From NCBI GenBank assembly GCA_037349105.1, contig JAYJMM010000029.1, forward strand, positions 124,001 through 188,000: a stretch of 64,000 nt of DNA, given 5' to 3'. Made by a program: the position numbers and the translations under genes. Shown in pieces: positions 1 through 64,000 of the stretch. This DNA is from Limnomonas spitsbergensis. Lineage: Eukaryota; Chlorophyta; Chlorophyceae; Chlamydomonadales. Below the pieces are notes generated by a model that made no database searches, was not told the origin of the DNA, and saw nothing but the letters and a program-made list of their open reading frames with translations. The first letter of the stretch is position 1. The number at the start of each line of letters is the position of its first letter.

Positions 1-720
1 CAGCAGGTGAAATGTGTGGGTGAGAGGTGCAGGTGAGGTGCGTGGGTGTGAAAGGTGTAGGGAAGAGGTGTGGGTGAGAGGTGTGGGTGAAATGTGAAGA
101 TTGATTGATGTGAGGCAGAGGGAGGGAAGACACGGGGCCCAACTGCTGGTACGGCACAGGGTTGATGTGAGGCAGAGGGAGGGAAGACATGGGGCCCAAC
201 TGCTGGTACGGCACAGGGTTGATGTGAGGCAGAGGGAGGGAAGACACGGGGCCCAACTGCTGGTACGGCACAGGGTTGATGTGAGGCAGAGGGAGGGAAG
301 ACACGGGGCCCAACTGCTGGTACGGCACAGGGTTGATGTGAGGCAGAGGGAGGGATGACACGGGGCCCAACTGCTGGTACGGCACAGGGTTGATGTGAGG
401 CAGAGGGAGGGAAGACACGGGGCCCAACTGCTGGTACGGCACAGGGTTGATGTGAGGCAGAGGGAGGGAAGACACGGGGCCCAACTGCTGGTACGGCACA
501 GGGTTGATGTGAGGCAGAGGGAGGGAAGACACGGGGCCCAACTGCTGGTACGGCACAGGGTTGATGTACTTTCATCAACTCGTCGAGCTCGCAGGGTGAA
601 TGTACTTTCATGTTGGTGTGAAGATTGAATGTGTGAGTGAGGTGTGAGTTGAATGTGTGAGAGGTGTGGGTGTAAGTGAGAAGCATGGGCAACATGAGAG
701 GTTGAGAGGAGACAGAGATG
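1..720. repeat. 57-bp tandem repeat within dynein intron 32
   Basis: About eight near-identical copies of a 57-bp unit occupy roughly 103-565, flanked by GTGAG-rich low-complexity DNA. The unit is an exact multiple of three, so it reads open on both strands, but no dynein similarity was recognised. It may be the edge of the next exon, which lies outside the window. Confidence 0.8.
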
Positions 721-819
721 CCCACCTCAGCAATGTATTTGGGAGGCACATTCATAGATGCACCGCTGGCACCGCACAACATCCTGAACACCCCCCACCC
801 CAATCAATTCAGCCACCTC

Positions 820-925
820 AGCCATGAAATCGGGTTGCGTGTTGAAGTGTTGATCCAGCTCAGCCCCAGGTGCCTCCAACCCTGCTCATGCGGCTCCAGA
901 TACACCATTATGTAGTGGCACACGG
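820..925 (-). repeat. Decayed copy of exon 32 3' edge
   Basis: Aligns over about 100 bp to exon 32 (2682-2790), from the CTCAGCCATG..ATCGGG stretch to GCGGCTCCAGATACACCAT, with indels that break the frame. Further copies lie at about 1921-2030, 2090-2190 and 2508-2606, each next to a TGAG array. Confidence 0.8.
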
Positions 926-939
926 TGGCATTGCACACC

Positions 940-1924
940 ACCCACTCACTCACTCACTCACTCACTCACTCACTCACTCACTCACTCACTCACTCACTCA
1001 CTCACTCACTCAACCACCCACTCACTCACTCACTCACTCACTCACTCACTCACTCACTCACTCACTCACTCACTCACTCACTCACTCACTCACTCACTCA
1101 CTCACTCACTCACTCACTCACTCACTCACTCACTCACTCACTCACTCACTCACTCACTCACTCACTCACTCACTCACTCACTCACTCACTCACTCACTCA
1201 CTCACTCACTCACTCACTCACTCACTCACTCACTCACTCACTCACTCACTCACTCACTCACTCACTCACTCACTCACTCACTCACTCACTCACTCACTCA
1301 CTCACTCACTCACTCACTCACTCACTCACTCACTCACTCACTCACTCACTCACTCACTCACTCACTCACTCACTCACTCACTCACTCACTCACTCACTCA
1401 CTCACTCACTCACTCACTCACTCACTCACTCACTCACTCACTCACTCATCCACCCACCCACCCACCCACTCACTCACTCACTCACTCACTCACTCACTCA
1501 CTCACTCACTCACTCACTCACTCACTCACTCACTCACTCACTCACTCACTCACTCACTCACTCACTCACTCACTCACTCACTCACTCACTCACTCACTCA
1601 CTCACTCACTCACTCACTCACCCACTCACTCACTCACTCACTCACTCACTCACTCACTCACTCACTCACTCACTCACTCACTCACTCACTCACTCACTCA
1701 CTCACTCACTCACTCACTCACTCACTCACTCACTCACTCACTCACTCACTCACTCACTCACTCACTCACTCACTCACTCACTCACTCACTCACTCACTCA
1801 CTCACTCACTCACTCACTCACTCACTCACTCACTCACTCACTCACTCACTCACTCACTCACTCACTCACTCACTCACTCACTCACTCACTCACTCACTCA
1901 CTCACTCACTCACTCACTCACTCA
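940..1924. repeat. (CTCA)n microsatellite, about 1 kb
   Basis: An almost pure tetranucleotide array with a few CCCA interruptions. On the minus strand it reads (TGAG)n, matching the donor GTGAGTGG of exon 32, so it probably grew from a donor-edge repeat. Long Thr-His-Ser-Leu reading frames here are artefacts. Confidence 0.95.
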
Positions 1925-2202
1925 CCTCGGCCATGCAATTGGGAAGTGTGTTGATCCAGCTGAACGCTAGAGGCATTCAGTCCAGCTAATGCGGCTCCAG
2001 ATCACGCAGCTGCACACCTTGGAACTGCACACCACCGGTCCACCCACCCACTCACCCACTCACCCTACCATCCATCCAATCACCCACTCACCCCAGCCAT
2101 GAATCGAGAGGCATAATCCAGCTCAGCAATAGGGGCCTCCATCCCAGCTGATGTGGTTCCAGGCACACCATTCCGCAGCGGGACACGGAGGCATGGCACA
2201 CC

Positions 2203-2507
2203 ACTGACCCACCCACCCACTCACCCACCCACTCACCCACCCACCCACCCACTCACCCACTCACTCACTCACTCACTCACTCACTCACTCACTCACTCAC
2301 TCACTCACTCACTCACTCACTCACTCACTCACTCACTCACTCACTCACTCACTCACTCACTCACTCACTCACTCACTCACTCACTCACTCACTCACTCAC
2401 TCACTCACTCACTCACTCACTCACTCACTCACTCACTCACTCACTCACTCACTCACTCACTCACTCACTCACTCACTCACTCACTCACTCACTCACTCAC
2501 TCACTCA
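2203..2507. repeat. Second (CTCA)n microsatellite in dynein intron 32
   Basis: About 300 bp, starting as CCCACTCA units and becoming pure ACTC. It is separated from the first array by decayed copies of the exon 32 3' edge. Confidence 0.93.
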
Positions 2508-2606
2508 CCTCAGACATTAAATTGGGCAGCGCGTTGATCAATCTCAGCAACATGGGCCTCTACCCCAGCTGATTTGCCTCTGGGTACACCATTCCGCAGC
2601 GGGACA
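2508..2606 (-). repeat. Decayed copy of exon 32 3' edge, nearest to exon
   Basis: Resembles the end of exon 32, including ACACCATTCCGCAGCGGGAC, with a premature stop and no intact frame. It lies between the true donor and the second TGAG array. Confidence 0.8.
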
Positions 2607-2681
2607 TAGTGGCACGACACACCACCAACCCACCCACTCACCCACCCACTCACCCACCCACTCACCAACCCACCCACTCAC

Positions 2682-2857
2682 CCGAGCCATGCAATCGGGC
2701 AGCGTGTTAATCCAGCTCAGCACCAAGGGCCTCCACCCCAGCTGATGCGGCTCCAGATACACCATCCCGCAGCGGGACACAGTGGCGGGGGAGGCGACGG
2801 CCAGGTCAGCCACCTCAAAGATCATATTCATGGACGGGCTCATGGATATGATCTCGC
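2682..2857 (-). CDS. Dynein heavy chain exon 32 (AAA2; last exon in window)
   Basis: Encodes [20 protein letters not shown], then [20 protein letters not shown] and [18 protein letters not shown]. Starts phase 1 and ends phase 0 at donor GTGAGTGG. No recognisable downstream dynein exon occurs before base 1. Confidence 0.95.
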
Positions 2858-5800
2858 CTGGGGGGAGAGGGTTCAGGGTGTCAGGATTTAAGGTTTAGGA
2901 TTTTGGGTTGACAATTTCGTGTACAGGGTTCAAGGTGGACAGACCATGGTTAAAGGTTTAGGGTCAAGGGTTTAATGTTTGTATTTGAGGGTTCAATGTT
3001 TTGGTCGAGGGTTGAGGGTTGAGGGTTCAAGGTTGACTTTCGCCCAAGGAGCCAGCAGGAAGCTGCTGTGGCCACAGGGGACACAAGGAGCCAAGCAGGG
3101 CAGGTCATGGTGTCAGGCTTGAACAGCACAGCACACAGTAGCACTCACATCAACAACAGTGTGATGAGCAAAAGTGGTTCAAAATGATCGTCTTCGTCAG
3201 GTCTGAGAGTCAACACAGGACCTTCCTTCTGTAAAAACTACGTCTGTCCCGCTGAGGTCTGCTCTATATGCTCTGAGACAGCATATGCCCCTCATTCTCT
3301 CTCTTTCTTCCTCTCTGCTCTATATTCCCCCCTCTTTCTCTCGTATCCCCTATTTCTCCTCTTTCCCCCACTTTCTCCCTCTCTGCTCTCTCCGTCCCCC
3401 TCTTTTCCCTCTCTTTTCCCCTCGTTCTCCCTCTTTCACACCCGCATCCCCACCCACCTGAGTTGAGGCAGAGCTTTTTGTTGTCGTCGAGCACCGTGTT
3501 CATGTTCTCAATCCAGATGGCGTCCACCGGCCCGTCCAGCACCATCCACTTGCGGTGTGGCAGGGGGTTGCTCGCCACGGCGCGGTACGTCACGGCAAGG
3601 ATGCCATCTGTCCACTCATGAGTGACCGGGTCAAACTGAGGGGGCAGATCCAAGAGGGCAGAGCCAAGGGGTGGGAGGTCTCAGGCAGCTTGAGGTGAGG
3701 GGGGAGAGGTCAGGCAACAAGTGTGATTGTGTCAAACTGAGGGGGCAGATCCAAGAGGGCAGATCCAAGGGGTGGGAGGTCTCAGGCAGCGTGAGGTGAG
3801 GGGGGAGAGGTCAGGCAACATGTGTGATTGGGCCAAACTGAGGGGGCAGATCCAAGAGGGCAGATCCAAAGGTTGCGAGATCTCAGGCAGCATGAGGTGG
3901 GGGCAGATCTAGGGGTGGACTGGCCAGGCAACATGGGGGGGGGGCATAATGAAAGACCTAGGGATACACACACACACATGCGTCACACACACACACACAC
4001 AAACAAACACACAGTACCCTGAACCCCTTAGCACCTGACCGTACAGCTGCCCCATGGTGATTGACTTGGGGTTGATGACGTGGTGCTCCGCCTTGGTCTG
4101 CCCCTCCTCCCCGCGCTGCTCCATGAGAGTCAGCGCCTCAGCCAGCACGCGGTACGAGCAGGTCTTGCCGCTGAACGGCAGGCCCACGATCATCAGACCG
4201 TGACGCACCACAATCATTTCATACAGCTGGATGCTCTGGAAGGAGAGGCGGAGGGTGATGGGGGAGGGGGGGGGGGGGGGCGGAGTTCAAGGGGGGAAGA
4301 GGAGGAGGAGGGAGAGGGGTGGGTGGGAGCGGAGTTCCAGGGGGAGGGAGGATCATGAGGGAGGATTGTGGGGGGGGGAGGGGAGGATGGGGGGTAAGGA
4401 GCACAGGATGATGGACATTTTTATGGGTTGATGGGTGAAAATAGAAAGAGCAGGGGGGGGGGGGGTTACGGAGATCAAGGGGGGCTCGCAGGATAGGAAA
4501 GACGGACGCCATGAGGGGGAGGGTAGGAGGGAGGCTGGATGATGAAGATACTATTGGTAGTAGCGGTAGTAGTAGTAGAGGGAGGGGAGGCAGGGGGGGG
4601 AGTGAGGAGATTTCAGGGTTGGGGGACACTGGGGTATGCCAGCATTGTATTTGGTGTGCTCAAAGGCCTAACCTGCTCTTATATGCTATGGTAAGTGATG
4701 CACCTTTACCTGTTGAAGGGGCCTGCTAAGTAACACTAAGTAACGCTGAGTCACGCTAAGTAACGCTAAGTAACGCTGAGTCACGTTAAGTAACGCTAAG
4801 TAACACTTAAGTAACGCTGAGTCACGCTAAGTAACGCTGAGTAACGCTGAGTCACGCTAAGTAACGCTACGTAACGCTAAGTAACGCTGAGTCACGCTAA
4901 GTAAGGCCCCTTCAACACACATCACAACCTATAAGAAAGAAAAGGAGGAACGTGCTAAAAATTGGGTGCTTGAGAGTCAAGGAAAACAGCGCAGCATGGG
5001 AGGGAACTTCATCCTTGCCGCAACGATTAAGCTTAAGTCCAGCTGACGCTCCCCTGGATTGTGTTCACCCGCGGAGAGTACTGAACCACCTGATGTATCC
5101 TCTTGATGTGTTCTCATCCCGTTAACAGCAATCAAACACTGACCCAGCTGACGCTCGCTCTGGATTGTGTTTACATTTGGTGAAAAACAATAGAGCACTG
5201 CCCCACCTGAAGCTCGCTTTGGATTGGTTAACATTCGAAAAAACAATATTGAGCATTGACCTAGCTGATAACTCGTGCTAGGCTCTGGATTTTCAACTTG
5301 AAAACAAAAAAAACGAGCACTAACCTAGCTGATGCGTGCTCTGGATTGCGAGCTTGTCCATCAAAATAAATGTCATGACGCCCTCACCTTGAGCAGGAAG
5401 TACTCCGTAGGCTGCAGGTTCATCTTGAGGCACACGTCCTCCATGGCCACTTCCATCTTCTTATAGTCGGGCTTGGGCAGGACCACGCCGGGGAACAGGT
5501 CACTGATGATACCCTGAGGTGGGGGGGGGGGGGTCAGGGGTTAGGGTGTAGGGTGTAGGGTATAGGGTAAAGGGTTTAGGGTACTCCCCCCCTAAACCCT
5601 TAACCCGGGAACAGGTCACTAATGATACCCTGAGGTGGGGAAGGGGGACACAGGTCAAAAGAAAAAGATGGAGGAGGGAGGAGGGAGGCACTGGCCAGAA
5701 AAGTGGGATGGCAGAGGGGGGGAGGAGGTAGTGGGACACCTGTCAGAGAGGTGGGAGGGAGGAGGGAGGAGGGTGGGGGAGGCAGGGCAGGGGGGGCTAT

Positions 5801-8800
5801 GACAGTTTGCACATGTTAAGAGTCGAAGGGTAAAGGGTTCAAGGTTCAAGGAACAGAGCTTTCCTGAAACCACGGCGCGTCGTGTGACAGGAGCTTTCAC
5901 AGGTGGGGGGCTAAGGGTTTGGTAATGAAGGGGCAGGGCTTGCCTGGAACAGCGGCACATCGTGAGACAGGAACTTGCAAAGGTCAATGGTTGAGGGATT
6001 GGGGGTTTAGGGTAAAAGGTTTAAGGGGCAGGGCTTGCCTGGAACAGCGGCACATCGTGAGACAGGAACTTGCACAGGTTGACGTCGATGATGGAGCGCA
6101 GCATCAGGACCAGCTCGTTCTGTTCGGGGAAGCGGCGCTTGAGGTTGCCGGCAGCACGCAGGACTGCAATCACGGCACGCATGCCTGCAAAGGGGGGGGG
6201 AGGCAGGCAGAGTGCAAGGGTGAGCCGCAGTCAGAGTGGTCCTGGCTGGACAGCTGCTCCTTCCCCCAATGCACAAACATCACCCACCATCCACCTACCA
6301 TAATCACAGTGATCCTAGCCATACAGCTGCTCCTTATTACAACACATATACATACCCTCCGTCCCTCCCACCACCTACCTTCCAAAGTCAATGTGGTCCC
6401 GGCTGAACAGCTGCTCAATGTCCCAACACCCACCCACCCACACACACACCTCCTATCACCCACAATCATCAAAGTGGTCCTAGCTTAACATCTGCTGCTT
6501 CCCCCAGCACATCAACACGACCTCCCCCAAACCTCCCCAAACCACCACAGCGATCCTATCCAGACAGCTGTTTCCCCTCCCAGCACATACACACCTCCCC
6601 ACACACACCTCAGCTGTCGTGGTCCTGGCTGAACAGCTGCTCGTTCCCTCAATAAACAAACACACACATGTCCCTCCCCCTCCCCCCAGCCACCGTATTC
6701 GTAGTGGTCCTGGCTGAACAGCTGATCGTTCCCTCAATACACAAACACACACAGATGACCCCCCCCTCTCCCCACCCACCGTAGTCATAGTGGTCCTGGC
6801 TGGACAGCTGCTCTGAGCACAGCTTGTAGCACTGCACGATTTTCTTGGAGCACTCGCGCGCAGCCAGGTACCCGTTAGAGTAGAGGATGATCTCACTGAT
6901 CATTGCGTAATCGGGCACCATCATGGCCACTGTGCGGAACAGGGCCTGAGGGGGAACATGCACAGAGGGGGAGGGGTGCAGTCAGTGGGAGGAGCAGACC
7001 AGCAGAGTCGCTTGGAGTCAACGATGATCATGGCATAGTCGGGCACCATGGCCACGGTACGGAACAAGGCCTGAGGGGGAACATGCACAGAGGGGGAGGG
7101 TTGCAGTCAGTGGGAGGAGCAGACCAGCAGAGTCGCTTGGAGTGAACGATGATCATGGCATAGTTGGGCACCATCATGGCCACGGTACGGAACAAGGCCT
7201 GAGTGGGGACATGCACAGAGGGGGAGGGTTGCAGTCAGTGGGAGGAGCAGACCAGCAGAGTCGCTTGGAGTGCACGATGATCATGGCATAGTCGGGCACC
7301 ATCATAGCCACTGTGCAGAACAAGGCCTGAGTGGGAACATGCACAGAGGGGGAGGGGTGCAGTCAGTGGGAGGAGTAGACCAGCAGAGTCGCTTGGAGTG
7401 CACGATGATCATGGCATAGTCGGGCACCATCATGGCCACGGTACGGAACAAGGCCTGAGGGGGAACATGCACAGAGGGGGAGGGTTGCAGTCAGTGGGAG
7501 GAGCAGACCAGCAGAGTCGTTTGGAGTGAACGATGATCATGGCATAGTTGGGCACCATCATGGCCACTGTGCAGAACAAGGCCTGAGGGGGAACATGCAC
7601 AGAGGGGGAGGGTTGCAGTCAGTGGGAGGAGCAGACCAGCAGAGTCGTTTGGAGTGAACGATGATCATGGCATAGTCGGGCACCATCATGGCCACTGTGC
7701 AGAACAAGGCCTGAGAGGGAACATGCACAGAGGGGGAGGGTTGCAGTCAGTGGGAGGAGCAGACCAGCAGAGTCGTTTGGAGTGAACGATGATCATGGCA
7801 TAGTCGGGCACCATCATGGCCACGGTACGGAACAGGGCCTAAAGGGGAGAATTCAGAGGGGGGGATGCTAGCAGTCAGTGGGAGGAGCAGAGCCGTTTTG
7901 AGTGGAGGATGATGTCGCTGATCATTGCGTAGTCGGGCACCATCATGGCCACGGTACGGAACAGGGCCTGAGGGGGGTGCGTGCACATGGGGGAAGGGTT
8001 GCAGTCAGTGGGAAGATCAGACCAGCAGAGCCTTTAAGAGTGGAGGCAGATCTGGCTGATCATTGCGTAGTCAGGCACCATCATGGCCACTGTGCGGAAT
8101 AGGGCCTGAGGGGGGCGCGTGCACAGGGGGGGAGGGGTGCAGTCAGTGGGAGGAGTAGACTAGCGGAGCCATTTTGAGTGGAGGTTGATCTCGCTGATCA
8201 TGGCGTAGTCGGGCACCATCATGGCCACTAAACGGAACAGGGCCTGAAGGGGAGCATGCGAAGGGAGGAGGGGTGCATCCAGTGAGAGGAGCAGAGCCTG
8301 TTGAAGTAGAGGATGATGTCGCGGATCATGGCATAGTCTGGCACCACCATGATGATGGTACAGGACAGGGCCTCAAGGGTGTAAGTTAAGACAGAGGGAG
8401 GGGGGGGGGCAGCAGGGAGGGTGGAAGATGTGGCCTGCTAGGGGAGCAGATACGAGCTGCCCTTACATCCCCTCTGCACACACCCTCTGCACATTGCTCA
8501 CTGATCCAAACTGCCCTCATATCCCCTCTCTCCACACAGCCTCCGCTTCCTGCTCACCTTGGGGTTATCTGTCAGGTCTGACCAGCCCGCATAGCCCCCT
8601 CTCCCCACACGAGCTCCTCACTACACTCAGCTCCCAGCTACCCTCTACTACCCACTACTCCCCACCACTTCCTGCTCACAAAGCCTCACTCTTCTAGAGG
8701 TTGTCAGGCAGATCTACCCCGGCTGCATAGCCCTCTCTCCCCTTATGCGCTCCTCGCTACCCTAAACTTCCCGCTACACTCTGCTCCCCACCACTCCCTG

Positions 8801-11800
8801 CTCTCTGTCCCCGCTCTCCTTGACTTTTCCAGCAGATCCGACCCGCCTGCACATCCCGGGTTCATCGTAATAGTGCTCCACTTGAGCTGCATCTTGGTCC
8901 CCACACCCTCCTTGCTCCTGCTCCTCACTCCCCTTCAGATTGTGAGGGCAGGTCCAACCTGCCTTCACATCCCCTTTCCCCTCACCCTCCTCGCCCCTGC
9001 TCCCCACCACCCTCCGCTCCTCACATGTCCCTGCTCTCTGCTCCCTGCTCACCTTGAGGTTATCAGTCAGGTCTGACCTGTCCCTATATCCCTCTCTCGC
9101 TACACTCAGCTCCCCTGCCCCTTCTGCTCCCCACTACTCCCTGCCCCCCATTCCTCGCTCACCTTAAGGTTGTCCGGCAAGTCCGACCTGCCCGCATACC
9201 CCGGGTTCATCGTGATGGCGCACCATGCACTCCACTTGAGCTGCATCTCGGTCCCCTCAAACACGAACTGCTTGAGCTTGGCCGCGACGGCGCGCTGGAT
9301 GTCCAGCACCTGCTGCGCCACCACGGACAGCACCTGCACGATTTGTAAACATCAGGGTTCAGGGTCCGACATGGGCTGCGCCACCACGGCAATTAATGCC
9401 CACAATATGAAGATTAGGGGTCAGGGTTAAACACCGGCTGCGCCACCACACACATTAGGGGTTTAATACGGGCTGCGACAGACATGACGATCAGGCACCC
9501 CCATCGCATCCATCTACCTCCAGATAAAGGCTGTTAGGGCTTAGGGTTGAGGTGACCCCTAAAACGTCATATCTTGTACCGCTCACCTCCAGGTTGATGC
9601 GGTTGAACTCGTCGAAGCACGCCCAGGCGCCGCTGGAGGCCAGGCCCTTAAAGAACTTGGCCATGGCCAGGTAGTCCAGAGAGTCGGAGCAGTTGAAGAC
9701 GACACACTGCGGGTGGCAAACAGGTTGCGGGGGGACAGGACGTCGTGGATGTGCGCAGCAGAGGGGTAGGACGGGTTGGGGGGAGGGGCAGGTTGGGGGG
9801 GGGGTCAAGTTGGGGGGGGCAGGTTGGGAGGAGGCAGGTGGGGGGGGGGCAGGTCTAAAAGCTTGGCCGCGGCGGGGAAGTCCAGGGAGTCGGGCAGTTG
9901 AAGACGACACAGTAGGGAGCAATGAGGTCAGGGGTGAAGATTTTTGTCAGCAAAGGAAAAAACGGCCACGGCTTAATGGGAGATCAGGGGAACATGAGGC
10001 AGTTCAGGGGATCAGGAAGCAGTACATGGGATCATTAGGCAGCACAGGGGATCAGGAAGCAGTACAGGCACAAATCCAGGAGGCAGTGCAGCGGATCAGG
10101 AGACAATGTAACGATGACAGGAAGTGAATAGCGTCACCGACCGTCCATCAGCACCATGTGTGCACATGGAAAAGAGGACAGGACAATGCTCTCCCCGCCT
10201 GCTCCCCGCCTGCTCCTTGCCTGCTCCCCGCCTGCTCCCCGCCTGCTCCCCGCCTGCTCCCCGCCTGCACCCCGCCTGCTCCCCGTCTGCTCCCCGCCTG
10301 CTCCCCGTCTGCTCCACGTCTGCTCCCCGTCTGCTCCCCGTCTGCTCCCCGTCTGCTTCCCGCCTGCTCCCCTAACCCCGCCCGCGTCTTGCCCCCTCCC
10401 GCTCCCCGCTCCTCGCCCGCTCCCCTAACCCCGCCCGCCTCTTGCCTCCTGTCGCTCCCCGCTCCCCGCCTGCTCCCCGCCTGCTCCCCTAACCCCGCCC
10501 GCCTCTTGCCCCCTCCCGCTCCCCGCTCCTCGCCCGCTCCTCGCCTGCTCCCCGCCTGCTCCCCCAACCCCGCCCGCCTCTTGCCTCCTCCCGCTCCCCG
10601 CTCCTCGCCGCCCCCCGCCTGCTCCCCGCCTGCTCCCCTAACCCCGCCCGCCTCTTGCCCCCTCCCGCTCCCCGCTCCTCGCCCGCTCCTCGCCTGCGCC
10701 CCGCCTGCTCCCCTAACCCCGCCCGCCTCCTGCCCCCTCCCCGCTCCTCACCTGCTCATTGCCCTCCCCCTCCCAGCTCCCCGTTCCCCACCTGCTGCCC
10801 ACTTCTTGCTACCCACTCCTTGCTGCCCACTCCTTACTACCCACTCCCCGCTTACTCCCCACTCCCTGCCCGCTCCTGCACCTGTCTTGCCAGCGCCTTG
10901 GCGAGGTCTTTGGTGGTTTCCGTCTTCCCAGTCCCAGCAGGACCCTCCGGGGCTCCTCCCAGGGTCAAGTGGATGGCCCCCATCAGCGTGCGGTAACACC
11001 TGAGTGGAACGGATACATGGCTCTGTCAAAGATCCCACACGAGTTCATACAATTATACACAGGGTCGAGTGGATAGCCCCCATCAGCGAGCGGTAACACC
11101 TGAGTGGAACGGATACATTACTCTTTCAAAGCAGCTGCATGGATTCATAGGGTGATGCACAGGGTCAAGTGGATGGCCCCCATCAATGTGCGGTAACACC
11201 CGAGTGGGGCGAATGCATGGTTCTGTTAAAGCTGCCACACGGATTCATACAATTACGCAAAGGGTCAAAAGTGGAGGGACCCCATCAGCGTGCGGAGTGC
11301 GTCCAGTGCGGACACATTACTTTGTCACAGATGCTGCTGCATGGATTTATGTAAATATGTAGAGGGTCAGTGGATGGCCTCAATCCACATCCACATCCAC
11401 ACCCGCGTGTGGAACGGACGCGTGATTCTGCCACAGCTGCTGCAAACATCCACAACAAAGTGTTGCGGCACACTACGTTGTTTTAATACAACCATCAGCC
11501 CCAGCTCTCCATCCCCCTCTCTTCAGCCCCCCTGCTGCACCCCCCTGCCAGAATCGCCCCAACCTTGCTGCTTCCTTACCTGTCCTGCGCCCCTCCCTAA
11601 TGCCCCCCTCCTGTCCAAAGCCGCACCCCCCTGCTGCCCTCACCCCCCTGCCCCAAGCGCCCCCCCTACTGCCCCCTTCCCACCTGTCCGTCAGTGGTGT
11701 GATGACCAGCCGGCTGCTGTTGCCCAGGTACTCATAGCCATACTGAATGGTGGCGGACATCATGCGCATCATCACCGTGGAGCTGCGCTCGCCGTTGGGG

Positions 11801-14800
11801 TCCTCCTCCCAGTAGGACCGCAGCTGGGCCGTCCATTCGAAATCATTGTCATTTCGCACGTCCTGGAGGAGACGGGGGTTGAGGATCATGCCAGAGGGTG
11901 TGGATCATGCCGGAGGGTATGGATTATGCCGGAGGGTGTGCATCATGCCGGAGGGTGTGGATCATGCCGGAGGGTGTGGATCATGCCGGAGGGTGGATCA
12001 TGCCGGAGGGCGTGAATCATGCCAGAGGGTGTGGATCATGCCGGAGGGTGGATCATGCCGGAGGGCGTGGATCATGCCAGAGGGTGTGGATCATGCCGGA
12101 GGGTGTGGATCATGCCGGAGGGCGTAAATCATGCCAGAGGGTGTGAATCATGCCGGAGGGTGTGGATCATGCCGGAGGGTGGATCTTGCCGGAGGGTGTG
12201 GATCATGCCGGAGGGCGTGGATCATGCCAGAGGGTGTGGATCATGCCGGAGGGTGGATCTTGCCGGAGGGTGTGGATCATGCCGGAGGGTGTGGATCATG
12301 CCGGAGGGCGTGGATCATGCCAGAGGGCGTGGATCATGCCGGAGGGTGGATCATGCCGGAGGGCGTGGATCATGCCAGAGGGTGTGGATCATGCCGGAGG
12401 GTGTGGATCATGCCGGAGGGCGTAAATCATGCCAGAGGGTGTGAATCATGCCGGAGGGTGTGGATCATGCCGGAGGGTGGATCTTGCCGGAGGGTGTGGA
12501 TCATGCCGGAGGGCGTGGATCATGCCAGAGGGTGTGGATCATGCCGGAGGGTGGATCTTGCCGGAGGGTGTGGATCATGCCGGAGGGTGTGGATCATGCC
12601 GGAGGGCGTGGATCATGCCAGAGGGTGTGGATCATGCTGGAGGGTGGATCTTGCCGGAGGGTGTGGATCATGCCGGAGGGTGTGGATCATGCTGGAGGGT
12701 GTGGATCATGCCAGGGTTTGTGGATCATGTCTGGGCAGAGATTAAGCAGGCCACGAAGGTTTGCATAGGTAGTACACATCCCACCCAGCAGCCCTCCCCC
12801 CTTTGCTGCTACCACTGCCACCACGTCGCGTGCGTGGACATCCATCACCACCAACGCCTACCAGCCCACCAGCCACTGCCAGCCACCACCAGCAACCAGC
12901 ACACCAGCCCACCAACCACCTCACCTTTGCTGCCAGCACCGCTACCACATCGCGTGCGTGGACGTCCATCACCACCAGTGCCCCCAGGGTGGCGCGCTGC
13001 AGCCCCGTCAGCTCGCCCCGCACAAGGTCCACAATGCGCAGCAGGTCTGATGTACACTTGTGCTCATAAGCAGCCACCGTGTTGGCCTTAATGGCGGCAG
13101 TCACATCTGTAAGGTTTGCGCGGGAGGTCAAGGGGGGTCATGGGGTGTGGGTGATGGAGGGCAGGGACGAAGAGAGAAGTCTGCAGCCGTCTTCCTCCCT
13201 ACACTCCACTTCAGGGAAACGGCGCGGATGTGGCTATAGCCCCAAGCTGCGCTGCATCCTTGACCTTCACGCCCCAATAGGGTGTCGCTTTCTTTCTTAC
13301 TTCACACTCCACTCCACATACTCACCTCTGCCGTGCCTAAACCCTCCTCAGCCCTCTAGCTCTCACCGCGGGTCCAGAAGATGGCCCCGTGGCAACCAGC
13401 ACCACCGTGCTTACACCCACCCTCTAAAGCAGGAGTAGCCCCCTTCCCCTCCTTGCCAGGGCCCCATACTTGGCCCATACCTACCCGGGAACAGCTGCAC
13501 CTAAAGCAGGTTGGTCGTGTGCCTTTCCTGTTCCTGTTCGCCTTAACTCAGCTGTCCACGAGGGCCCCTTGCGCACACGGGCTGTTTTGTTGTGTTAGCA
13601 TTCCAGGTTTCTAGGGTTGGGCGGCCGGTCTCACACCTTGTTAAGTCCAAAGAAAAGAAATAGCAGCAGCAACCCTCAATTCGAGTCCAGAAAATTAGCC
13701 GTAGCAACCAGGACCACCATCCCTGGCCACTCCACACCATCAGCCCTTCTTCACCCCCTTGCCGGGATCTGTGTCTAACACACCCTTTTAGCATCCTCCC
13801 AGCCATGCAATCCCCTCGAATCTAGAAGATGGCCGTGACAACCAGCACCACCATCCCTGGCCACTCCACACCATTCGAAACAAGTCACCTATCCCAGCCT
13901 AAGTCGACAACTTTTGCAAGGAATTGCCCGCAACTCGAGTCCAGAAGATGGCCGTGACGACCAGCACCACCATGCCCGGCCACTCCAACACCATTCCTAA
14001 TAAGTCTCCTACCCTAGCCTAAGCCTACAAGTTCTGCAGGGAATTGTCCGCACCTCGAGTCCAGAAGATGGCCGTAACAACCAGCACCACCATGCCCGGC
14101 CACTCCAGCACCCACTCGTTGCGCGGCTTCCCCGCATAGGCCTCGATGCCTCGGCCCGTCACGTCGTGGATGGCGTCAAACATGCCGCCCTCGACCTCCA
14201 GCAGCCACTTTTCAACTGAGCCGCGGGCCTGAGAGAAGAGGGAGGAGGGGGGCACTGTTCATTTGTGCCTGCCCAATGTTGCAGCGACTTTTCAACTGAG
14301 CCGCGGGCCTGCGGGTAGGACGGGGGGGACGGGGGTACTGTTCATTTGTGCGTATTGGTAGCGTCTGCCCAGTGTTGCAGCCACTTCAAACATGCCGCCC
14401 TCGACCTCCATCAGCCAATTTTCAACTGAGCCGCGGGCCTGAGAGAGAACAGCATGGGGGAGGGTCATGTCCGATATAGGGGTGAGTCAGACAGCAGCCA
14501 CTTTTCAGCTGAGCCGCGGGCCTGAGAGAAGAGCGGGGGACGGGGGCACTGTTCATTTGTGCGTATTGGCAGCCTCTGCCCAGTGTTGCAGCCACCTCTC
14601 CACTGAGCCGCGGGCTTGCAAGAGAAGAGCAGGGGAGGGTCGTGTCCAATATAGGGGTGGATCAGGGCATGCGGAACAGGGGCAGGACAAAGAGCCCTAG
14701 CGCATAAGACCTTTTCTAGGCCTTGGGGGTCAAGATATGTGCTACCACCAGACGTTGTTGTGTTTGTACCCATGGTGCTACCACCATACGTTGTTGTGTT

Positions 14801-17800
14801 TGTACCCTATGCTACTTTAGGGTTCAGGGTTATGGCTTATGTGTTCCCAGCACTACACCCTTGCCATTCCCCTGGCCTCCCCACCTTAATGGTTTCGATG
14901 TTGTGCTTGTATCCGACGCTGGTTTAGGGTTCAGAGCAATGAGAGCAAATGAATATATGATATAAAGGGTGGAGGGTTGACAAAGTTCTGGCACCCTCCC
15001 ACTTGCCTCCTCCTCACCTTATTGGTGTCGATGTTGTGCTTGTAGCCGACGCGCTCCTTCTCCACCGAGTTCATGGCGTGGATGACGTAGTTGTCGTCGA
15101 ACTCCAGCGAGTTGATGCCCTCAAAGCACTTCTTGAGGTGCGGCTGGCAGCGCGTCGGGTCCTTAGTCTCGGACAGGATCTCCAGCATCTCGTCATTGGA
15201 CAAGAAGAAGAACCTGTGCAGGCCAGAGGGGGGAGCAGGGGCGCAGCAGGTGTAACGTTGTGCAATAGACCTTGAACCATGCTGGCTCGCAGCATGTGGG
15301 GTCCTGGGTGTCCTCAAATATCTCCAGCATCTTGTTGTTGGACAAGAAGAAGAACCTGCAGGCCGGCAGAGGCCGCAGGGGCATAGTAGGTTACGTTGTT
15401 GGGTACTAAACCCCAATCGCCGCTGGACATGGAAAGGGACCTGCAAGCCAGTAGAGGCAGCAGGGGCAGAAACGCATTAAGGGTCTTCAATAAATCAATA
15501 AACTGCGGGCAGAGGCAGCAGAGGTAGGAAGCGCATGAGGGGTAAGGGTTTGTCCTGAACCCTGAAACCTCCAGTGGAGGTAAGAGCAGGAAACGCTGGC
15601 GCAGGGTCAGCAGTTTCTCAGGGCTTGGGAGCGACGTTTGCCTACAACACAACCCTGATGAACATGCCTTCGGTTCGGAGTTTGAGATGTGCAGGGTCCG
15701 AAGGTTTCGGAGTAACATTCACTTGCAACCCTCCAGATCATGTCACCAGTTGGGTCTTTGAGATGTGCAGGGTGAGCGTTGTTGAACGATAATGCATGGT
15801 TCGAAACAGTGCGTTGTCCCTGGAACCGCAAGTGTGGATGCAAGTGTGGATGTAGGTGGGATACCAGTGGGGATGCAGGTATGGATGCAGGTATGGATGC
15901 AGGTATGGATGCAGGTATGGATTGGGCGTAGGGTTGGGCAGCAGGTCTCACACTTTGTTAAGTCCTCTCAAAATGTATGGATGCAGGTATGGATGCAGGT
16001 ATGGATGCAGGTATGGATGCAGGTATGGATGCAGGTGGGGAACGTGGTGTCACCAAGTGCTGTTCCCAGCATTCTGATGATGCCAATGAAGAGCCTCAAA
16101 CCACCTAGACGTCCTCCTCCATTTCCAAACCACCCATTCCACTCCCTGAAAGTCGGTCGGTAGACTTCCCCCCAAACCCTGGTAGCATGATACCGCACGA
16201 CACTGCGCAATACGGCACAGGATCAGCCGGATTGCACTACCAAGGCAGCACGTTACGGCACAAGACAGCACGATACGGTGTAGGTTAAGCCGGATGGTGC
16301 TACCGTGCCAAAACACTCCTGCCTGCGTCCTCCCTGTCAACCCTAAATCCCCAACAAGGAGCGATCCGGAGGATCAGGATCTTTTCGCGCCCATGGCAGG
16401 TTCATATGGGACATCAGCCGCCGAGAGAAAACAACGCCCCTGGGAATAAAAAAAAAATATCCACACATCCTCCCCCTGCCCCTCCCCTTGCCCCACTTTC
16501 CCCCCACACACCCACCTGGGGAAGAACAGCCTCTTCTTCTCCAGATAGGCCGCCAGCCCCTTCTGTATGGCGTCCAGCAGCTGGTTGCACTCCACCAGCT
16601 TGTCCACGCGCTCCTTCTCACGGGCGATGGGGATCACTGCGGGGGCCTGCTGCGTGCTTTTCATCATGCCGCGCCACATGGCATCAACCGCCCTGATGTG
16701 TGGGAGGTGGGTGGGGGGAGAGGTTGGGTGGGCGCTGAGTGCTACACATCATGCCGCGCCACATGGCATGAAGAGCCCTGGTGCATGGGAGGGGGGCAGT
16801 CCAATCAGACTATGTGGCGGGGTGCTGTGAGCTGCACATCATGCCGCACCGCAGGGCCTCAACAAGTCTGAAACAATGTGGGTGGATGGGGTTAAGGGGG
16901 TGTGGAGGGCCAGACAGGAGTGGGGGGCAGGCTAGGGGCAGGCTAGGGGCAGGTGGAAGGCAGGTGGGGGGCAGGTGGGCAGCTAGGGGGCTGGAAGGGT
17001 GGAGGGGGAGGGGGAGGGGGCACACATTGCGTTATTCCTGGATCTCTGATGGCCATCATTAGAAGGCCTGTCTAGAATCCTCTGCATTGTTTCGCACCTG
17101 AACTTCTCTCCCTCCTCTGGCATCTGCTTCACAATGTCGTCACTGCTGAAGATGGGCTCCAGGTACAGCCAGGTGGACTGGCACTGCAGCCAGTTGTCCA
17201 GCATGTCCTAGGGGGAGAAGCAGTGAGAGCATTGTTACAGCCACGTGGACTGGCAGAACATGTCATGGGGGAGCAGCAGGAGCAGCAGTAGCATTGTTTG
17301 GGCCACACGGACTGCAGCCAGTTATCTACCCATGATCTATGCACAGCTGCAATGCCTGCAGCATCCGTTCCTAAAGCATAAACCCAGACCCCCCACACAC
17401 CTGCAACACCTGTAGGATCGGCTCCCTAAACCCTCAGCACTGACCCTAAACCCTGAAACAATGCACACCTGCAACGTCTGCAGCATCTGCTCCCATGTGG
17501 ATGCCCGCTCCTTGAAGGGCTTGACAAAGGGGCTGGCGTTCATGGCCTGGATCTTCACAATCTGGTCGTCCAGGATGGTCTGAACCTCATCCGTGCCGCC
17601 AATGATGAAGGTGCCTGAGGGCAGGGAGGCAGGGGGCAGGGTGGGGCAGAAGGGATGAGGCAGAGAGTAGGAAGCAGGGGGGAAGGGGGCAGTGGGGAGG
17701 GGGCAGGGGGGCAGGGGGTAGGGGGGGGAGGGGGAAGGGAGCAGGAGGCAGGGGGCATGGGGCGGGGGGGAAGGGGGAAGAGGGGAGGTGGAAGGAAGAA

Positions 17801-20800
17801 GGGGGGCAGGAGGGATGGGACAGGAGGGCAGGTGGCAGAAGGGGCAGGTGGGCAAGGAGAGGAAGGGGGAAGGGGGACAGAAGGCAGGGGGCAGGTGGGA
17901 GGGAACAGGTGGGCTGGGGGCAGGGGGCAGGTGGCAGGAAGCAGGGAGGAGGGGGCAGGGGACAGGAACCAGGAAGGAGGGGGCAGGGGGTAGGGGGCAG
18001 GAAGGAGGGGGCAGGGGGCAGGAACCAGGAAGGAGGGGGCAGGGGGCAGGGGGCAGGAAGCAGGGAGGAGGGGGCAGGGGACAGGAACCAGGAAGGAGGG
18101 GGCAGGGGGCAGGGGGCAGGAAGGAGGGGGCAGGGGGCAGGAACCAGGAAGGAGGGGCAGGGGGCAGGAACCAGGAAGGAGGGGGCAGGGGGCAGGAACC
18201 AGGAAGGAGGGGGCAGGGGGCAGGAACCAGGAAGGAGGGGGCAGGGGGCAGGAACCAGGAAGGAGGGGGCAGGGGGTAGGGGGCAGGAACCAGGGAGCAG
18301 GGGGCAGGGGGCAGGAACCAGGAAGGAGGGGGCAGGGGGCAGGGGGCAGAAAGCAGGGGACAGGTGACAGGAAGCAGGGGGGAGGCGGCAGGGGGCAGGA
18401 ACCAGGAAGGAGGGGGCAGGGGGCAGGAACCAGGAAGGAGGGGACAGGGGGCAGGAACCAGGAAGGAGGGGGCAGGGGGCAGGAACCAGGAAGGAGGGGA
18501 CAGGGGGCAGGAAGCAGGAAGGAGGGGGCAGGGGGCAGGAACCAGGAAGAAGGGGACAGGGGGCAGGAACCAGGAAGGAGGGGGCAGGGGGTAGGAACCA
18601 GGAAGGAGGGGGCAGGGGGCAGGAACCAGGAAGGAGGGGGCAGGGGGCAGGAACCAGGAAGGAGGGGGCAGGGGGCAGGAACCAGGAAGGAGGGGGCAAG
18701 GGGCAGGAACCAGGAAGGAGGGGGCAGGGGGCAGGAACCAGGAAGAAGGGGACAGGGGGCAGGAACCAGGAAGGAGGGGGAATGGGTAGGAACCAGGAAG
18801 GAGGGGGCAGGGGGCAGGAACCAGGAAGGAGGGGGCAGGGGGCAGGAACCAGGAAGGAGGGGGCAGGGGGCAGGAACCAGGAAGAAGGGGGCAGGGGGCA
18901 GGAACCAGGATGAAGGGGGCAGGCTCTCCCTCCCTCTCTCCCTCCCTCTCTCTCGTACCTGTGTCCTTGTAGGGGATGACCTTGAACTCCAGCCCGGACC
19001 ATTCCGTCTCCATCTTGTCCATGGTCTTCAGCATGCTGTGCTCTTTGGTGGCCATGGCGCCAACGTTCTGGACAGCCTCAAACGAGTCCATGATGTTGAA
19101 CCTGTGAAGGGAGGGGGGGGGCATTGTTCTTAACACGCACCTCAGCTACAATCCAGCTAAAATTCAGGTACAAATACAGCTACAATTCAGCTACGTCCTG
19201 GCCTGCGGCTGAGAGGGGACCTGGTGCAAAAACTTCATGATATTGAACCTGTGAAGGGGGGGGGGGCATGATTCTCCACACTGTAACACTTGATGACTTT
19301 CTTGCACTCTTCTCACCCTTGACTCGGATCTCTCTCACTCAGCCAGTTCCGTAAACCCTTCACCCTTAAAACAACTCGTAAAACTCGCACTTGATGAACG
19401 CCCTCCACTGTCCACCCTTCACTCGCAACACACGCACTTGATGACCTTGCTAAACCCTAAACCTTAAACCCTAAACTCTAAATCATAAACCCTCAACGCT
19501 ATACCCTAAACAAGGCTCCTTAAACTCTCCACCCATACACTCTTCACCCACTCACTTGATGAGCTCACTGACTGAGAAGAACTGCCCCTCCACGTACGTC
19601 TGCCCCAGCATGTTGGTGAATATGTTCTCCCAGTGCCGTGTCTCCAGCGCCGGGTTAGACACCTCCTCCAGCAGCGGCATGAACACCATCCAGGCCTCAA
19701 GATCCTTCTTGAGGCGGACCACCACCTCGTCGTCCTTGCGGCTCTTGACCATCTTGTAGTTTTTCTTCATCAGGTCGTCCATCTGGTAGAAGGGAAGGAG
19801 GGAATCTGGAAGGATCTGGAAGGATCTGGAAGGATCTGGAAGGATCTGGAAGGATCTGGAAGGATCTGGAAGGATCTGGAAGGATGGGAGAGAGAGAGGG
19901 AGGTGTCGAAGCTATGGGAGGAAGGGGGTCGCCATCTTTTACTACTAGTTTATCAGGTCGTTGATCTTGGAGGAAGGTAGGGGAGGGGGAGGTGTCGAAA
20001 CAAGGCTTTTACACCACCTTCGAGTTGAACCGGTCGTTCATCTGCGAGGGAGGGAGGGAGAGGGGGAGGTGTGGAAGCAAGGGGTATTCCACCTTTTACT
20101 TTTAATTTATCAGGCCGTTGGTCTGCAAGGGAGGACGAGGGGGGAGGCAGGGAGGGAGGGAGGCAGGGAGGGAAGTCAAGGCAAAGTGTTGAAGGGGAGG
20201 GAGAGAGAGGGAGAAAGACTCCCCGCTCAGATGTGTCTGACTGTTATTTAAATCAAAATCTCACCCCACCTCAAGGTTCGGATCCGCTCTACCGTGCTTC
20301 CTGTGCCCCGCTCCTCACTCGCAGACAGACAAGACAGGCACTCACACCCCACCCCCATCACACACACAGACCTGCGGGTGTGTGTTAGTGCGTCCCTCTC
20401 CCATGGATTAAATTAGGGTTCAGGGTCTGGGGTTTAGGGTTTAGACCCTAAACCCTAAACCCACAAAGACGTGAATGTGTGTGTCAGTGCATCCCTGTCC
20501 CACGGGTGAAATCCACAGAGGTTCCGTCAGCTGAACAGAGGAAGAGCTCTTTGTGCAGCAGATGCATAAGATTCCCCACCTTGGCCAGTACAAATTCCCC
20601 CCTAGTCTTGGTGTGACCGCAGGCTACAACGCCTCACAGCATGATGACGTTCACGGCCCCCGGTGAATGTGCCACTGCCCCCCTTTCCCCGCCCTCCATT
20701 ATCAGGCACTTCACCGGTAAAAGAGAGAGGAGAAGGCAAGCCCCATTTTGACATGAACGTCTTCTGGCTGCAGCGCCTCGCAGCGCAAGGACGCCCACAG

Positions 20801-23800
20801 CTCCCAGTAGGGGTGCCACTGTAGCACAGTGCCCCCTCCCACACTCCCTTTCCAGGATCAGGGTATTCCACCGGCTGGAGAGAAGGCAGAAGGCAATGAC
20901 CCCCCCCCCGTAAATGTCAAAATGTGTCGTATTTGCTCATGTCCCACCCTTTGCCTGGACATCCTCTGCAGCCATAAGACACGTTAACGTGGGGGGGGGG
21001 GGGTTCTGCAATGAACTCCCGCGTAAACTTGTCCGTTTTGCTCATGTCCCCCACCTTGGCCTGAACATCCTCTGGCTGCAGGGCCTCGCAGCGCGAGGAA
21101 GTCCACAGCTTCTTGTTCGTCTCCAAGTCCTTCAGGTACTGCCACTTGTTGCTGTGCACAGTCAGCTCACGGAGGGCCTGCCACGTGGGGGTTAATGAAT
21201 GTGTGAATGTGTGGATGTGTGCCACCCAGCGAAAAAATGTTTCAAAGTCCTTCAGGTACTGCCGCTTGTTGCTGTGCACAGTCAGCTCACGGAGGGCCTG
21301 CCACGTGGGAGGTTCTGACTGTGTGAATGTGTGGATTTGTGCCACCCAGCGGAACATTGTAATTGATGCCTTGAACAGGGGGGGGCAGGGATATGGGGAG
21401 GGCACAGGAGCAGGGGCATCATGAGCCATGGGCCAGGGCTAAGGGACAAGATCCAGTGCCCAGGGCCCAGGGCCAATGCCCCAGCCCTTGCAGAGAACAG
21501 GGTACTGCTCAAGCACCTTCAGCACCCTCGGCATCGCCTGATGCTGTGCAGAGCCAGCCCCTACCCCTGAACACACGATTGCCCCCTGGCCCAGCCAGCT
21601 CCGGCCACAGTGCATATCCTCTGTCCCCTTGTCGTGAGAGGACGCAAACGTAAGTATGAGGACGGGCATCTGCGCCATGTCCCTGAAGTTGGAGGATGGC
21701 AACCAATTCTGGGCTGATAGGTGTGATGTAGCTGATTTCTACCTATATTGTAGCTGAAGCCGTAAAACATCAAAAGTGTGAGTCACGCACCTGTTCCACA
21801 TCCCCGCAGCTGGAGGACGGCCGCCCTCAATGGACTGCAGGCAGTGAGTCTCCCCTGGATTGTAGCTGACTCTCAGATGTATTGTAGCTGACTCTCAGCT
21901 GGATTGTAGCTGACTCTCAGCTGAATCGTAGCTAACTCTCAGCTGGATGGTAGCTGACTCTCAGCTGAATTGTAGCTGACTCTCAGCTGGATTGTAGCTG
22001 ACTCTCAGCTGGATTGTAGCTAACTCTCAGCTGGGTTGTAGCTGACTATCAGCTGGATTGTAGCTGACTCTCAGCTGGATTGTAGCTAACTCTCAGCTGG
22101 GTTGTAGCTGACTCTCAGCTGGATTGTAGCTGACTCTCAGCTGGAATGTAGCTGACTCTCAGCTGAATTGTAGCTGAAGCGCACTAGAATGAAGTGTGGG
22201 GCACGCACCTGCTCCACATCCCCCTACTTTGGTGACAGCTGCCACCACAAGGCCTAGGCCCTGATCTAGCTGGACTGCAGCTGAACTGTAGCTGAAGCCT
22301 TACACCAGGTACAGTGGGACACGCACCTGCTCCACATCCCCGTAGTTGGAGGACGGCTGCCCTCAATGAAATGTACGCGGTGGCTAACCTGAATTGTAGC
22401 TGAATATCAGCTAAATTGTAGCTGAACCTCCTGGATTGTAGCTGAAGCGTGTTAGAGTTAAGTGTGGGGCACACACCTGCTCCACATCCCCATAGTAGGA
22501 GGACGGCTGCCCGAACAGCTCCTCGTAGCCCTTGTACCGCGTCGCCAGCTCTGCCACAAACTCGTACTGCGCTGTGGCGGCTGCCAGCAGGGAGATGGCG
22601 GTGTCCGTGTCGGTGGCGCCGTTGTCGTACTTGCCCGATCGCAGGTCAGCGATCACCTCCTGTGCGGGTTAAGGGTTTAGAATTTAGGGGGGGTAAGGGT
22701 TCAGGGCCGTGAGTGGATGACATTGTCCGTGTTGGTGGCGCCATTGTCGTACTTGCCCGAGCGCAGGTCAGCGATCACCTCCTATGCGGGTGAAGGGTTT
22801 AGGGTCTAGGGGGGGGGAGTATTATAAATTTAGGGGGGTGAGGGTTTCAGAATTTAGGGGGGGTAAGGGTAAAGGGCCGTGAGTCGATGACATTGTCCGT
22901 GTTGGTGGCGCCATTGTCGTACTAGCCCGAGCGCAGGTCAGCGATGACCTCCTGTGCGGGTGAAGGGTTTAGGGTCTAGGGGGGGCGAGGGTTCAGAGCC
23001 GTATGTCGATGGCATTGTCCGTGTCGGCGGCGCCGTTGTCGTACTTGCCGGAGCGCAGGTGGGCGATCACCTCCTGTACAGGTTCAGGGTTTATAATCTA
23101 TGGGGGGGGGGGAGGGTTCAGGGCTGTGAGTCGATGGCGGCGCCGTTGTCGTACTTGCCGGAGCGCTGGTCAGCCATACCCTGTTGTGAGGGTTGACGGT
23201 ATACGGTCAGGTGGGTTCGGGGTTTGGGGATTCAAAGGTTGTGGAGTTCAGGGGATTCAGGCAGGAGGGCGACAGGGTTGTTGTTACAAAGTTGACGCAG
23301 CCACCTGCAGCCACACGCAACCACCTGTAACCACCTGCAACCACCCGCCACCAACCGCAGCCACGAGATGAGATGCCAAGGCAGCAAGGGTGTCCCATTC
23401 AAAGACCTTCATGACCGGTGTTCTGGTCGAGGTTGGGCAGGGACAGATCAATCATGCTTCTGCCCTGATCACAGCTCCCTCCCCTCCCCTCCAGCGTGCA
23501 TTGCACCGGTCGGAGCACCCCTTGCTCTGGCTTGTACCCCTCCTGTACACATGCTTAGTGCACCCTCATTTTAGTTACCCCCTGGCCGATTGGGCCCGAA
23601 CCAAAACCAGCCTCCGGCCTTTAACCCTAAACCCTGAACCCAATTGGGCCTCCAGCCGGAGACCCAAATCGGTCCCTGTTGCACCACGCCCTTCCGGCCA
23701 TCGGCTGTGTAGATGACTTGCAGCTGGATTGACATGGAATACAGAAAGCAAACATATCCTTTGTTTACCCTCAGATGCCCTCTCCTCCCCATGCGTTCGA

Positions 23801-26800
23801 CTTTTGTTTTGCAATGTTTTAGAGGGTGCACCCCCCCCCCTGTATGAACCCTCACATCCCTCCTCCCCCTTGGTAACCTCCTGCGCATCTAACTTTTGTT
23901 TCATACTGTTTGAGCGGGCCCAGACTCCACACTCCACCTGCAAGCTGTCCAGGGTCTCCTTGACCGCCACCGCCAGCATGGCGTCCATCCCCTCTCCCTC
24001 CCATGCGTTTGTTTTGTTTCACAATGTTTGAGTGGGTGCACCCCCCTCCTAAATGAACCCTCACATCCCCCTCCTCCCTGATAACCTCCCACACAATGTA
24101 TTCATGTTTTGTAATGCTTGAGTGCGTCCGCACCCCCACCTGCAAGGGCTGTCCAGGCTCACCTTCATCGCCACAGCCAGCATGGCATTCATCCCCACAT
24201 GCGCTTCACTTTTGTTTCGCAATCAGGGACATGTTTGATGCCTTGTTGTCTCGATGCTTGAGTGTGTCCGCACCCCCACCTGCAAGGGCTGTCCAGGCTC
24301 ACCTTCATCGCCACAGCCAGCATGGCATTCATCCCCACATGCGCTTCACTTTTGCTTCGCAATGAGGGACATGTTTGATGCCTTGTTGTCTCAATGCTTG
24401 AGTGCGTCCGCACCCCCACCTGCAAGGGCTGTCCAGGCTCTCCTTCATCGCCACAGCCAGCATGGCATTTATCCCCACATGCGCTTCACTTTTGTTTCGC
24501 AATGAGGGACATGTTTGATGCCTTGTTGTCTCAATGCTTAAGTGTGTCCGCACCCCTACCTGCAAGCTGTCAAGGGTCTCCTTGACCGCCACCGCCAGCA
24601 TGGCGTTCATTCCCGGCTTGCGCTCGTCGACGAACACGAGGGCCTCGGCCATGGAGCGGTTGAACACCGACACAGACTCCTTGAGGTCATCCAGGGATAC
24701 GTGGTCTGAGGGGGGCACTTTGCCACCGTATTCCTGGGTGGGAAAGGGGAGGGGGGGCAGGGGCATGGAGCAGTTAGGCACTGATATTGACTGCTTGAGA
24801 TCATCCAGGGACACGTGTTGAGAGGAGGGCACTTTGCCACCATACGCCTGGGTGAAAAAGGGTTACGGGTAAAGGGTAAAGGGTTTAGCAATAAGACACT
24901 GATATTGACTGCTTGAGATCATGTAGGGACACGTGGTCCAAGGGGGGCACTTTGCCACCATACTCCTGGGTGGGAAAGGGTTCCGGGTTAAGGGTAACGG
25001 GTTTAGGGTTAAGCAATAAGACACTGATACCGACTCCTTGAGATCATCTAGGGACACGTGGTCCGAGAAGGGCACTTTGCCACCAAACTCCTGGGTGGGA
25101 AAGGGGTGGGGGGCAGAGGCATGGAGCAGTTAGACACCGATACTGACACCCTGAGAGCATCCAGGTTCACCCCCACCCGCAGCATAACCCTAAACCCTAA
25201 ACTGAACGTGCACCTGCAGCATAAACCCTAAACCCTAAACTGAACGTGCACCTGCAGTATAAATTCTAAACCCTAAACTGAACGTGCACCTGCGGCATAA
25301 CCCTTGACCCTAAACTGAACGTGCACCTGCAGCATAAACCCTAAACCCTAAACTGAACGTGCACCTGCAGCATAAACCCTAAACTGAACGTGCACCTGCA
25401 GCATAAACCCTAAACTGAACGTGCACCTGCAGCATAAGCCCTAAACCCCTAAACTGAGCGCGCACCTGCAGCATAAACCCTAAACCCTAAACTGAACGTG
25501 CACCTGCAGCATAAACCCTAAACCCTAAACTGAGCGCGCACCTGCAGCATAAACCCTAAACCCTAAACTGAACGTGCACCTGCAGCATAAACCCTAAACC
25601 CTAAACTGAACGTGCACCTGCAGCATAAACCCTAAACCCTAAACTGAACGCGCACTTGCAGCATTAACCCTAAACCCTAAACCCTGAACCAAGCAAACCA
25701 CCTGCAGCATAAACTCCCAACCATTAACCCTGAACTCTTAACTGAGCGCCCACCTGCAGCATGTCGTACATGGCCAGCACCACCGAGTGGTTCCTCTCCA
25801 GCGCCTCCTTGCGGGCCACGGTGTCCACGTACTGCGCGTAGAAGGCGGAAAAGTCGTCCAGCTTCTGAGGCCGGGACTGCATGTTGCTGCGAAGGGGCAG
25901 GTGGAGTGTGGGGTTCAGGTGTGGGGGTCAGGTGTGGGGTTCAGGTGTAGGGGTCAGGTGTGGAGGTCAAGTGCGGGGGTCAAGTGTGGGGGTCAAGTGT
26001 GGGGGTCAGATGTGGGGGTCAGCTTCTGAGGCCGGGACTGCATGTTGCTGCACAGGTGCAGGTGAGGTGTGGGGGGCAGGTGTGGAGGTCGGATGCGGGG
26101 TTCAGGTGTGAGGGTCGGGTGTGGGGGCCAGGTGTGGGGCGTGGAGGTGTGGAGGTCAGGTGCGGGGAGCAGTGTGTGGGGTCAGTGTTGCAGGTCAGGT
26201 ATGGGGATCAGCTTCTACAGCATAAGTTGCATGTTGCTACACAAGTGGAAGGGGAGGGGACGTGGACCTCAGGGTCAGGCCTTTGGGTTTATTTTGTGTA
26301 TGTTTTTGTTGTTGAAATTTCCCTCCCCTCCTGTCCCCCCACCACTCACTTGTTCAGTGATCAGAGCAAATCCAGCATCTGCCCACTCCCTCCCCTCCTC
26401 TCCTTCCACCCACCCACTTGTTCATTCATCTTAAGACATCCAGCACCCATATGCGCCCTCCCCTCCCCTCCTGCCCCCCTATCACTCACTTGCTCAGTTA
26501 TCTAAAGATATCCAGCAAACACACGCTCCCTCCCCTCCCCTCCCCTCCCCTCCCTCCTCTCCCCCCATCCACTCACTTGCTCAGGCATCTAAAGATATCC
26601 AACACTCATCCGCGCTCAACCCTCCCCTCCTGTACCCTACCCACTCACTTGCTCAGTGATCCAAACATGTCCAGCACCCGTCCAACCTCCTTGTGAGCAG
26701 CCACTGTGAGCAGCATCTTGAGCGACTCCATGGCCTTGACCAGCGTCCCCATCAGCATGTCCTGGAGCTCGGTGCAGGAGACGTGAAGCATGCCGATGTT

Positions 26801-29800
26801 CTCGCCAACCTGCAACGCGTTGAGGTCATCCATCCACAGCCTGCATGCATGAAAGGAGGAAGTGGTGAGAGGTGGAGGAAGATGGGAAGGCAGATAGAGG
26901 GCAATGAAGATAGGGAGGCCGTGAGAGGGGAATGAAGATGGGGAGGCAGTGGCAGGAAGAGATGGAAAGGCCATGAGTGGGGATGGACTGGGGGAGGCTG
27001 GCGTTGAGGTCATTCATCCACAGCCTGCATGCATGACTAGGGGAGGCAGTGAAAGGGGAAGGAAGATGGGGAGGCCTTGACAGGAAGAGATGGAAAGGCC
27101 GTGAGAGGGGATGGAGTAGGGGAGGCTGGCGTTGAGGTCATTCATCCACAGCCTGCATGCATGACACGAGGAGGCAGTGAAAGGGGAAGGAAGATGGGGA
27201 GGCCGTGACAGGAAGAGATGGAAAGGCCGTGAGAGGGGATGGACCAGGGGAGGCTGGCGTTGAGGTCATTCATCCACAGCCTGCAAGCATGACACGAGGT
27301 GGTGACACGAGGTGGTGAGAGGGGAAGGAAGATGGGGAGGTAGGTAGGGGTGAAGGACAAGGATGCAGGCGTTCTGGTCATCCATCCAATGCCAGCATGC
27401 ATAACGAGAGGCGGCGGTGAAATGGGATGGACAAGGAAAGGCGGGCGTTCAGTTCATACATGCAATGCCTGCGATGAGGAGACGGTGAGATGGGAAGGAG
27501 ATGCGGAGGCGGGGAGGGGGGATCAGGCAAGGGGTGCATACCCATTGAATGCGATTCCTGAAAAGCAGGACACGGGGAGGCATGGAGAGGAAAGCTTACT
27601 GGCTGCATCCTATTCCCTGCAAGGACAGAGACAAGAGGGACAGGCGTTCAGGTCGTCCGTCTAAGGCCAGCAAGCACAAGGAGAAGGGGAACCCGTGAGG
27701 GGAGAGGTGCAAAGGGTGACCATGCAGGGTATAGGCCATGAAACAGGTCCTTCTAAGGCCTACAAGCAGGAGGAGAAGGGGAACCCGTGAGGGGAGAAGT
27801 GCAAAGGGTAACAGTGAGGGGTATAGGCCATGAAACAGGTCCTTCTAAGGCCAGCAAGCACAAGGAGAAGGGGAACCCGTGAGGGGAGAAGTGCAAAGGG
27901 TGACCATGCGGGGTATAGGCCATGAAACAGGTCCTTCTAAGGCCTACAAGCAGAAGGAGAAGGGGAACCCGTGGGGGGAGAAGTGCAAAGGGTGACAGTG
28001 AGGGTTATAGGCCATGAAACAGGTCCTTCTAAGGCCTACAAGCAGGAGGAGAAGGGGAACCCGTGAGGGGAGAAGTGCAAAGGGTGACAGTGAGGGGTAT
28101 AGGCCATGAAACAGGTCCTTCTAAGGCCTACAAGCAGAAGGAGAAGGGGAACCCGTGAGGGGAGAAATGCAAAGGGTGACCATGCGAGGTAAAGGCCATG
28201 AAACAGGTCCTTCTAAGGCCTACAAGCAGGAGGAGAAGGGGAACCCGTGAGGGGAGAAGTGCAAAGGGTGACAGTGAAGGGTATAGGCCATGAAACAGGT
28301 CCTTCTAAGGCCTACAAGCAGAGGGAGAAGGGGAACCCGTGAGGGGAGAAGTGCAAAGGGTGACCATGCGAGGTATAGGCCATGAAACAGGTCCTTCTAA
28401 GGCCTACAAGCACAAGGAGAAGGGGAACCCGTGAGGGGAGAAGTGCAAAGGGTGACAGTGCGAGGTATAGGCCATGAAACAGTCCTTCTAAGGCCTACAA
28501 GCAGAAGGAGAAGGGGAACCCGTGAGGGGAGAAGTGCAAAGGGTGACAGTGAGGGGTATAGGCCATGAAACAGGTCCTTCTAAGGCCTACAAGCAGAAGG
28601 AGAAGGGGCGACGGAGACAGGAGGAGACAGGAAAACACATCAATCGCATCCATTGACTGCGAGCGGGACAGGCTGAGGAAGTGAGAAGAGAAGGCAGGGG
28701 AGTGCACCAATCGCTGCCAATGCTGGAAAACAGGATTGCTGATTTGTAATATGTTGGTGCGAGCTCCACTGCCAGTAGGACACCTTGTGCAAGATGTTCT
28801 AGTGGCAGTGCAGCTCGTACCGAAATTCTAAAAAGGGGAAGCGACGGGCGGGGGGCAGTCCACGGGTCTCTCCTATTTATGCCCGGACTGAGATGAAGTG
28901 TGGTCCCATGTCGAGGCGCAGAACCAGGCCTCTCGAGGGCTGAAGCCACCCTGCTGTCTATCTCCCGCCTCCTCCCATAATGCAGCGGTAGGGAGAGTGC
29001 CCAGCGGGACCTCCATCCAGTCTGATCATCAGACAGTCCAGCTGAAAATCATGCCGTCCTCTCCCTGGTCCTTGTCCCTCCCCTGCCTCTTTTGCTTGAA
29101 CGTGAACATGTCCTGCTGCCCTGCCCCTCGCCCCCCTCACCCTCCCCATTCCTTGAGCACGGCCATGTCCTACTGCCCTCTACCTCCCCATTCCTTGGGC
29201 ACGGCCATGTCCTACTGCCCTCCTCCTCCCCATTCCTTGGGCACGGCCATGTCCTACTGCCCTCCTCCTCCCCATTCCTTGGGCACGGCCATGTCCTACC
29301 ACCCTCCTCCTCCCCATTCCTTGGGCACGGCCATGTCCTGCCACCCTCCTCCTCCCCATTCCTTGGGCACGGCCATGTCCTACTACCCTCCTCCTCCCCA
29401 TTCCTTGGGCACGGCCATGTCCTACTACACTCCTCCTCCCCATTCCTTGGGCACGACCATGCCCTACCACCCTCCTCCTCCCCATTCCTTGGGCACGACC
29501 ATGTCCTACCACCCTCCTCCTCCCCATTCCTTGGGCACGGCCATGTCCTACTGCCCTCCTCCTCCCCATTCCTTGAGCACGACCATGTCCTACTACCCTC
29601 CTCCTCCCCATTCCTTGGGCACGGCCATGTCCTACTACCCTCCTCCTCCCCATTCCTTGGGCACGGCCATGTCCTACTACCCTCCTCCTCCCCATTCCTT
29701 GAGCACGACCATGTCCTACTACCCTCCTCCTCCCCATTCCTTGGGCACGACCATGTCCTACTACCCTCCTCCTCCCCATTTCCTTGGGCACGACCATGTC

Positions 29801-32800
29801 CTACTACCCTCCTCCTCCCCATTCCTTGGGCACGGCCATGTCCTACTACCCTCCTCCTCCCCATTCCTTGGGCAAGGCCATGTCCTACTACCCTCCTCCT
29901 CCCCATTCCTTGGGCACGACCATGTCCTACTACCCTCCTCCTCCCCATTCCTTGGGCACGGCCATGTCCTACTGCCCTCCTCCTCCCCATCCCTTAGGCA
30001 AGGCCATGTCCTACTACCCTCCTCCTCCCCATTCCTTGGGCACGGCCATGTCCTACCACCCTCCTCCTCCCCATTCCTTGGGCACGACCATGTCCTACTA
30101 CCCTCCTCCTCCCCATTCCTTGGGCACGACCATGTCCTACTACCCTCCTCCTCCCCATTCCTTGGGCACGGCCATGTCCTACTGCCCTCCTCCTCCCCAT
30201 TCCTTGAGCACGACCATGTCCTACTACCCTCCTCCTCCCCATTCCTTGGGCACGACCATGTCCTACTACACTCCTCCTCCCCATTCCTTAGGCAAGGCCA
30301 TGTCCTACTACCCTCCTCCTCCCCATTCCTTGGGCACGGCCATGTCCTACCACCCTCCTCCTCCCCATCCCTTAGGCAAGGCCATGTCCTACTACCCTCC
30401 TCCTCCCCATTCCTTGGGCACGACCATGTCCTACTACCCTCCTCCTCCCCATTCCTTGAGCACGACCATGTCCTACTACACTCCTCCTCCCCATCCCTTA
30501 GGCAAGGCCATGTCCTACTACCCTCCTCCTCCCCATTCCTTGGGCACGACCATGTCCTACCACCCTCCTCCTCCCCATTCCTTGGGCACGGCCATGTCCT
30601 GCCACCCTCCTCCTCCCCATTCCTTGGGCACGACCATGTCCTACTACCCTCCTCCTCCCCATCCCTTAGGCAAGGCCATGTCCTACTACCCTCCTCCTCC
30701 CCATTCCTTGGGCACGGCCATGTCCTACCACCCTCCTCCTCCCCATCCCTTGGGCACGACCATGTCCTACTACCCTCCTCCTCCCCATCCCTTGGGCACG
30801 ACCATGTCCTACTACCCTCCTCCTCCCCATTCCTTGAGCACGACCATGTCCTACTACACTCCTCCTCCCCATCCCTTGGGCAAGGCCATGTCCTACTACC
30901 CTCCTCCTCCCCATTCCTTGGGCACGACCATGTCCTACTACCCTCCTCCTCCCCATTCCTTGGGCACGGCCATGTCCTACTACCCTCCTCCTCCCCATTC
31001 CTTGGGCACGACCATGTCCTACTACCCTCCTCCTCCCCATTCCTTGGGCACGGCCATGTCCTACTACCCTCCTCCTCCCCATTCCTTGGGCACGACCATG
31101 TCCTACTGCCCTCCTCCTCCCCATTCCTTGGGCACGACCATGTCCTACTACCCTCCTCCTCCCCATTCCTTGGGCACGGCCATGTCCTACCACCCTCCTC
31201 CTCCCCATTCCTTGGGCACGGCCATGTCCTACTGCCCTCCTCGTAATTGCTTACTAAAATACAACCGTTTCCATCTATTAAACCTGCTAGCCATTGAATA
31301 AAATAACTTCCATTTGTGTTGAATAGGGGGCGTGCGGCCTTTAAGGTTTCTACTCATCTCTTAAAGATAGCTCACACCCCCTCTCTCACTTGAGCATGAC
31401 CATGTCCTGGCGGAACTTGGTGACGTCCCTCTCCTCCTGCTGGTAGGCATAGGAGTCGTACGAGAAGCAGAAGTCGTTAATGGGGCGCAGCTCCTCGTAG
31501 CGCTCAACAGAGGCCTGGGCGCTGCTGTAGGAGGTCGCTATGGCTGAGCCGCAGCTGATCCTGCAGATGGGATCAGCAGTTGAAGAGAGTGGGTCAGCAG
31601 TCACAAAGAGAGGATCAGAAAGAACAGAGAGAAGATCAGCAGTCACAGAAAGGGAGTCAGCAGTCACAGAGAGGGGAGAAGCAGGCACAGAGAGGGGATC
31701 AGCAGGCACAGAAAAGGGAGGGGGGGGCATAGCTGAGCATGCATGGGAATTCAGCTCTCAGTCATGCTCTCCCATGCAAAAGCGGCAGCCCCCTGCGGCC
31801 ATCTCCTTGCTGCCCACCAGACAAATAATTCAAGCCTCAAGCCAAAGGATCAAGAAACCCTCCCCGTTTGCCCACAGCGCTCTGCCTGTCCCACCTGGCC
31901 TTGTTGAGCGGCTTGTATCCCAGGATGAGCTGCGTCATGTCCTGGCCCCGCAGGCCCTCCACCAGCTGCTTGAAGGCCTCGCAGGACAGCAGCCGCGGGA
32001 AGCTACGTACCAGCTGCAGCAGGGCGTCCACCATCTCCATGGCAATCACCTAGGGTTCAGGGTTCAGGGTTCAGGGTTCAGGGTTCAGGGTTCAGGGTTC
32101 AGGGTTCAGGGTTCAGGGTTCAGGGTTCAGGGTTCAGGGTTCAGGGTTCAGGGTTAAAGGTTCAGGGTTTCAGGTTCAGGGTCCTTGGCAATGGCGAGCG
32201 GGCAACCCCTTGTGATTTGCACTAGGGCTGAACACACAGCAGACAGGACTGAGGGGCCAGGGCGGGTGGAGGCTCTTCAGCAGCCCCCCCTGCCCCCCTC
32301 ACACAGTCACGCACACACACCACCTCGATGATTCCATGACAGGTATGGGGGTGGGAGGGGCATCCCCCCAGGGGTCAGAGCGTCAGACAGTGATCATAAA
32401 TCAGGGAAGCCGGGACGAGAAAGTAACTTCGGTTCTGTGCTTGCTCCGCCACCCAGTACCGCTCTCTTTTTGAGCCCCGGAAAGAAAAACGCAGCAGACG
32501 GAGCCACAGCAATCCGTTTGCCTCCCACTCCTACCCTCACCTGGCGCGCCTCCTCCTCGTTGGCGTTAAAGTTCATGCCTGTCTCCGAGAAGGACAGCTG
32601 CGCAAGTATGACAGGCTGGGTCTCCATGGTGGCTCGGAAGTTATCTATAACCGACACCAGCATGTCTAACGCCCCCTCCACCAACATGTAGTCAGCCAGG
32701 CGGACGACGTTAGGGAGCAGACTCACATCCTGGGGGAAGGGGGCAGGAGGTGAAGTAGGGGGGGGGCATTTTCAATCACTGACACCAGCATGTCCAGCGC

Positions 32801-35800
32801 CCCCTCCACCAACATGTAGTCAGCCAGGCGGACGACGTTGGGGAGCAGGCTCACGTCCTGAGGGAAGGGGGCAGGAGCAGGAAGGGGCTCACGTGAATGT
32901 GGGTGGGTGAACGTGTGAGTGGGCGTGTAGGCGTGCATGTGTGAGCGTGTGGGCGTGAATGTGTGAGCGTGGATGTTTGGGTGTGAATGTGTGGGTGTAT
33001 GGGTGTGAATGTGTGGGTGTGAATGTGAGAGCGTGCATGTCTGGGCGTGAATGTGTGGGCGTATGGGTGTGAATGTGTGGGTTTGAATGTGTGGGCGTGC
33101 ATGTCTGGGTGTGAATGTGTGGGCGTATGGGTGTGAATGTGTGGGTGTGAATGTCTGGGTTTGAATGTGTGGGTGTGAATGTGTGGGTGTGAATGTGTGG
33201 GCGTGCATGTTTGGGTGTGAATGCGTGGGCGTGTGGGTGTGATTGTGTGGGTGTGAATGTGTGAGCGTGCATGTCTGGGCGTGAATGTGTGGGCGTATAG
33301 GTGTGAATGTGTGGGTTTGAATGTGTGGGCGTGCATGTCTGGGTGTGAATGTGTGGGCATATGGGTGTGAATGTGTGGGTGTGAATGTGTGGGCGTGCAT
33401 GTTTGGGTGTGAATGTGTGGGCGTGTGGGTGTGGGTGTGCATGTGTGGGCGTGAATGTGTGGGCGTATGGGTGTGAATGTGTGGGTGTGAATGTGTGGGC
33501 GTGCATGTTTCAGTGGGATTGTGTGGGCGTGTTGGTGTGGGTGAGCATGTGGGGGCGGAGGATGCACATAGGACCTCAGCGCCCTTGTCTGCTCAAGCGT
33601 CACTGCCTAGATGCCGCATGGCCTGCGATTGTGAATGTGTGGGAGTGCAAGTGCGAGCGTGAGGGGTGAATGTGTGGGAGGGTGAATGTGAGGGGGGTGA
33701 ATGTGTGCGAGTGCGAGCGTGAGGGGGAATGTGTGGGAGGGCGAATGTGTGGTGGTGAATGTTTGGGAGGGTGAATGTGTGGGAGGGCGAATGTATGGGA
33801 GGGCGAATGTATGGGAGGGCGAATGTGTGGGAGGGCGAATGTATGGGAGGGCGAATGTATGGGAGGGCGAATGTATGGGAGGGCGAATGTGTGGGAGGGC
33901 GAATGTATGGGAGGGCGAATGTATGGGAGGGCGAATGTGTGGGAGGGTGAATGTGTGGGAGGGTGAATGCGTGGGAGGATGAATGTATGGGAGGGCGAAT
34001 GTGTGGGAGGGCGAATGTATGGGAGGGCGAATGTATGGGAGGGCGAATGTGTGGGAGGGTGAATGTGTGGGAGGGTGAATGCGTGGGAGGATGAATGTAT
34101 GGGAGGGCGAATGTGTGGGAGGGTGAATGTGTGGGAGGGTGAATGCGTGGGAGGATGAATGTATGGGAGGGCGAATGTGTGGGAGGGTGAATGAGTGGAA
34201 GGATGAATGTGTGGGAGGGCGAATGTATGGGAGGGCGAATGTATGGGAGGGCAAATGTGTGAGAGGGCGAATGTGTGGGAGGGCGAATGTGTGGGAGGGT
34301 GAATGTGTGGGAGGGTGAATGTATGGGAGGGCGAATGTGTGGGAGGGTGAATGCGTGGGAGGATGAATGTATGGGAGGGCGAATGTGTGGGAGGGTGAAT
34401 GTGTGGGAGGGTGAATGTGTGGGAGGGTGAATGTATGGGAGGGCGAATGTGTGGGAGGGTGAATGTGTGGGAGGGTGAATGTGTGGGAGGGTGAATGTGT
34501 GGGAGGGTGAATGCGTGGGAGGATGAATGTGTGGGAGGGCGAATGTGTGGGAGGGTGAATGTGTGGGAGGGTGAATGCGTGGGAGGATGAATGTATGGGA
34601 GGGCGAATGTGTGGGAGGGTGAATGTGTGGGAGGGCGAATGTGTGGAAGGGTGAATGTGTGGGTAGTGAATGACTTAATGTGTGCGTGGGGGCGCGTGGG
34701 CGATCTCGGAGGATGCATGCACACCTGCACTGCAGACCTCAGCGCCCTCGTCCGCTCCAGCTTCTCCGTCTTGACGCGGACCAGATTCTTGGCGCCAGGC
34801 CGCATCGGGGCGCCCACCGTGGACAGGCCGGACGAGGCGCCCAGCCCCTGCTGGCCGGTGTCCCGCTCGCCCTCCTCCACCTCGCGGCGCAGGGACGCCT
34901 CGGCCTTCTTGACGTCCGTGATGAGACGCGTGACGGAGCGCTCCATGCCGTGGACTGCGGCGGAGATGCTGGGCATGGCGCGGTTCCTGCGGGGCGGAGC
35001 ACAGGGAGGAGTGCTGCGGTTTAGTGTTTAGTGTTCAGGGTTTAGGGTTTAAGGTTTAGGGTTCATCCGCATTGCCTCTCCTCGGGTATGGCATGCATTG
35101 ATTGTTTCTTCTCTTGCGGTCCTCGGGGCCACGCGGCCGAAAATCGGCCAAAGCTCTGGATTCCTGACTGCAAACTGACATCGACGAGCGAAAGATACCT
35201 TGTTTGTTGAAGTCCCTCACCATTATCTACATTAATTATGAGAAATGTCAAAGCACACACAAAAAGTAAGGGTTGTGGGTTCAGGGTTAAACGTACGCGC
35301 AGTCCATCGCCCGGCTCCCCCCACGGCCCTCTGCCCCTCTATCGCCCCCGAGGCCCCCGCCTACATCACCCGGTTCATCCCCAGCCCCCATTCACTTGCT
35401 CCCACAGCCCACTCACTTTCTCACATCCTCCTGCTCTCTGCTGAACTCTCACTTGTATCCCCGGCCCCCGCTTTCATCACCCGGTACCCCCCCAGCCCCC
35501 ACTCAGACTATCCTATAACTCTCTAACATCTGCACATTCTACTGCTCTGTGCTGAACTTTCACTTGCCCCCTAGGCCCCCAGCCCCTCTCAGTCCCCCTT
35601 TTCACGCCCCACCCCCCCTCACAGGTGCGCATCATCCTGCTCTCTGCCTAACTCTCACTCACCCCCTACACCCCCAGGCCCCTTCATGCTCCCCCCCAGA
35701 TCCCCCTCTCCCATGCACCCCTCTCACATGCCCCGTATATACCCCCTGACCCTCTCACTTCCCCAATGCCCCCCTCTCCCATGCCTTCCTCTCCCATGCC

Positions 35801-38800
35801 TTCCTCTCCCATGCCCCCCTCTCCCATGCCTTCCTCTCCCATGCCCCCCTCTCCCTTGCCCCCCTCTCACATGCCCCGTATATACCCCCTGACCCTCTTA
35901 CTTCCCCAATGCCCCCCTCTCCCATGCCTTCCTCTCCCATGCCCCCCTCTCCCTTGCACCCCTCTCACATGCCCCGTATATACCACCTGACCCTCTCACT
36001 TCCCCAATGCCCCCCACTCCCATGCCTTCCTCTCCCATGCCCCCCTCTCCCTTGCGCCCCTCTCACATGCCCCATATATACCACCTGACCCTCTCACTTC
36101 CCCAATGCCCCCCTCTCCCATGCCTTCCTCTCCCATGCCCCCCTCTCCCTTGCACCCCTCTCACATGCCCCGTATATACCACCTGACCCTCTCACTTCCC
36201 CAATGCCCCCCACTCCCATGCCTTCCTCTCCCATGCCCCTCTCTCCCTTGCACCCATCTCACTTCCCCCATGCCCCCCTCTCCCATGCCACCCTCTCCCA
36301 TGCCCCCCTTACACTTCCCCCATGCCCCCCTCTCCCATGCCCCCCTCTCCCATGTCCCCCTCACCCATGCCCCCCTCTCCCACGCCCCCCTCTCCCATGT
36401 CCGCCTCACCCATGCCCACCTCTCCCATGCCCCTCCCTCCCACGCCCCCTTCTCCCATGCCCACCTCTCCCATGCCCCCTTCTCTCATGCCCCCCTCTCC
36501 CATGCCCCACACTACCATGCCCCACACTCCCATGCCCCCCTGTCCCATGCCCCTCCCTCCCATGCCCCCGTCTTCCATGCCCCACTCTCCAATGCCCCAC
36601 TCTCCCTTGTCCCACTCTCCCATGCCCCACTCTCCCACGCCCCACTCTCCCATGCCCCCCTCTCCCATGTCCCCCTCTCCCATGCCCTACACTCCCATGG
36701 CCCCCTCTCCCATGCCCCCCTCTCCCATGACCCCTGCTCCCATGCCCCACTCTCCCATGTCCCAGTCTCCCATGCCCCACTCTCCCATGCCCCACTCTCC
36801 CATGCCCCTCCCTCCCATGCCCCCGTCTCCCATGCCCCCCTCTCCCATGCCCCCCTCTCCCATGCCCCACTCTCCCATGCCCCCTGCTCCCATGCCCCAC
36901 ACTCCCATGCCCCACTCTCCCATGCCCCCCTCTCCCATGCCCCCCTCTCCCATACCCCCTGCTCCCTTGCCCCACTCTCCCATGCCCCCCACTCCCATGC
37001 CCCACTCTCACATGCCCCCCTCTCCTATGCCCCACACTCCCATGCCCCCCTCTCCTATGCCCCCCTCTGCCATGCCCCTTATTCCCATGCCCCCTTCTCC
37101 CATGGCCCCCTCTCCCATGCCCCCTGCTCCCATGCCCCCCTCTCCCATGTCCCAGTCTCCCATGCCCCCCTCTCCCATGCCCCCCTCTCACTTGCGCACA
37201 TCCTCCTGCTCCCGGCTAAACTCCGTCAGCATGGGCGACTTGGCATTGACCTCAATCAGCTTGATCTGTTTGAGGTCGTGCAGCTTTGAGTGGATGTCCA
37301 TGAGGCTGTAGCAGAAGTCAGGCTTGGCCATCAGCAACCGACCCTCAAGGCTTTTACGGATCTGCGTGGGTAATTGGGGGGGTACCAGTGTAGAGTTAAA
37401 GGTGATGGAGTGGATGTCCATGAGGCTGTAGCAGAAGTCAGGCTTGGCCATCAGCAACCGATCCTCAAGGCTCTTACGGATCTGCGTGGGTAATTGGGGG
37501 GGTACCAGTGTAGTGTTGAAGGTGATGGAGTGGATGTCCATGAGGCTGTAGCAGAAGTCAGGCTTGGCCATCAGCAACCGATCCTCAAGGCTCTTACGGA
37601 TCTGCGTGGGTAATTGGGGGGGTACCAGTGTAGAGTTAAAGGTGATGGAGTGGATGTCCATGAGGCTGTAGCAGAAGTCAGGCTTGGCCATCAGCAACCG
37701 ATCCTCAAGGCTCTTACGGATCTGCGTGGGTAATTGGGGGGGTACCAGTGTAGAGTTAAAGGTGATGGAGTGGATGTCCATGAGGCTGTAGCAGAAGTCA
37801 GGCTTGGCCATCAGCAACCGATCCTCAAGGCTCTTACGGATCTGCGTGGGTAATTGGGGGGGTACCAGTGTAGAGTTAAAGGTGATGGAGTGGATGTCCA
37901 TGAGGCTGTAGCAGAAGTCAGGCTTGGCCATCAGCAACCGATCCTCAAGGCTCTTACGGATCTGCATGGGTAATTGGGGGGGTACCAGTGTAGAGTTAAA
38001 GGTGATGGAGTGGATGTCCATGAGGCTGTAGCAGAAGTCAGGCTTGGCCATCAGCAACCGATCCTCAAGGCTCTTACGGATCTGCGTGGGTAATTGGGGG
38101 GGTACCAGTGTAGAGGTAAAGGTGATGGAGTGGATGTCCATGAGGCTGTAGCAGAAGTCAGGCTTGGCCATCAGCAACCGATCCTCAAGGCTCTTACGGA
38201 TCTGCGTGGGTAATTGGGGGGGTACCAGTGTAGAGTTAAAGGTGATGGAGTGGATGCCCATGAGGCTGTAGCAGAAGTCAGGCTTGGCCATCAGCAACAG
38301 ATCCTCAAGGCTCTTACGGATCTGCATGGGTAATTGGGGGGGTACCAGTGTAGAGTTAAAGGTGATGGAGTGGATGTCCATGAGGCTGTAGCAGAAGTCA
38401 GGCTTGGCCATCAGCAACCGATCCTCAAGGCTCTTACGGATCTGCGTGGGTAATTGGGGGGGTACCAGTGTAGAGGTAAAGGTGATGGAGTGGATGTCCA
38501 TGAGGCTGTAGCAGAAGTCAGGCTTGGCCATCAGCAACCGATCCTCAAGGCTCTTACGGATCTGCGTGGGTAATTGGGGGGCTACCAGTGTAGAGTTAAA
38601 GGTGATGGAGTGGATGTCCATGAGGCTGTAGCAGAAGTCAGGCTTGGCCATCAGCAACCGATCCTCAAGGCTCTTACGGATCTGCGTGGGTAATTGGGGT
38701 TCAGATATTAGGGTGATGGATTGGATGCTCATTAGGCTGTACATGAAGAAAGGCTTTGCAATCAGCAGCCAGCCCTCAAGGCCCTTACGGATCTGTCATG

Positions 38801-41800
38801 ATTGAGAACAATTAGTAAAATCCGGGCGGTCAACATAATCACACTGTTCGGGAAACCGGACACAAAACAACACGTCTCCGGCTCTGTGTGGGTAATTGGG
38901 TGGGTAACAGTGAAGTGTCAAGGGTGACGGATTGCTGTCCATGAGGCTGTAGCAGTAGTAAGATCTGGCCATCAGCAGAGAACCCTCACGGCTCTTGCGG
39001 ATCTGTGTGGGTTCGGGGTTTGAGGTATAGGGTTCAGGGTTGAGGACTTCTTGTTCTTGATGTAGGCAAGTAGTTAGGATGACCGCATGCTGCTGCGGAG
39101 CGAGTGGCTCCCAACCCCTCACGCCACCACACATCCGCCCTGACCCATCACCTGAGAAGCCGTCGCCTTCGCCACATTCCCCCACAAACACAGGAAGCGC
39201 AGTACCATGTGCTTGCACAAGATAAGCATATTTAGGGGATACCTTGTTGGTCATTATATACCCCCCCCCTACCCCCCCCCCTACCCCCCCCCCTACCTCA
39301 CCCCCCTACCCCCCCCCCCCTACCCCCCCCCTACCCCGCCCCTACCCCTCCCCCTACCCTACCCCCTACCTCCTACCCCCCCCCTACCCCACCCCACCCC
39401 CTACCCCGCCCCTACCCCACCCCACCCACCCCCCTACCCCACCCCCCTACCCCACCCCTACCCCACCCCCACCCCCCCACCCTCCCCTACCCTGCCCCTA
39501 CCCCTACCCCACCAGCAAAAAATCGCAAGCCACAGCCCCTACCCTACCCCACCCCACACCACCCCAGCCTACCCCACCAGCCAAAAGGAGCCACAGCCCC
39601 CCCACGCCGCACCCTTTGGAAGGCCTGCGCCTTGGCGGCGTTCCTCCACGAGCGCAGGAAGCGCAGCGCCATGTAGTTGCGGAAGAAGCGCAGCTGCTTC
39701 ATCATGTTGAACACGCTGTGCTCGCGCACCCATTCACCGATGGGCGTGAAGTCCGCGGGGGCGCCCGATTGGAACATCTGGGGGGGGGGGGACAAGCGGA
39801 AGGCGGGTATGTGTGTGTGTGTGTGCGTGTGCACGGACAGGGATGACGCGTGCTGGCGCTGGCGCTGCCGGCCCCCTTCTTGAGTTTGAAGGCCTGCACT
39901 GGCCTCGACCCCTGAACGCCCAGGGGCCTTCCCTAGTTCCCTTCCTACGTCACATTTCTCCATCATGCTTCCTCCGTCTTTTTACACACTCAAAACATGA
40001 CAACGGCCCGGTGATCTCTCTCAGCATAAGTACATCATCCCTTTGTGATGGGATTTAGCCAATATAACATTACTTGTGGACGACCCGCCATTGAGCTGCC
40101 GCACATGCCATCAGAGGTCCCCCCCTGTGCAACATAAGATTGTGCACACCGGGCCTGCCAACATGTGGACGACCCGCCATTGAGCTGCTGCACATGCCAT
40201 CAGAGGTCCCCCCCTGTGCAACATAAGATTGTGCACACCGGGCCTGCCAACTTGTCGACGACCCGCCATTGAGCTGCTGCACATGCCATCAGAGGTCCCC
40301 CACTGTGCAACATAAGATTGTGCACACCGGGCCTGCCAACTTGTGGACGACCCGCCATTGAGCTGCTGCACATGCCATCAGAGGTCCCCCCCTGTGCAAC
40401 ATAAGACTTTGCACACCGGGCCTGCCAACATGTGGACGACCCGCCATTGAGCTGCTGCACATGCCATCAAAGTTCCCCCCTGTGCAACATAAGACTGTGC
40501 ACACCGGGCCTGTTAACCCCGTTTCCCACTCAAGTGAAACCCAGACCTTCCTCCCAGTCCCCGCTTCCCACTCAAGTGAAACCCAGCTCTTCCTCCCAGT
40601 CCCCGCTTCCCACTCAAGTGAAACTCAGCCCTTCCTCCCAGTCCCCGCTTCCCACTCAAGTGAAACTCAGACCTTCCTCCCAGTCCCCGTTTCCCACTCA
40701 AGTGAAACCCAGCCCTTCCTCCCAGTCCCCGCTTCCCACTCAAGTGAAACTCAGCCCTTCCTCCCAGTCCCCGCTTCCCACTCAAGTGAAACTCAGCCCT
40801 TCCTCCCAGTCCCCGCTTCCCACTCAAGTGAAACTCAGCCCTTCCTCCCAGTCCCCGCTTCCCACTCAAGTGAAACTCAGCCCTTCCTCCCAGTCCCCGT
40901 TTCCCACTCAAGTGAAACTCAGCCCTTCCTCCCAGTCCCCGCTTCCCACTCAAGTGAAACCCAGCCCTTCCTCCCAGTCCCCGCTTCCCACTCAAGTGAA
41001 ACTCAGCCCTTCCTCCCAGTCCCCGCTTCCCACTCAAGTGAAACTCAGCCCTTCCTCCCAGTCCCCGCTTCCCACTCAAGTGAAACTCAGCCCTTCCTCC
41101 CAGTCCCCGTTTCCCACTCAAGTGAAACCCAGCCCTTCCTCCCAGTCCCTGCTTCCCACTCAAGTGAAACTCAGCCCTTCCTCCCAGTCCCCGCAGCCCG
41201 CTCACCTCAACCACCCCAGCCGAAGTCATGGTGAAGTAATCTCCTCTCAGATTCTCCTTGGCTGCAACCACAAGCTCGTACGGGCAGTCCATGCCGGGGA
41301 TATTGGCACGCACGCAGTGAAACATCTTGACACGAGCCTCGCGGCCGTACGTGGCAAAGTAACAGACAACATCCATACCCTGAGAATGGTGTTATGGTTG
41401 TCAGTGGCTGTCTATGGCAAAGTAACAGACAACATCCATACCCTGAGAATGGTGTCATGGTTGTCAGTGGCTGTCTATGGCAAAGTAACAGACAACGTCC
41501 ATACCCTGAGAATGGTGTTATGGTTGTCAGTGGCTGTACATGGCAAAGTAACAGAGAACGTCCATACCCTGAGAATGGTGTTATGGTTGTAAGTGGCCGT
41601 ACATGGCAAAGTAACAGACAACATCCATACCCTGACTATGATTGTCAGTGTTTATCTAAGGTTGCTTCAGTTGCGTTTATGCTACAGTCCGGCTTGCGGC
41701 AGGCAGGGCTTGGTGCAGCTAGCCCTGTTGTTTGGGTCACTGGCCATAGGGCGTTCAAGGTTTCGCTGGCGGAAAGGAAAGGGGGGGTCTTCAGCCCATG

Positions 41801-43128
41801 CGGGAAAGCTCATTCAATACAAGCTTTATGCATTTCCATTCAGTTACAGGAGGAGGAGGGGGGGGCTCAGTGACGAGCTCGTGCATCCTTAAAACCTAAG
41901 AAAAGGATGTAGCTGAGCGCAGGTTAATCAGTCATACAGGTGCTTTATGATGACTCGGGGCTTGTACTCAGCTTAATCTAGCATGCGCACCAGTAATTAA
42001 TCTGTTAGTGCTTCATGGACACATCAGCTAAATCCCAGCCTAAGGCCTGGGGGCTGGTGCAGCACATTCTGCTGCTCTGGTCACCAGCCATAGGCTGGCC
42101 AAGGTTAGGCCCCCATCAGCCCGGCGGTGGTCGCTCTGCGTCCCCCCTCAGATGATGTGGTGTGCAGTTTTATTTTTAGTAGTTACCGGACCACCTTGAT
42201 GGGCCCTGCTGCGGCCACCCCTGGGCCGATTGACACCAAACCTGGACCGGCCTCCGGCCGGTGGCCTTGGCAGCAGGGCTGGCCGAGCCAGGAGCTGGTG
42301 GCCGCAGGCCACAGTGTAGCTGAATGAAGCTGAAAGTGATGCGGTAACCACTGCAAAAAACACTGGTGATGTGCTCCGAGATACGCGGCGATGCGTACCG
42401 TGATAACTCGGTCCTTGAAATCTGGCTCGACGATGTTGTTCAGGTTGGATAGAGAGCCGTGTGAGCGTTCCACCCGGTCGTGTCCCAGCTGCTATTTAAA
42501 AAGGGTTGGTGGTGACAGCTCAGGTCGTGTTTTGAGGTAGATAAGTATAGGGTAGGACATGGCACGTTCCCCTTACCATGGAATGACACAGCTGGTATCT
42601 GCCTTAGTGACATGGAATGAAGGTGTAGGGTCTAATGAGGATGCATATGTACAGAAATACAGGCAAAAGGAGGATCAGGCTTGCGCGAAAGAAGCAGAGG
42701 GCTGTGACGGGTTGATAAATTAAATCAGGGTTTTGACCATGGCTGTGTACAGGCGTACCAGCAATGGGTGCCCCCTTTGACCATGGTTGCTCTCGGGTCC
42801 ATCCCTGTGCAGGCCTACCAGTGTACTTCTTAGTGGTTACCGGACCACCTTTGATGGGCCGTGCTGCGGCCACCCCTGGGCCGATTGACACCAAACCTGG
42901 ACCAGCCTCCGGCCGGTGGCCTTGGCAGCAGGGCTGGCCGAGCCAGGAGCTGGTGGCCGTAGGCCACAGTGTAGCTGAAATGCAGCTGAAAGTGATACGG
43001 TAACCACAGCAAAAAACACTGAGGCCTACCGCGGAGAGGTTGCCGGCGGGAGATCCAATGAGAGGCGGCAAGCTGCGTGGCGGATGGTCGGCAGAAGGAG
43101 GGGACTGCCTCTCCCCTGAATCAGACAT
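2682..43128 (-). CDS. Axonemal inner-arm dynein heavy chain, 5' half (32 exons; 3' part beyond window)
   Basis: This gene encodes the motor subunit of a ciliary inner dynein arm, which hydrolyses ATP to slide outer doublet microtubules. I assembled 32 exons with continuous phase, giving about 1,739 residues. Exons 1-12 are tail and exons 13-20 are mainly linker. AAA1 has P-loop GPAGTGKT near residue 1291, Walker B in [10 protein letters not shown], and sensor-type [13 protein letters not shown]2 has P-loop GLPFSGKT and Walker B-like [16 protein letters not shown]. The run [21 protein letters not shown] ends the window's part; as recalled from the family, EPHQLGW resembles the single-headed DNAH3/7/12 group, so the subtype is inferred. 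AAA3-AAA6, stalk and C-terminus should lie left of base 2682. All introns are GT-AG except one GC-AG. Introns make up nearly 90% of the span and are mostly tandem repeats copied from exon edges. The start in exon 1 is the least certain point. Confidence 0.93.
3458..3635 (-). CDS. Dynein heavy chain exon 31 (AAA2 Walker B)
   Basis: Encodes [20 protein letters not shown] through NKKLCLNS, with [20 protein letters not shown]. Ends phase 1. Short copies of the 5' edge (TCAAACTGAGGGGGCAG on plus) follow upstream. Confidence 0.97.
3640..3910. repeat. Tandem copies of exon 31 acceptor edge
   Basis: Roughly three units of about 100 bp contain TCAAACTGAGGGGGCAG, the reverse complement of exon 31's first five bases plus its acceptor. 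Confidence 0.75.
4035..4235 (-). CDS. Dynein heavy chain exon 30 (AAA2 P-loop)
   Basis: Sixty-seven residues with Walker A GLPFSGKT and then [14 protein letters not shown]. Phase 0 at both ends. Confidence 0.97.
4727..4912. repeat. 10-bp tandem repeat (GCTAAGTAAC / GCTGAGTCAC)
   Basis: Two interspersed 10-bp variants form an array of about eighteen units in the intron between exons 29 and 30, bounded by short inverted GGCCCCTTCAA/TTGAAGGGGCC ends. Confidence 0.9.
5388..5513 (-). CDS. Dynein heavy chain exon 29 (AAA1-AAA2)
   Basis: Forty-two residues, [20 protein letters not shown] through QPTEYFLLK, phase 0 at both ends. [13 protein letters not shown] joins exon 28 as expected. A copy of the 5' edge lies at about 5604-5640. 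Confidence 0.95.
6039..6184 (-). CDS. Dynein heavy chain exon 28 (end of AAA1; GC donor)
   Basis: Forty-eight residues, [20 protein letters not shown] through [18 protein letters not shown] and [10 protein letters not shown] are conserved. The frame forces the donor to be GCAAGC, a GC-AG intron; no GT fits. Confidence 0.95.
6220..6735 (-). repeat. About seven copies of exon 27 donor edge
   Basis: Copies of the [11 protein letters not shown] edge (plus strand GTGGTCCTGGCTGAACAGCT) recur every 75-85 bp near 6235, 6310, 6396, 6475, 6545, 6625 and 6710. The copies nearest the exon are the best preserved. Confidence 0.85.
6780..6945 (-). CDS. Dynein heavy chain exon 27 (AAA1)
   Basis: Fifty-five residues, [20 protein letters not shown] through [12 protein letters not shown], ending phase 1. 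About eleven copies of the 5' edge lie upstream and about seven copies of the 3' edge downstream. Confidence 0.96.
7010..8370 (-). repeat. About eleven copies of exon 27 acceptor edge
   Basis: Units of about 125-135 bp each begin with an AG acceptor followed by the first ~45-70 bp of exon 27 ([16 protein letters not shown]) and then break off into shared intron sequence. Copies near 7941-8020 extend further into the exon than the others. Confidence 0.9.
8490..9080 (-). repeat. Decaying copies of exon 26 3' edge
   Basis: The best copy, at about 8828-8900, reads [20 protein letters not shown]. Shorter ones sit near 9052-9085, 8935-8965, 8700-8730 and 8560-8590. All lack an intact frame. Confidence 0.8.
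9163..9333 (-). CDS. Dynein heavy chain exon 26 (AAA1)
   Basis: Fifty-seven residues, [20 protein letters not shown] through DLPDNLK, with [18 protein letters not shown]. Phase 0 at both ends. A chain of 3' edge copies runs downstream to about 8500. Confidence 0.97.
9587..9706 (-). CDS. Dynein heavy chain exon 25 (AAA1 Walker B)
   Basis: Forty residues, [20 protein letters not shown] and [20 protein letters not shown], carrying Walker B (ACFDEFNRI). Phase 0 at both ends. A decayed copy of the 5' edge sits at about 9856-9915. Confidence 0.97.
10185..10760. repeat. CTGCTCCCCGC-type minisatellite in dynein intron 24
   Basis: 10-11 bp units dominated by CTGCTCCCCGC, with a longer block carrying CCTAACCCCGCCCGCCTCTTG repeated about six times. 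The minus strand resembles the intron sequence just inside the exon 24 donor. Confidence 0.88.
10882..10999 (-). CDS. Dynein heavy chain exon 24 (AAA1 P-loop)
   Basis: Thirty-nine residues, [20 protein letters not shown] and then [27 protein letters not shown] is the Walker A of the main ATPase site. Starts phase 2 and ends phase 0. Its 5' edge is copied about four times upstream. Confidence 0.97.
11000..11300 (-). repeat. Copies of exon 24 acceptor edge
   Basis: About four copies of the first ~40 bp of exon 24 with acceptor (plus strand GCGGTAACACCTGAGTGG), spaced about 90-110 bp. Confidence 0.85.
11684..11862 (-). CDS. Dynein heavy chain exon 23 (entry to AAA1)
   Basis: Encodes [20 protein letters not shown] through [19 protein letters not shown] and [20 protein letters not shown] are diagnostic of dynein just before the AAA1 P-loop. 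Ends phase 2. Confidence 0.96.
11883..12735. repeat. 19/25-bp minisatellite with 299-bp higher-order period
   Basis: Over forty units of the type ATCATGCCGGAGGGTGTGG. A rare variant reading GGCGTAAATCATGCC occurs at about 12120 and again at about 12419, which shows a recent 299-bp block duplication on top of the short period. Confidence 0.9.
12925..13106 (-). CDS. Dynein heavy chain exon 22 (linker)
   Basis: Encodes [20 protein letters not shown] through [26 protein letters not shown] is a conserved linker motif preceding AAA1. Starts phase 1 and ends phase 0. Confidence 0.94.
13200..13310 (+). repeat. Dispersed repeat shared with eIF4B intron
   Basis: Contains ACGGCGCGGATGTGGCTA, then GCTGCGCTG and GTCGCTTTCTTTCTTAC. 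It matches about 54,405-54,505 in the eIF4B intron at the same orientation with roughly 75-80% agreement by eye. Confidence 0.7.
13370..13990 (-). repeat. Copies of exon 21 donor edge
   Basis: At least four copies of [13 protein letters not shown] plus donor, near 13,930-13,985, 13,820-13,870, 13,680-13,735 and 13,370-13,412, diverging with distance. Confidence 0.85.
14054..14228 (-). CDS. Dynein heavy chain exon 21 (linker)
   Basis: Encodes [20 protein letters not shown] through [18 protein letters not shown] and [12 protein letters not shown] are family-conserved. Ends phase 1. Several copies of the 5' edge lie upstream and four of the 3' edge downstream. Confidence 0.94.
14270..14640 (-). 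repeat. Copies of exon 21 acceptor edge
   Basis: About four copies of the ARGSVEKWL edge (plus strand CAACTGAGCCGCGGGCCTG) with acceptor, spaced about 90-130 bp. Confidence 0.85.
15018..15213 (-). CDS. Dynein heavy chain exon 20 (linker)
   Basis: Encodes [20 protein letters not shown] through [19 protein letters not shown] and HLKKCFEGI are conserved in all axonemal heavy chains. Starts phase 2 and ends phase 0. Upstream lies a copy of the 5' edge reading [20 protein letters not shown]. Confidence 0.95.
15230..15360 (-). repeat. Truncated copy of exon 20 5' end
   Basis: Positions 15,280-15,355 read [20 protein letters not shown] on the minus strand, a diverged copy of exon 20's start with its acceptor. 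Confidence 0.85.
15840..16042. repeat. 12-bp tandem repeat (GCAGGTATGGAT)
   Basis: Two clusters of four to five perfect 12-bp units separated by a short unique segment containing TCTCACACTTTGTTAAGTCC. That segment also occurs at about 13,628-13,650. Confidence 0.9.
16516..16692 (-). CDS. Dynein heavy chain exon 19 (linker)
   Basis: Encodes [20 protein letters not shown] through [20 protein letters not shown] and [12 protein letters not shown] is a conserved dynein run completed by exon 20. Phase 2 at both ends. Confidence 0.94.
17098..17207 (-). CDS. Dynein heavy chain exon 18 (linker)
   Basis: Encodes [20 protein letters not shown] then [16 protein letters not shown], a near-invariant dynein linker segment. 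Starts phase 0 and ends phase 2. Confidence 0.95.
17469..17614 (-). CDS. Dynein heavy chain exon 17 (linker)
   Basis: Encodes [20 protein letters not shown] through [27 protein letters not shown] is a strong dynein linker motif. Starts phase 1 and ends phase 0. Confidence 0.94.
17625..18935. repeat. G-rich minisatellite, about 28-bp unit
   Basis: Some forty-five units of GGAACCAGGAAGGAGGGGGCAG type fill the intron between exons 16 and 17. The plus strand is extremely G-rich and purine-only over long stretches. Reading frames of [10 protein letters not shown] repeats are artefacts. Confidence 0.93.
18959..19101 (-). CDS. Dynein heavy chain exon 16 (linker)
   Basis: Encodes [20 protein letters not shown] through VIPYKDT, including [16 protein letters not shown], a conserved linker segment. 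Starts phase 2 and ends phase 1. Confidence 0.92.
19556..19782 (-). CDS. Dynein heavy chain exon 15 (linker)
   Basis: Seventy-five residues with the dynein linker signature: [20 protein letters not shown] followed by RHWENIF. Starts phase 0 and ends phase 2. Confidence 0.93.
19798..19890. repeat. 10-bp tandem repeat (CTGGAAGGAT)
   Basis: About nine units lie directly upstream of the exon 15 acceptor, in the intron between exons 14 and 15. Confidence 0.9.
20570..20980 (-). repeat. Decayed copies of exon 14 3' edge
   Basis: Three segments (about 20,925-20,980, 20,738-20,810, 20,575-20,645) match the [13 protein letters not shown] end and its donor, with declining identity. Confidence 0.78.
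21055..21177 (-). CDS. Dynein heavy chain exon 14 (linker)
   Basis: Forty-one residues including the family-like [13 protein letters not shown], ending EDVQAK at donor GTGGGG, phase 0. Reading runs open past the donor. I chose this site because the three downstream edge copies share the junction and exon 15 joins in phase. Confidence 0.82.
21225..21362 (-). repeat. Copy of exon 14 acceptor edge
   Basis: Reads [19 protein letters not shown] on the minus strand, preceded by the same acceptor context as exon 14, then diverges. Confidence 0.88.
21840..22440. repeat. 21-bp repeat (GATTGTAGCTGACTCTCAGCT) with exon 13 edges
   Basis: About sixteen 20-21 bp units occupy 21,850-22,175. Copies of the exon 13 donor edge (plus strand CACCTGCTCCACATCCCC) occur at about 21,788, 22,206 and 22,326. 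Confidence 0.85.
22477..22659 (-). CDS. Dynein heavy chain exon 13 (tail/linker junction)
   Basis: Sixty-one residues, [20 protein letters not shown] through YGDVEQ, phase 0 at both ends. Edge copies occur on both sides. Confidence 0.88.
22710..23195 (-). repeat. Four copies of exon 13 acceptor edge
   Basis: Units at about 22,720-22,785, 22,895-22,955, 23,015-23,075 and 23,128-23,180 repeat the [19 protein letters not shown] edge with its acceptor and are separated by TTAGGG-rich spacer. Confidence 0.9.
23925..24500 (-). repeat. Four copies of exon 12 donor edge
   Basis: About 140-bp units at 24,410, 24,267, 24,125 and 23,930 read [14 protein letters not shown] or close variants with the donor. 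The three nearest are highly similar to one another. Confidence 0.9.
24560..24733 (-). CDS. Dynein heavy chain exon 12 (tail)
   Basis: Fifty-eight residues, [20 protein letters not shown] through KETLDSLQ, phase 0 at both ends. At least three upstream copies of the 5' edge and four downstream copies of the 3' edge are visible. Confidence 0.88.
24770..25105 (-). repeat. Three copies of exon 12 acceptor edge
   Basis: Each reads [14 protein letters not shown] sequence before breaking into TTAGGG-type spacer. Confidence 0.9.
25160..25745. repeat. Telomere-like (CCCTAAA) repeat fused to exon 11 donor edge
   Basis: About fourteen units, each with GTGCACCTGCAGCATAA followed by one or two CCCTAAA. 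On the minus strand this is the exon 11 end ATGCTGCAG plus GTGCAC donor, then TTTAGGG repeats. Confidence 0.92.
25754..25886 (-). CDS. Dynein heavy chain exon 11 (tail)
   Basis: Forty-four residues after the split codon, [20 protein letters not shown] through MYDMLQ, ending phase 0. The last bases, CTGCAG plus donor, recur throughout the telomere-like tract immediately downstream. Confidence 0.87.
25890..26245. repeat. GTGGGGGTCAG repeat and exon 11 acceptor copies
   Basis: 11-bp G-rich units separate copies of the exon 11 5' edge (AGCTTCTGAGGCCGGGACTG) at about 26,021-26,053 and a decayed one at 26,208-26,238. Confidence 0.85.
26330..26615 (-). repeat. Four copies of exon 10 donor edge
   Basis: Copies ending in CTGA(A/G)CAAGTGAGTGG occur at about 26,343, 26,415, 26,488 and 26,572, each retaining the donor. 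Confidence 0.85.
26649..26840 (-). CDS. Dynein heavy chain exon 10 (tail)
   Basis: Encodes [20 protein letters not shown] through [10 protein letters not shown], phase 2 at both ends. Decayed copies of the 5' edge (CTGTGGATGGATGACC) lie upstream. Copies of the 3' edge (CTGAGCAAGTGAGTGG) lie downstream. Confidence 0.87.
26985..28610. repeat. Exon 10 acceptor copies grading into a 92-bp array
   Basis: From 27,003 to 27,400 several units keep the CTGTGGATGAATGACCTCAA edge. By 27,640 it reads TTAGACGGACGACCTGAACG. From 27,670 on, a regular array of about ten ~92-bp units carries only its remnant, with CTTAGAAGGACCTG. Confidence 0.8.
29140..31245. repeat. 45-bp array of about 46 units derived from exon 9 donor edge
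   Basis: The unit's CTTGAGCACGACCATGTCCT matches the plus-strand end of exon 9 (TTGAGCATGACCATGTCCT). Because 45 is a multiple of three, long open frames occur on both strands; the longest, 28898-31246, is not a gene. The array lies in the intron between exons 9 and 10. Confidence 0.92.
31390..31560 (-). CDS. Dynein heavy chain exon 9 (tail)
   Basis: Encodes [20 protein letters not shown] through KFRQDMVML, starting and ending phase 2. The [15 protein letters not shown] segment resembles the conserved tail region before the linker. The 3' edge (DMVMLK plus donor) is the seed of the 45-bp array downstream. Confidence 0.87.
31895..32049 (-). CDS. Dynein heavy chain exon 8 (tail)
   Basis: Encodes [20 protein letters not shown] through YKPLNKA, ending phase 2. 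Its acceptor reads CCTAG and is the last unit of a telomere-like (GGGTTCA)n tract. Confidence 0.86.
32050..32180. repeat. Telomere-like (GGGTTCA)n tract at exon 8 acceptor
   Basis: About sixteen 7-bp units end exactly at the exon 8 acceptor, which on the minus strand reads CCCTAG. The tract serves as the pyrimidine-rich 3' splice region. Confidence 0.92.
32541..32729 (-). CDS. Dynein heavy chain exon 7 (tail)
   Basis: Sixty-three residues, [20 protein letters not shown] through NANEEEARQ, phase 0 at both ends. The first ~89 bp are repeated upstream at 32774-32862, with near identity, as a truncated exon. Confidence 0.88.
32774..32862 (-). repeat. Truncated duplicate of exon 7
   Basis: Encodes [20 protein letters not shown] then [10 protein letters not shown] with the same acceptor, then diverges into intron. 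It is nearly identical to exon 7's first 88 bp. Confidence 0.92.
32890..33535. repeat. GTGAATGTGTGGG minisatellite (upstream block)
   Basis: Short units of GTGTGGGCGTGAAT type with a higher-order period near 120 bp. It ends at a decayed copy of the exon 6 3' edge (33,558-33,603). Confidence 0.9.
33660..34680. repeat. 16-bp minisatellite (GGGAGGGCGAATGTGT)
   Basis: More than sixty units lie in the intron between exons 6 and 7. [11 protein letters not shown] reading frames are artefacts. Confidence 0.93.
34725..34986 (-). CDS. Dynein heavy chain exon 6 (tail)
   Basis: Eighty-seven residues from [20 protein letters not shown] to [12 protein letters not shown]; charged and helical. Starts phase 2 and ends phase 0 at donor GTGTGC. 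A decayed copy of its 3' edge lies downstream near 33558-33603. Confidence 0.86.
35695..37190. repeat. 12/15-bp CCCATGCCCCCCTCT minisatellite abutting exon 5 donor
   Basis: The left part has a longer period (CCCCGTATATACC blocks of about 100-120 bp). The right part is simple units running into the donor of exon 5, whose intron start GTGAGAGGGGGGCATGGG is itself the first unit. Confidence 0.92.
37192..37361 (-). CDS. Dynein heavy chain exon 5 (tail; last copy of a 120-bp in-frame array)
   Basis: Encodes [20 protein letters not shown] and then a unique part, [20 protein letters not shown] onward, ending in phase 2 (AA, completed to AAG by exon 6). The first 81 bp are repeated, with the acceptor, in an upstream array that shares the reading frame. 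Acceptor choice could therefore add 40-residue blocks to the protein. Confidence 0.85.
37362..38790 (-). repeat. 120-bp array: acceptor plus first 81 bp of exon 5, eleven in-frame copies
   Basis: Eleven near-identical units plus one decayed unit. Each carries a pyrimidine-rich CCCACGCAG acceptor, the codons for [20 protein letters not shown] and MDIHS, then about 39 bp of former intron that is also open. The whole block is open in exon 5's frame for more than 500 codons. Further decayed copies run to about 39,010. Confidence 0.95.
38890..39010 (-). repeat. Outermost decayed copy of the exon 5 unit
   Basis: Matches the 120-bp unit at about 75% by eye, with frame breaks, and is the most diverged copy. 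Confidence 0.8.
39140..39215 (-). repeat. Decayed copy of exon 4 3' half
   Basis: The minus strand reads [20 protein letters not shown], aligned to [20 protein letters not shown] of exon 4. It is displaced about 450 bp downstream in the intron. Confidence 0.82.
39255..39525. repeat. CCCCCCTA-type low-complexity tract
   Basis: C-rich tract of CCCCTAC units on the plus strand. Confidence 0.9.
39613..39777 (-). CDS. Dynein heavy chain exon 4 (tail)
   Basis: Fifty-five residues with a pattern typical of the dynein tail: a [17 protein letters not shown] stretch, then [19 protein letters not shown]. Acceptor CCCCCAG, donor GTGCGG, phase 0 at both ends. Confidence 0.88.
40075..40510. repeat. 89-bp tandem repeat, about five copies
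   Basis: Units beginning GACGACCCGCCATTGAGCTG, spaced exactly 89 bp, over 95% identical by eye. No exon similarity found. Confidence 0.93.
40515..41200. repeat. 42-bp tandem repeat, about sixteen copies, abutting exon 3 donor
   Basis: Units CCCACTCAAGTGAAACTCAG plus CCCTTCCTCCCAGTCCCCGC run up to 6 bp from the donor of exon 3. The minus-strand units contain TTGAGTGGGAAGCGGGGACTG, similar to the donor region TTGAGGTGAGCGGGCTGCGG. Confidence 0.93.
41206..41379 (-). CDS. Dynein heavy chain exon 3 (tail)
   Basis: Fifty-eight residues, including [20 protein letters not shown], which matches the conserved tail segment of axonemal heavy chains (PYDLVVV...YTISASGV type). Phase 0 at both ends. About four 62-bp copies of its 5' edge with acceptor lie upstream. 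Confidence 0.88.
41380..41640 (-). repeat. Four 62-bp copies of exon 3 acceptor edge
   Basis: Each unit reads, on the minus strand, TTCTCAG acceptor then GGTATGGATGTTGTCTGTTA and a short stretch of exon 3, before returning to intron. Confidence 0.92.
42165..42365 (+). mobile_element. hAT-like MITE, copy 1
   Basis: A 201-bp element with imperfect terminal inverted repeats (left CAGTTTTATTTTTAGTAG, right complement CAGTGTTTTTTGCAGTGG, both leading to GTTACCG). It is flanked by GTGGTGTG and GTGATGTG, 7 of 8 matching. It has no coding capacity and lies in dynein intron 2. Confidence 0.85.
42399..42488 (-). CDS. Dynein heavy chain exon 2
   Basis: Thirty residues ([20 protein letters not shown] onward) sit between acceptor AATAGCAG and donor GTACGC, phase 0 at both ends. 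This is N-terminal tail without a recognised motif. Two MITEs flank the exon, one in each adjoining intron. Confidence 0.7.
42819..43021 (+). mobile_element. hAT-like MITE, copy 2, with perfect 8-bp target duplication
   Basis: A 203-bp element with ends CAGTGTACTTCTTAGTGG and CAGTGTTTTTTGCTGTGG (complement), flanked on both sides by AGGCCTAC. The interior is about 95% identical to copy 1. An 8-bp duplication and CAGTG ends point to hAT transposases acting in trans. The right target duplication overlaps the donor of dynein exon 1. Confidence 0.93.
43030..43128 (-). CDS. Dynein heavy chain exon 1 (putative start)
   Basis: The exon opens with ATG ([20 protein letters not shown]) and encodes 33 residues, ending phase 0 at donor GTAGGC. 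It is Pro/Ser-rich with no recognised domain. It was chosen because its phase fits exon 2 exactly, the sequence looks like a disordered N-terminus, and no closer in-frame start exists. An hAT-like MITE is inserted directly at its donor. An alternative is that the true start lies further upstream. Confidence 0.5.
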
Positions 43129-43133
43129 GCACC

Positions 43134-43158
43134 AGCAGCAGCAGCAGCAGCAGCAGCA
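43134..43158. repeat. (CAG)8 microsatellite
   Basis: A short trinucleotide run just upstream of the putative dynein start codon, probably in the 5' leader. Confidence 0.9.
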
Positions 43159-43647
43159 TTTAGAGGCTGCATGGAGGGCGCGTCTTACGGCTTTCAGAAC
43201 AACCTCCTAGCCTCACCTACGCCGCCACACTGAAGCGGTCCGCATGGATGTCAGCTCATGGAACCGTGAGTTGCTGCTCTTATAGGAAGCCATGCAGAGG
43301 ATGCCATCAGCATGGATTCGCATGCATGGGATGCAATTAGCATGGATGTGCATGGGCACAGGGTGCGGACCCGACAAAACTTACCGTGTGCTCCATCCCT
43401 GGACTTAGGCTCCCGGGAGCCAGGCTTGCTCCCCTGCCCGATGCCTTGTGTCTACGATCAGCAACCGTTGTTCATGTCAAGGACTGCGTCTGATGAAGAT
43501 TTCTGCTGATGAGTACCCTTTGTCCACATGTCCACATGTCCATGCAATGATGCACATGCATGCGCAGTGTCACAAATTGCATGAAACAGTAGAGCGCAAG
43601 GTGGAAGCACAGAGCCCATGCAGTTCCCATGCGTAGCTGTGCAATAC

Positions 43648-43806
43648 CTTGAGTGTGGGTAGCCGAACTGGAGTTTTGCCTCCTAGGCCTACATTTAAAT
43701 ATACGGTACCCGCCATCAGCAAAAGCTGGTCTGGGGTAATGACAGCGCCATCGCCAAGCAACCGCACCACTTTGCTTCTCGCCCTCCCTTCTTCCTCGAG
43801 GAGGCT
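43648..43806 (-). CDS. Possible orphan exon upstream of dynein
   Basis: The minus strand is open and reads EEGRARSKVVRLLGDGAVIT, then PDQLLLMAGTVYLNVGLGGK and TPVRLPTLK, ending at a plausible donor CTCAAG|GTATTG. The composition looks protein-like, unlike the repeat frames nearby. No family was recognised. It could be an upstream dynein exon, part of another gene, or a relic. Confidence 0.3.
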
Positions 43807-44639
43807 CCATCTAAGCTATTTTCGTAGCAGTGCGTGTTCCTTCACTTCACTCGTAGGCTTCGTATTTGAACATGTTACATCAGCGTTTTGACAGGGCGAT
43901 GCCTACCAGCTCCGACGCAAATTAATATTGATATGAAGCCTGAATGTGCAGCAAAACGCGGTTTGTTGATGTTGAACTGCCACACGAAACCAGGGCACGA
44001 AACTGCCACGCGGGGCCGTACTGGGCTAGACAAGGGCAGGAGACCGGGCAGCCCGTAGTTTATATCGTTATGACCCTTTACGTGCGTTTTTTCGTGACGT
44101 TTGCTCCTACATGTTGCTTTATCTATAACGTTTGCCCCTTTGTCGACCGTGTTCTTCGCTATTTTGCCAGCGCCGCTCAGGCTGGTTTGTGGGATGCATG
44201 GTTGGGAGCATCACAGGATGAAATATGAATGTCGATGCAGCTTGACATCAGTAAGTTATCGACGTAAATAGTGTTGCAAGCTGCGGATGGACGGCGACCC
44301 TCAGCCTCTGCAGGTGTCATGGGTGCTGCCCTTGCATGTCATGCACGCGGCTGGCAAAGACCTCACATGGCATTACTAATACTCCCATGCCTTCCCTCTT
44401 GCACTTGCTTGTTTTATCCTTATACAGTCACAAGGCAGATGCTTTCACCTGGACACCGGGGTCTGATTGTAGGTATGACAGGAAGCCCCCCATCCTGTGT
44501 TAACTTGGTTGCCATGGTATGCATGGCAGGATGATCCCTCAACAGAATCCAACCAGATATCCTCAGCAGAGAACACATGTAGGACAGACCGAACGAGATT
44601 TGTACGAAACACCGGAAAATGATTACCTCCTAGCCACCA

Positions 44640-44760
44640 TCTTCGTAAGAGCATTGCCTTTGGCTCAGCACTTGAGTGACCATGCACCCAGAGGTTGAGG
44701 GATCGAACCCGCCACACGATCTTCTCTCTCCCCCAGCCTAGAGCGCCAGATTCCATGTTC
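44640..44760 (+). repeat. tRNA-derived SINE-like fragment
   Basis: Contains TTGGCTCAGCACTTGAGTG (A-box-like), then CCCAGAGGTTGAGGGATCGA and ACCC (B-box GATCGAACC) about 35 bp later, the spacing of an internal pol III promoter. It does not fold as a full tRNA by eye. Confidence 0.35.
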
Positions 44761-45344
44761 CTGCCTCCTCACATAGGAGTATGGCATGGCTGCACCATGG
44801 CCCCGGCTGTGCATGGTAGCTGGAATTGAGCCTAGTCATTCCCTACCAACCCCCACGTGGCCGAGCGTTCAGCAGGGCTCAGCAGGTATGCACCGTTCTT
44901 AACTTGTGTGACCATGCACCATGCTGTTGTTATGGTGCTCTGTATATACTGTAGGCGTAGGGAAGGGACCCGATCTCCAGTGGAGCATCAAACGCTGGGC
45001 TAGTGAAGGAGACATGCGCATCACTATTGTCGTTCTAGCTCTCGGTCTTACCGATGGGCTTAGTTTCTGGCTAGGACCTAGGGCAGGGTAACTTGCAAGC
45101 GTTGTGGATTGAAGTGGAGCAGGGCCGTGAGGTATGCCATGGGACACTGCTTGGAGTGGGGGGTCGTGCTGCAATCTCACTGACTGTAGGTTGTGCCTCT
45201 AAATTTTCCAGCTACTCTTTCCTCCTTCATTTCCTCTACCGTGGTGGAAAACCTTCGCACTTCCTTTCTTTTTCTTTGAAAGGTTGTGTCCTTCTCCTAT
45301 GTGTTCCCCTCTTCCTTTACCTCTAACCTTAATTTTCCTTCACC

Positions 45345-45800
45345 CAACTTGACTGCTGGGCGCCCTCGCGGCTGAGCCCTTTTTGCAGGGACCAACGGTG
45401 TAACTTCATGGGCTTCTCATTACTTACCTAGTACCTGAAGTTCATTTTTTTCTCTCAACGGGATACTTAGGCGCCCACGCGGCCAAGCCTTTTTGAACAT
45501 AGCCCAGAGGTGTAATGTCATTGATTCACTCAGTACAACTGTATAAAGGAACTTTGTGTCCCCAGTCGAGTCCTCAGAGGCCATTCGGAGGCTCCACATG
45601 GGGCTATCTATCTGTCATACTCTTCCAGGGCCGGGGTGACCCATTACCTGGACATTTTCCCCAAGCGGACAGCCGGGCGGCCACGCAGCCAAGCCATTTT
45701 TAGCATGTGAATGATGTAACACCTCTGGGCCCTGCTTAAAAAGGCTTGGCCGCACTAGCGTCCAACTGTCTGGTTAAAAACTGATGAGAAGAAAGAAAGC
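45345..45800. repeat. Dispersed repeat cluster with inverted copies
   Basis: A family with core ACATTACACCTCTGGGCC, AAAAGGCTTGGCCGC and GCCCAACTGTCTGG occurs reversed at about 45,358-45,400, 45,470-45,530 and 45,670-45,715, and forward at 45,710-45,790. The last two form a hairpin-like pair. Confidence 0.75.
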
Positions 45801-46564
45801 AAGAGAGGAACGAAAGAAAATACCAGCGCCAAAAAATAAAAGGAGGTATGAATCCCCAGCGCTCGTGAGCCTAGCCTTGAACAAGGGCCTGGGAGTCCAA
45901 GACTCTGGGCCCAACCCTAACAAACTCGGCCAGGCTGGCGACCGACTATCTTTCTGGAAACTTAAGAGAAGAGAGAAACAAGTGAGCAACGAAAGGGAAA
46001 CACCCTCCCCGAAAATGAAAGGAGGTCTCAATTCCCAGACCCTCAATATAGTGTAGTCATAACCAAGGCTTCCCTCCCATGCCTGCCCCGGTTCAATCAG
46101 TGAAAGTCCAAGGCGCTGTCCGGACGGCCTGGACACCTCGCTCCTCAAGCCCCTCCTTGAAGGCAGGTCCTTGTAACTTGTAAGCATGTACATAGAACGT
46201 CCTGAACATGCTGCCTGGCACAGCTTGAGGACTGCTGTTCCTCGCTTCCGCCACTCTTAGGCACTTAGCAGTTCACTTCTCCAGTTGCACCCTCAAGTGC
46301 TCTACCTAACCGCAAGCTGCATACCAGCCACCATGGTTGCCGCCATGAGGGGCGTCTCGTGCAGCAGATAATACCGCTGTGTTATAGAAGCGGAGCTTGT
46401 GCTGCCTAGCAACCTGGCACAAGTGTTTAAGCAGGCTTGACTGCATGTATGCATCTTGCTTCCGAGGAAGTGCACTTATGCCACGGCCGAGGGTGAACGG
46501 TGGCCCACGCCACATCTCCTTAGCTGGCTGCAGTCGCTACGTAAACAGCCGCCAACCAGATGAG

Positions 46565-46660
46565 TTAAGGACATTACACCTCTGGGCCATGCTGAATGAA
46601 GCTCGGTCGCGTCGGCAAACAAAAAGACAGCTAGAAAAGTCAAGGGAGATGGCTTAAGAG
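46565..46660 (+). repeat. Dispersed repeat copy (ACATTACACCTCTGGGCC family)
   Basis: Forward copy with GGACATTACACCTCTGGGCC, followed by the A-rich AAACAAAAAGACAGCTAG tail typical of this family. Another is at 55,985-56,050. Confidence 0.65.
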
Positions 46661-47814
46661 GAAAGAAAGGATAGCAACCAGATGAGTGTGGGCAGATGAT
46701 GCATTAAACACACCACTGTCAAGCAAAATTTGTGCATAGGCACGCACCCGGTAATGTATGAATGTCTGCATCAATAGGAAGCTTTGGTGGCTTGGGCTCG
46801 CTCACAATCCAAGATTTTTCACGGTCACGGTACCAAAATAACCTCAACATGGCTCAGCAATAATTTAGCTACATCACGGCCTATGGACATGGGGCAGTAA
46901 ACCCTGTTACCTTGGCCACTGGCAGTGGCCCGTCAAGGTTTGGTTACTTAGCTGCCCAATCACGGCAGCCCACCCGCCTGCTATTAGTGGTCTAGTGCCC
47001 ACACAATTGATTGAACGCAGCGTGTCAGCCATTGCGGCAAGTTAACATGCGGTGATATGTGGGTCACCCTTACAGTGCAGTGTATGGGCGCATGCCCTGC
47101 CTCTAAATGGCAGGCATGGAAAAGGGAAGTTTTGAACCTCGTTGTCCACCCTTGTTAAATGTATCAACAACTCATGCGCGCGTTAACAAAAAAATGGCAC
47201 TCGGGAGGTCCCACCAGGTGACCCTTGGATATCTTAGATCTATTTCTTTCCCATGCACTTTGTCAGGGGCTGACTTCCGAGGCCCCAACAGTACCTAGCA
47301 TGCTGTACATCTGTGTGCACGCATTTAACTGCTGCTTGCTTGCTGCTAGCATGAATGAATTGTCGAATGGGCGAGATCTTACATGTCAAAAGAGTGGGTG
47401 AAAAGTGCGGGTATTGCGACAAAGCGTTTTGGCCTTTTGGGGTTTTCAGGGCTGCACGTTTCTTGAAGTTGATTTGGCCAGGGTGCGTAGCCTGTTCACC
47501 AGCCGACCGCGTGCCTGCGACTTGTTTCCTCCTCTCATCGTGTGTGAACACTCAATTCGCCAGGCTTCCACTGTGATTCCAATATTCCATCACTTCCTTG
47601 TTCTGTCCATGATTGAATAGAATAAAGCTAGAGAGTGCTGGCACCGTATGTCAGATTTGAAACCAGGCAGTCTATCTCTTACCGGGGGCGCGCCTTTTGA
47701 AAGATGGAGTTCAGTAAGCACTGACAACCATCCTCCGTCGAGGACTGGCAGAAACGCTCCATTTGCATCAACCTCTCAAGTAAGGCCTATTGAGCTCGTC
47801 ACATCTCATGCGAG

Positions 47815-48031
47815 ATGTCCCTGCGCCCCCATACCGTAAATCAGATCTCTCGTTCTCAGGCGTCATCGGCAAAGCCGGTTGCCTGTAAGGCACGACCTAG
47901 TAGCAAGCCTTCGGGCGAAAAGACGATAACAGATGTTATCGCTGGAGCGCTGGCCCGGGCAGCCAGTCAGTCAACCATCCATCCTTTGGATACACTGAAG
48001 GTCCGGATACAAGCAGGGAGATATAACGCAG
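47815..48031 (+). CDS. Carrier exon 1
   Basis: Opens MSLRPHTVNQISRSQASSAK and ends with HPLDTLKVRIQAGRYNA plus one base at donor GTATTC. ITDVIAGALARAASQSTIHP is helix 1. A start further upstream cannot be excluded. Confidence 0.82.
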
Positions 48032-50415
48032 GTATTCCTTGAGCCACGCCACGACGTTTTCCTGTAGTTAATGTCTCGATTCGACATCGGAGGAAAGCTC
48101 CTTACCACATCGGAGGAAAGCTCCTTACCACATCAGGGCACAAAGGAAACTGAATATCCATGCGCTTTGCATGGGCAGGTGCTGTCCCGGCGACAGGGGT
48201 GCATGTGCATGCAACAGGCGCTTCCACATCGCAAAGCTCTCAAGCTCGGCGGCTACTTCTGGAAGCAGCTAGTCTGTACAAGGTACTTAAGTACTGATGT
48301 CTCTTCAAACTCTGCTAGTGGCGCTCCTTTTGCGCTGCTTGACAAGCTGCCTCGTCGCAGGGTGTTTTGGGAGCAGCCACTGGGGCAGGCATCATCATCG
48401 GGTCATATTTCGCCTTTTACTCAACCACTAAGCAAATATTGAGAGAACGCACATCTATGCAAGAAGGTGCGTGTGCATTTAAATCATGCATGTCATCACT
48501 CTGCACAATACGTTCGTTGACATTTAAAATCTTCATTATCTGATGCTTTGTATCACTTCAAATCTTGCATATTGCCCCCTGGTTGCCCCTTTGAATGCGT
48601 GTCTGGCAATACGACTCAATATTGTTTGCTGTGCACGTCACAACAGGGTCGATAGCGTTTTGCTCTGGAGCCACAGCAGCAGTGGGCAGCAGCTTCATTA
48701 AAGTTCCCATTGCTGTCTGCATCAGATCTGTGCAGGTAATTGAACAGCGACTGGGTCCCCTCCTGTTTATTCTCGGCGACCCAGGAATCCTGACTCAATT
48801 TCCCCCCCGCAGGCTGGTGTATATCAGAATGCGTACCATGCGTTCAAGTCCATCACCAGCGCTGCTGGATGGCGAGGCCTGTTCACTGTAAGTGCATTCA
48901 AATCATGCTTAGGGTAGAGCATGGAAGGATTGTGTTACCGTGTTGACTTAAGTGCGCACGAGACCACCATCAGCAGGCCAATGGGCTGCCACGACAAGGC
49001 CGATGGGGGGCGAAATCGTTTGACAGGCTGTTGGCCCAGGCAGCAGGGCGTGCTGACTAGGTGTGATATAGCTGAGGCACCCTTACATAAAGTGTGTTTC
49101 GTGGCGGTGTGCAGGGTTTTGTCCCGACTCTGCTGGAGGACGTACCGGACATGGCTGTGAAGTTTGCGGTGTACGAATCCATGCGGACGGTGTACTTCCA
49201 GCTGTCTGGAAAGCAGGTGTGTGTGTGTGTGTGTGTGTGTTAGGCTGTCAGGTGCTGTTGTTTTACTTCATAAATTGTTGTAAACACGTCAAAGGCCTGG
49301 GCATCAACTCATCACGGCCCTTTAAGGCAGTGTTCGACATTTAAAACGCTCTCTCTCCTGCTGTGTTCCGTAGGCTGCTGCTGTAGAGGACTTGACCATG
49401 CTGCATTGAATTATTTTTTAAACATTCTTTCCCCACAAGGCACTCCCTATGCTGCATCAGAATATGGAATCGTTTTATATACTCCCCCATACTTCCACCT
49501 TTTTACTTCCCCCCTACTCCCCCTTACTTCCACCTTCCTACTTCCCCCCTACTATCCCCTACTCCCCCTTACTTCCACCTTCCTACTTTCCCCATACTCC
49601 CCCCTACTCCCCCTTCCTTCCACCTTCCTACTTCCCCCATACTCCCCCATACTTCCACCTGACTCCGCAGGCTGCTGCTGCTGCAACATCTTCCACTCTT
49701 TACCCCTCCCGCCGTAAGCTGTGGCTGTACGGAATTGTTTGAAACGTTCTCCCTCCCGTCGTGCTTCGTAGGCCGCTGCCGTTGAGGACTTGCTGATGGG
49801 AGGCAGCGCCGGGGCAGCGGCGGCGGCGGCCACCACGCCGCTGGACGTCGTGAAGACGCGGATGATGTGCTCTGCCTCACAGCGGCCGACGATTAGGGGC
49901 GCCGTCCAGGGGGTGATTGCTGAGGGTCTGGGCTGGAAAGGCTTCTTCAGGGGCGTCGGGCCCCGGGCGCTGAGCAACGGCATCAACTCTGCCGTCTTCT
50001 TTTGCTTCTTTGAAGCCATCCGCAAGGTAAAATTGAGGCATATTGATTCCAGGCTTTGTTCCTTCCTGTTTGTTATGTTCCTTTATAATGTCCTATGCTT
50101 CAGTTTGTCTGGTCTCAACTCTCAACATTATGACTTGATGATTATTCTGAAATGTTGCATCTTGCGGCATTCCAGGCGCTCAATGCTCGACAGGCAGAAG
50201 AAGCCTTGGCAAGAGAGCTGCAAAACGACCTGCCGTTACCCTCCTCCGCGACCCGTCCCGCACCCCGGCATTCAAAGACAGCCTCGCTGTCCATGGCTGC
50301 ATTGGCATGGAGCTCCAAATCTTCGAGGAGAAGACAACGGAGCATGCCGTGCCTGTCGCTAGCCATCCCGCTTCCACTCTTATCTTGTCCCTGGAATCCG
50401 ACCTGCAGATCATGA
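47815..50415 (+). CDS. Mitochondrial carrier family transporter (SAM carrier/mitoferrin-like)
   Basis: A six-helix solute carrier of organelle inner membranes. Exons: 47815-48031, 48361-48466, 48647-48735, 48813-48887, 49115-49216, 49772-50026, 50176-50415. The three-fold structure is visible: repeat 1 has HPLDTLKVRIQ, repeat 2 has a degenerate KVPIAVCIRSVQ, and repeat 3 has a canonical TPLDVVKTRMM. GAGIIIGSYFAFYSTTKQ and EDVPDMAVKFAVYE mark the even helices. The N-terminus is basic and Ser-rich and may be a targeting peptide. The C-terminal exon (ALNARQAEEALARELQND onward) is hydrophilic. Exons 2 to 7 join in phase, but exon 1 (ends phase 1) and exon 2 (starts phase 0) do not, so a short exon between them is missing or mis-sequenced. 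The substrate is inferred only by resemblance. Copies of the exon 6 acceptor edge occur in intron 5. Confidence 0.88.
48361..48466 (+). CDS. Carrier exon 2 (helix 2)
   Basis: GVLGAATGAGIIIGSYFAFY followed by STTKQILRERTSMQE, ending phase 1. Its acceptor is CGTCGCAG. Confidence 0.85.
48647..48735 (+). CDS. Carrier exon 3 (helix 3)
   Basis: GSIAFCSGATAAVGSSFIKV followed by PIAVCIRSVQ, phase 1 to 0. Confidence 0.9.
48813..48887 (+). CDS. Carrier exon 4
   Basis: Twenty-five residues, AGVYQNAYHAFKSITSAAGW and RGLFT: the matrix loop of repeat 2. Confidence 0.92.
49115..49216 (+). CDS. Carrier exon 5 (helix 4)
   Basis: Thirty-four residues, GFVPTLLEDVPDMAVKFAVY then ESMRTVYFQLSGKQ. Its donor opens a (GT)n run. 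Confidence 0.92.
49366..49398 (+). repeat. Copy of carrier exon 6 acceptor edge
   Basis: CCGTAG followed by GCTGCTGCTGTAGAGGACTT, nearly the same as CGTAG plus GCCGCTGCCGTTGAGGACTT at exon 6. A shorter copy sits at about 49,667-49,690 and a CTTACTTCCACC array lies between them. Confidence 0.85.
49490..49665. repeat. Short pyrimidine minisatellite in carrier intron 5
   Basis: Units of CTACTCCCCCTTACTTCCAC type, about ten copies, lying between two acceptor-edge copies. Confidence 0.85.
49772..50026 (+). CDS. Carrier exon 6 (helices 5 and 6)
   Basis: Eighty-five residues with GGSAGAAAAAATTPLDVVKT and NGINSAVFFCFFEAIRK, phase 0 at both ends. Confidence 0.94.
50176..50415 (+). CDS. Carrier exon 7 (C-terminal tail)
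   Basis: ALNARQAEEALARELQNDLP onward to stop TGA: an 79-residue Ser/Pro-rich tail, longer than usual for the family. The splice is supported by acceptor TTCCAG and an open phase-0 frame. Confidence 0.65.
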   Translation, partial: ALNARQAEEALARELQNDLPLPSSATRPAPRHSKTASLSMAALAWSSKSSRRRQRSMPCLSLAIPLPLLSCPWNPTCRS

Positions 50416-53065
50416 GGGTTTCATGCTGAGATTTTTTGTCCGGTTTCATGTGGCACCTTCTGGCAGAATTTTGGCTGTGAACGTATCACTTAGTTCTCTA
50501 GTTGCCATCCTCCTCGCCTTCTGGTGCAAGCGTAGTAATGTATGAATGGTATGAATCAGGATCAGGCATCCTAGCATTTTTCACGCCGAGTTTTCGACAT
50601 TTTGGGGGTTTACGCGCTGTTGTAGCATGAGTTTTGGTTTAAATTGAACCTGGGCGACAACCATATTTGATTTTTTAATTTCCGTTCTCTGGTATTTGAG
50701 ATTTGCAGTTTTGAAGGTGGGCAGAGGCCGCATGGGGCTTGCACCCCCGAACCTGATTTTCCGGCTTTTCAGGTACTGCGAAACCGATGATGGGCTGCCA
50801 TGACAATTATTGAGTGTATTTTTGTGAGGGCAGTGTACTTTCAGTGCGGGTATGTTCCTCGTCTTGGCGCACGGTGAGAGGCTTGACTTCAAGGCCGTTG
50901 ACGTACGAGGGGACCATGTTCCTCCTCCAGATGCGCAAGTGGCGTGATGTAACGGAACATCAGAGATGGCAAGGTGTCATGATGATGATTAAATCACCAT
51001 GCAAGCTGTGTGAAATGGTCGTTTCAACGTTTGAGTACCGGTAGGGACATTATGGATCAGATCTCGAGGTTAATAACGCTACACTTAGAAGTCTTTTGGG
51101 GTATGGTCCCAAATAGCTGAGCGTAGGCGAGTTACACTCCATGTACACGGTTGAGAACTCGTGCCAAATTATGTCAACGCTGTCTCAAGCAGTCAACGAC
51201 ATTACACCTCAGGATCCTGCTCAAAATGGCCGCGTGGGCGCCCAACTGTCTCGTTGGAAGAAAAGAAACTTGAGGAGAAAACAAACAAAGGAAAGAACTA
51301 CCCCCCCCCAAAGGAAAAGGCAGCCCGAAGTAAACCTTGCCCCTCTCAAGCCTATTCCCCAAGAAGGCAAAGCAAAACATAAAAACTAGGCCTTAACAAG
51401 GCGAACGACGTCCTCCACAAAAGTCAGAGCCTCCCATCCAAGCCTGCCCTGGTACAGCTGTTGAAAGTCTGTGGCACCTTCCGGGGGGCCTGTCCAACCT
51501 CTCTCCCTAAGCCTCAAACAGTATGAAGCGAACTGGCGGTACTAGTTCATCCACCGCTAATTCATGGTCATTGTGGCTGTGATCAATCAGAGATCACAGG
51601 TTCGTGGAATTGCTGATTTCTAGAGATTGGGGCCTTGACCACAGTTGACATTCCTAGTGACCAAAGACGAAACGGGGGATGTGATCACGGACAAGGAACT
51701 CCCAATGGTTGGGGCCATGTGAGCAAGGCTGTGATCACTCCTGACTATTTTTCTTGATGTGAAGTTTTGTGAAGTTTTGATGATCAGGGTATTGAGCCAT
51801 CCAAGTGTAATGATACCTGGAACAAAGCAAAATTTATTAGATACCGGCAGAAGAAAGGTCGGAAGAAGTATGGTAATATAAGGTTTTAGTCTGTTTTGCA
51901 TGGGGGTTGAGCTATGTGTTGGGCCCTGGGTCAGATGACGATTTTGAGCTTCAGCACATTGAGTGCAATGTGTCGCGTGCCAACCTTTTATAGCGCGCTA
52001 TAATGTTCGAAGGTAGGCACCTGGAACATGTCTGCTCTGAGCAATGCCAGGGCTGACACACTGATGCGTGAGACAAACACTACGAATGGATCGCGCAGCC
52101 CAAAGGTACATATGTTGCCGCCCCGGACATGACGGAGTAACCGGACTAGATACCATTGGGGGCTGAGGTCATGGTGAATGCAGATGTAGACACCGTTGTG
52201 GCATGCATGCCGTTCCAGCAGGCAACCAGCTGCTTCCTCAACAGCATCTTCCTGCTGTGCACCCCCTCCATTAATTCCATGGGTGCCACGAATAGTGCTT
52301 CAAGGTTGAGAGGGTGCCCTCAGGCCAGGAGAAGAGTCTATGAATTTCAAAACCTTCAAACAAAACTCACAGCCTACTGCCATTGCTTAGGTCATAGCAA
52401 CTACTGGTATTATGCTTGATTAAGGAATGGGCAGTTGGGCATCCAAACAGTTTTTTGTGCAGCGCCACTCTTCTGCCAAAATGGGATGTCTAGGGTATAT
52501 GGTTTTCATACATTCTATATTTTGTGATGCAGATCGAATGCATTTGCCGCGAGGCACATAATGGTGTATCTATCGACTCAGTGTGATGTCTGGAAAATAA
52601 GATACCGTAATAAAGTTCAGTAATTTCCCCAAAAGCCACTTTTTTTGTGTGACCCCCCTCCCTTCCCCCAACTTTGACCCCCCTTTTCCACCTCCTCCCC
52701 TGGGATAAAGACATGTTAAGACTAGACTTTAAATGCTCTCACGAAGCTCTACAATTTTGGGAACAGGGGGTACATAATTTGTTCCCCCCCCTCCCCATCG
52801 GAAATGAGGGGGAGTTCCAGACAGTTCGAGGCCAAGGCATGCAGGGGCAGGAAAAGAAGCAGATAGGAACAGCATTCGAAAAGAGCAACTTCAGGACCGG
52901 GGCGTGGAGTGGGTGCAAGAGGGTGCGGGTTGAGAGGGTGAGGAGATCCTGCCTGGACCGGGTCGGTAGGTCCAACCTTTTCACCCTTTACCGACGTCGG
53001 AGTGTGGCCAAACTCACATTGATCTGCATTTGCAGAGCTGTGTTCTTTAGCCAACAGATACGAAC
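50416..53065. other. Intergenic region between carrier and eIF4B
   Basis: 2.65 kb with no supported gene. It contains a forward dispersed-repeat copy at about 51,190-51,290 (ACATTACACCTCAGGATCCT then GCCGCGTGGGCGCCCAACTG). The carrier 3' UTR and the eIF4B promoter should be here. Confidence 0.7.
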
Positions 53066-53384
53066 ATGGTTTGGGGCACGGCTGCTGCTGCTGCTCCCGT
53101 AGCCTGGGCTGACGACGAGGTCGACCAAAATGAGGCACTTCCACCGAAGGCACCCCCGGCTGATAACCCGGATTTCCCAACTTTGGGCGAAGCCATTAAA
53201 CAGGCCCCAAAGGCGAAAAAGAAAGGGAAAACCATACCCCTCGGCGAATTCATGGCGGGGGCACCCGCAAAAATGTTTGGGCCTCGACAGTCTGACAAGG
53301 ACATCATTTCGCAGCTTCCAAAGGCACCTAGGGGTGGTGACCGAGAGGAAGGAGATGACGGCGGAGCCTTCAAGACATTCGGAG
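53066..53384 (+). CDS. eIF4B exon 1
   Basis: Starts ATG (MVWGTAAAAAPVAWADDEVD) and ends KTFG plus one base at donor GTGAAT. Confidence 0.9.
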
Positions 53385-55431
53385 GTGAATTTTTTGTTGT
53401 TGAAAAGTTCTTTGCTAATTACAACAAACAGTCAGATGGCAGACACGATCTTCAAACTTGAGTATTCTCAGTGAGCGGCTACATCTGAATGCAGGCGACC
53501 GTGGAGGCTTTGGCCGGCGTGACGGAGAGGAAAGACCCGAGCGCCGCAACCGCGACGATGACTTTCAGGCCTCTCGAGCGGATGAGACTCGTGACTGGGG
53601 CGCCACCAGAACCTTCACGCCGAGTGAGGGTGCCCGCGGCGGTGGTGGTGGTGGTTTCGGTGGGGCTGGTGGCGAACGCAGGGCAGGAGGTGGCTTTAGC
53701 AGCGATCGCCCAGCAGGGGCTTCAGACGGAGTAGACGATTGGGGCAGCTCGCGTAAATTTGAACCATCCGCTGAGCGCCCCGGAGGCTTCCGAGATGGCC
53801 CAAGATCCGATCGGGATGAGCCTCGCAGGGATGGACCCCGTCGCGAGTACGAGCCATCGCGCGCCGAGGAGGGTGACGGGCAGTGGAGTAAGAATTTCCA
53901 GCCGTCAGATCCCGCTGCAGCAGGCAGGCCCAGCGGCAGCCGCGGCTTCGGCTTCAGCGACCGCCCCTCTGCCCCAGCTGATGAGGAGGACCGCTGGGCA
54001 AGGCGTGGCCCGGCCCAGGATGCCGTGGCGCCCGCTGCGGCCGCTGCTCCTGCGGGTGAGAGGCCGCGCCTGAAGCTACAGCCCCGCACGAAGCCCGTGG
54101 AGGCGCTGGTGGCCGATGTAGATTCCCAGGCCGGAGACAGCGAGCAGCCGAAGAAATCCAACCCCTTTGGCGCGGCCAGGCCCCGAGAGGAGGTGCTGAA
54201 GGAGAAGGGCGTTGACGTCAAGGAGCAGGAAGAACCGGTCGAGGCCATTGTCAGGTGAGCATGCATGCATGCACGCATGCTGGAGATCGCTCTGGATATG
54301 TTGTGTGCATGAGGTCCGATCATGGTGGAATAATATCTGTGTGCAAGGAATGTGTCTACCGAAGACAGGCCTGCCAAGCAGGAAAGCTGTGAAGCAATCT
54401 ACCTCCCTGCACGGTAACGGCGCGGATGTGGCTACGGTCCAGGCTGCGCTGTTTTCTTAACTCTCTCGCCCCCATGGGGCGTAGCTTTCTTTTTTTCTAC
54501 CTCCCTTGCTGATTCAATTTCCTGGCGCATCTTTCATGGCAGGGATGAGTCTGCCGAGGAAAAGGCTGTCAAGGATGAGATCGAGCAGCTGCGAAAGCGG
54601 CTCGAGGTCGTCAAGGCCAGCGGCCCTGACCCGGAGTCGATTGCTGACGAGATCGCCTCGGCGGCGGAGGATGTCGATACAAAGGTGCAGGAGCTGGCCA
54701 AGCTCAAAGTGGAGACGGACCAAAAGGTGAGTGAAGTAGGATACCTTAATAGGTACATGCACGACACATGCGGGGCCTGTGCTTGTTGACTGGAAAGGTG
54801 TGAATGGATGAGGTGCATGAGCCGGCCAATCTTCATGTGAAGAGGGACGATAATGTGATACGGTACATAGCATTTATTTTTCAGGCTGTGAGTCCTCTGA
54901 AAACTTTCGGCCAGAAACCAGGAAGCAGCTGATATGTAGACGTGCCACATAGACCGAAACATAGGTGAAAGGCTTGATGAAGGCAGTTCAGCGCAGCTCA
55001 TGCGGCCCCATATGAAGTCAGACAATTATGCTGACATCTGAGTGCCCGACTGAACCCCTGTGGCACGTCCTGTGTCCCGTGCCTGCTCCTTTCCCTCGCT
55101 GTGCCCTGAGTCTGGTTTCTCATGATGGTGTCAGGTGCGTCTGGCGCGCAAGGCTCTGGCGGACGCATCCGCAGCTGCCGCAAAGGAGGAAGGCGAGGAG
55201 GGTGGAGACAAGTTCCAGGAGGCGCGTTCGGCTGCCGGCGGTAAGGAGCGCGAGGTTAAGGAGACTCGTCCGGCTGCGGACCCCAAGAGCCGCGAGATTA
55301 AGGAGCGGGACCCTAAGGACCGTGAGCCCAGGGAGAGGGACGCCAATGACCGTGCCCCTCCCGCTGCCCGTGCTCGTGGCAGGGACGCTGCGCCTGTTGC
55401 TGCAGGTGCTCCCGGACGCGAGCGTTGGTGA
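53066..55431 (+). CDS. Eukaryotic translation initiation factor 4B (plant type)
   Basis: eIF4B is an RNA-binding cofactor that stimulates eIF4A helicase during 48S complex scanning. Exons 53066-53384, 53495-54254, 54543-54726 and 55135-55431 join in phase into about 520 residues, close to the plant protein's usual length. Seen in order: N-terminal MVWG with acidic and Pro-rich sequence; NPDFPTLGEAIKQ and KKKGKTIPLGEFM, both typical of plant eIF4B; a Gly/Arg/Asp-rich middle with repeated W-containing DWG..R.F.PS motifs; RPRLKLQPRTKPVE; the hallmark NPFGAARPREEVLKEKG; a helical EEKAVKDEIEQLRKRLEVVK segment; and a charged C-terminus ending APGRERW. The family assignment rests on these motifs. 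It stands alone, in tandem with the carrier gene and convergent with KEA. Confidence 0.88.
53495..54254 (+). CDS. eIF4B exon 2 (RG/W-rich core and NPFG motif)
   Basis: GDRGGFGRRDGEERPERRNR onward through EEPVEAIV, phase 1 to 2. Carries the NPFGAARPREEVL box. Confidence 0.92.
54405..54505 (+). repeat. Dispersed repeat in eIF4B intron 2
   Basis: Matches 13,200-13,310 in a dynein intron: ACGGCGCGGATGTGGCTA, GCTGCGCTG and GTAGCTTTCTTTTTTTCTAC at corresponding positions. Confidence 0.7.
54543..54726 (+). CDS. eIF4B exon 3
   Basis: DESAEEKAVKDEIEQLRKRL onward through KLKVETDQK, predicted coiled coil. Confidence 0.9.
55135..55431 (+). CDS. eIF4B exon 4
   Basis: VRLARKALADASAAAAKEEG through APGRERW and TGA. 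A 55-bp tandem copy of its final bases follows the stop. Confidence 0.88.
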   Translation: MRLARKALADASAAAAKEEGEEGGDKFQEARSAAGGKEREVKETRPAADPKSREIKERDPKDREPRERDANDRAPPAARARGRDAAPVAAGAPGRERW

Positions 55432-55471
55432 GGGCAGGGACGCTGCGCCTGTTGTAGCGGATGCTCCTGAG
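55379..55471 (+). repeat. 55-bp tandem duplication spanning the eIF4B stop
   Basis: GCAGGGACGCTGCGCCTGTT appears at 55,379 and again at 55,434, so the end of the coding region has been copied into the 3' UTR. Confidence 0.85.
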
Positions 55472-57309
55472 CTGTAGGGCTGGGGGAAAATGATGTGTGC
55501 TTTTTCACCGGGATGAGGAGACCCTAGGCATTTGTGTCCAGGCTTTGCATGGGGAGAAAGCCAGATGCAAAGGCAGGCCCCCCCAACCCTAATTCTGAAC
55601 TCTCTTTTGCAGCAACAGGATGACGTAAAAGCGTCATCCTGTTGGAAAGTATTCGGCACTTCGTCTCGACACTCATGCATTTGCTTACCATGGATGTTTT
55701 ATGTTAATGGGCTGTTACGTCATGAACATGGTAGGCATGGATGTCCTTTGCCGCAGCTTAAGTTCATGATCATTTCCTTGGCAGTCTTTCGCATATTTGA
55801 GGAACCCTTTTTGAGTTTGTGATGTCATACTCTTCTAATTGATGGACTGACGACCTCACTGCTTATTGCTTCCCCGGATTTATGGCTTGCTCTATATTTA
55901 TATCCAGGAGTGCAAGCATGTAGGGTGAATAGTTGTTGTACTTGCTTCACTTTTTAACAATTTTGCATGGACATGCCTGTTCCTAGAGTCGGTGACGTTA
56001 CACATCTGGGACATGCACAAGAAGGCTCGGCTGCGTGCACGCCCAAGGACATGCCTGTCCCTAGAGTCAAGAGGTGTGATACAACAATGTCTGTTTTTTG
56101 TCCTCGATTCTAAGCAATTGTAAAGCGTAATGAGGCCTCTAGTACTGCCTGTCCGGACGCCTCATGCACGGGCTGCCATGTTTGACACCTATCAGGCATT
56201 CTTGACACGGAGGGGCGGCTTGCTGACAATGGCAAGGTTTCCTTAGACGAAGGAAGAAACCCAAGGTATTATAGGTCAAGACAAGAGCGCCGGAGCAAGA
56301 ATGACTTAACCGCACCAGCTCTTACATCCTGCATGCACATCAACCCGGCACTTAGCTCCCGGTGCGGAGCACAGTCTAGCAATACGTTGCAGCCCTCACG
56401 TTACAGGCCTCTAGGCAAACGTAGTAAAGCATATTATTTTTTCAAAAGAGGCCAGTTGAGCAAACCTAAGGAGGCCAGCCTGGCAAGCTGCACGAGGGCG
56501 ATTGCAGGATAAGCCTCTGTCCGTGATTGATGCATGCATATGCCGGGTCCGAAAACCAAGCAACATGGTGGCGCTTGCAATGGTTCAACATAGCCTATAT
56601 AGGGAGTTCTTCCACACTTCGCGGCAGGCCCGTAATACCCAACCTGTCACGACGTATGACTGCACCGTGCGTTTGACCGCACAAACTGTTCTTGCTTAGG
56701 GTCACCCAATCCTATCTTTGGGGTGCACCCCTCAGCCCCGACAAACCAACCTCTCTTATATTATACTTACATCCAACCCCTCTCTCCCTAGTTTTATATG
56801 GTGCGTCCTGGAGTCTGCCGCCATCCTGGAGACTGCCCCGGGGAAAATTGCTCACTAAAATCAATGCATGGCTAGCAGAGCATGCCATATGCCTCTGATG
56901 GCAGGCAGTGCATGGCTGTCATGGAAAATTGCACAACGTGATCGGGGCATCGCCGGAGGAGCATGCAGAGCATGGCATGCAGCAGTCTGATCAGCACACC
57001 ATCAGGGCCTGATCAGCCCACCATGAGAGCCTGATCAGCACACCATCAGCCCACCATGAGAGCCTGATCAGCACACCATGACCATAGCAAGGCGGGCCCC
57101 TGCTGTCAGACAACTGCTTAGGAGAACTCACCACGCTGCCCCAGGAGCTGCTGCCCCAGGAGTGCTGCCCAAGGGTGCAGCGCACAGAATGGAGAGGTAG
57201 CTGCTTGCCCTCTCCACCCTGGGCAGAGAATGCCATGGCTGAGCATGGCCATGCGTCCAGTGGTGCGCGCATGTCGTCGTCCGACCCCGGTCTGCATGTC
57301 CGGGGACCT
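55432..57309. other. Convergent intergenic region between eIF4B and KEA
   Basis: 1.9 kb holding both 3' UTRs, a forward dispersed-repeat copy at about 55,985-56,050, and a short CTGATCAGCACACCAT tandem at about 56,985-57,085. TGTAA, the polyadenylation signal known for green algae, occurs at about 56,118 (plus), and TTACA at about 56,766 (minus-strand TGTAA); neither can be assigned firmly. Confidence 0.6.
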
Positions 57310-57568
57310 CTACTTTGGGAGCGCAGATTTCTTCTGCGACTCATCCACGTCATCCGCCATGCTCGTGATCGCACAGGCGACAAAGCCGCCGCTGTCGTCG
57401 GTGCACTGGGCCAGGTCCCGCTCCTCGCCCTTCAACTCCAGCGGCTTCAGCTCACGTCGCTTCAACGCCAGCTTGGCCTGCGAAGGCATGTGCTGAGCCA
57501 TGTCCAGCACCAGGATGTCGCGTTTCGTGGCCTGCATGACCTCGCCTTGGCCAGGCACCGTCGTTGTC
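57310..57568 (-). CDS. KEA terminal exon
   Basis: TTTVPGQGEVMQATKRDILV through DESQKKSALPK and TAG; hydrophilic tail. Confidence 0.88.
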
Positions 57569-60500
57569 CTGCGCGGAACAGCGGTTCATACGTGTGGGCA
57601 TGACGCGCAGGTTGACATACCTCGTGCATGCGTATGGAGGTCAGGGACAGTGGACAAGTGAAACTGTGAAAAGCTCAGCTTAAATCGTTCTCCAGTTATG
57701 TAAATTTCCTCCTCACCCCTATATCACCCCCCCCCCCTCCCCTATAAGTCCCCCCACATTCCCCCTATATCATCACCCCCCTCCCCCTATATCACACAAA
57801 AATGCACACCTTGCCGCATTTGTCCCACAAAATAGCCCTCCTCGCCCCTCTATCACCCCCTCCCTCCCCCTACATCACTACAGAAAGACGCACCTCGCCG
57901 CAATTGCACCGTCAACGCCTTCCTTGAGAAAGGCTACGTCGTTGGGCGTCATGCCCAGCTCGGCAGCCAGCATGCGGCAGCCCAGGGACATCCCCCCCTG
58001 AATGGACGTCACCACCGTCGTGATCGCGCCCGCCTGCTGGAGCTGCGCAGCGTGCTCGATGTCCGAGCCCAGCGCGTAAATGGGCACCAGGGGGTGACTG
58101 GAGTGCAACATCTGGACAGCATTCATCGACTGCGCAAGGAAGGCAGCAGGTTTCTCAGTGATAGACCACCAGTGATAGACCACCTTGGGCACCTGCCGGT
58201 GAACAGCCCCCACTGGGCTCAATGGGGACGCAATCTTGGCCAGCGCGCGCCCGTTGCCCCCAAGCAGCAAGGCTTTCTGCACCACGGGGCTGCCCCAGGT
58301 GCAGAGGCTGGTGATGCCCAGCTGAATTGTTGCTGAAGCGAGAGCTTTGGTAAACCGTATATGGGATGATGCACGATGGATCGAGGATGCAACGCAAAAC
58401 CCTCTGCCAGGTTTCATGGCGCGCGCTCCGCAACAGGCACACCTCTCAACCAGGGAACAAACCAAAAAGCTGCACACTTAACCAAACCAAACGAAATCAA
58501 CCAACCCAACCAACCCAACCAAACAAAAAGCTTCACACGGCCTTTTCCAGCCATGGCAATTCACCCAGCCGTCCCTTCAGTCTACAGTTCCAGAAGACGA
58601 GCAGAGTCTAGTTTGGAGGTATCAGGTTGTCGGGTTAATCTAGGCCAGCGAAGCCCCTCCGCCAGCCCCCACCTGCTCCTTGTTCCTATGGCACACGAGG
58701 AAGGCGCGCGGACGGTCCACGCCAGCCGCCTCGAGCACCGCGCTGCGCGAGCCATCCCCGAAGATGACCGGGAAGCCTTTCATGCGCGCGGCCTGCACGC
58801 GGTCCGGGTCGGTGTCGAACACCACGTAGCGCGGCTGGCCGGGCACCATCGGGTTCTCCAACATGTTGGCCAGCATCTGGCCTTGAGGTCCGAAACCGCA
58901 GATCACAATGGACTCGGCATTCTGCGCAATGGACACCAGCAATCAAGGGGGGATGAGCAGGGGGAGGCGTCAGATCTGTGATCCAGAAGAGTGAGGCGTC
59001 AGGTCTGTGATCCAGAAGAGCGAGGCGTCTGATCTGTGATCCAGAAGAGTGAGGCGTCAGGTCTGTGATCCAGAAGAGTGAGGCGTCAGGTCTGTGATCC
59101 AGAAGAGTGAGGCGTCAGGTCTGTGATCCAGAAGAGTGAGGCGTCTGATCTGTGATCCAGAAGAGTGAGGCGTCAGGTCTGTAAACGAGAAGAGTGAGGC
59201 GTCAGGTCTGTGATCCAGAAGAGTGGGGCGTCTGATCTGTGATCCAGAAGAGTGAGGCGTCAGGTCTGTGATCCAGCAGGGTGAGGCCTCAGATCCGTGA
59301 TCCATCAGGATGAGGCGTCAGATCCATGATCCAGCAAGGAGAGACATCAGATCTGCCACCAGCCAGTCCAGGGTTGATCCACCGGGTTCCAGTGGTGGCT
59401 GCACACTGGATTGCCAACGACGGTCTGGTGGCCGCTTGCACATGCAAACCAACACAAGTTCGTCGTTGCCCCCCACCTTCGCTCCACCCACCCCACCCTA
59501 CAGGAAGCAGAGCGCAACCAAGCTCTCAAGCACCACCAGCTCACCACTCTCCCTGTTATTTGCCCCTCTTCCATCCCTCCCCCTGCGGGGCTGCGAGCGT
59601 AGGGCTCAGCCAAACTACCTCTCACCCTCTGCCCGTCACTCTTCAACCAAGCTCCCACTCACCCTCTGCAAGTCACTCTTCATTAAAGCCATCACTTAAC
59701 ATCTGCTCACCACTCTTCAACCAAGCTCCCACTCACCCTCTGCAAGTCACTCTTCATTAAAGCCATCACTTAACATCTGCTCACCACTCTTCAACCAAGC
59801 TCCCACTCACCCTCTGCAAGTCACTCTTCATTAAAGCCATCACTTAACATCTGCTCACCACTCTTCAACCAAGCTCCCACTCACCCTCTGCAAGTCACTC
59901 TTCAACCAAGCCCTCAATCAACAGCATTCGTCACTCTTCAACCAAGCTCTCACTCAACATCTGCTCGCCACTCTGCCTGATCCTCGATTACTCATCCACC
60001 AATATGCCGATGATCGGCTGGACACCCAGGTTATAGAGCCTACTCTACAGGTTTTAGAGCAGTCTTACCATCTACAGGTTTTAGAACACAGCCTCACCAT
60101 CTACAGGTCTTAGAACACAGCCTCACCATCTACAGGTCTTAGAGCACAGCCTCACCAAATCTACAGGTCTTAGAGCACAGCCTCACCAAATCTACAGGTC
60201 TTAGAACACAGCCTCACCATCTACAGGTCTTAGAACACAGCCTCACCATGTACAGGTCTTAGAGCACAGCCTCACCATCTACAGGTCTTTGAACATAGTC
60301 TTACCATCTACAGGTCTTAGAACACAGCCTCACCATCTACAGGTCTTAGAGCACAGCCTCACCATCTACAGGTCTTAGAACACAGCCTCACCATCTACAG
60401 GTCTTAGAACACAGCCTCACCATCTACAGGTTTTAGACAGGTCTTACCATCTACAGGTCTTAGAACACAGCCTCACCATCTACAGGTCTTAGAACACAGC

Positions 60501-63308
60501 CTCACCATCTACAGGTTTTAGAACACAGCCTCACCATCTACAGGTCTTAGAACACAGTCTTACCATCTATAGGTCTTAGAACACAGCCTCACCATCTACA
60601 GGTCTTAGAACACAGCCTCACCATCTACAGGTTTTAGACAGGTCTTACCATCTACAGGTCTTAGAACGTAGTCTTACCATCTACAGGTCTTAGAACACAG
60701 TCTTACCATCTATAGGTCTTAGAACACAGCCTCACCATCTACAGGTCTTAGGACATAGTCTTACCATCTACAGGTTTTAGACAGGTCTTACCATCTACAG
60801 GTCTTAGAACGTAGTCTTACCATCTACAGGTCTTAGAACACAGCCTCACCATCTACAGGTCTTAGAACACAGCCTCACCATCTACAGGTCTTAGAACATA
60901 GTCTTACCATCTACAGGTTTTAGACAGGTCTTACCATCTACAGGTTTTAGAACACAGGCTCACCATCTACAGGTCTTAGAGCACAGCCTCACCATCTACA
61001 GGTCTTAGAACACAGCCTCACCATCTACAGGTCTTAGAGCACAGCCTCACCATCTACAGGTATTAGAACACAGCCTCACCATCTACAGGTCTATAACACA
61101 GTCTTACCATCTACAGGTTTTAGAACACAGCCTCACCATCTACAGGTCTTAGAACACAGTCTTACCATCTACAGGTCTTAGAACATACTCTCACCATCTG
61201 CTCGTCGCTCTTCTTGTTCCTCGACTGCTCCTCAACCAATAGGTCGATGATCGGCTGGTCCTCCGGATTCTGGAGCCGATCGATCAGCGGCTCGATGAAG
61301 TCCCCGGCCACCTTGCCCACCTCGGCCAATGCCGGCGTGAGCGCCATGGACAGCACCACCACAATAATGAGCACCTGTTCATCAGTGTGAATCACCAGCG
61401 TTGGTCACCGGTGTCAGTCGCTAGCGTTCATTTCAGGGTGCTTCAGCTTGACTAAGGGTACATCAAGGGCAGTGTCGGCATGAGCGCCATCGACAGCACA
61501 TCCACAATGACATGAGGACCTGTTCACCAGTTTTTTTAGTGAGTGGTACACCACTATCAGCTATAGTTCAGCTACACAGTGCCCCCCGGCCACAAGCCCC
61601 TGGTGCGGCCAGCCCTGCTTCTTGGGCCACCAGCCGCAGGCCGGTCCAGGTTTGATGGGACTCGGCCCAAGGGTGGCCGCGGGGCGGCCCAGCAAAGGCG
61701 GTCCCTTACCCACTAATATAAACACTGCAGTCTATGACGCCAGTGGTCACCCGTGTCAATTACTAGTGTCCATCACCAGCGGGTATTTCAGGGTGCAGCA
61801 GCTTCACTACCAATGCATCACGGGGGTTCAGGGTCAAGGGGCCAGCGCCGGCACGTGCGCCACGACAAGAAGGGGCACCTTGATTTACAGGGGAGCTTCA
61901 GGTACACTTCAGCTACAGTTCAGCTACAGTTCAGCTACAGTTCAGCTACATCACGGCCCATGGCCTGAGGGGCCGGGTGCAGCAAGCCATGCAATCCGGG
62001 CCACCAACCATAGGCCGGTCAAGGATTGATCACCATCGGCCCAGTTGTAGCCGCCCATAGGCCCCACAAAGGAGGTTCGGCGCGTACTGAAAGAAACACT
62101 ACCCCCCCCCCTCCCTTCGCTGATGGTAGTATAGCACGCACTAGAATAAACTCTGACGCGGGCATGCAGGGAAAGAGACACTTGACCTGGTTCATGTTCT
62201 CCGGCAGCACCTTGAGCTGCGCCGACAAAACCCTAAACCCTTTCAATCTGACCTAGTTCAGGTTCTCCGGCAGCACCTTGAGCTGCGCAGCCCAAAGCCT
62301 AAACCCTTTCAATCTGACCTAGTTCAGGTTCTCCGGCAGCACCTTGAGCTGCGCCAACAAAACCCTAAACTCTGACCTGGTTCAGGTTCTCCGGCAGGAC
62401 CTTGAGCTGTGCAGCCAGCGAGAGCAGCACGAAGGCAAACTCGCCTCCCTGGGACAGCATGAAGCCCACCCGCAGGGCCTCTCTCCTGCGCGGTACAGAA
62501 AGTACAGTGGTAGGGAGGTGGGCAGTACAGACAGCACAGGAGCAGAGAGCACAGCAGGAGGGAGAACTCTTCACCCTGGAACAGCATAGAGCCGCACCTG
62601 CAGCGCCTCCTGCTTAGGTACAGACAGCTCAGAAGCGACGGCGGGGGGGAAAGAGGGGGACGGTGGGGCGAGGGGGCAGGCGGGAGGTCAAGCAGGCAAG
62701 CATTAACAGCCCTCAGCTCGTGCATCCCCCCCCCTGACACACACCCATGACTCCATTAGTGATGTTGAGGCGAGGGGGCCGAGGGGAAGTCGAGCAGGCA
62801 AGCCATCCGAGCCCTCAGCACACACCCATTTCCCTCCGACTGAGAATGGCCCACATGCACCACCCATAAAATCTAAACAGAGCTTTCAATCTGTTCATCA
62901 TCCTCGTGTCTGGACCTGGTCAGTTTTCCCGTGTTGAGTCAAATTTAGCCGCAGGCTCCACGCCTGGTGGCGCCCTTCCGACCCCCATTTCCTCCTGGCA
63001 CACACACCCTTTAGTGAGGGCGCAGCAGGCAGGCAGGTGTGTGAGGTGGGAAATCCGGCAGCAGAACAGCAAGCATGCTCCTCCTCTAGGCCCGAGCCGC
63101 TTTAGGCAAATGACACACTGTCGCACTCACACACAAAAGAGCCAACCGTCTGGCCCCTCGCCTCACGCCCTCCCTCGCCCCACACCCTCCCTTGCCCAGC
63201 TCACGTAGTAAGTCCGAAGCCCCTCCCCAGCGTTGAGATGACGGCCGTCTTGGTGGCCAGCAGACCTGCCAGGATCCACGAGATAACCTGCCAGTTCTGT
63301 TGGAGGAC
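57310..63308 (-). CDS. KEA-type K+/H+ antiporter, C-terminal half (5' exons beyond window)
   Basis: A CPA2-family cation/proton antiporter; in plants and algae such proteins act in plastid or endosomal membranes in K+ and pH balance. Exons in order: 63205-63308, 62377-62485, 61195-61374, 58673-58921, 57894-58129, 57310-57568, all in phase, about 375 residues. The first two carry SWILAGLLATKTAVISTLG and VGFMLSQGGEFAFVLLSLAA, the conserved QGGEFAF of CPA2 antiporters. The third has a last membrane helix, VLIIVVVLSMALTPALAEVG. The fourth is a Rossmann TrkA-N/RCK domain (IVICGFGPQGQ, VFDTDPDRV, VIFGDGSR). The fifth completes RCK with LVPIYALGSDIEHAAQLQQA. The sixth is a charged tail ending in TAG. 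A Pro replaces the residue often seen after GFG. Subtype within KEA is not resolved. Confidence 0.9.
57894..58129 (-). CDS. KEA exon (C-terminal RCK)
   Basis: SMNAVQMLHSSHPLVPIYAL through KEGVDGAIAA, ending phase 2. Confidence 0.92.
58673..58921 (-). CDS. KEA exon (TrkA-N/RCK nucleotide-binding domain)
   Basis: NAESIVICGFGPQGQMLANM through CHRNKEQ, 83 residues. The GxGxxG-like GFGPQG and the acidic VFDTD strand end indicate NAD(H)-type binding. Confidence 0.94.
58975..59345. repeat. 28-bp tandem repeat (GAGGCGTCAGGTCTGTGATCCAGAAGAGT type)
   Basis: About thirteen units of 28-29 bp lie just upstream of the RCK exon acceptor. Confidence 0.92.
59630..59965 (-). repeat. 77-bp repeat carrying KEA exon 3' edge remnants
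   Basis: About four units. Each includes AACATCTGCTCACCACTCTT, which on the minus strand resembles the exon end GAAGAGCGACGAGCAGATG. Confidence 0.8.
59965..60040 (-). repeat. Decayed copy of the 61195-61374 exon's 3' half
   Basis: Plus strand CCGATGATCGGCTGGACACC corresponds to TCGATGATCGGCTGGTCCTC of the exon, with flanking similarity on the TCCTCGA..CTC side. It is about 1.15 kb from its source, on the far side of the 28-bp array. Confidence 0.85.
60040..61190. repeat. 28-bp array of about forty donor-edge units in KEA intron
   Basis: On the minus strand each unit reads GTAGATGGTGAGGCTGTGTT then CTAAGACCT, copied from the exon end CAGATG plus donor GTGAGAGTATGTTCTAAGAC. Each unit therefore carries a GTGAG or GTAAG donor-like site. 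Confidence 0.93.
61195..61374 (-). CDS. KEA exon (last membrane helix and linker)
   Basis: VLIIVVVLSMALTPALAEVG through NKKSDEQM, phase 0 at both ends. Donor GTGAGAGTATG seeds the downstream 28-bp array. Confidence 0.92.
61528..61727 (-). mobile_element. hAT-like MITE, diverged copy 3 (reverse orientation)
   Basis: About 200 bp with recognisable CAGTTTTTTTAGTG and AACACTG ends and the GTAGCTGAA/CGGCC core, in an intron of the KEA gene. No clear target duplication remains. Confidence 0.75.
61905..62100 (-). mobile_element. hAT-like MITE, degraded copy 4
   Basis: The core TTCAGCTACATCACGGCCCATGG onward to a GAAACACT end is recognisable. The TTCAGCTACAG motif is amplified four times at its left end. 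Confidence 0.6.
62190..62372 (-). repeat. Copies of the QGGEFAF exon's 3' edge
   Basis: Three copies of CAGGTTCTCCGGCAGCACCTTGAGCTGCGC type (AQLKVLPENLN) at about 62,325-62,355, 62,260-62,290 and 62,192-62,225. Confidence 0.9.
62377..62485 (-). CDS. KEA exon with QGGEFAF motif
   Basis: REALRVGFMLSQGGEFAFVL followed by LSLAAQLKVLPENLNQ, ending phase 0 at donor GTCAGA. Confidence 0.93.
62540..62620 (-). repeat. Copy of the QGGEFAF exon's 5' edge
   Basis: The minus strand begins with an AG acceptor then GAGGCGCTGCAGGTGCGG and a GGGTGAAGAGTTCTCCC stretch, matching EALRVGF...GGEFA with frame breaks. Confidence 0.8.
63205..63308 (-). CDS. KEA exon (first in window; membrane segment)
   Basis: VLQQNWQVISWILAGLLATK and TAVISTLGRGFGLT, ending phase 2. 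Upstream are copies of WILAGL at about 63,310-63,460. Confidence 0.85.
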
Positions 63309-63560
63309 CTGAGGACAGGTGGCAGGCCCGCCAGGATCCAGAGGACAGGTGGCAAGTATTCAGGCAAAGGGACAGGTGGCAGACCCGCCAGCATCCAGAG
63401 GACAGGTGGCAAGTATTCAGGGTAGGGGACAGGTGGCAGGCCCGCCTGGATCTAGGACACGACCTGGCAGTTCTCCTAGAGGACATCGTTTCAGAGGGAA
63501 CAGAGCAGGCAGCAAGCTTCGTCACAATTCACAATATGACCTGCCAGTCCAGCTGTAGGA
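63309..63560 (-). repeat. Copies of the 63205-63308 exon's 5' edge
   Basis: Several 36-75 bp units carry TCCTCTGGATCCTGGCGGG type sequence (SWILAG). The outermost, near 63,450-63,485, still resembles VLQQNWQVIS. Confidence 0.78.
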
Positions 63561-63844
63561 CCAGTAACGGCAATCGAGAGAGGGGACAGGGGGAATGCGT
63601 TCAGCAGTGCCAATGACCCTGGAAAGGTTGCGGCGGCACTCAGACGGGAGGGTAGGCAAGCGCTCGGGAGCCAAAAGTGAGTCACCAGAAGTGAGGATTG
63701 AGAAACCAGAATGAGTCATCCAGCTGTTACGTCTAAGGACACAGAGGTTATACATTAGGTAGCCTGGGGTTGCCTGGGGGCGGGTCTTAATGCTGCCTAG
63801 CCTTTCCACAGAGGCAACCAGTCCGGAGCCGAGTGAAGAGCGAA

Positions 63845-64000
63845 TCAGAACGCCTTGGGCAGGCCGCTAGATAGCCACCCCTGGGCCAAGTGAGACCTAA
63901 CCTATACAGGCCAAGCGCCAGCGGCCCGAGCAGGAGGGCTTGCTTCACCTGCCCCCCCAATTCCAGAAGCATCCTTACTAAAACAGTCCAGCCAGGCATC
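63845..64000 (-). mobile_element. hAT-like MITE fragment at right edge
   Basis: Matches part of the MITE core (GCCACCCCTGGGCCAAGTGAG onward to the GAGCAGGAGGGCT part). It may continue beyond the window. Similar fragments occur at about 23,575-23,745, 41,690-41,760, 42,030-42,125 and 46,840-46,960. Confidence 0.5.

What the first reader, a model, noticed from the sequence alone, without database searches (positions are those of the whole stretch)
2682..43128. Introns built from tandem copies of their own exon edges
At 20 or more of the 32 dynein exons the neighbouring intron repeat contains part of that exon. Acceptor-side repeats contain the acceptor plus the exon's first 10-90 bp. Donor-side repeats contain the exon's last 10-100 bp plus the donor. 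The copies are specific to the adjacent exon, so the repeats were born in place by duplications across the splice junction, not inserted. Intron growth by splice-junction-spanning tandem duplication would leave the mRNA unchanged as long as the outermost site is used. Duplication of AGGT-containing segments is a known route to new introns. A gene where nearly every intron shows repeated junction duplication is, as far as I know, not described as a general system.
Basis: partly seen in the sequence, partly recalled or inferred. Interest (0 to 1): 0.95.

Follow-up and report, generated by a model that had tools for sequence, protein, structure and literature searches.

The report
Introns grown by duplicated splice junctions
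In a green alga that is probably a snow alga, many introns have lengthened because short stretches spanning an exon edge were copied in tandem, leaving introns full of strong decoy splice sites that the cell apparently ignores.

Summary
The gene is a dynein heavy chain with 32 exons here (43128..2682, minus strand). Of 63 exon edges, 27 (21 of 32 exons) have a copy in their own flanking intron; 0 of 1,891 comparisons with non-flanking introns and 0 of 62 with the opposite flanking intron do. Whole-exon blastn finds copies at 33 edges of 24 exons. Two units searched genome-wide form arrays only in their own intron.

A close paralog (C75) with matching exons has its own copies at 12 of 59 edges. 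Copies carry the states of their own gene's exon (614:108 and 86:14), so most arose after the gene split. Non-dynein DNA shows the same: 16 of 52 edges, 0 of 1,256 controls. It is not a dynein system.

Best reading: frequent short tandem duplications, tolerated across a junction because the outermost sites keep being used. Copied sites that survive are as strong as real ones, which points to exon definition; no transcript was seen. Evidence that junctions are preferred targets is weak.

Tandem duplication is a known route to new introns; as a general way of lengthening old ones I found no report in ten searches.

The parts
2682..43128 (-). dynein heavy chain gene, exons 1-32 (tail to the AAA2 region; domain names recalled); continues left of the window
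41415..41661 (-). E3 acceptor-side copies (63-bp unit, up to 37 exon bp)
39164..39222 (-). E4 donor-side copy (59 exon bp, ends 15 bp from the edge)
37408..39012 (-). E5 acceptor-side array, 120-bp unit, 12 crossing copies, up to 74 exon bp; 11 of 12 open and in frame with E5
35408..36888 (-). E5 donor-side copies in degenerate arrays (up to 32 exon bp)
33442..33614 (-). E6 donor-side copy (53 exon bp, 68%)
32769..32877 (-). E7 acceptor-side copy (89 exon bp, 91%)
29153..31146 (-). matches of the E9 donor edge in a 42-bp x 50 array (19 exon bp; weak)
27001..27442 (-). E10 acceptor-side copies (24 exon bp)
26315..26611 (-). E10 donor-side copies (up to 36 exon bp)
26020..26169 (-). E11 acceptor-side copy (28 exon bp, 100% in the exon part)
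25156..25664 (-). E11 donor-side 38-bp array (9 exon bp; weak), holds CCCTAAA repeats
24761..25165 (-). E12 acceptor-side copies (up to 87 exon bp)
23925..24485 (-). E12 donor-side copies, 140-bp unit (up to 65 exon bp)
22716..23203 (-). E13 acceptor-side copies (up to 66 exon bp)
21731..22362 (-). E13 donor-side copies (36 exon bp)
21239..21360 (-). E14 acceptor-side copy, 120-bp unit (59 exon bp)
20741..20968 (-). E14 donor-side copies (up to 56 exon bp)
17339..17426 (-). E17 donor-side copies (26 exon bp)
17311..17326 (-). E18 acceptor-side match (16 exon bp; weak)
16734..16863 (-). E19 acceptor-side copies (up to 50 exon bp)
15280..15399 (-). E20 acceptor-side copy (72 exon bp)
14876..14919 (-). 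E20 donor-side copy (35 exon bp)
14281..14639 (-). E21 acceptor-side copies (up to 53 exon bp)
13369..13992 (-). E21 donor-side copies, 120-bp unit (up to 59 exon bp)
12784..12853 (-). E22 donor-side copy (53 exon bp)
11060..11385 (-). E24 acceptor-side copies, ~100-bp unit (up to 40 exon bp)
9862..9911 (-). E25 acceptor-side copy (51 exon bp)
9375..9449 (-). E26 acceptor-side copies (18 exon bp; weak) in intron 25
8538..9092 (-). E26 donor-side copies (up to 97 exon bp)
7025..8379 (-). E27 acceptor-side array, 128-bp unit, 11 crossing copies, 49-75 exon bp
6222..6727 (-). E27 donor-side copies, 85-bp unit (34 exon bp)
5828..5984 (-). E28 donor-side copies (41 exon bp)
5604..5647 (-). E29 acceptor-side copy (26 exon bp)
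3723..3903 (-). E31 acceptor-side copies, 101-bp unit (14-19 exon bp; weak)
820..2613 (-). E32 donor-side copies (up to 105 exon bp)
62187..62416 (-). same pattern in a neighbouring gene (my reading of the translation: a cation/H+ antiporter; no family search was run): donor-side copies, 66-bp unit

Best explanation
The introns lengthened through recurrent tandem duplication, in place, of short segments (mostly about 40-170 bp). When such a segment straddles a splice junction, the intron gains a copy holding the splice site plus the adjoining end of the exon. Some copies then multiplied into arrays, while others decayed. The change is tolerated because the outermost pair of sites still flanks the intact exon, so the mRNA is unchanged. 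The process is not confined to this gene. Shown: locality, orientation, anchoring at the edge, origin of most copies after the paralog split, occurrence in other genes sampled. Inferred: use of the outermost sites, which rests on homology and not on transcripts; that the spliceosome picks them by exon definition (pairing the nearest sites across the exon); that most copies are neutral; that duplications fall roughly at random; and that the process still runs, from near-identical copies.
For: Own-intron matches at 27 of 63 edges; 0 of 1,891 in non-flanking introns; 0 of 62 in the opposite intron. 114 of 122 matches are direct and end within 12 bp of the edge facing the intron. Two units searched in the 260-Mb assembly form arrays only in their own intron; the other hits (1 and 3) are the exonic part at other loci that hold dynein matches (that search skips simple repeats). 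Paralog C75: 12 of 59 edges, 0 of 1,653 elsewhere, 0 opposite. Seven edges are hit in both genes, against 5.5 expected. Copies match their own gene's exon over the paralog's 614:108 and 86:14, pooled over copies; by edge 27:3 and 14:0. Other dyneins; non-dynein DNA, 16 of 52 edges, 0 of 52 opposite, 0 of 1,256 elsewhere. Among copies with at least 15 exon bp, 46 of 50 keep AG and 24 of 36 keep GT; those that do score like true sites: median 9.4 against 10.8 for acceptors, 10.1 against 9.7 for donors, intron background -10.4 and -3.0. First intact acceptor copies are a multiple of three from the exon at 5 of 16 edges, about the chance rate. 31 of 45 repeat families in 31 introns include at least 6 exon bp; 3 do with swapped exons.
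Against: No transcript was seen, so use of the outermost sites is inferred. Eleven of the twelve intact E5 acceptor copies are open and in frame with E5, so inclusion in mRNA is possible there. A third of donor copies have lost their GT (12 of 36), so not all decoys are strong. A few edges do not look younger than the paralog split (E7acc 6:7, E27acc 31:26, E5don 2:3, E20acc 1:2). A predicted age gradient away from the exon was not significant (p = 0.06, and 0.50 without the two longest arrays). Volvox and Chlamydomonas introns have been argued to be spliced by intron definition (PMC4378016, passages), which would pick the innermost sites. In the other dyneins the ab initio exons were not checked one by one.
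Confidence: 0.82

Rival explanations
1. Junction-directed duplication: something tied to the splice junction or to transcription makes exon edges hot spots for tandem duplication, beyond what random placement and selection give.
For: Junction-crossing families (at least 20 exon bp) are 27 of 45 against 41% expected (p = 0.008) in this gene, and 14 of 25 against 39% (p = 0.06) in the paralog.
Against: The expectation depends on an assumed ancestral intron length (present unique sequence). Families that include a conserved exon end should stay detectable longer than purely intronic ones, and nearby families merge. Purely intronic families also occur (14 of 45, or 18 of 45 at the stricter cut).
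Confidence: 0.15
2. Assembly artefact: long-read mis-assembly multiplied exon edges.
For: The presumed assembly was built from continuous long reads and polished (PMC11228838, passages and part of the results read), and I could not see reads. Some E5 copies are 100% identical to each other.
Against: The 104 crossing copies align to their parent edges at 66-99% identity, so most are not fresh repeats of one read, and they are specific to their junction. The paralog on another contig shows its own set. The published read L50 of 33 kb is far above array length.
Confidence: 0.03
3. Copies are functional alternatives: backup or regulatory splice sites, or repeats that are included in the protein.
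For: Surviving copied sites are strong. The E5 array is open and in frame over 11 copies.
Against: Frame is at chance (5 of 16 first acceptor copies) and 0 of 31 intact donor copies are in frame and open. Splice dinucleotides are kept about as often as exon identity predicts (48 of 53 against 43; 31 of 46 against 33). Exon lengths match the paralog, which lacks copies (score >=20) at 20 of the 27 edges.
Confidence: 0.07
4. Introner-like or transposon insertions carrying splice sites spread among introns.
For: Many introns carry similar-looking structures.
Against: Edge matches are specific to their junction: 0 of 1,891 cross-intron matches, and the two units tested have no dispersed copies in 260 Mb at the sensitivity of that search.
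Confidence: 0.01

Closest known systems
Intron gain by tandem genomic duplication (AGGT model; PMC3443670 and PMC2891723, passages read; PMC4974935 and PMC2809761, search listing only)
   Same: A short tandem duplication that includes splice-site sequence, with the protein left unchanged.
   Different: There, a new intron forms inside an exon from an AGGT motif. Here, existing introns lengthen: the duplicated segment straddles an existing junction, and 29 of 30 testable introns are shared with a paralog.
Intronic minisatellites / VNTRs (definition recalled)
   Same: Head-to-tail arrays of units of tens to hundreds of bp, with near-identical neighbours.
   Different: Units hold exon ends and often intact splice sites, and are seeded separately at many junctions of a gene.
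Satellite-containing gigantic introns of Drosophila kl-3 and kl-5 (PMC6508621, title and start of abstract in search listing; that these are Y-linked axonemal dynein genes is recalled)
   Same: Axonemal dynein genes with introns swollen by tandem repeats.
   Different: Megabase scale and satellite DNA; repeats derived from each exon's own edge are not mentioned in what I saw.
Introner-like elements (PMC4457414, search listing)
   Same: Many introns of a genome shaped by repeated sequence.
   Different: Introners multiply among introns; here each repeat tested belongs to one junction only.

Membership tests
Intron gain by tandem genomic duplication | duplicated segment contains splice-site sequence and lies in tandem | tested here: met
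Intron gain by tandem genomic duplication | the event creates a new intron at a previously unbroken exonic site | tested here: not met
   29 of 30 testable introns (introns 2-31, all but intron 25) are at the same place in paralog C75, and most copies postdate the paralog split
Minisatellite arrays | head-to-tail repeats with units of about 10-100+ bp | tested here: met
   (136 rows over the window, some describing the same array)
Minisatellite arrays | copy-number variation among individuals | not testable with these tools
   one assembly only
Introner-like elements | similar copies in many introns of different genes | tested here: not met
   63 edges against the introns of this gene; two units against the genome
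Exonised / protein-coding repeats | array open and in frame with the exon | tested here: not met
   13 of 48 acceptor copies (11 of them at E5) and 0 of 31 donor copies; met at E5 only as an array
Exon-definition splicing | outermost sites (shortest exon) chosen over equally strong inner sites in transcripts | not tested
   exon ends set by homology; transcripts not available here

The most novel reading that the evidence does not exclude
In this alga, splice-junction-spanning tandem duplication is a main genome-wide engine of intron lengthening, with some bias towards junctions. It has filled introns with decoy splice sites as strong as the real ones. The genes survive only because the spliceosome pairs sites across exons, so the genome holds thousands of natural tests of exon against intron definition.
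Probability: 0.3. Interest if true: 0.82.

Novelty: new variant of a known kind. Interest (0 to 1): 0.66.

Why it matters
How introns lengthen is usually credited to transposons and small insertions (recalled). Here 44-47% of the intron DNA of a 40-kb gene belongs to repeat families that include an exon end, and 15-28% in its paralog; the same mark appears in unrelated genes. Because most duplicated acceptors and two thirds of duplicated donors stay intact and score like true sites, each case is a natural test of how a spliceosome chooses between equal sites. Full-length transcripts were made for what is very probably this species (PMC11228838), so the question is directly testable. The pattern also warns gene annotators: my own exon finder called many copies as exons.

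Tried and rejected
Age gradient: copies nearer the exon were not significantly younger. Frame selection: none. Selection against decoys: none visible overall. Microhomology at duplication ends: 218 tandem duplications or arrays with units of 40-400 bp were found in the fetched stretches and window. The 153 two-copy cases gave a mixed distribution, many with G or C runs, from which I draw nothing. Protein database search with the draft protein gave 4 hits at 20-34% identity, none named as algal, so the species was inferred from assembly statistics instead. Chaperonin genes were meant as a further non-dynein sample, but the search was busy six times and then returned places without DNA. A RuBisCO search for species identification was busy and not repeated. 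Literature: ten searches showed no report of general intron lengthening by junction duplication in the listings; the library lacks most subscription papers. Exons 1 and 6 were left out of the paralog state test (not found; length differs). In one search, the C29-left count (19 of 35) includes two edges of a repeat copy taken for an exon, which also gives both opposite-side hits, and the exon-32 donor already counted; without them it is 16 of 32.

Full report
What the window is. The sequence is eukaryotic and lies at C29:124001-188000 of an assembly of 260,226,709 bp in 124 contigs. The published genome of the Arctic snow alga Limnomonas spitsbergensis has 260,248,090 bp in 124 contigs (PMC11228838; outline, 12 of 22 passages and part 1 of 2 of the results read). 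The sizes differ by 21 kb. I take the species to be very probably that one; this is inference. Its paper gives a mean intron of 788 bp. Two papers give 270 (the column cited to Merchant et al. 2008, which I take as Chlamydomonas reinhardtii) and 371-373 bp for Chlamydomonas (PMC5966456; PMC4378016; passages). What I read of the genome paper does not mention repeats built from exon edges.

The gene. A codon-based exon finder plus homology gave 32 exons from 43128 to 2682 on the minus strand, 5,217 bp without a stop. The second part of the protein aligns almost gaplessly with chain 8glv_Me (1,811 bits); the tail aligns in pieces. The listing calls that chain an AAA+ ATPase domain protein; other hits are axonemal dyneins. 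That 8glv is a Chlamydomonas axoneme, that the chain is an inner-arm dynein, and the AAA1, AAA2 and AAA4 labels are recalled. The gene continues left of the window. The finder also called many array copies as exons; I removed these by hand, keeping the copy contiguous with the rest of the exon.

The observation. I compared the first and last 60 bp of each exon with the introns of the gene. 27 of 63 edges (15 acceptor, 12 donor) score >=20 against their own intron. 0 of 1,891 comparisons with non-flanking introns do (maximum 15.5), and 0 of 62 with the opposite flanking intron (maximum 14). Twenty-one exons are involved. Whole exons against adjacent introns by blastn gave 122 matches: 119 direct, 114 direct and ending within 12 bp of the edge facing that intron, in 33 edges of 24 exons counting one that ends 15 bp away. 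With intron flank included, 33 edges have copies that cross the junction with 6-105 exon bases, 28 of them with at least 20. The longest clean arrays are E5 acceptor (120 bp, 12 copies) and E27 acceptor (128 bp, 11 copies).

Not inserted. The E5 and E27 units were searched in the whole genome (2 of the units). All array copies lie in or at the edge of their own intron. The other hits, 1 and 3, cover the exonic part only and lie at loci that hold dynein matches. That search skips simple repeats and gives lower bounds.

A natural replicate. One such locus, C75:604001-644000, is a close paralog. 31 of the 32 exons were found (exon 1 was not). Of exons 3-32, 29 of 30 have the same length (exon 6 differs by 12 bp). 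Ends were set by homology and phase and then checked by splice dinucleotides; exon 2's start was imposed and lacks an AG; intron 25 is absent. Fourfold-degenerate sites differ at 256 of 657 (39%). Of its 59 testable edges, 12 have own-intron copies, with 0 of 1,653 elsewhere and none opposite. Seven edges are hit in both genes, against 5.5 expected (p = 0.26), so the overlap is about chance. Where the two exons differ, copies in C29 carry the C29 state 614 times and the C75 state 108 times (40 neither); in C75 it is 86 to 14 (10 neither). These pool copies of one array; by edge it is 27 to 3 (2 ties) and 14 to 0 (1 tie). So most copies arose after the genes split, independently. E7 and E27 acceptor copies, 6:7 and 31:26, may be older. 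The 29 shared introns total 34.4 kb in C29 and 18.2 kb in C75.

How general. With exons from the ab initio finder (not checked one by one), the rest of the C29 gene gave 19 of 35 edges, or 16 of 32 after removing a repeat copy taken for an exon and the exon-32 donor counted before. Other dyneins gave C86 4 of 80, C109 4 of 77, C22 10 of 69, C123 10 of 69 and the right part of C75 1 of 22; 0 of 7,656 sampled comparisons with other flanks reached the threshold. The only two opposite-side hits, both in C29-left, come from that repeat copy. Non-dynein DNA (the window right of 43.3 kb with 20 kb beyond it, and three 10-kb stretches picked without regard to content, one of which had no usable exon) gave 16 of 52 edges, 0 of 52 opposite, 0 of 1,256 elsewhere. 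This includes a gene at 61-64 kb that I read as an antiporter. The intensity varies, and this gene is at the high end. Five dynein loci besides C29 and 50 kb of other fetched DNA are a small sample of 260 Mb.

Is the junction a target? I grouped self-matches in each intron with its exons into families. In C29, 31 of 45 families include at least 6 exon bp (27 of 45 with at least 20). Swapping exons between introns gives 3 (0 in C75). Random placement in introns of the present unique length predicts 44% (41%). The excess (p = 0.008 for 27 of 45; 0.06 for 14 of 25 in C75) is modest and depends on the assumed ancestral length and on better survival of exon-derived similarity. I do not claim targeting.

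Splicing. Copied splice dinucleotides are kept about as often as exon identity predicts: acceptors 48 of 53 (43 expected), donors 31 of 46 (33 expected). Scored with a matrix from 60 true acceptors and 62 true donors, copies with at least 15 exon bp that keep their dinucleotide (46 of 50 and 24 of 36) are as strong as true sites and far above intron background; the matrix includes the parent sites, which favours copies slightly. At 13 of 28 edges some copy scores at least as high as its true site. First intact acceptor copies lie a multiple of three from the exon at 5 of 16 edges, and 0 of 31 donor copies are in frame and open, so the frame is not selected. Correct mRNA needs the last acceptor and the first donor, which is the shortest exon. 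Pairing across the exon would choose these on both sides, and pairing across the intron would choose the inner ones. The anatomy therefore points to exon definition. One paper argues for intron definition in Volvox and Chlamydomonas, whose introns are shorter (PMC4378016, passages). This step is inference and needs transcripts.

What is known. Tandem genomic duplication is described as a route to new introns, shown in vivo (PMC3443670, PMC2891723; passages). Satellite-containing giant introns occur in Drosophila kl-3 and kl-5 (PMC6508621, listing). I found no report of junction-spanning duplication as a general mode of lengthening existing introns in ten searches of an open-licence library (listed in Tried and rejected). 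I file it as a new variant of a known kind.

Noticed in passing
25188-25688 and scattered: Telomere-like CCCTAAA repeats: 23 matches to two units (up to 1 mismatch) in the window, 0.01 expected; 10 of the 23 lie in the intron 11 array.
   Followed up: partly
37191-38795: The E5 acceptor array and exon 5 form one open frame of 535 codons, so inclusion in some mRNA is conceivable.
   Followed up: partly
9334-9586: Intron 25 is absent from paralog C75, where exons 25 and 26 are contiguous; breaks between domain matches at the same place in C22 and C34 suggest loss in C75.
   Followed up: partly
6037-6038: The donor after exon 28 reads GC (GC-AG intron) in this gene and GT in the paralog.
   Followed up: no
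939-2508: A CACT microsatellite of about 388 units in the intron after exon 32.
   Followed up: no
C29:94001-124000 (L009-L011): Left of the window the exon finder called 13 further copies of one exon end and 16 (plus a partial one) of what reads as the next exon's start.
   Followed up: partly
L036 (C123:1000001-1010000): A stretch with no usable exon that holds many duplicated 62-67 bp units with poly-C runs.
   Followed up: no
29134-31242: The 42-bp x 50 array of intron 9 looks by eye like a decayed copy of the exon 9 donor edge; the donor GT seems to read GG in the unit.
   Followed up: partly
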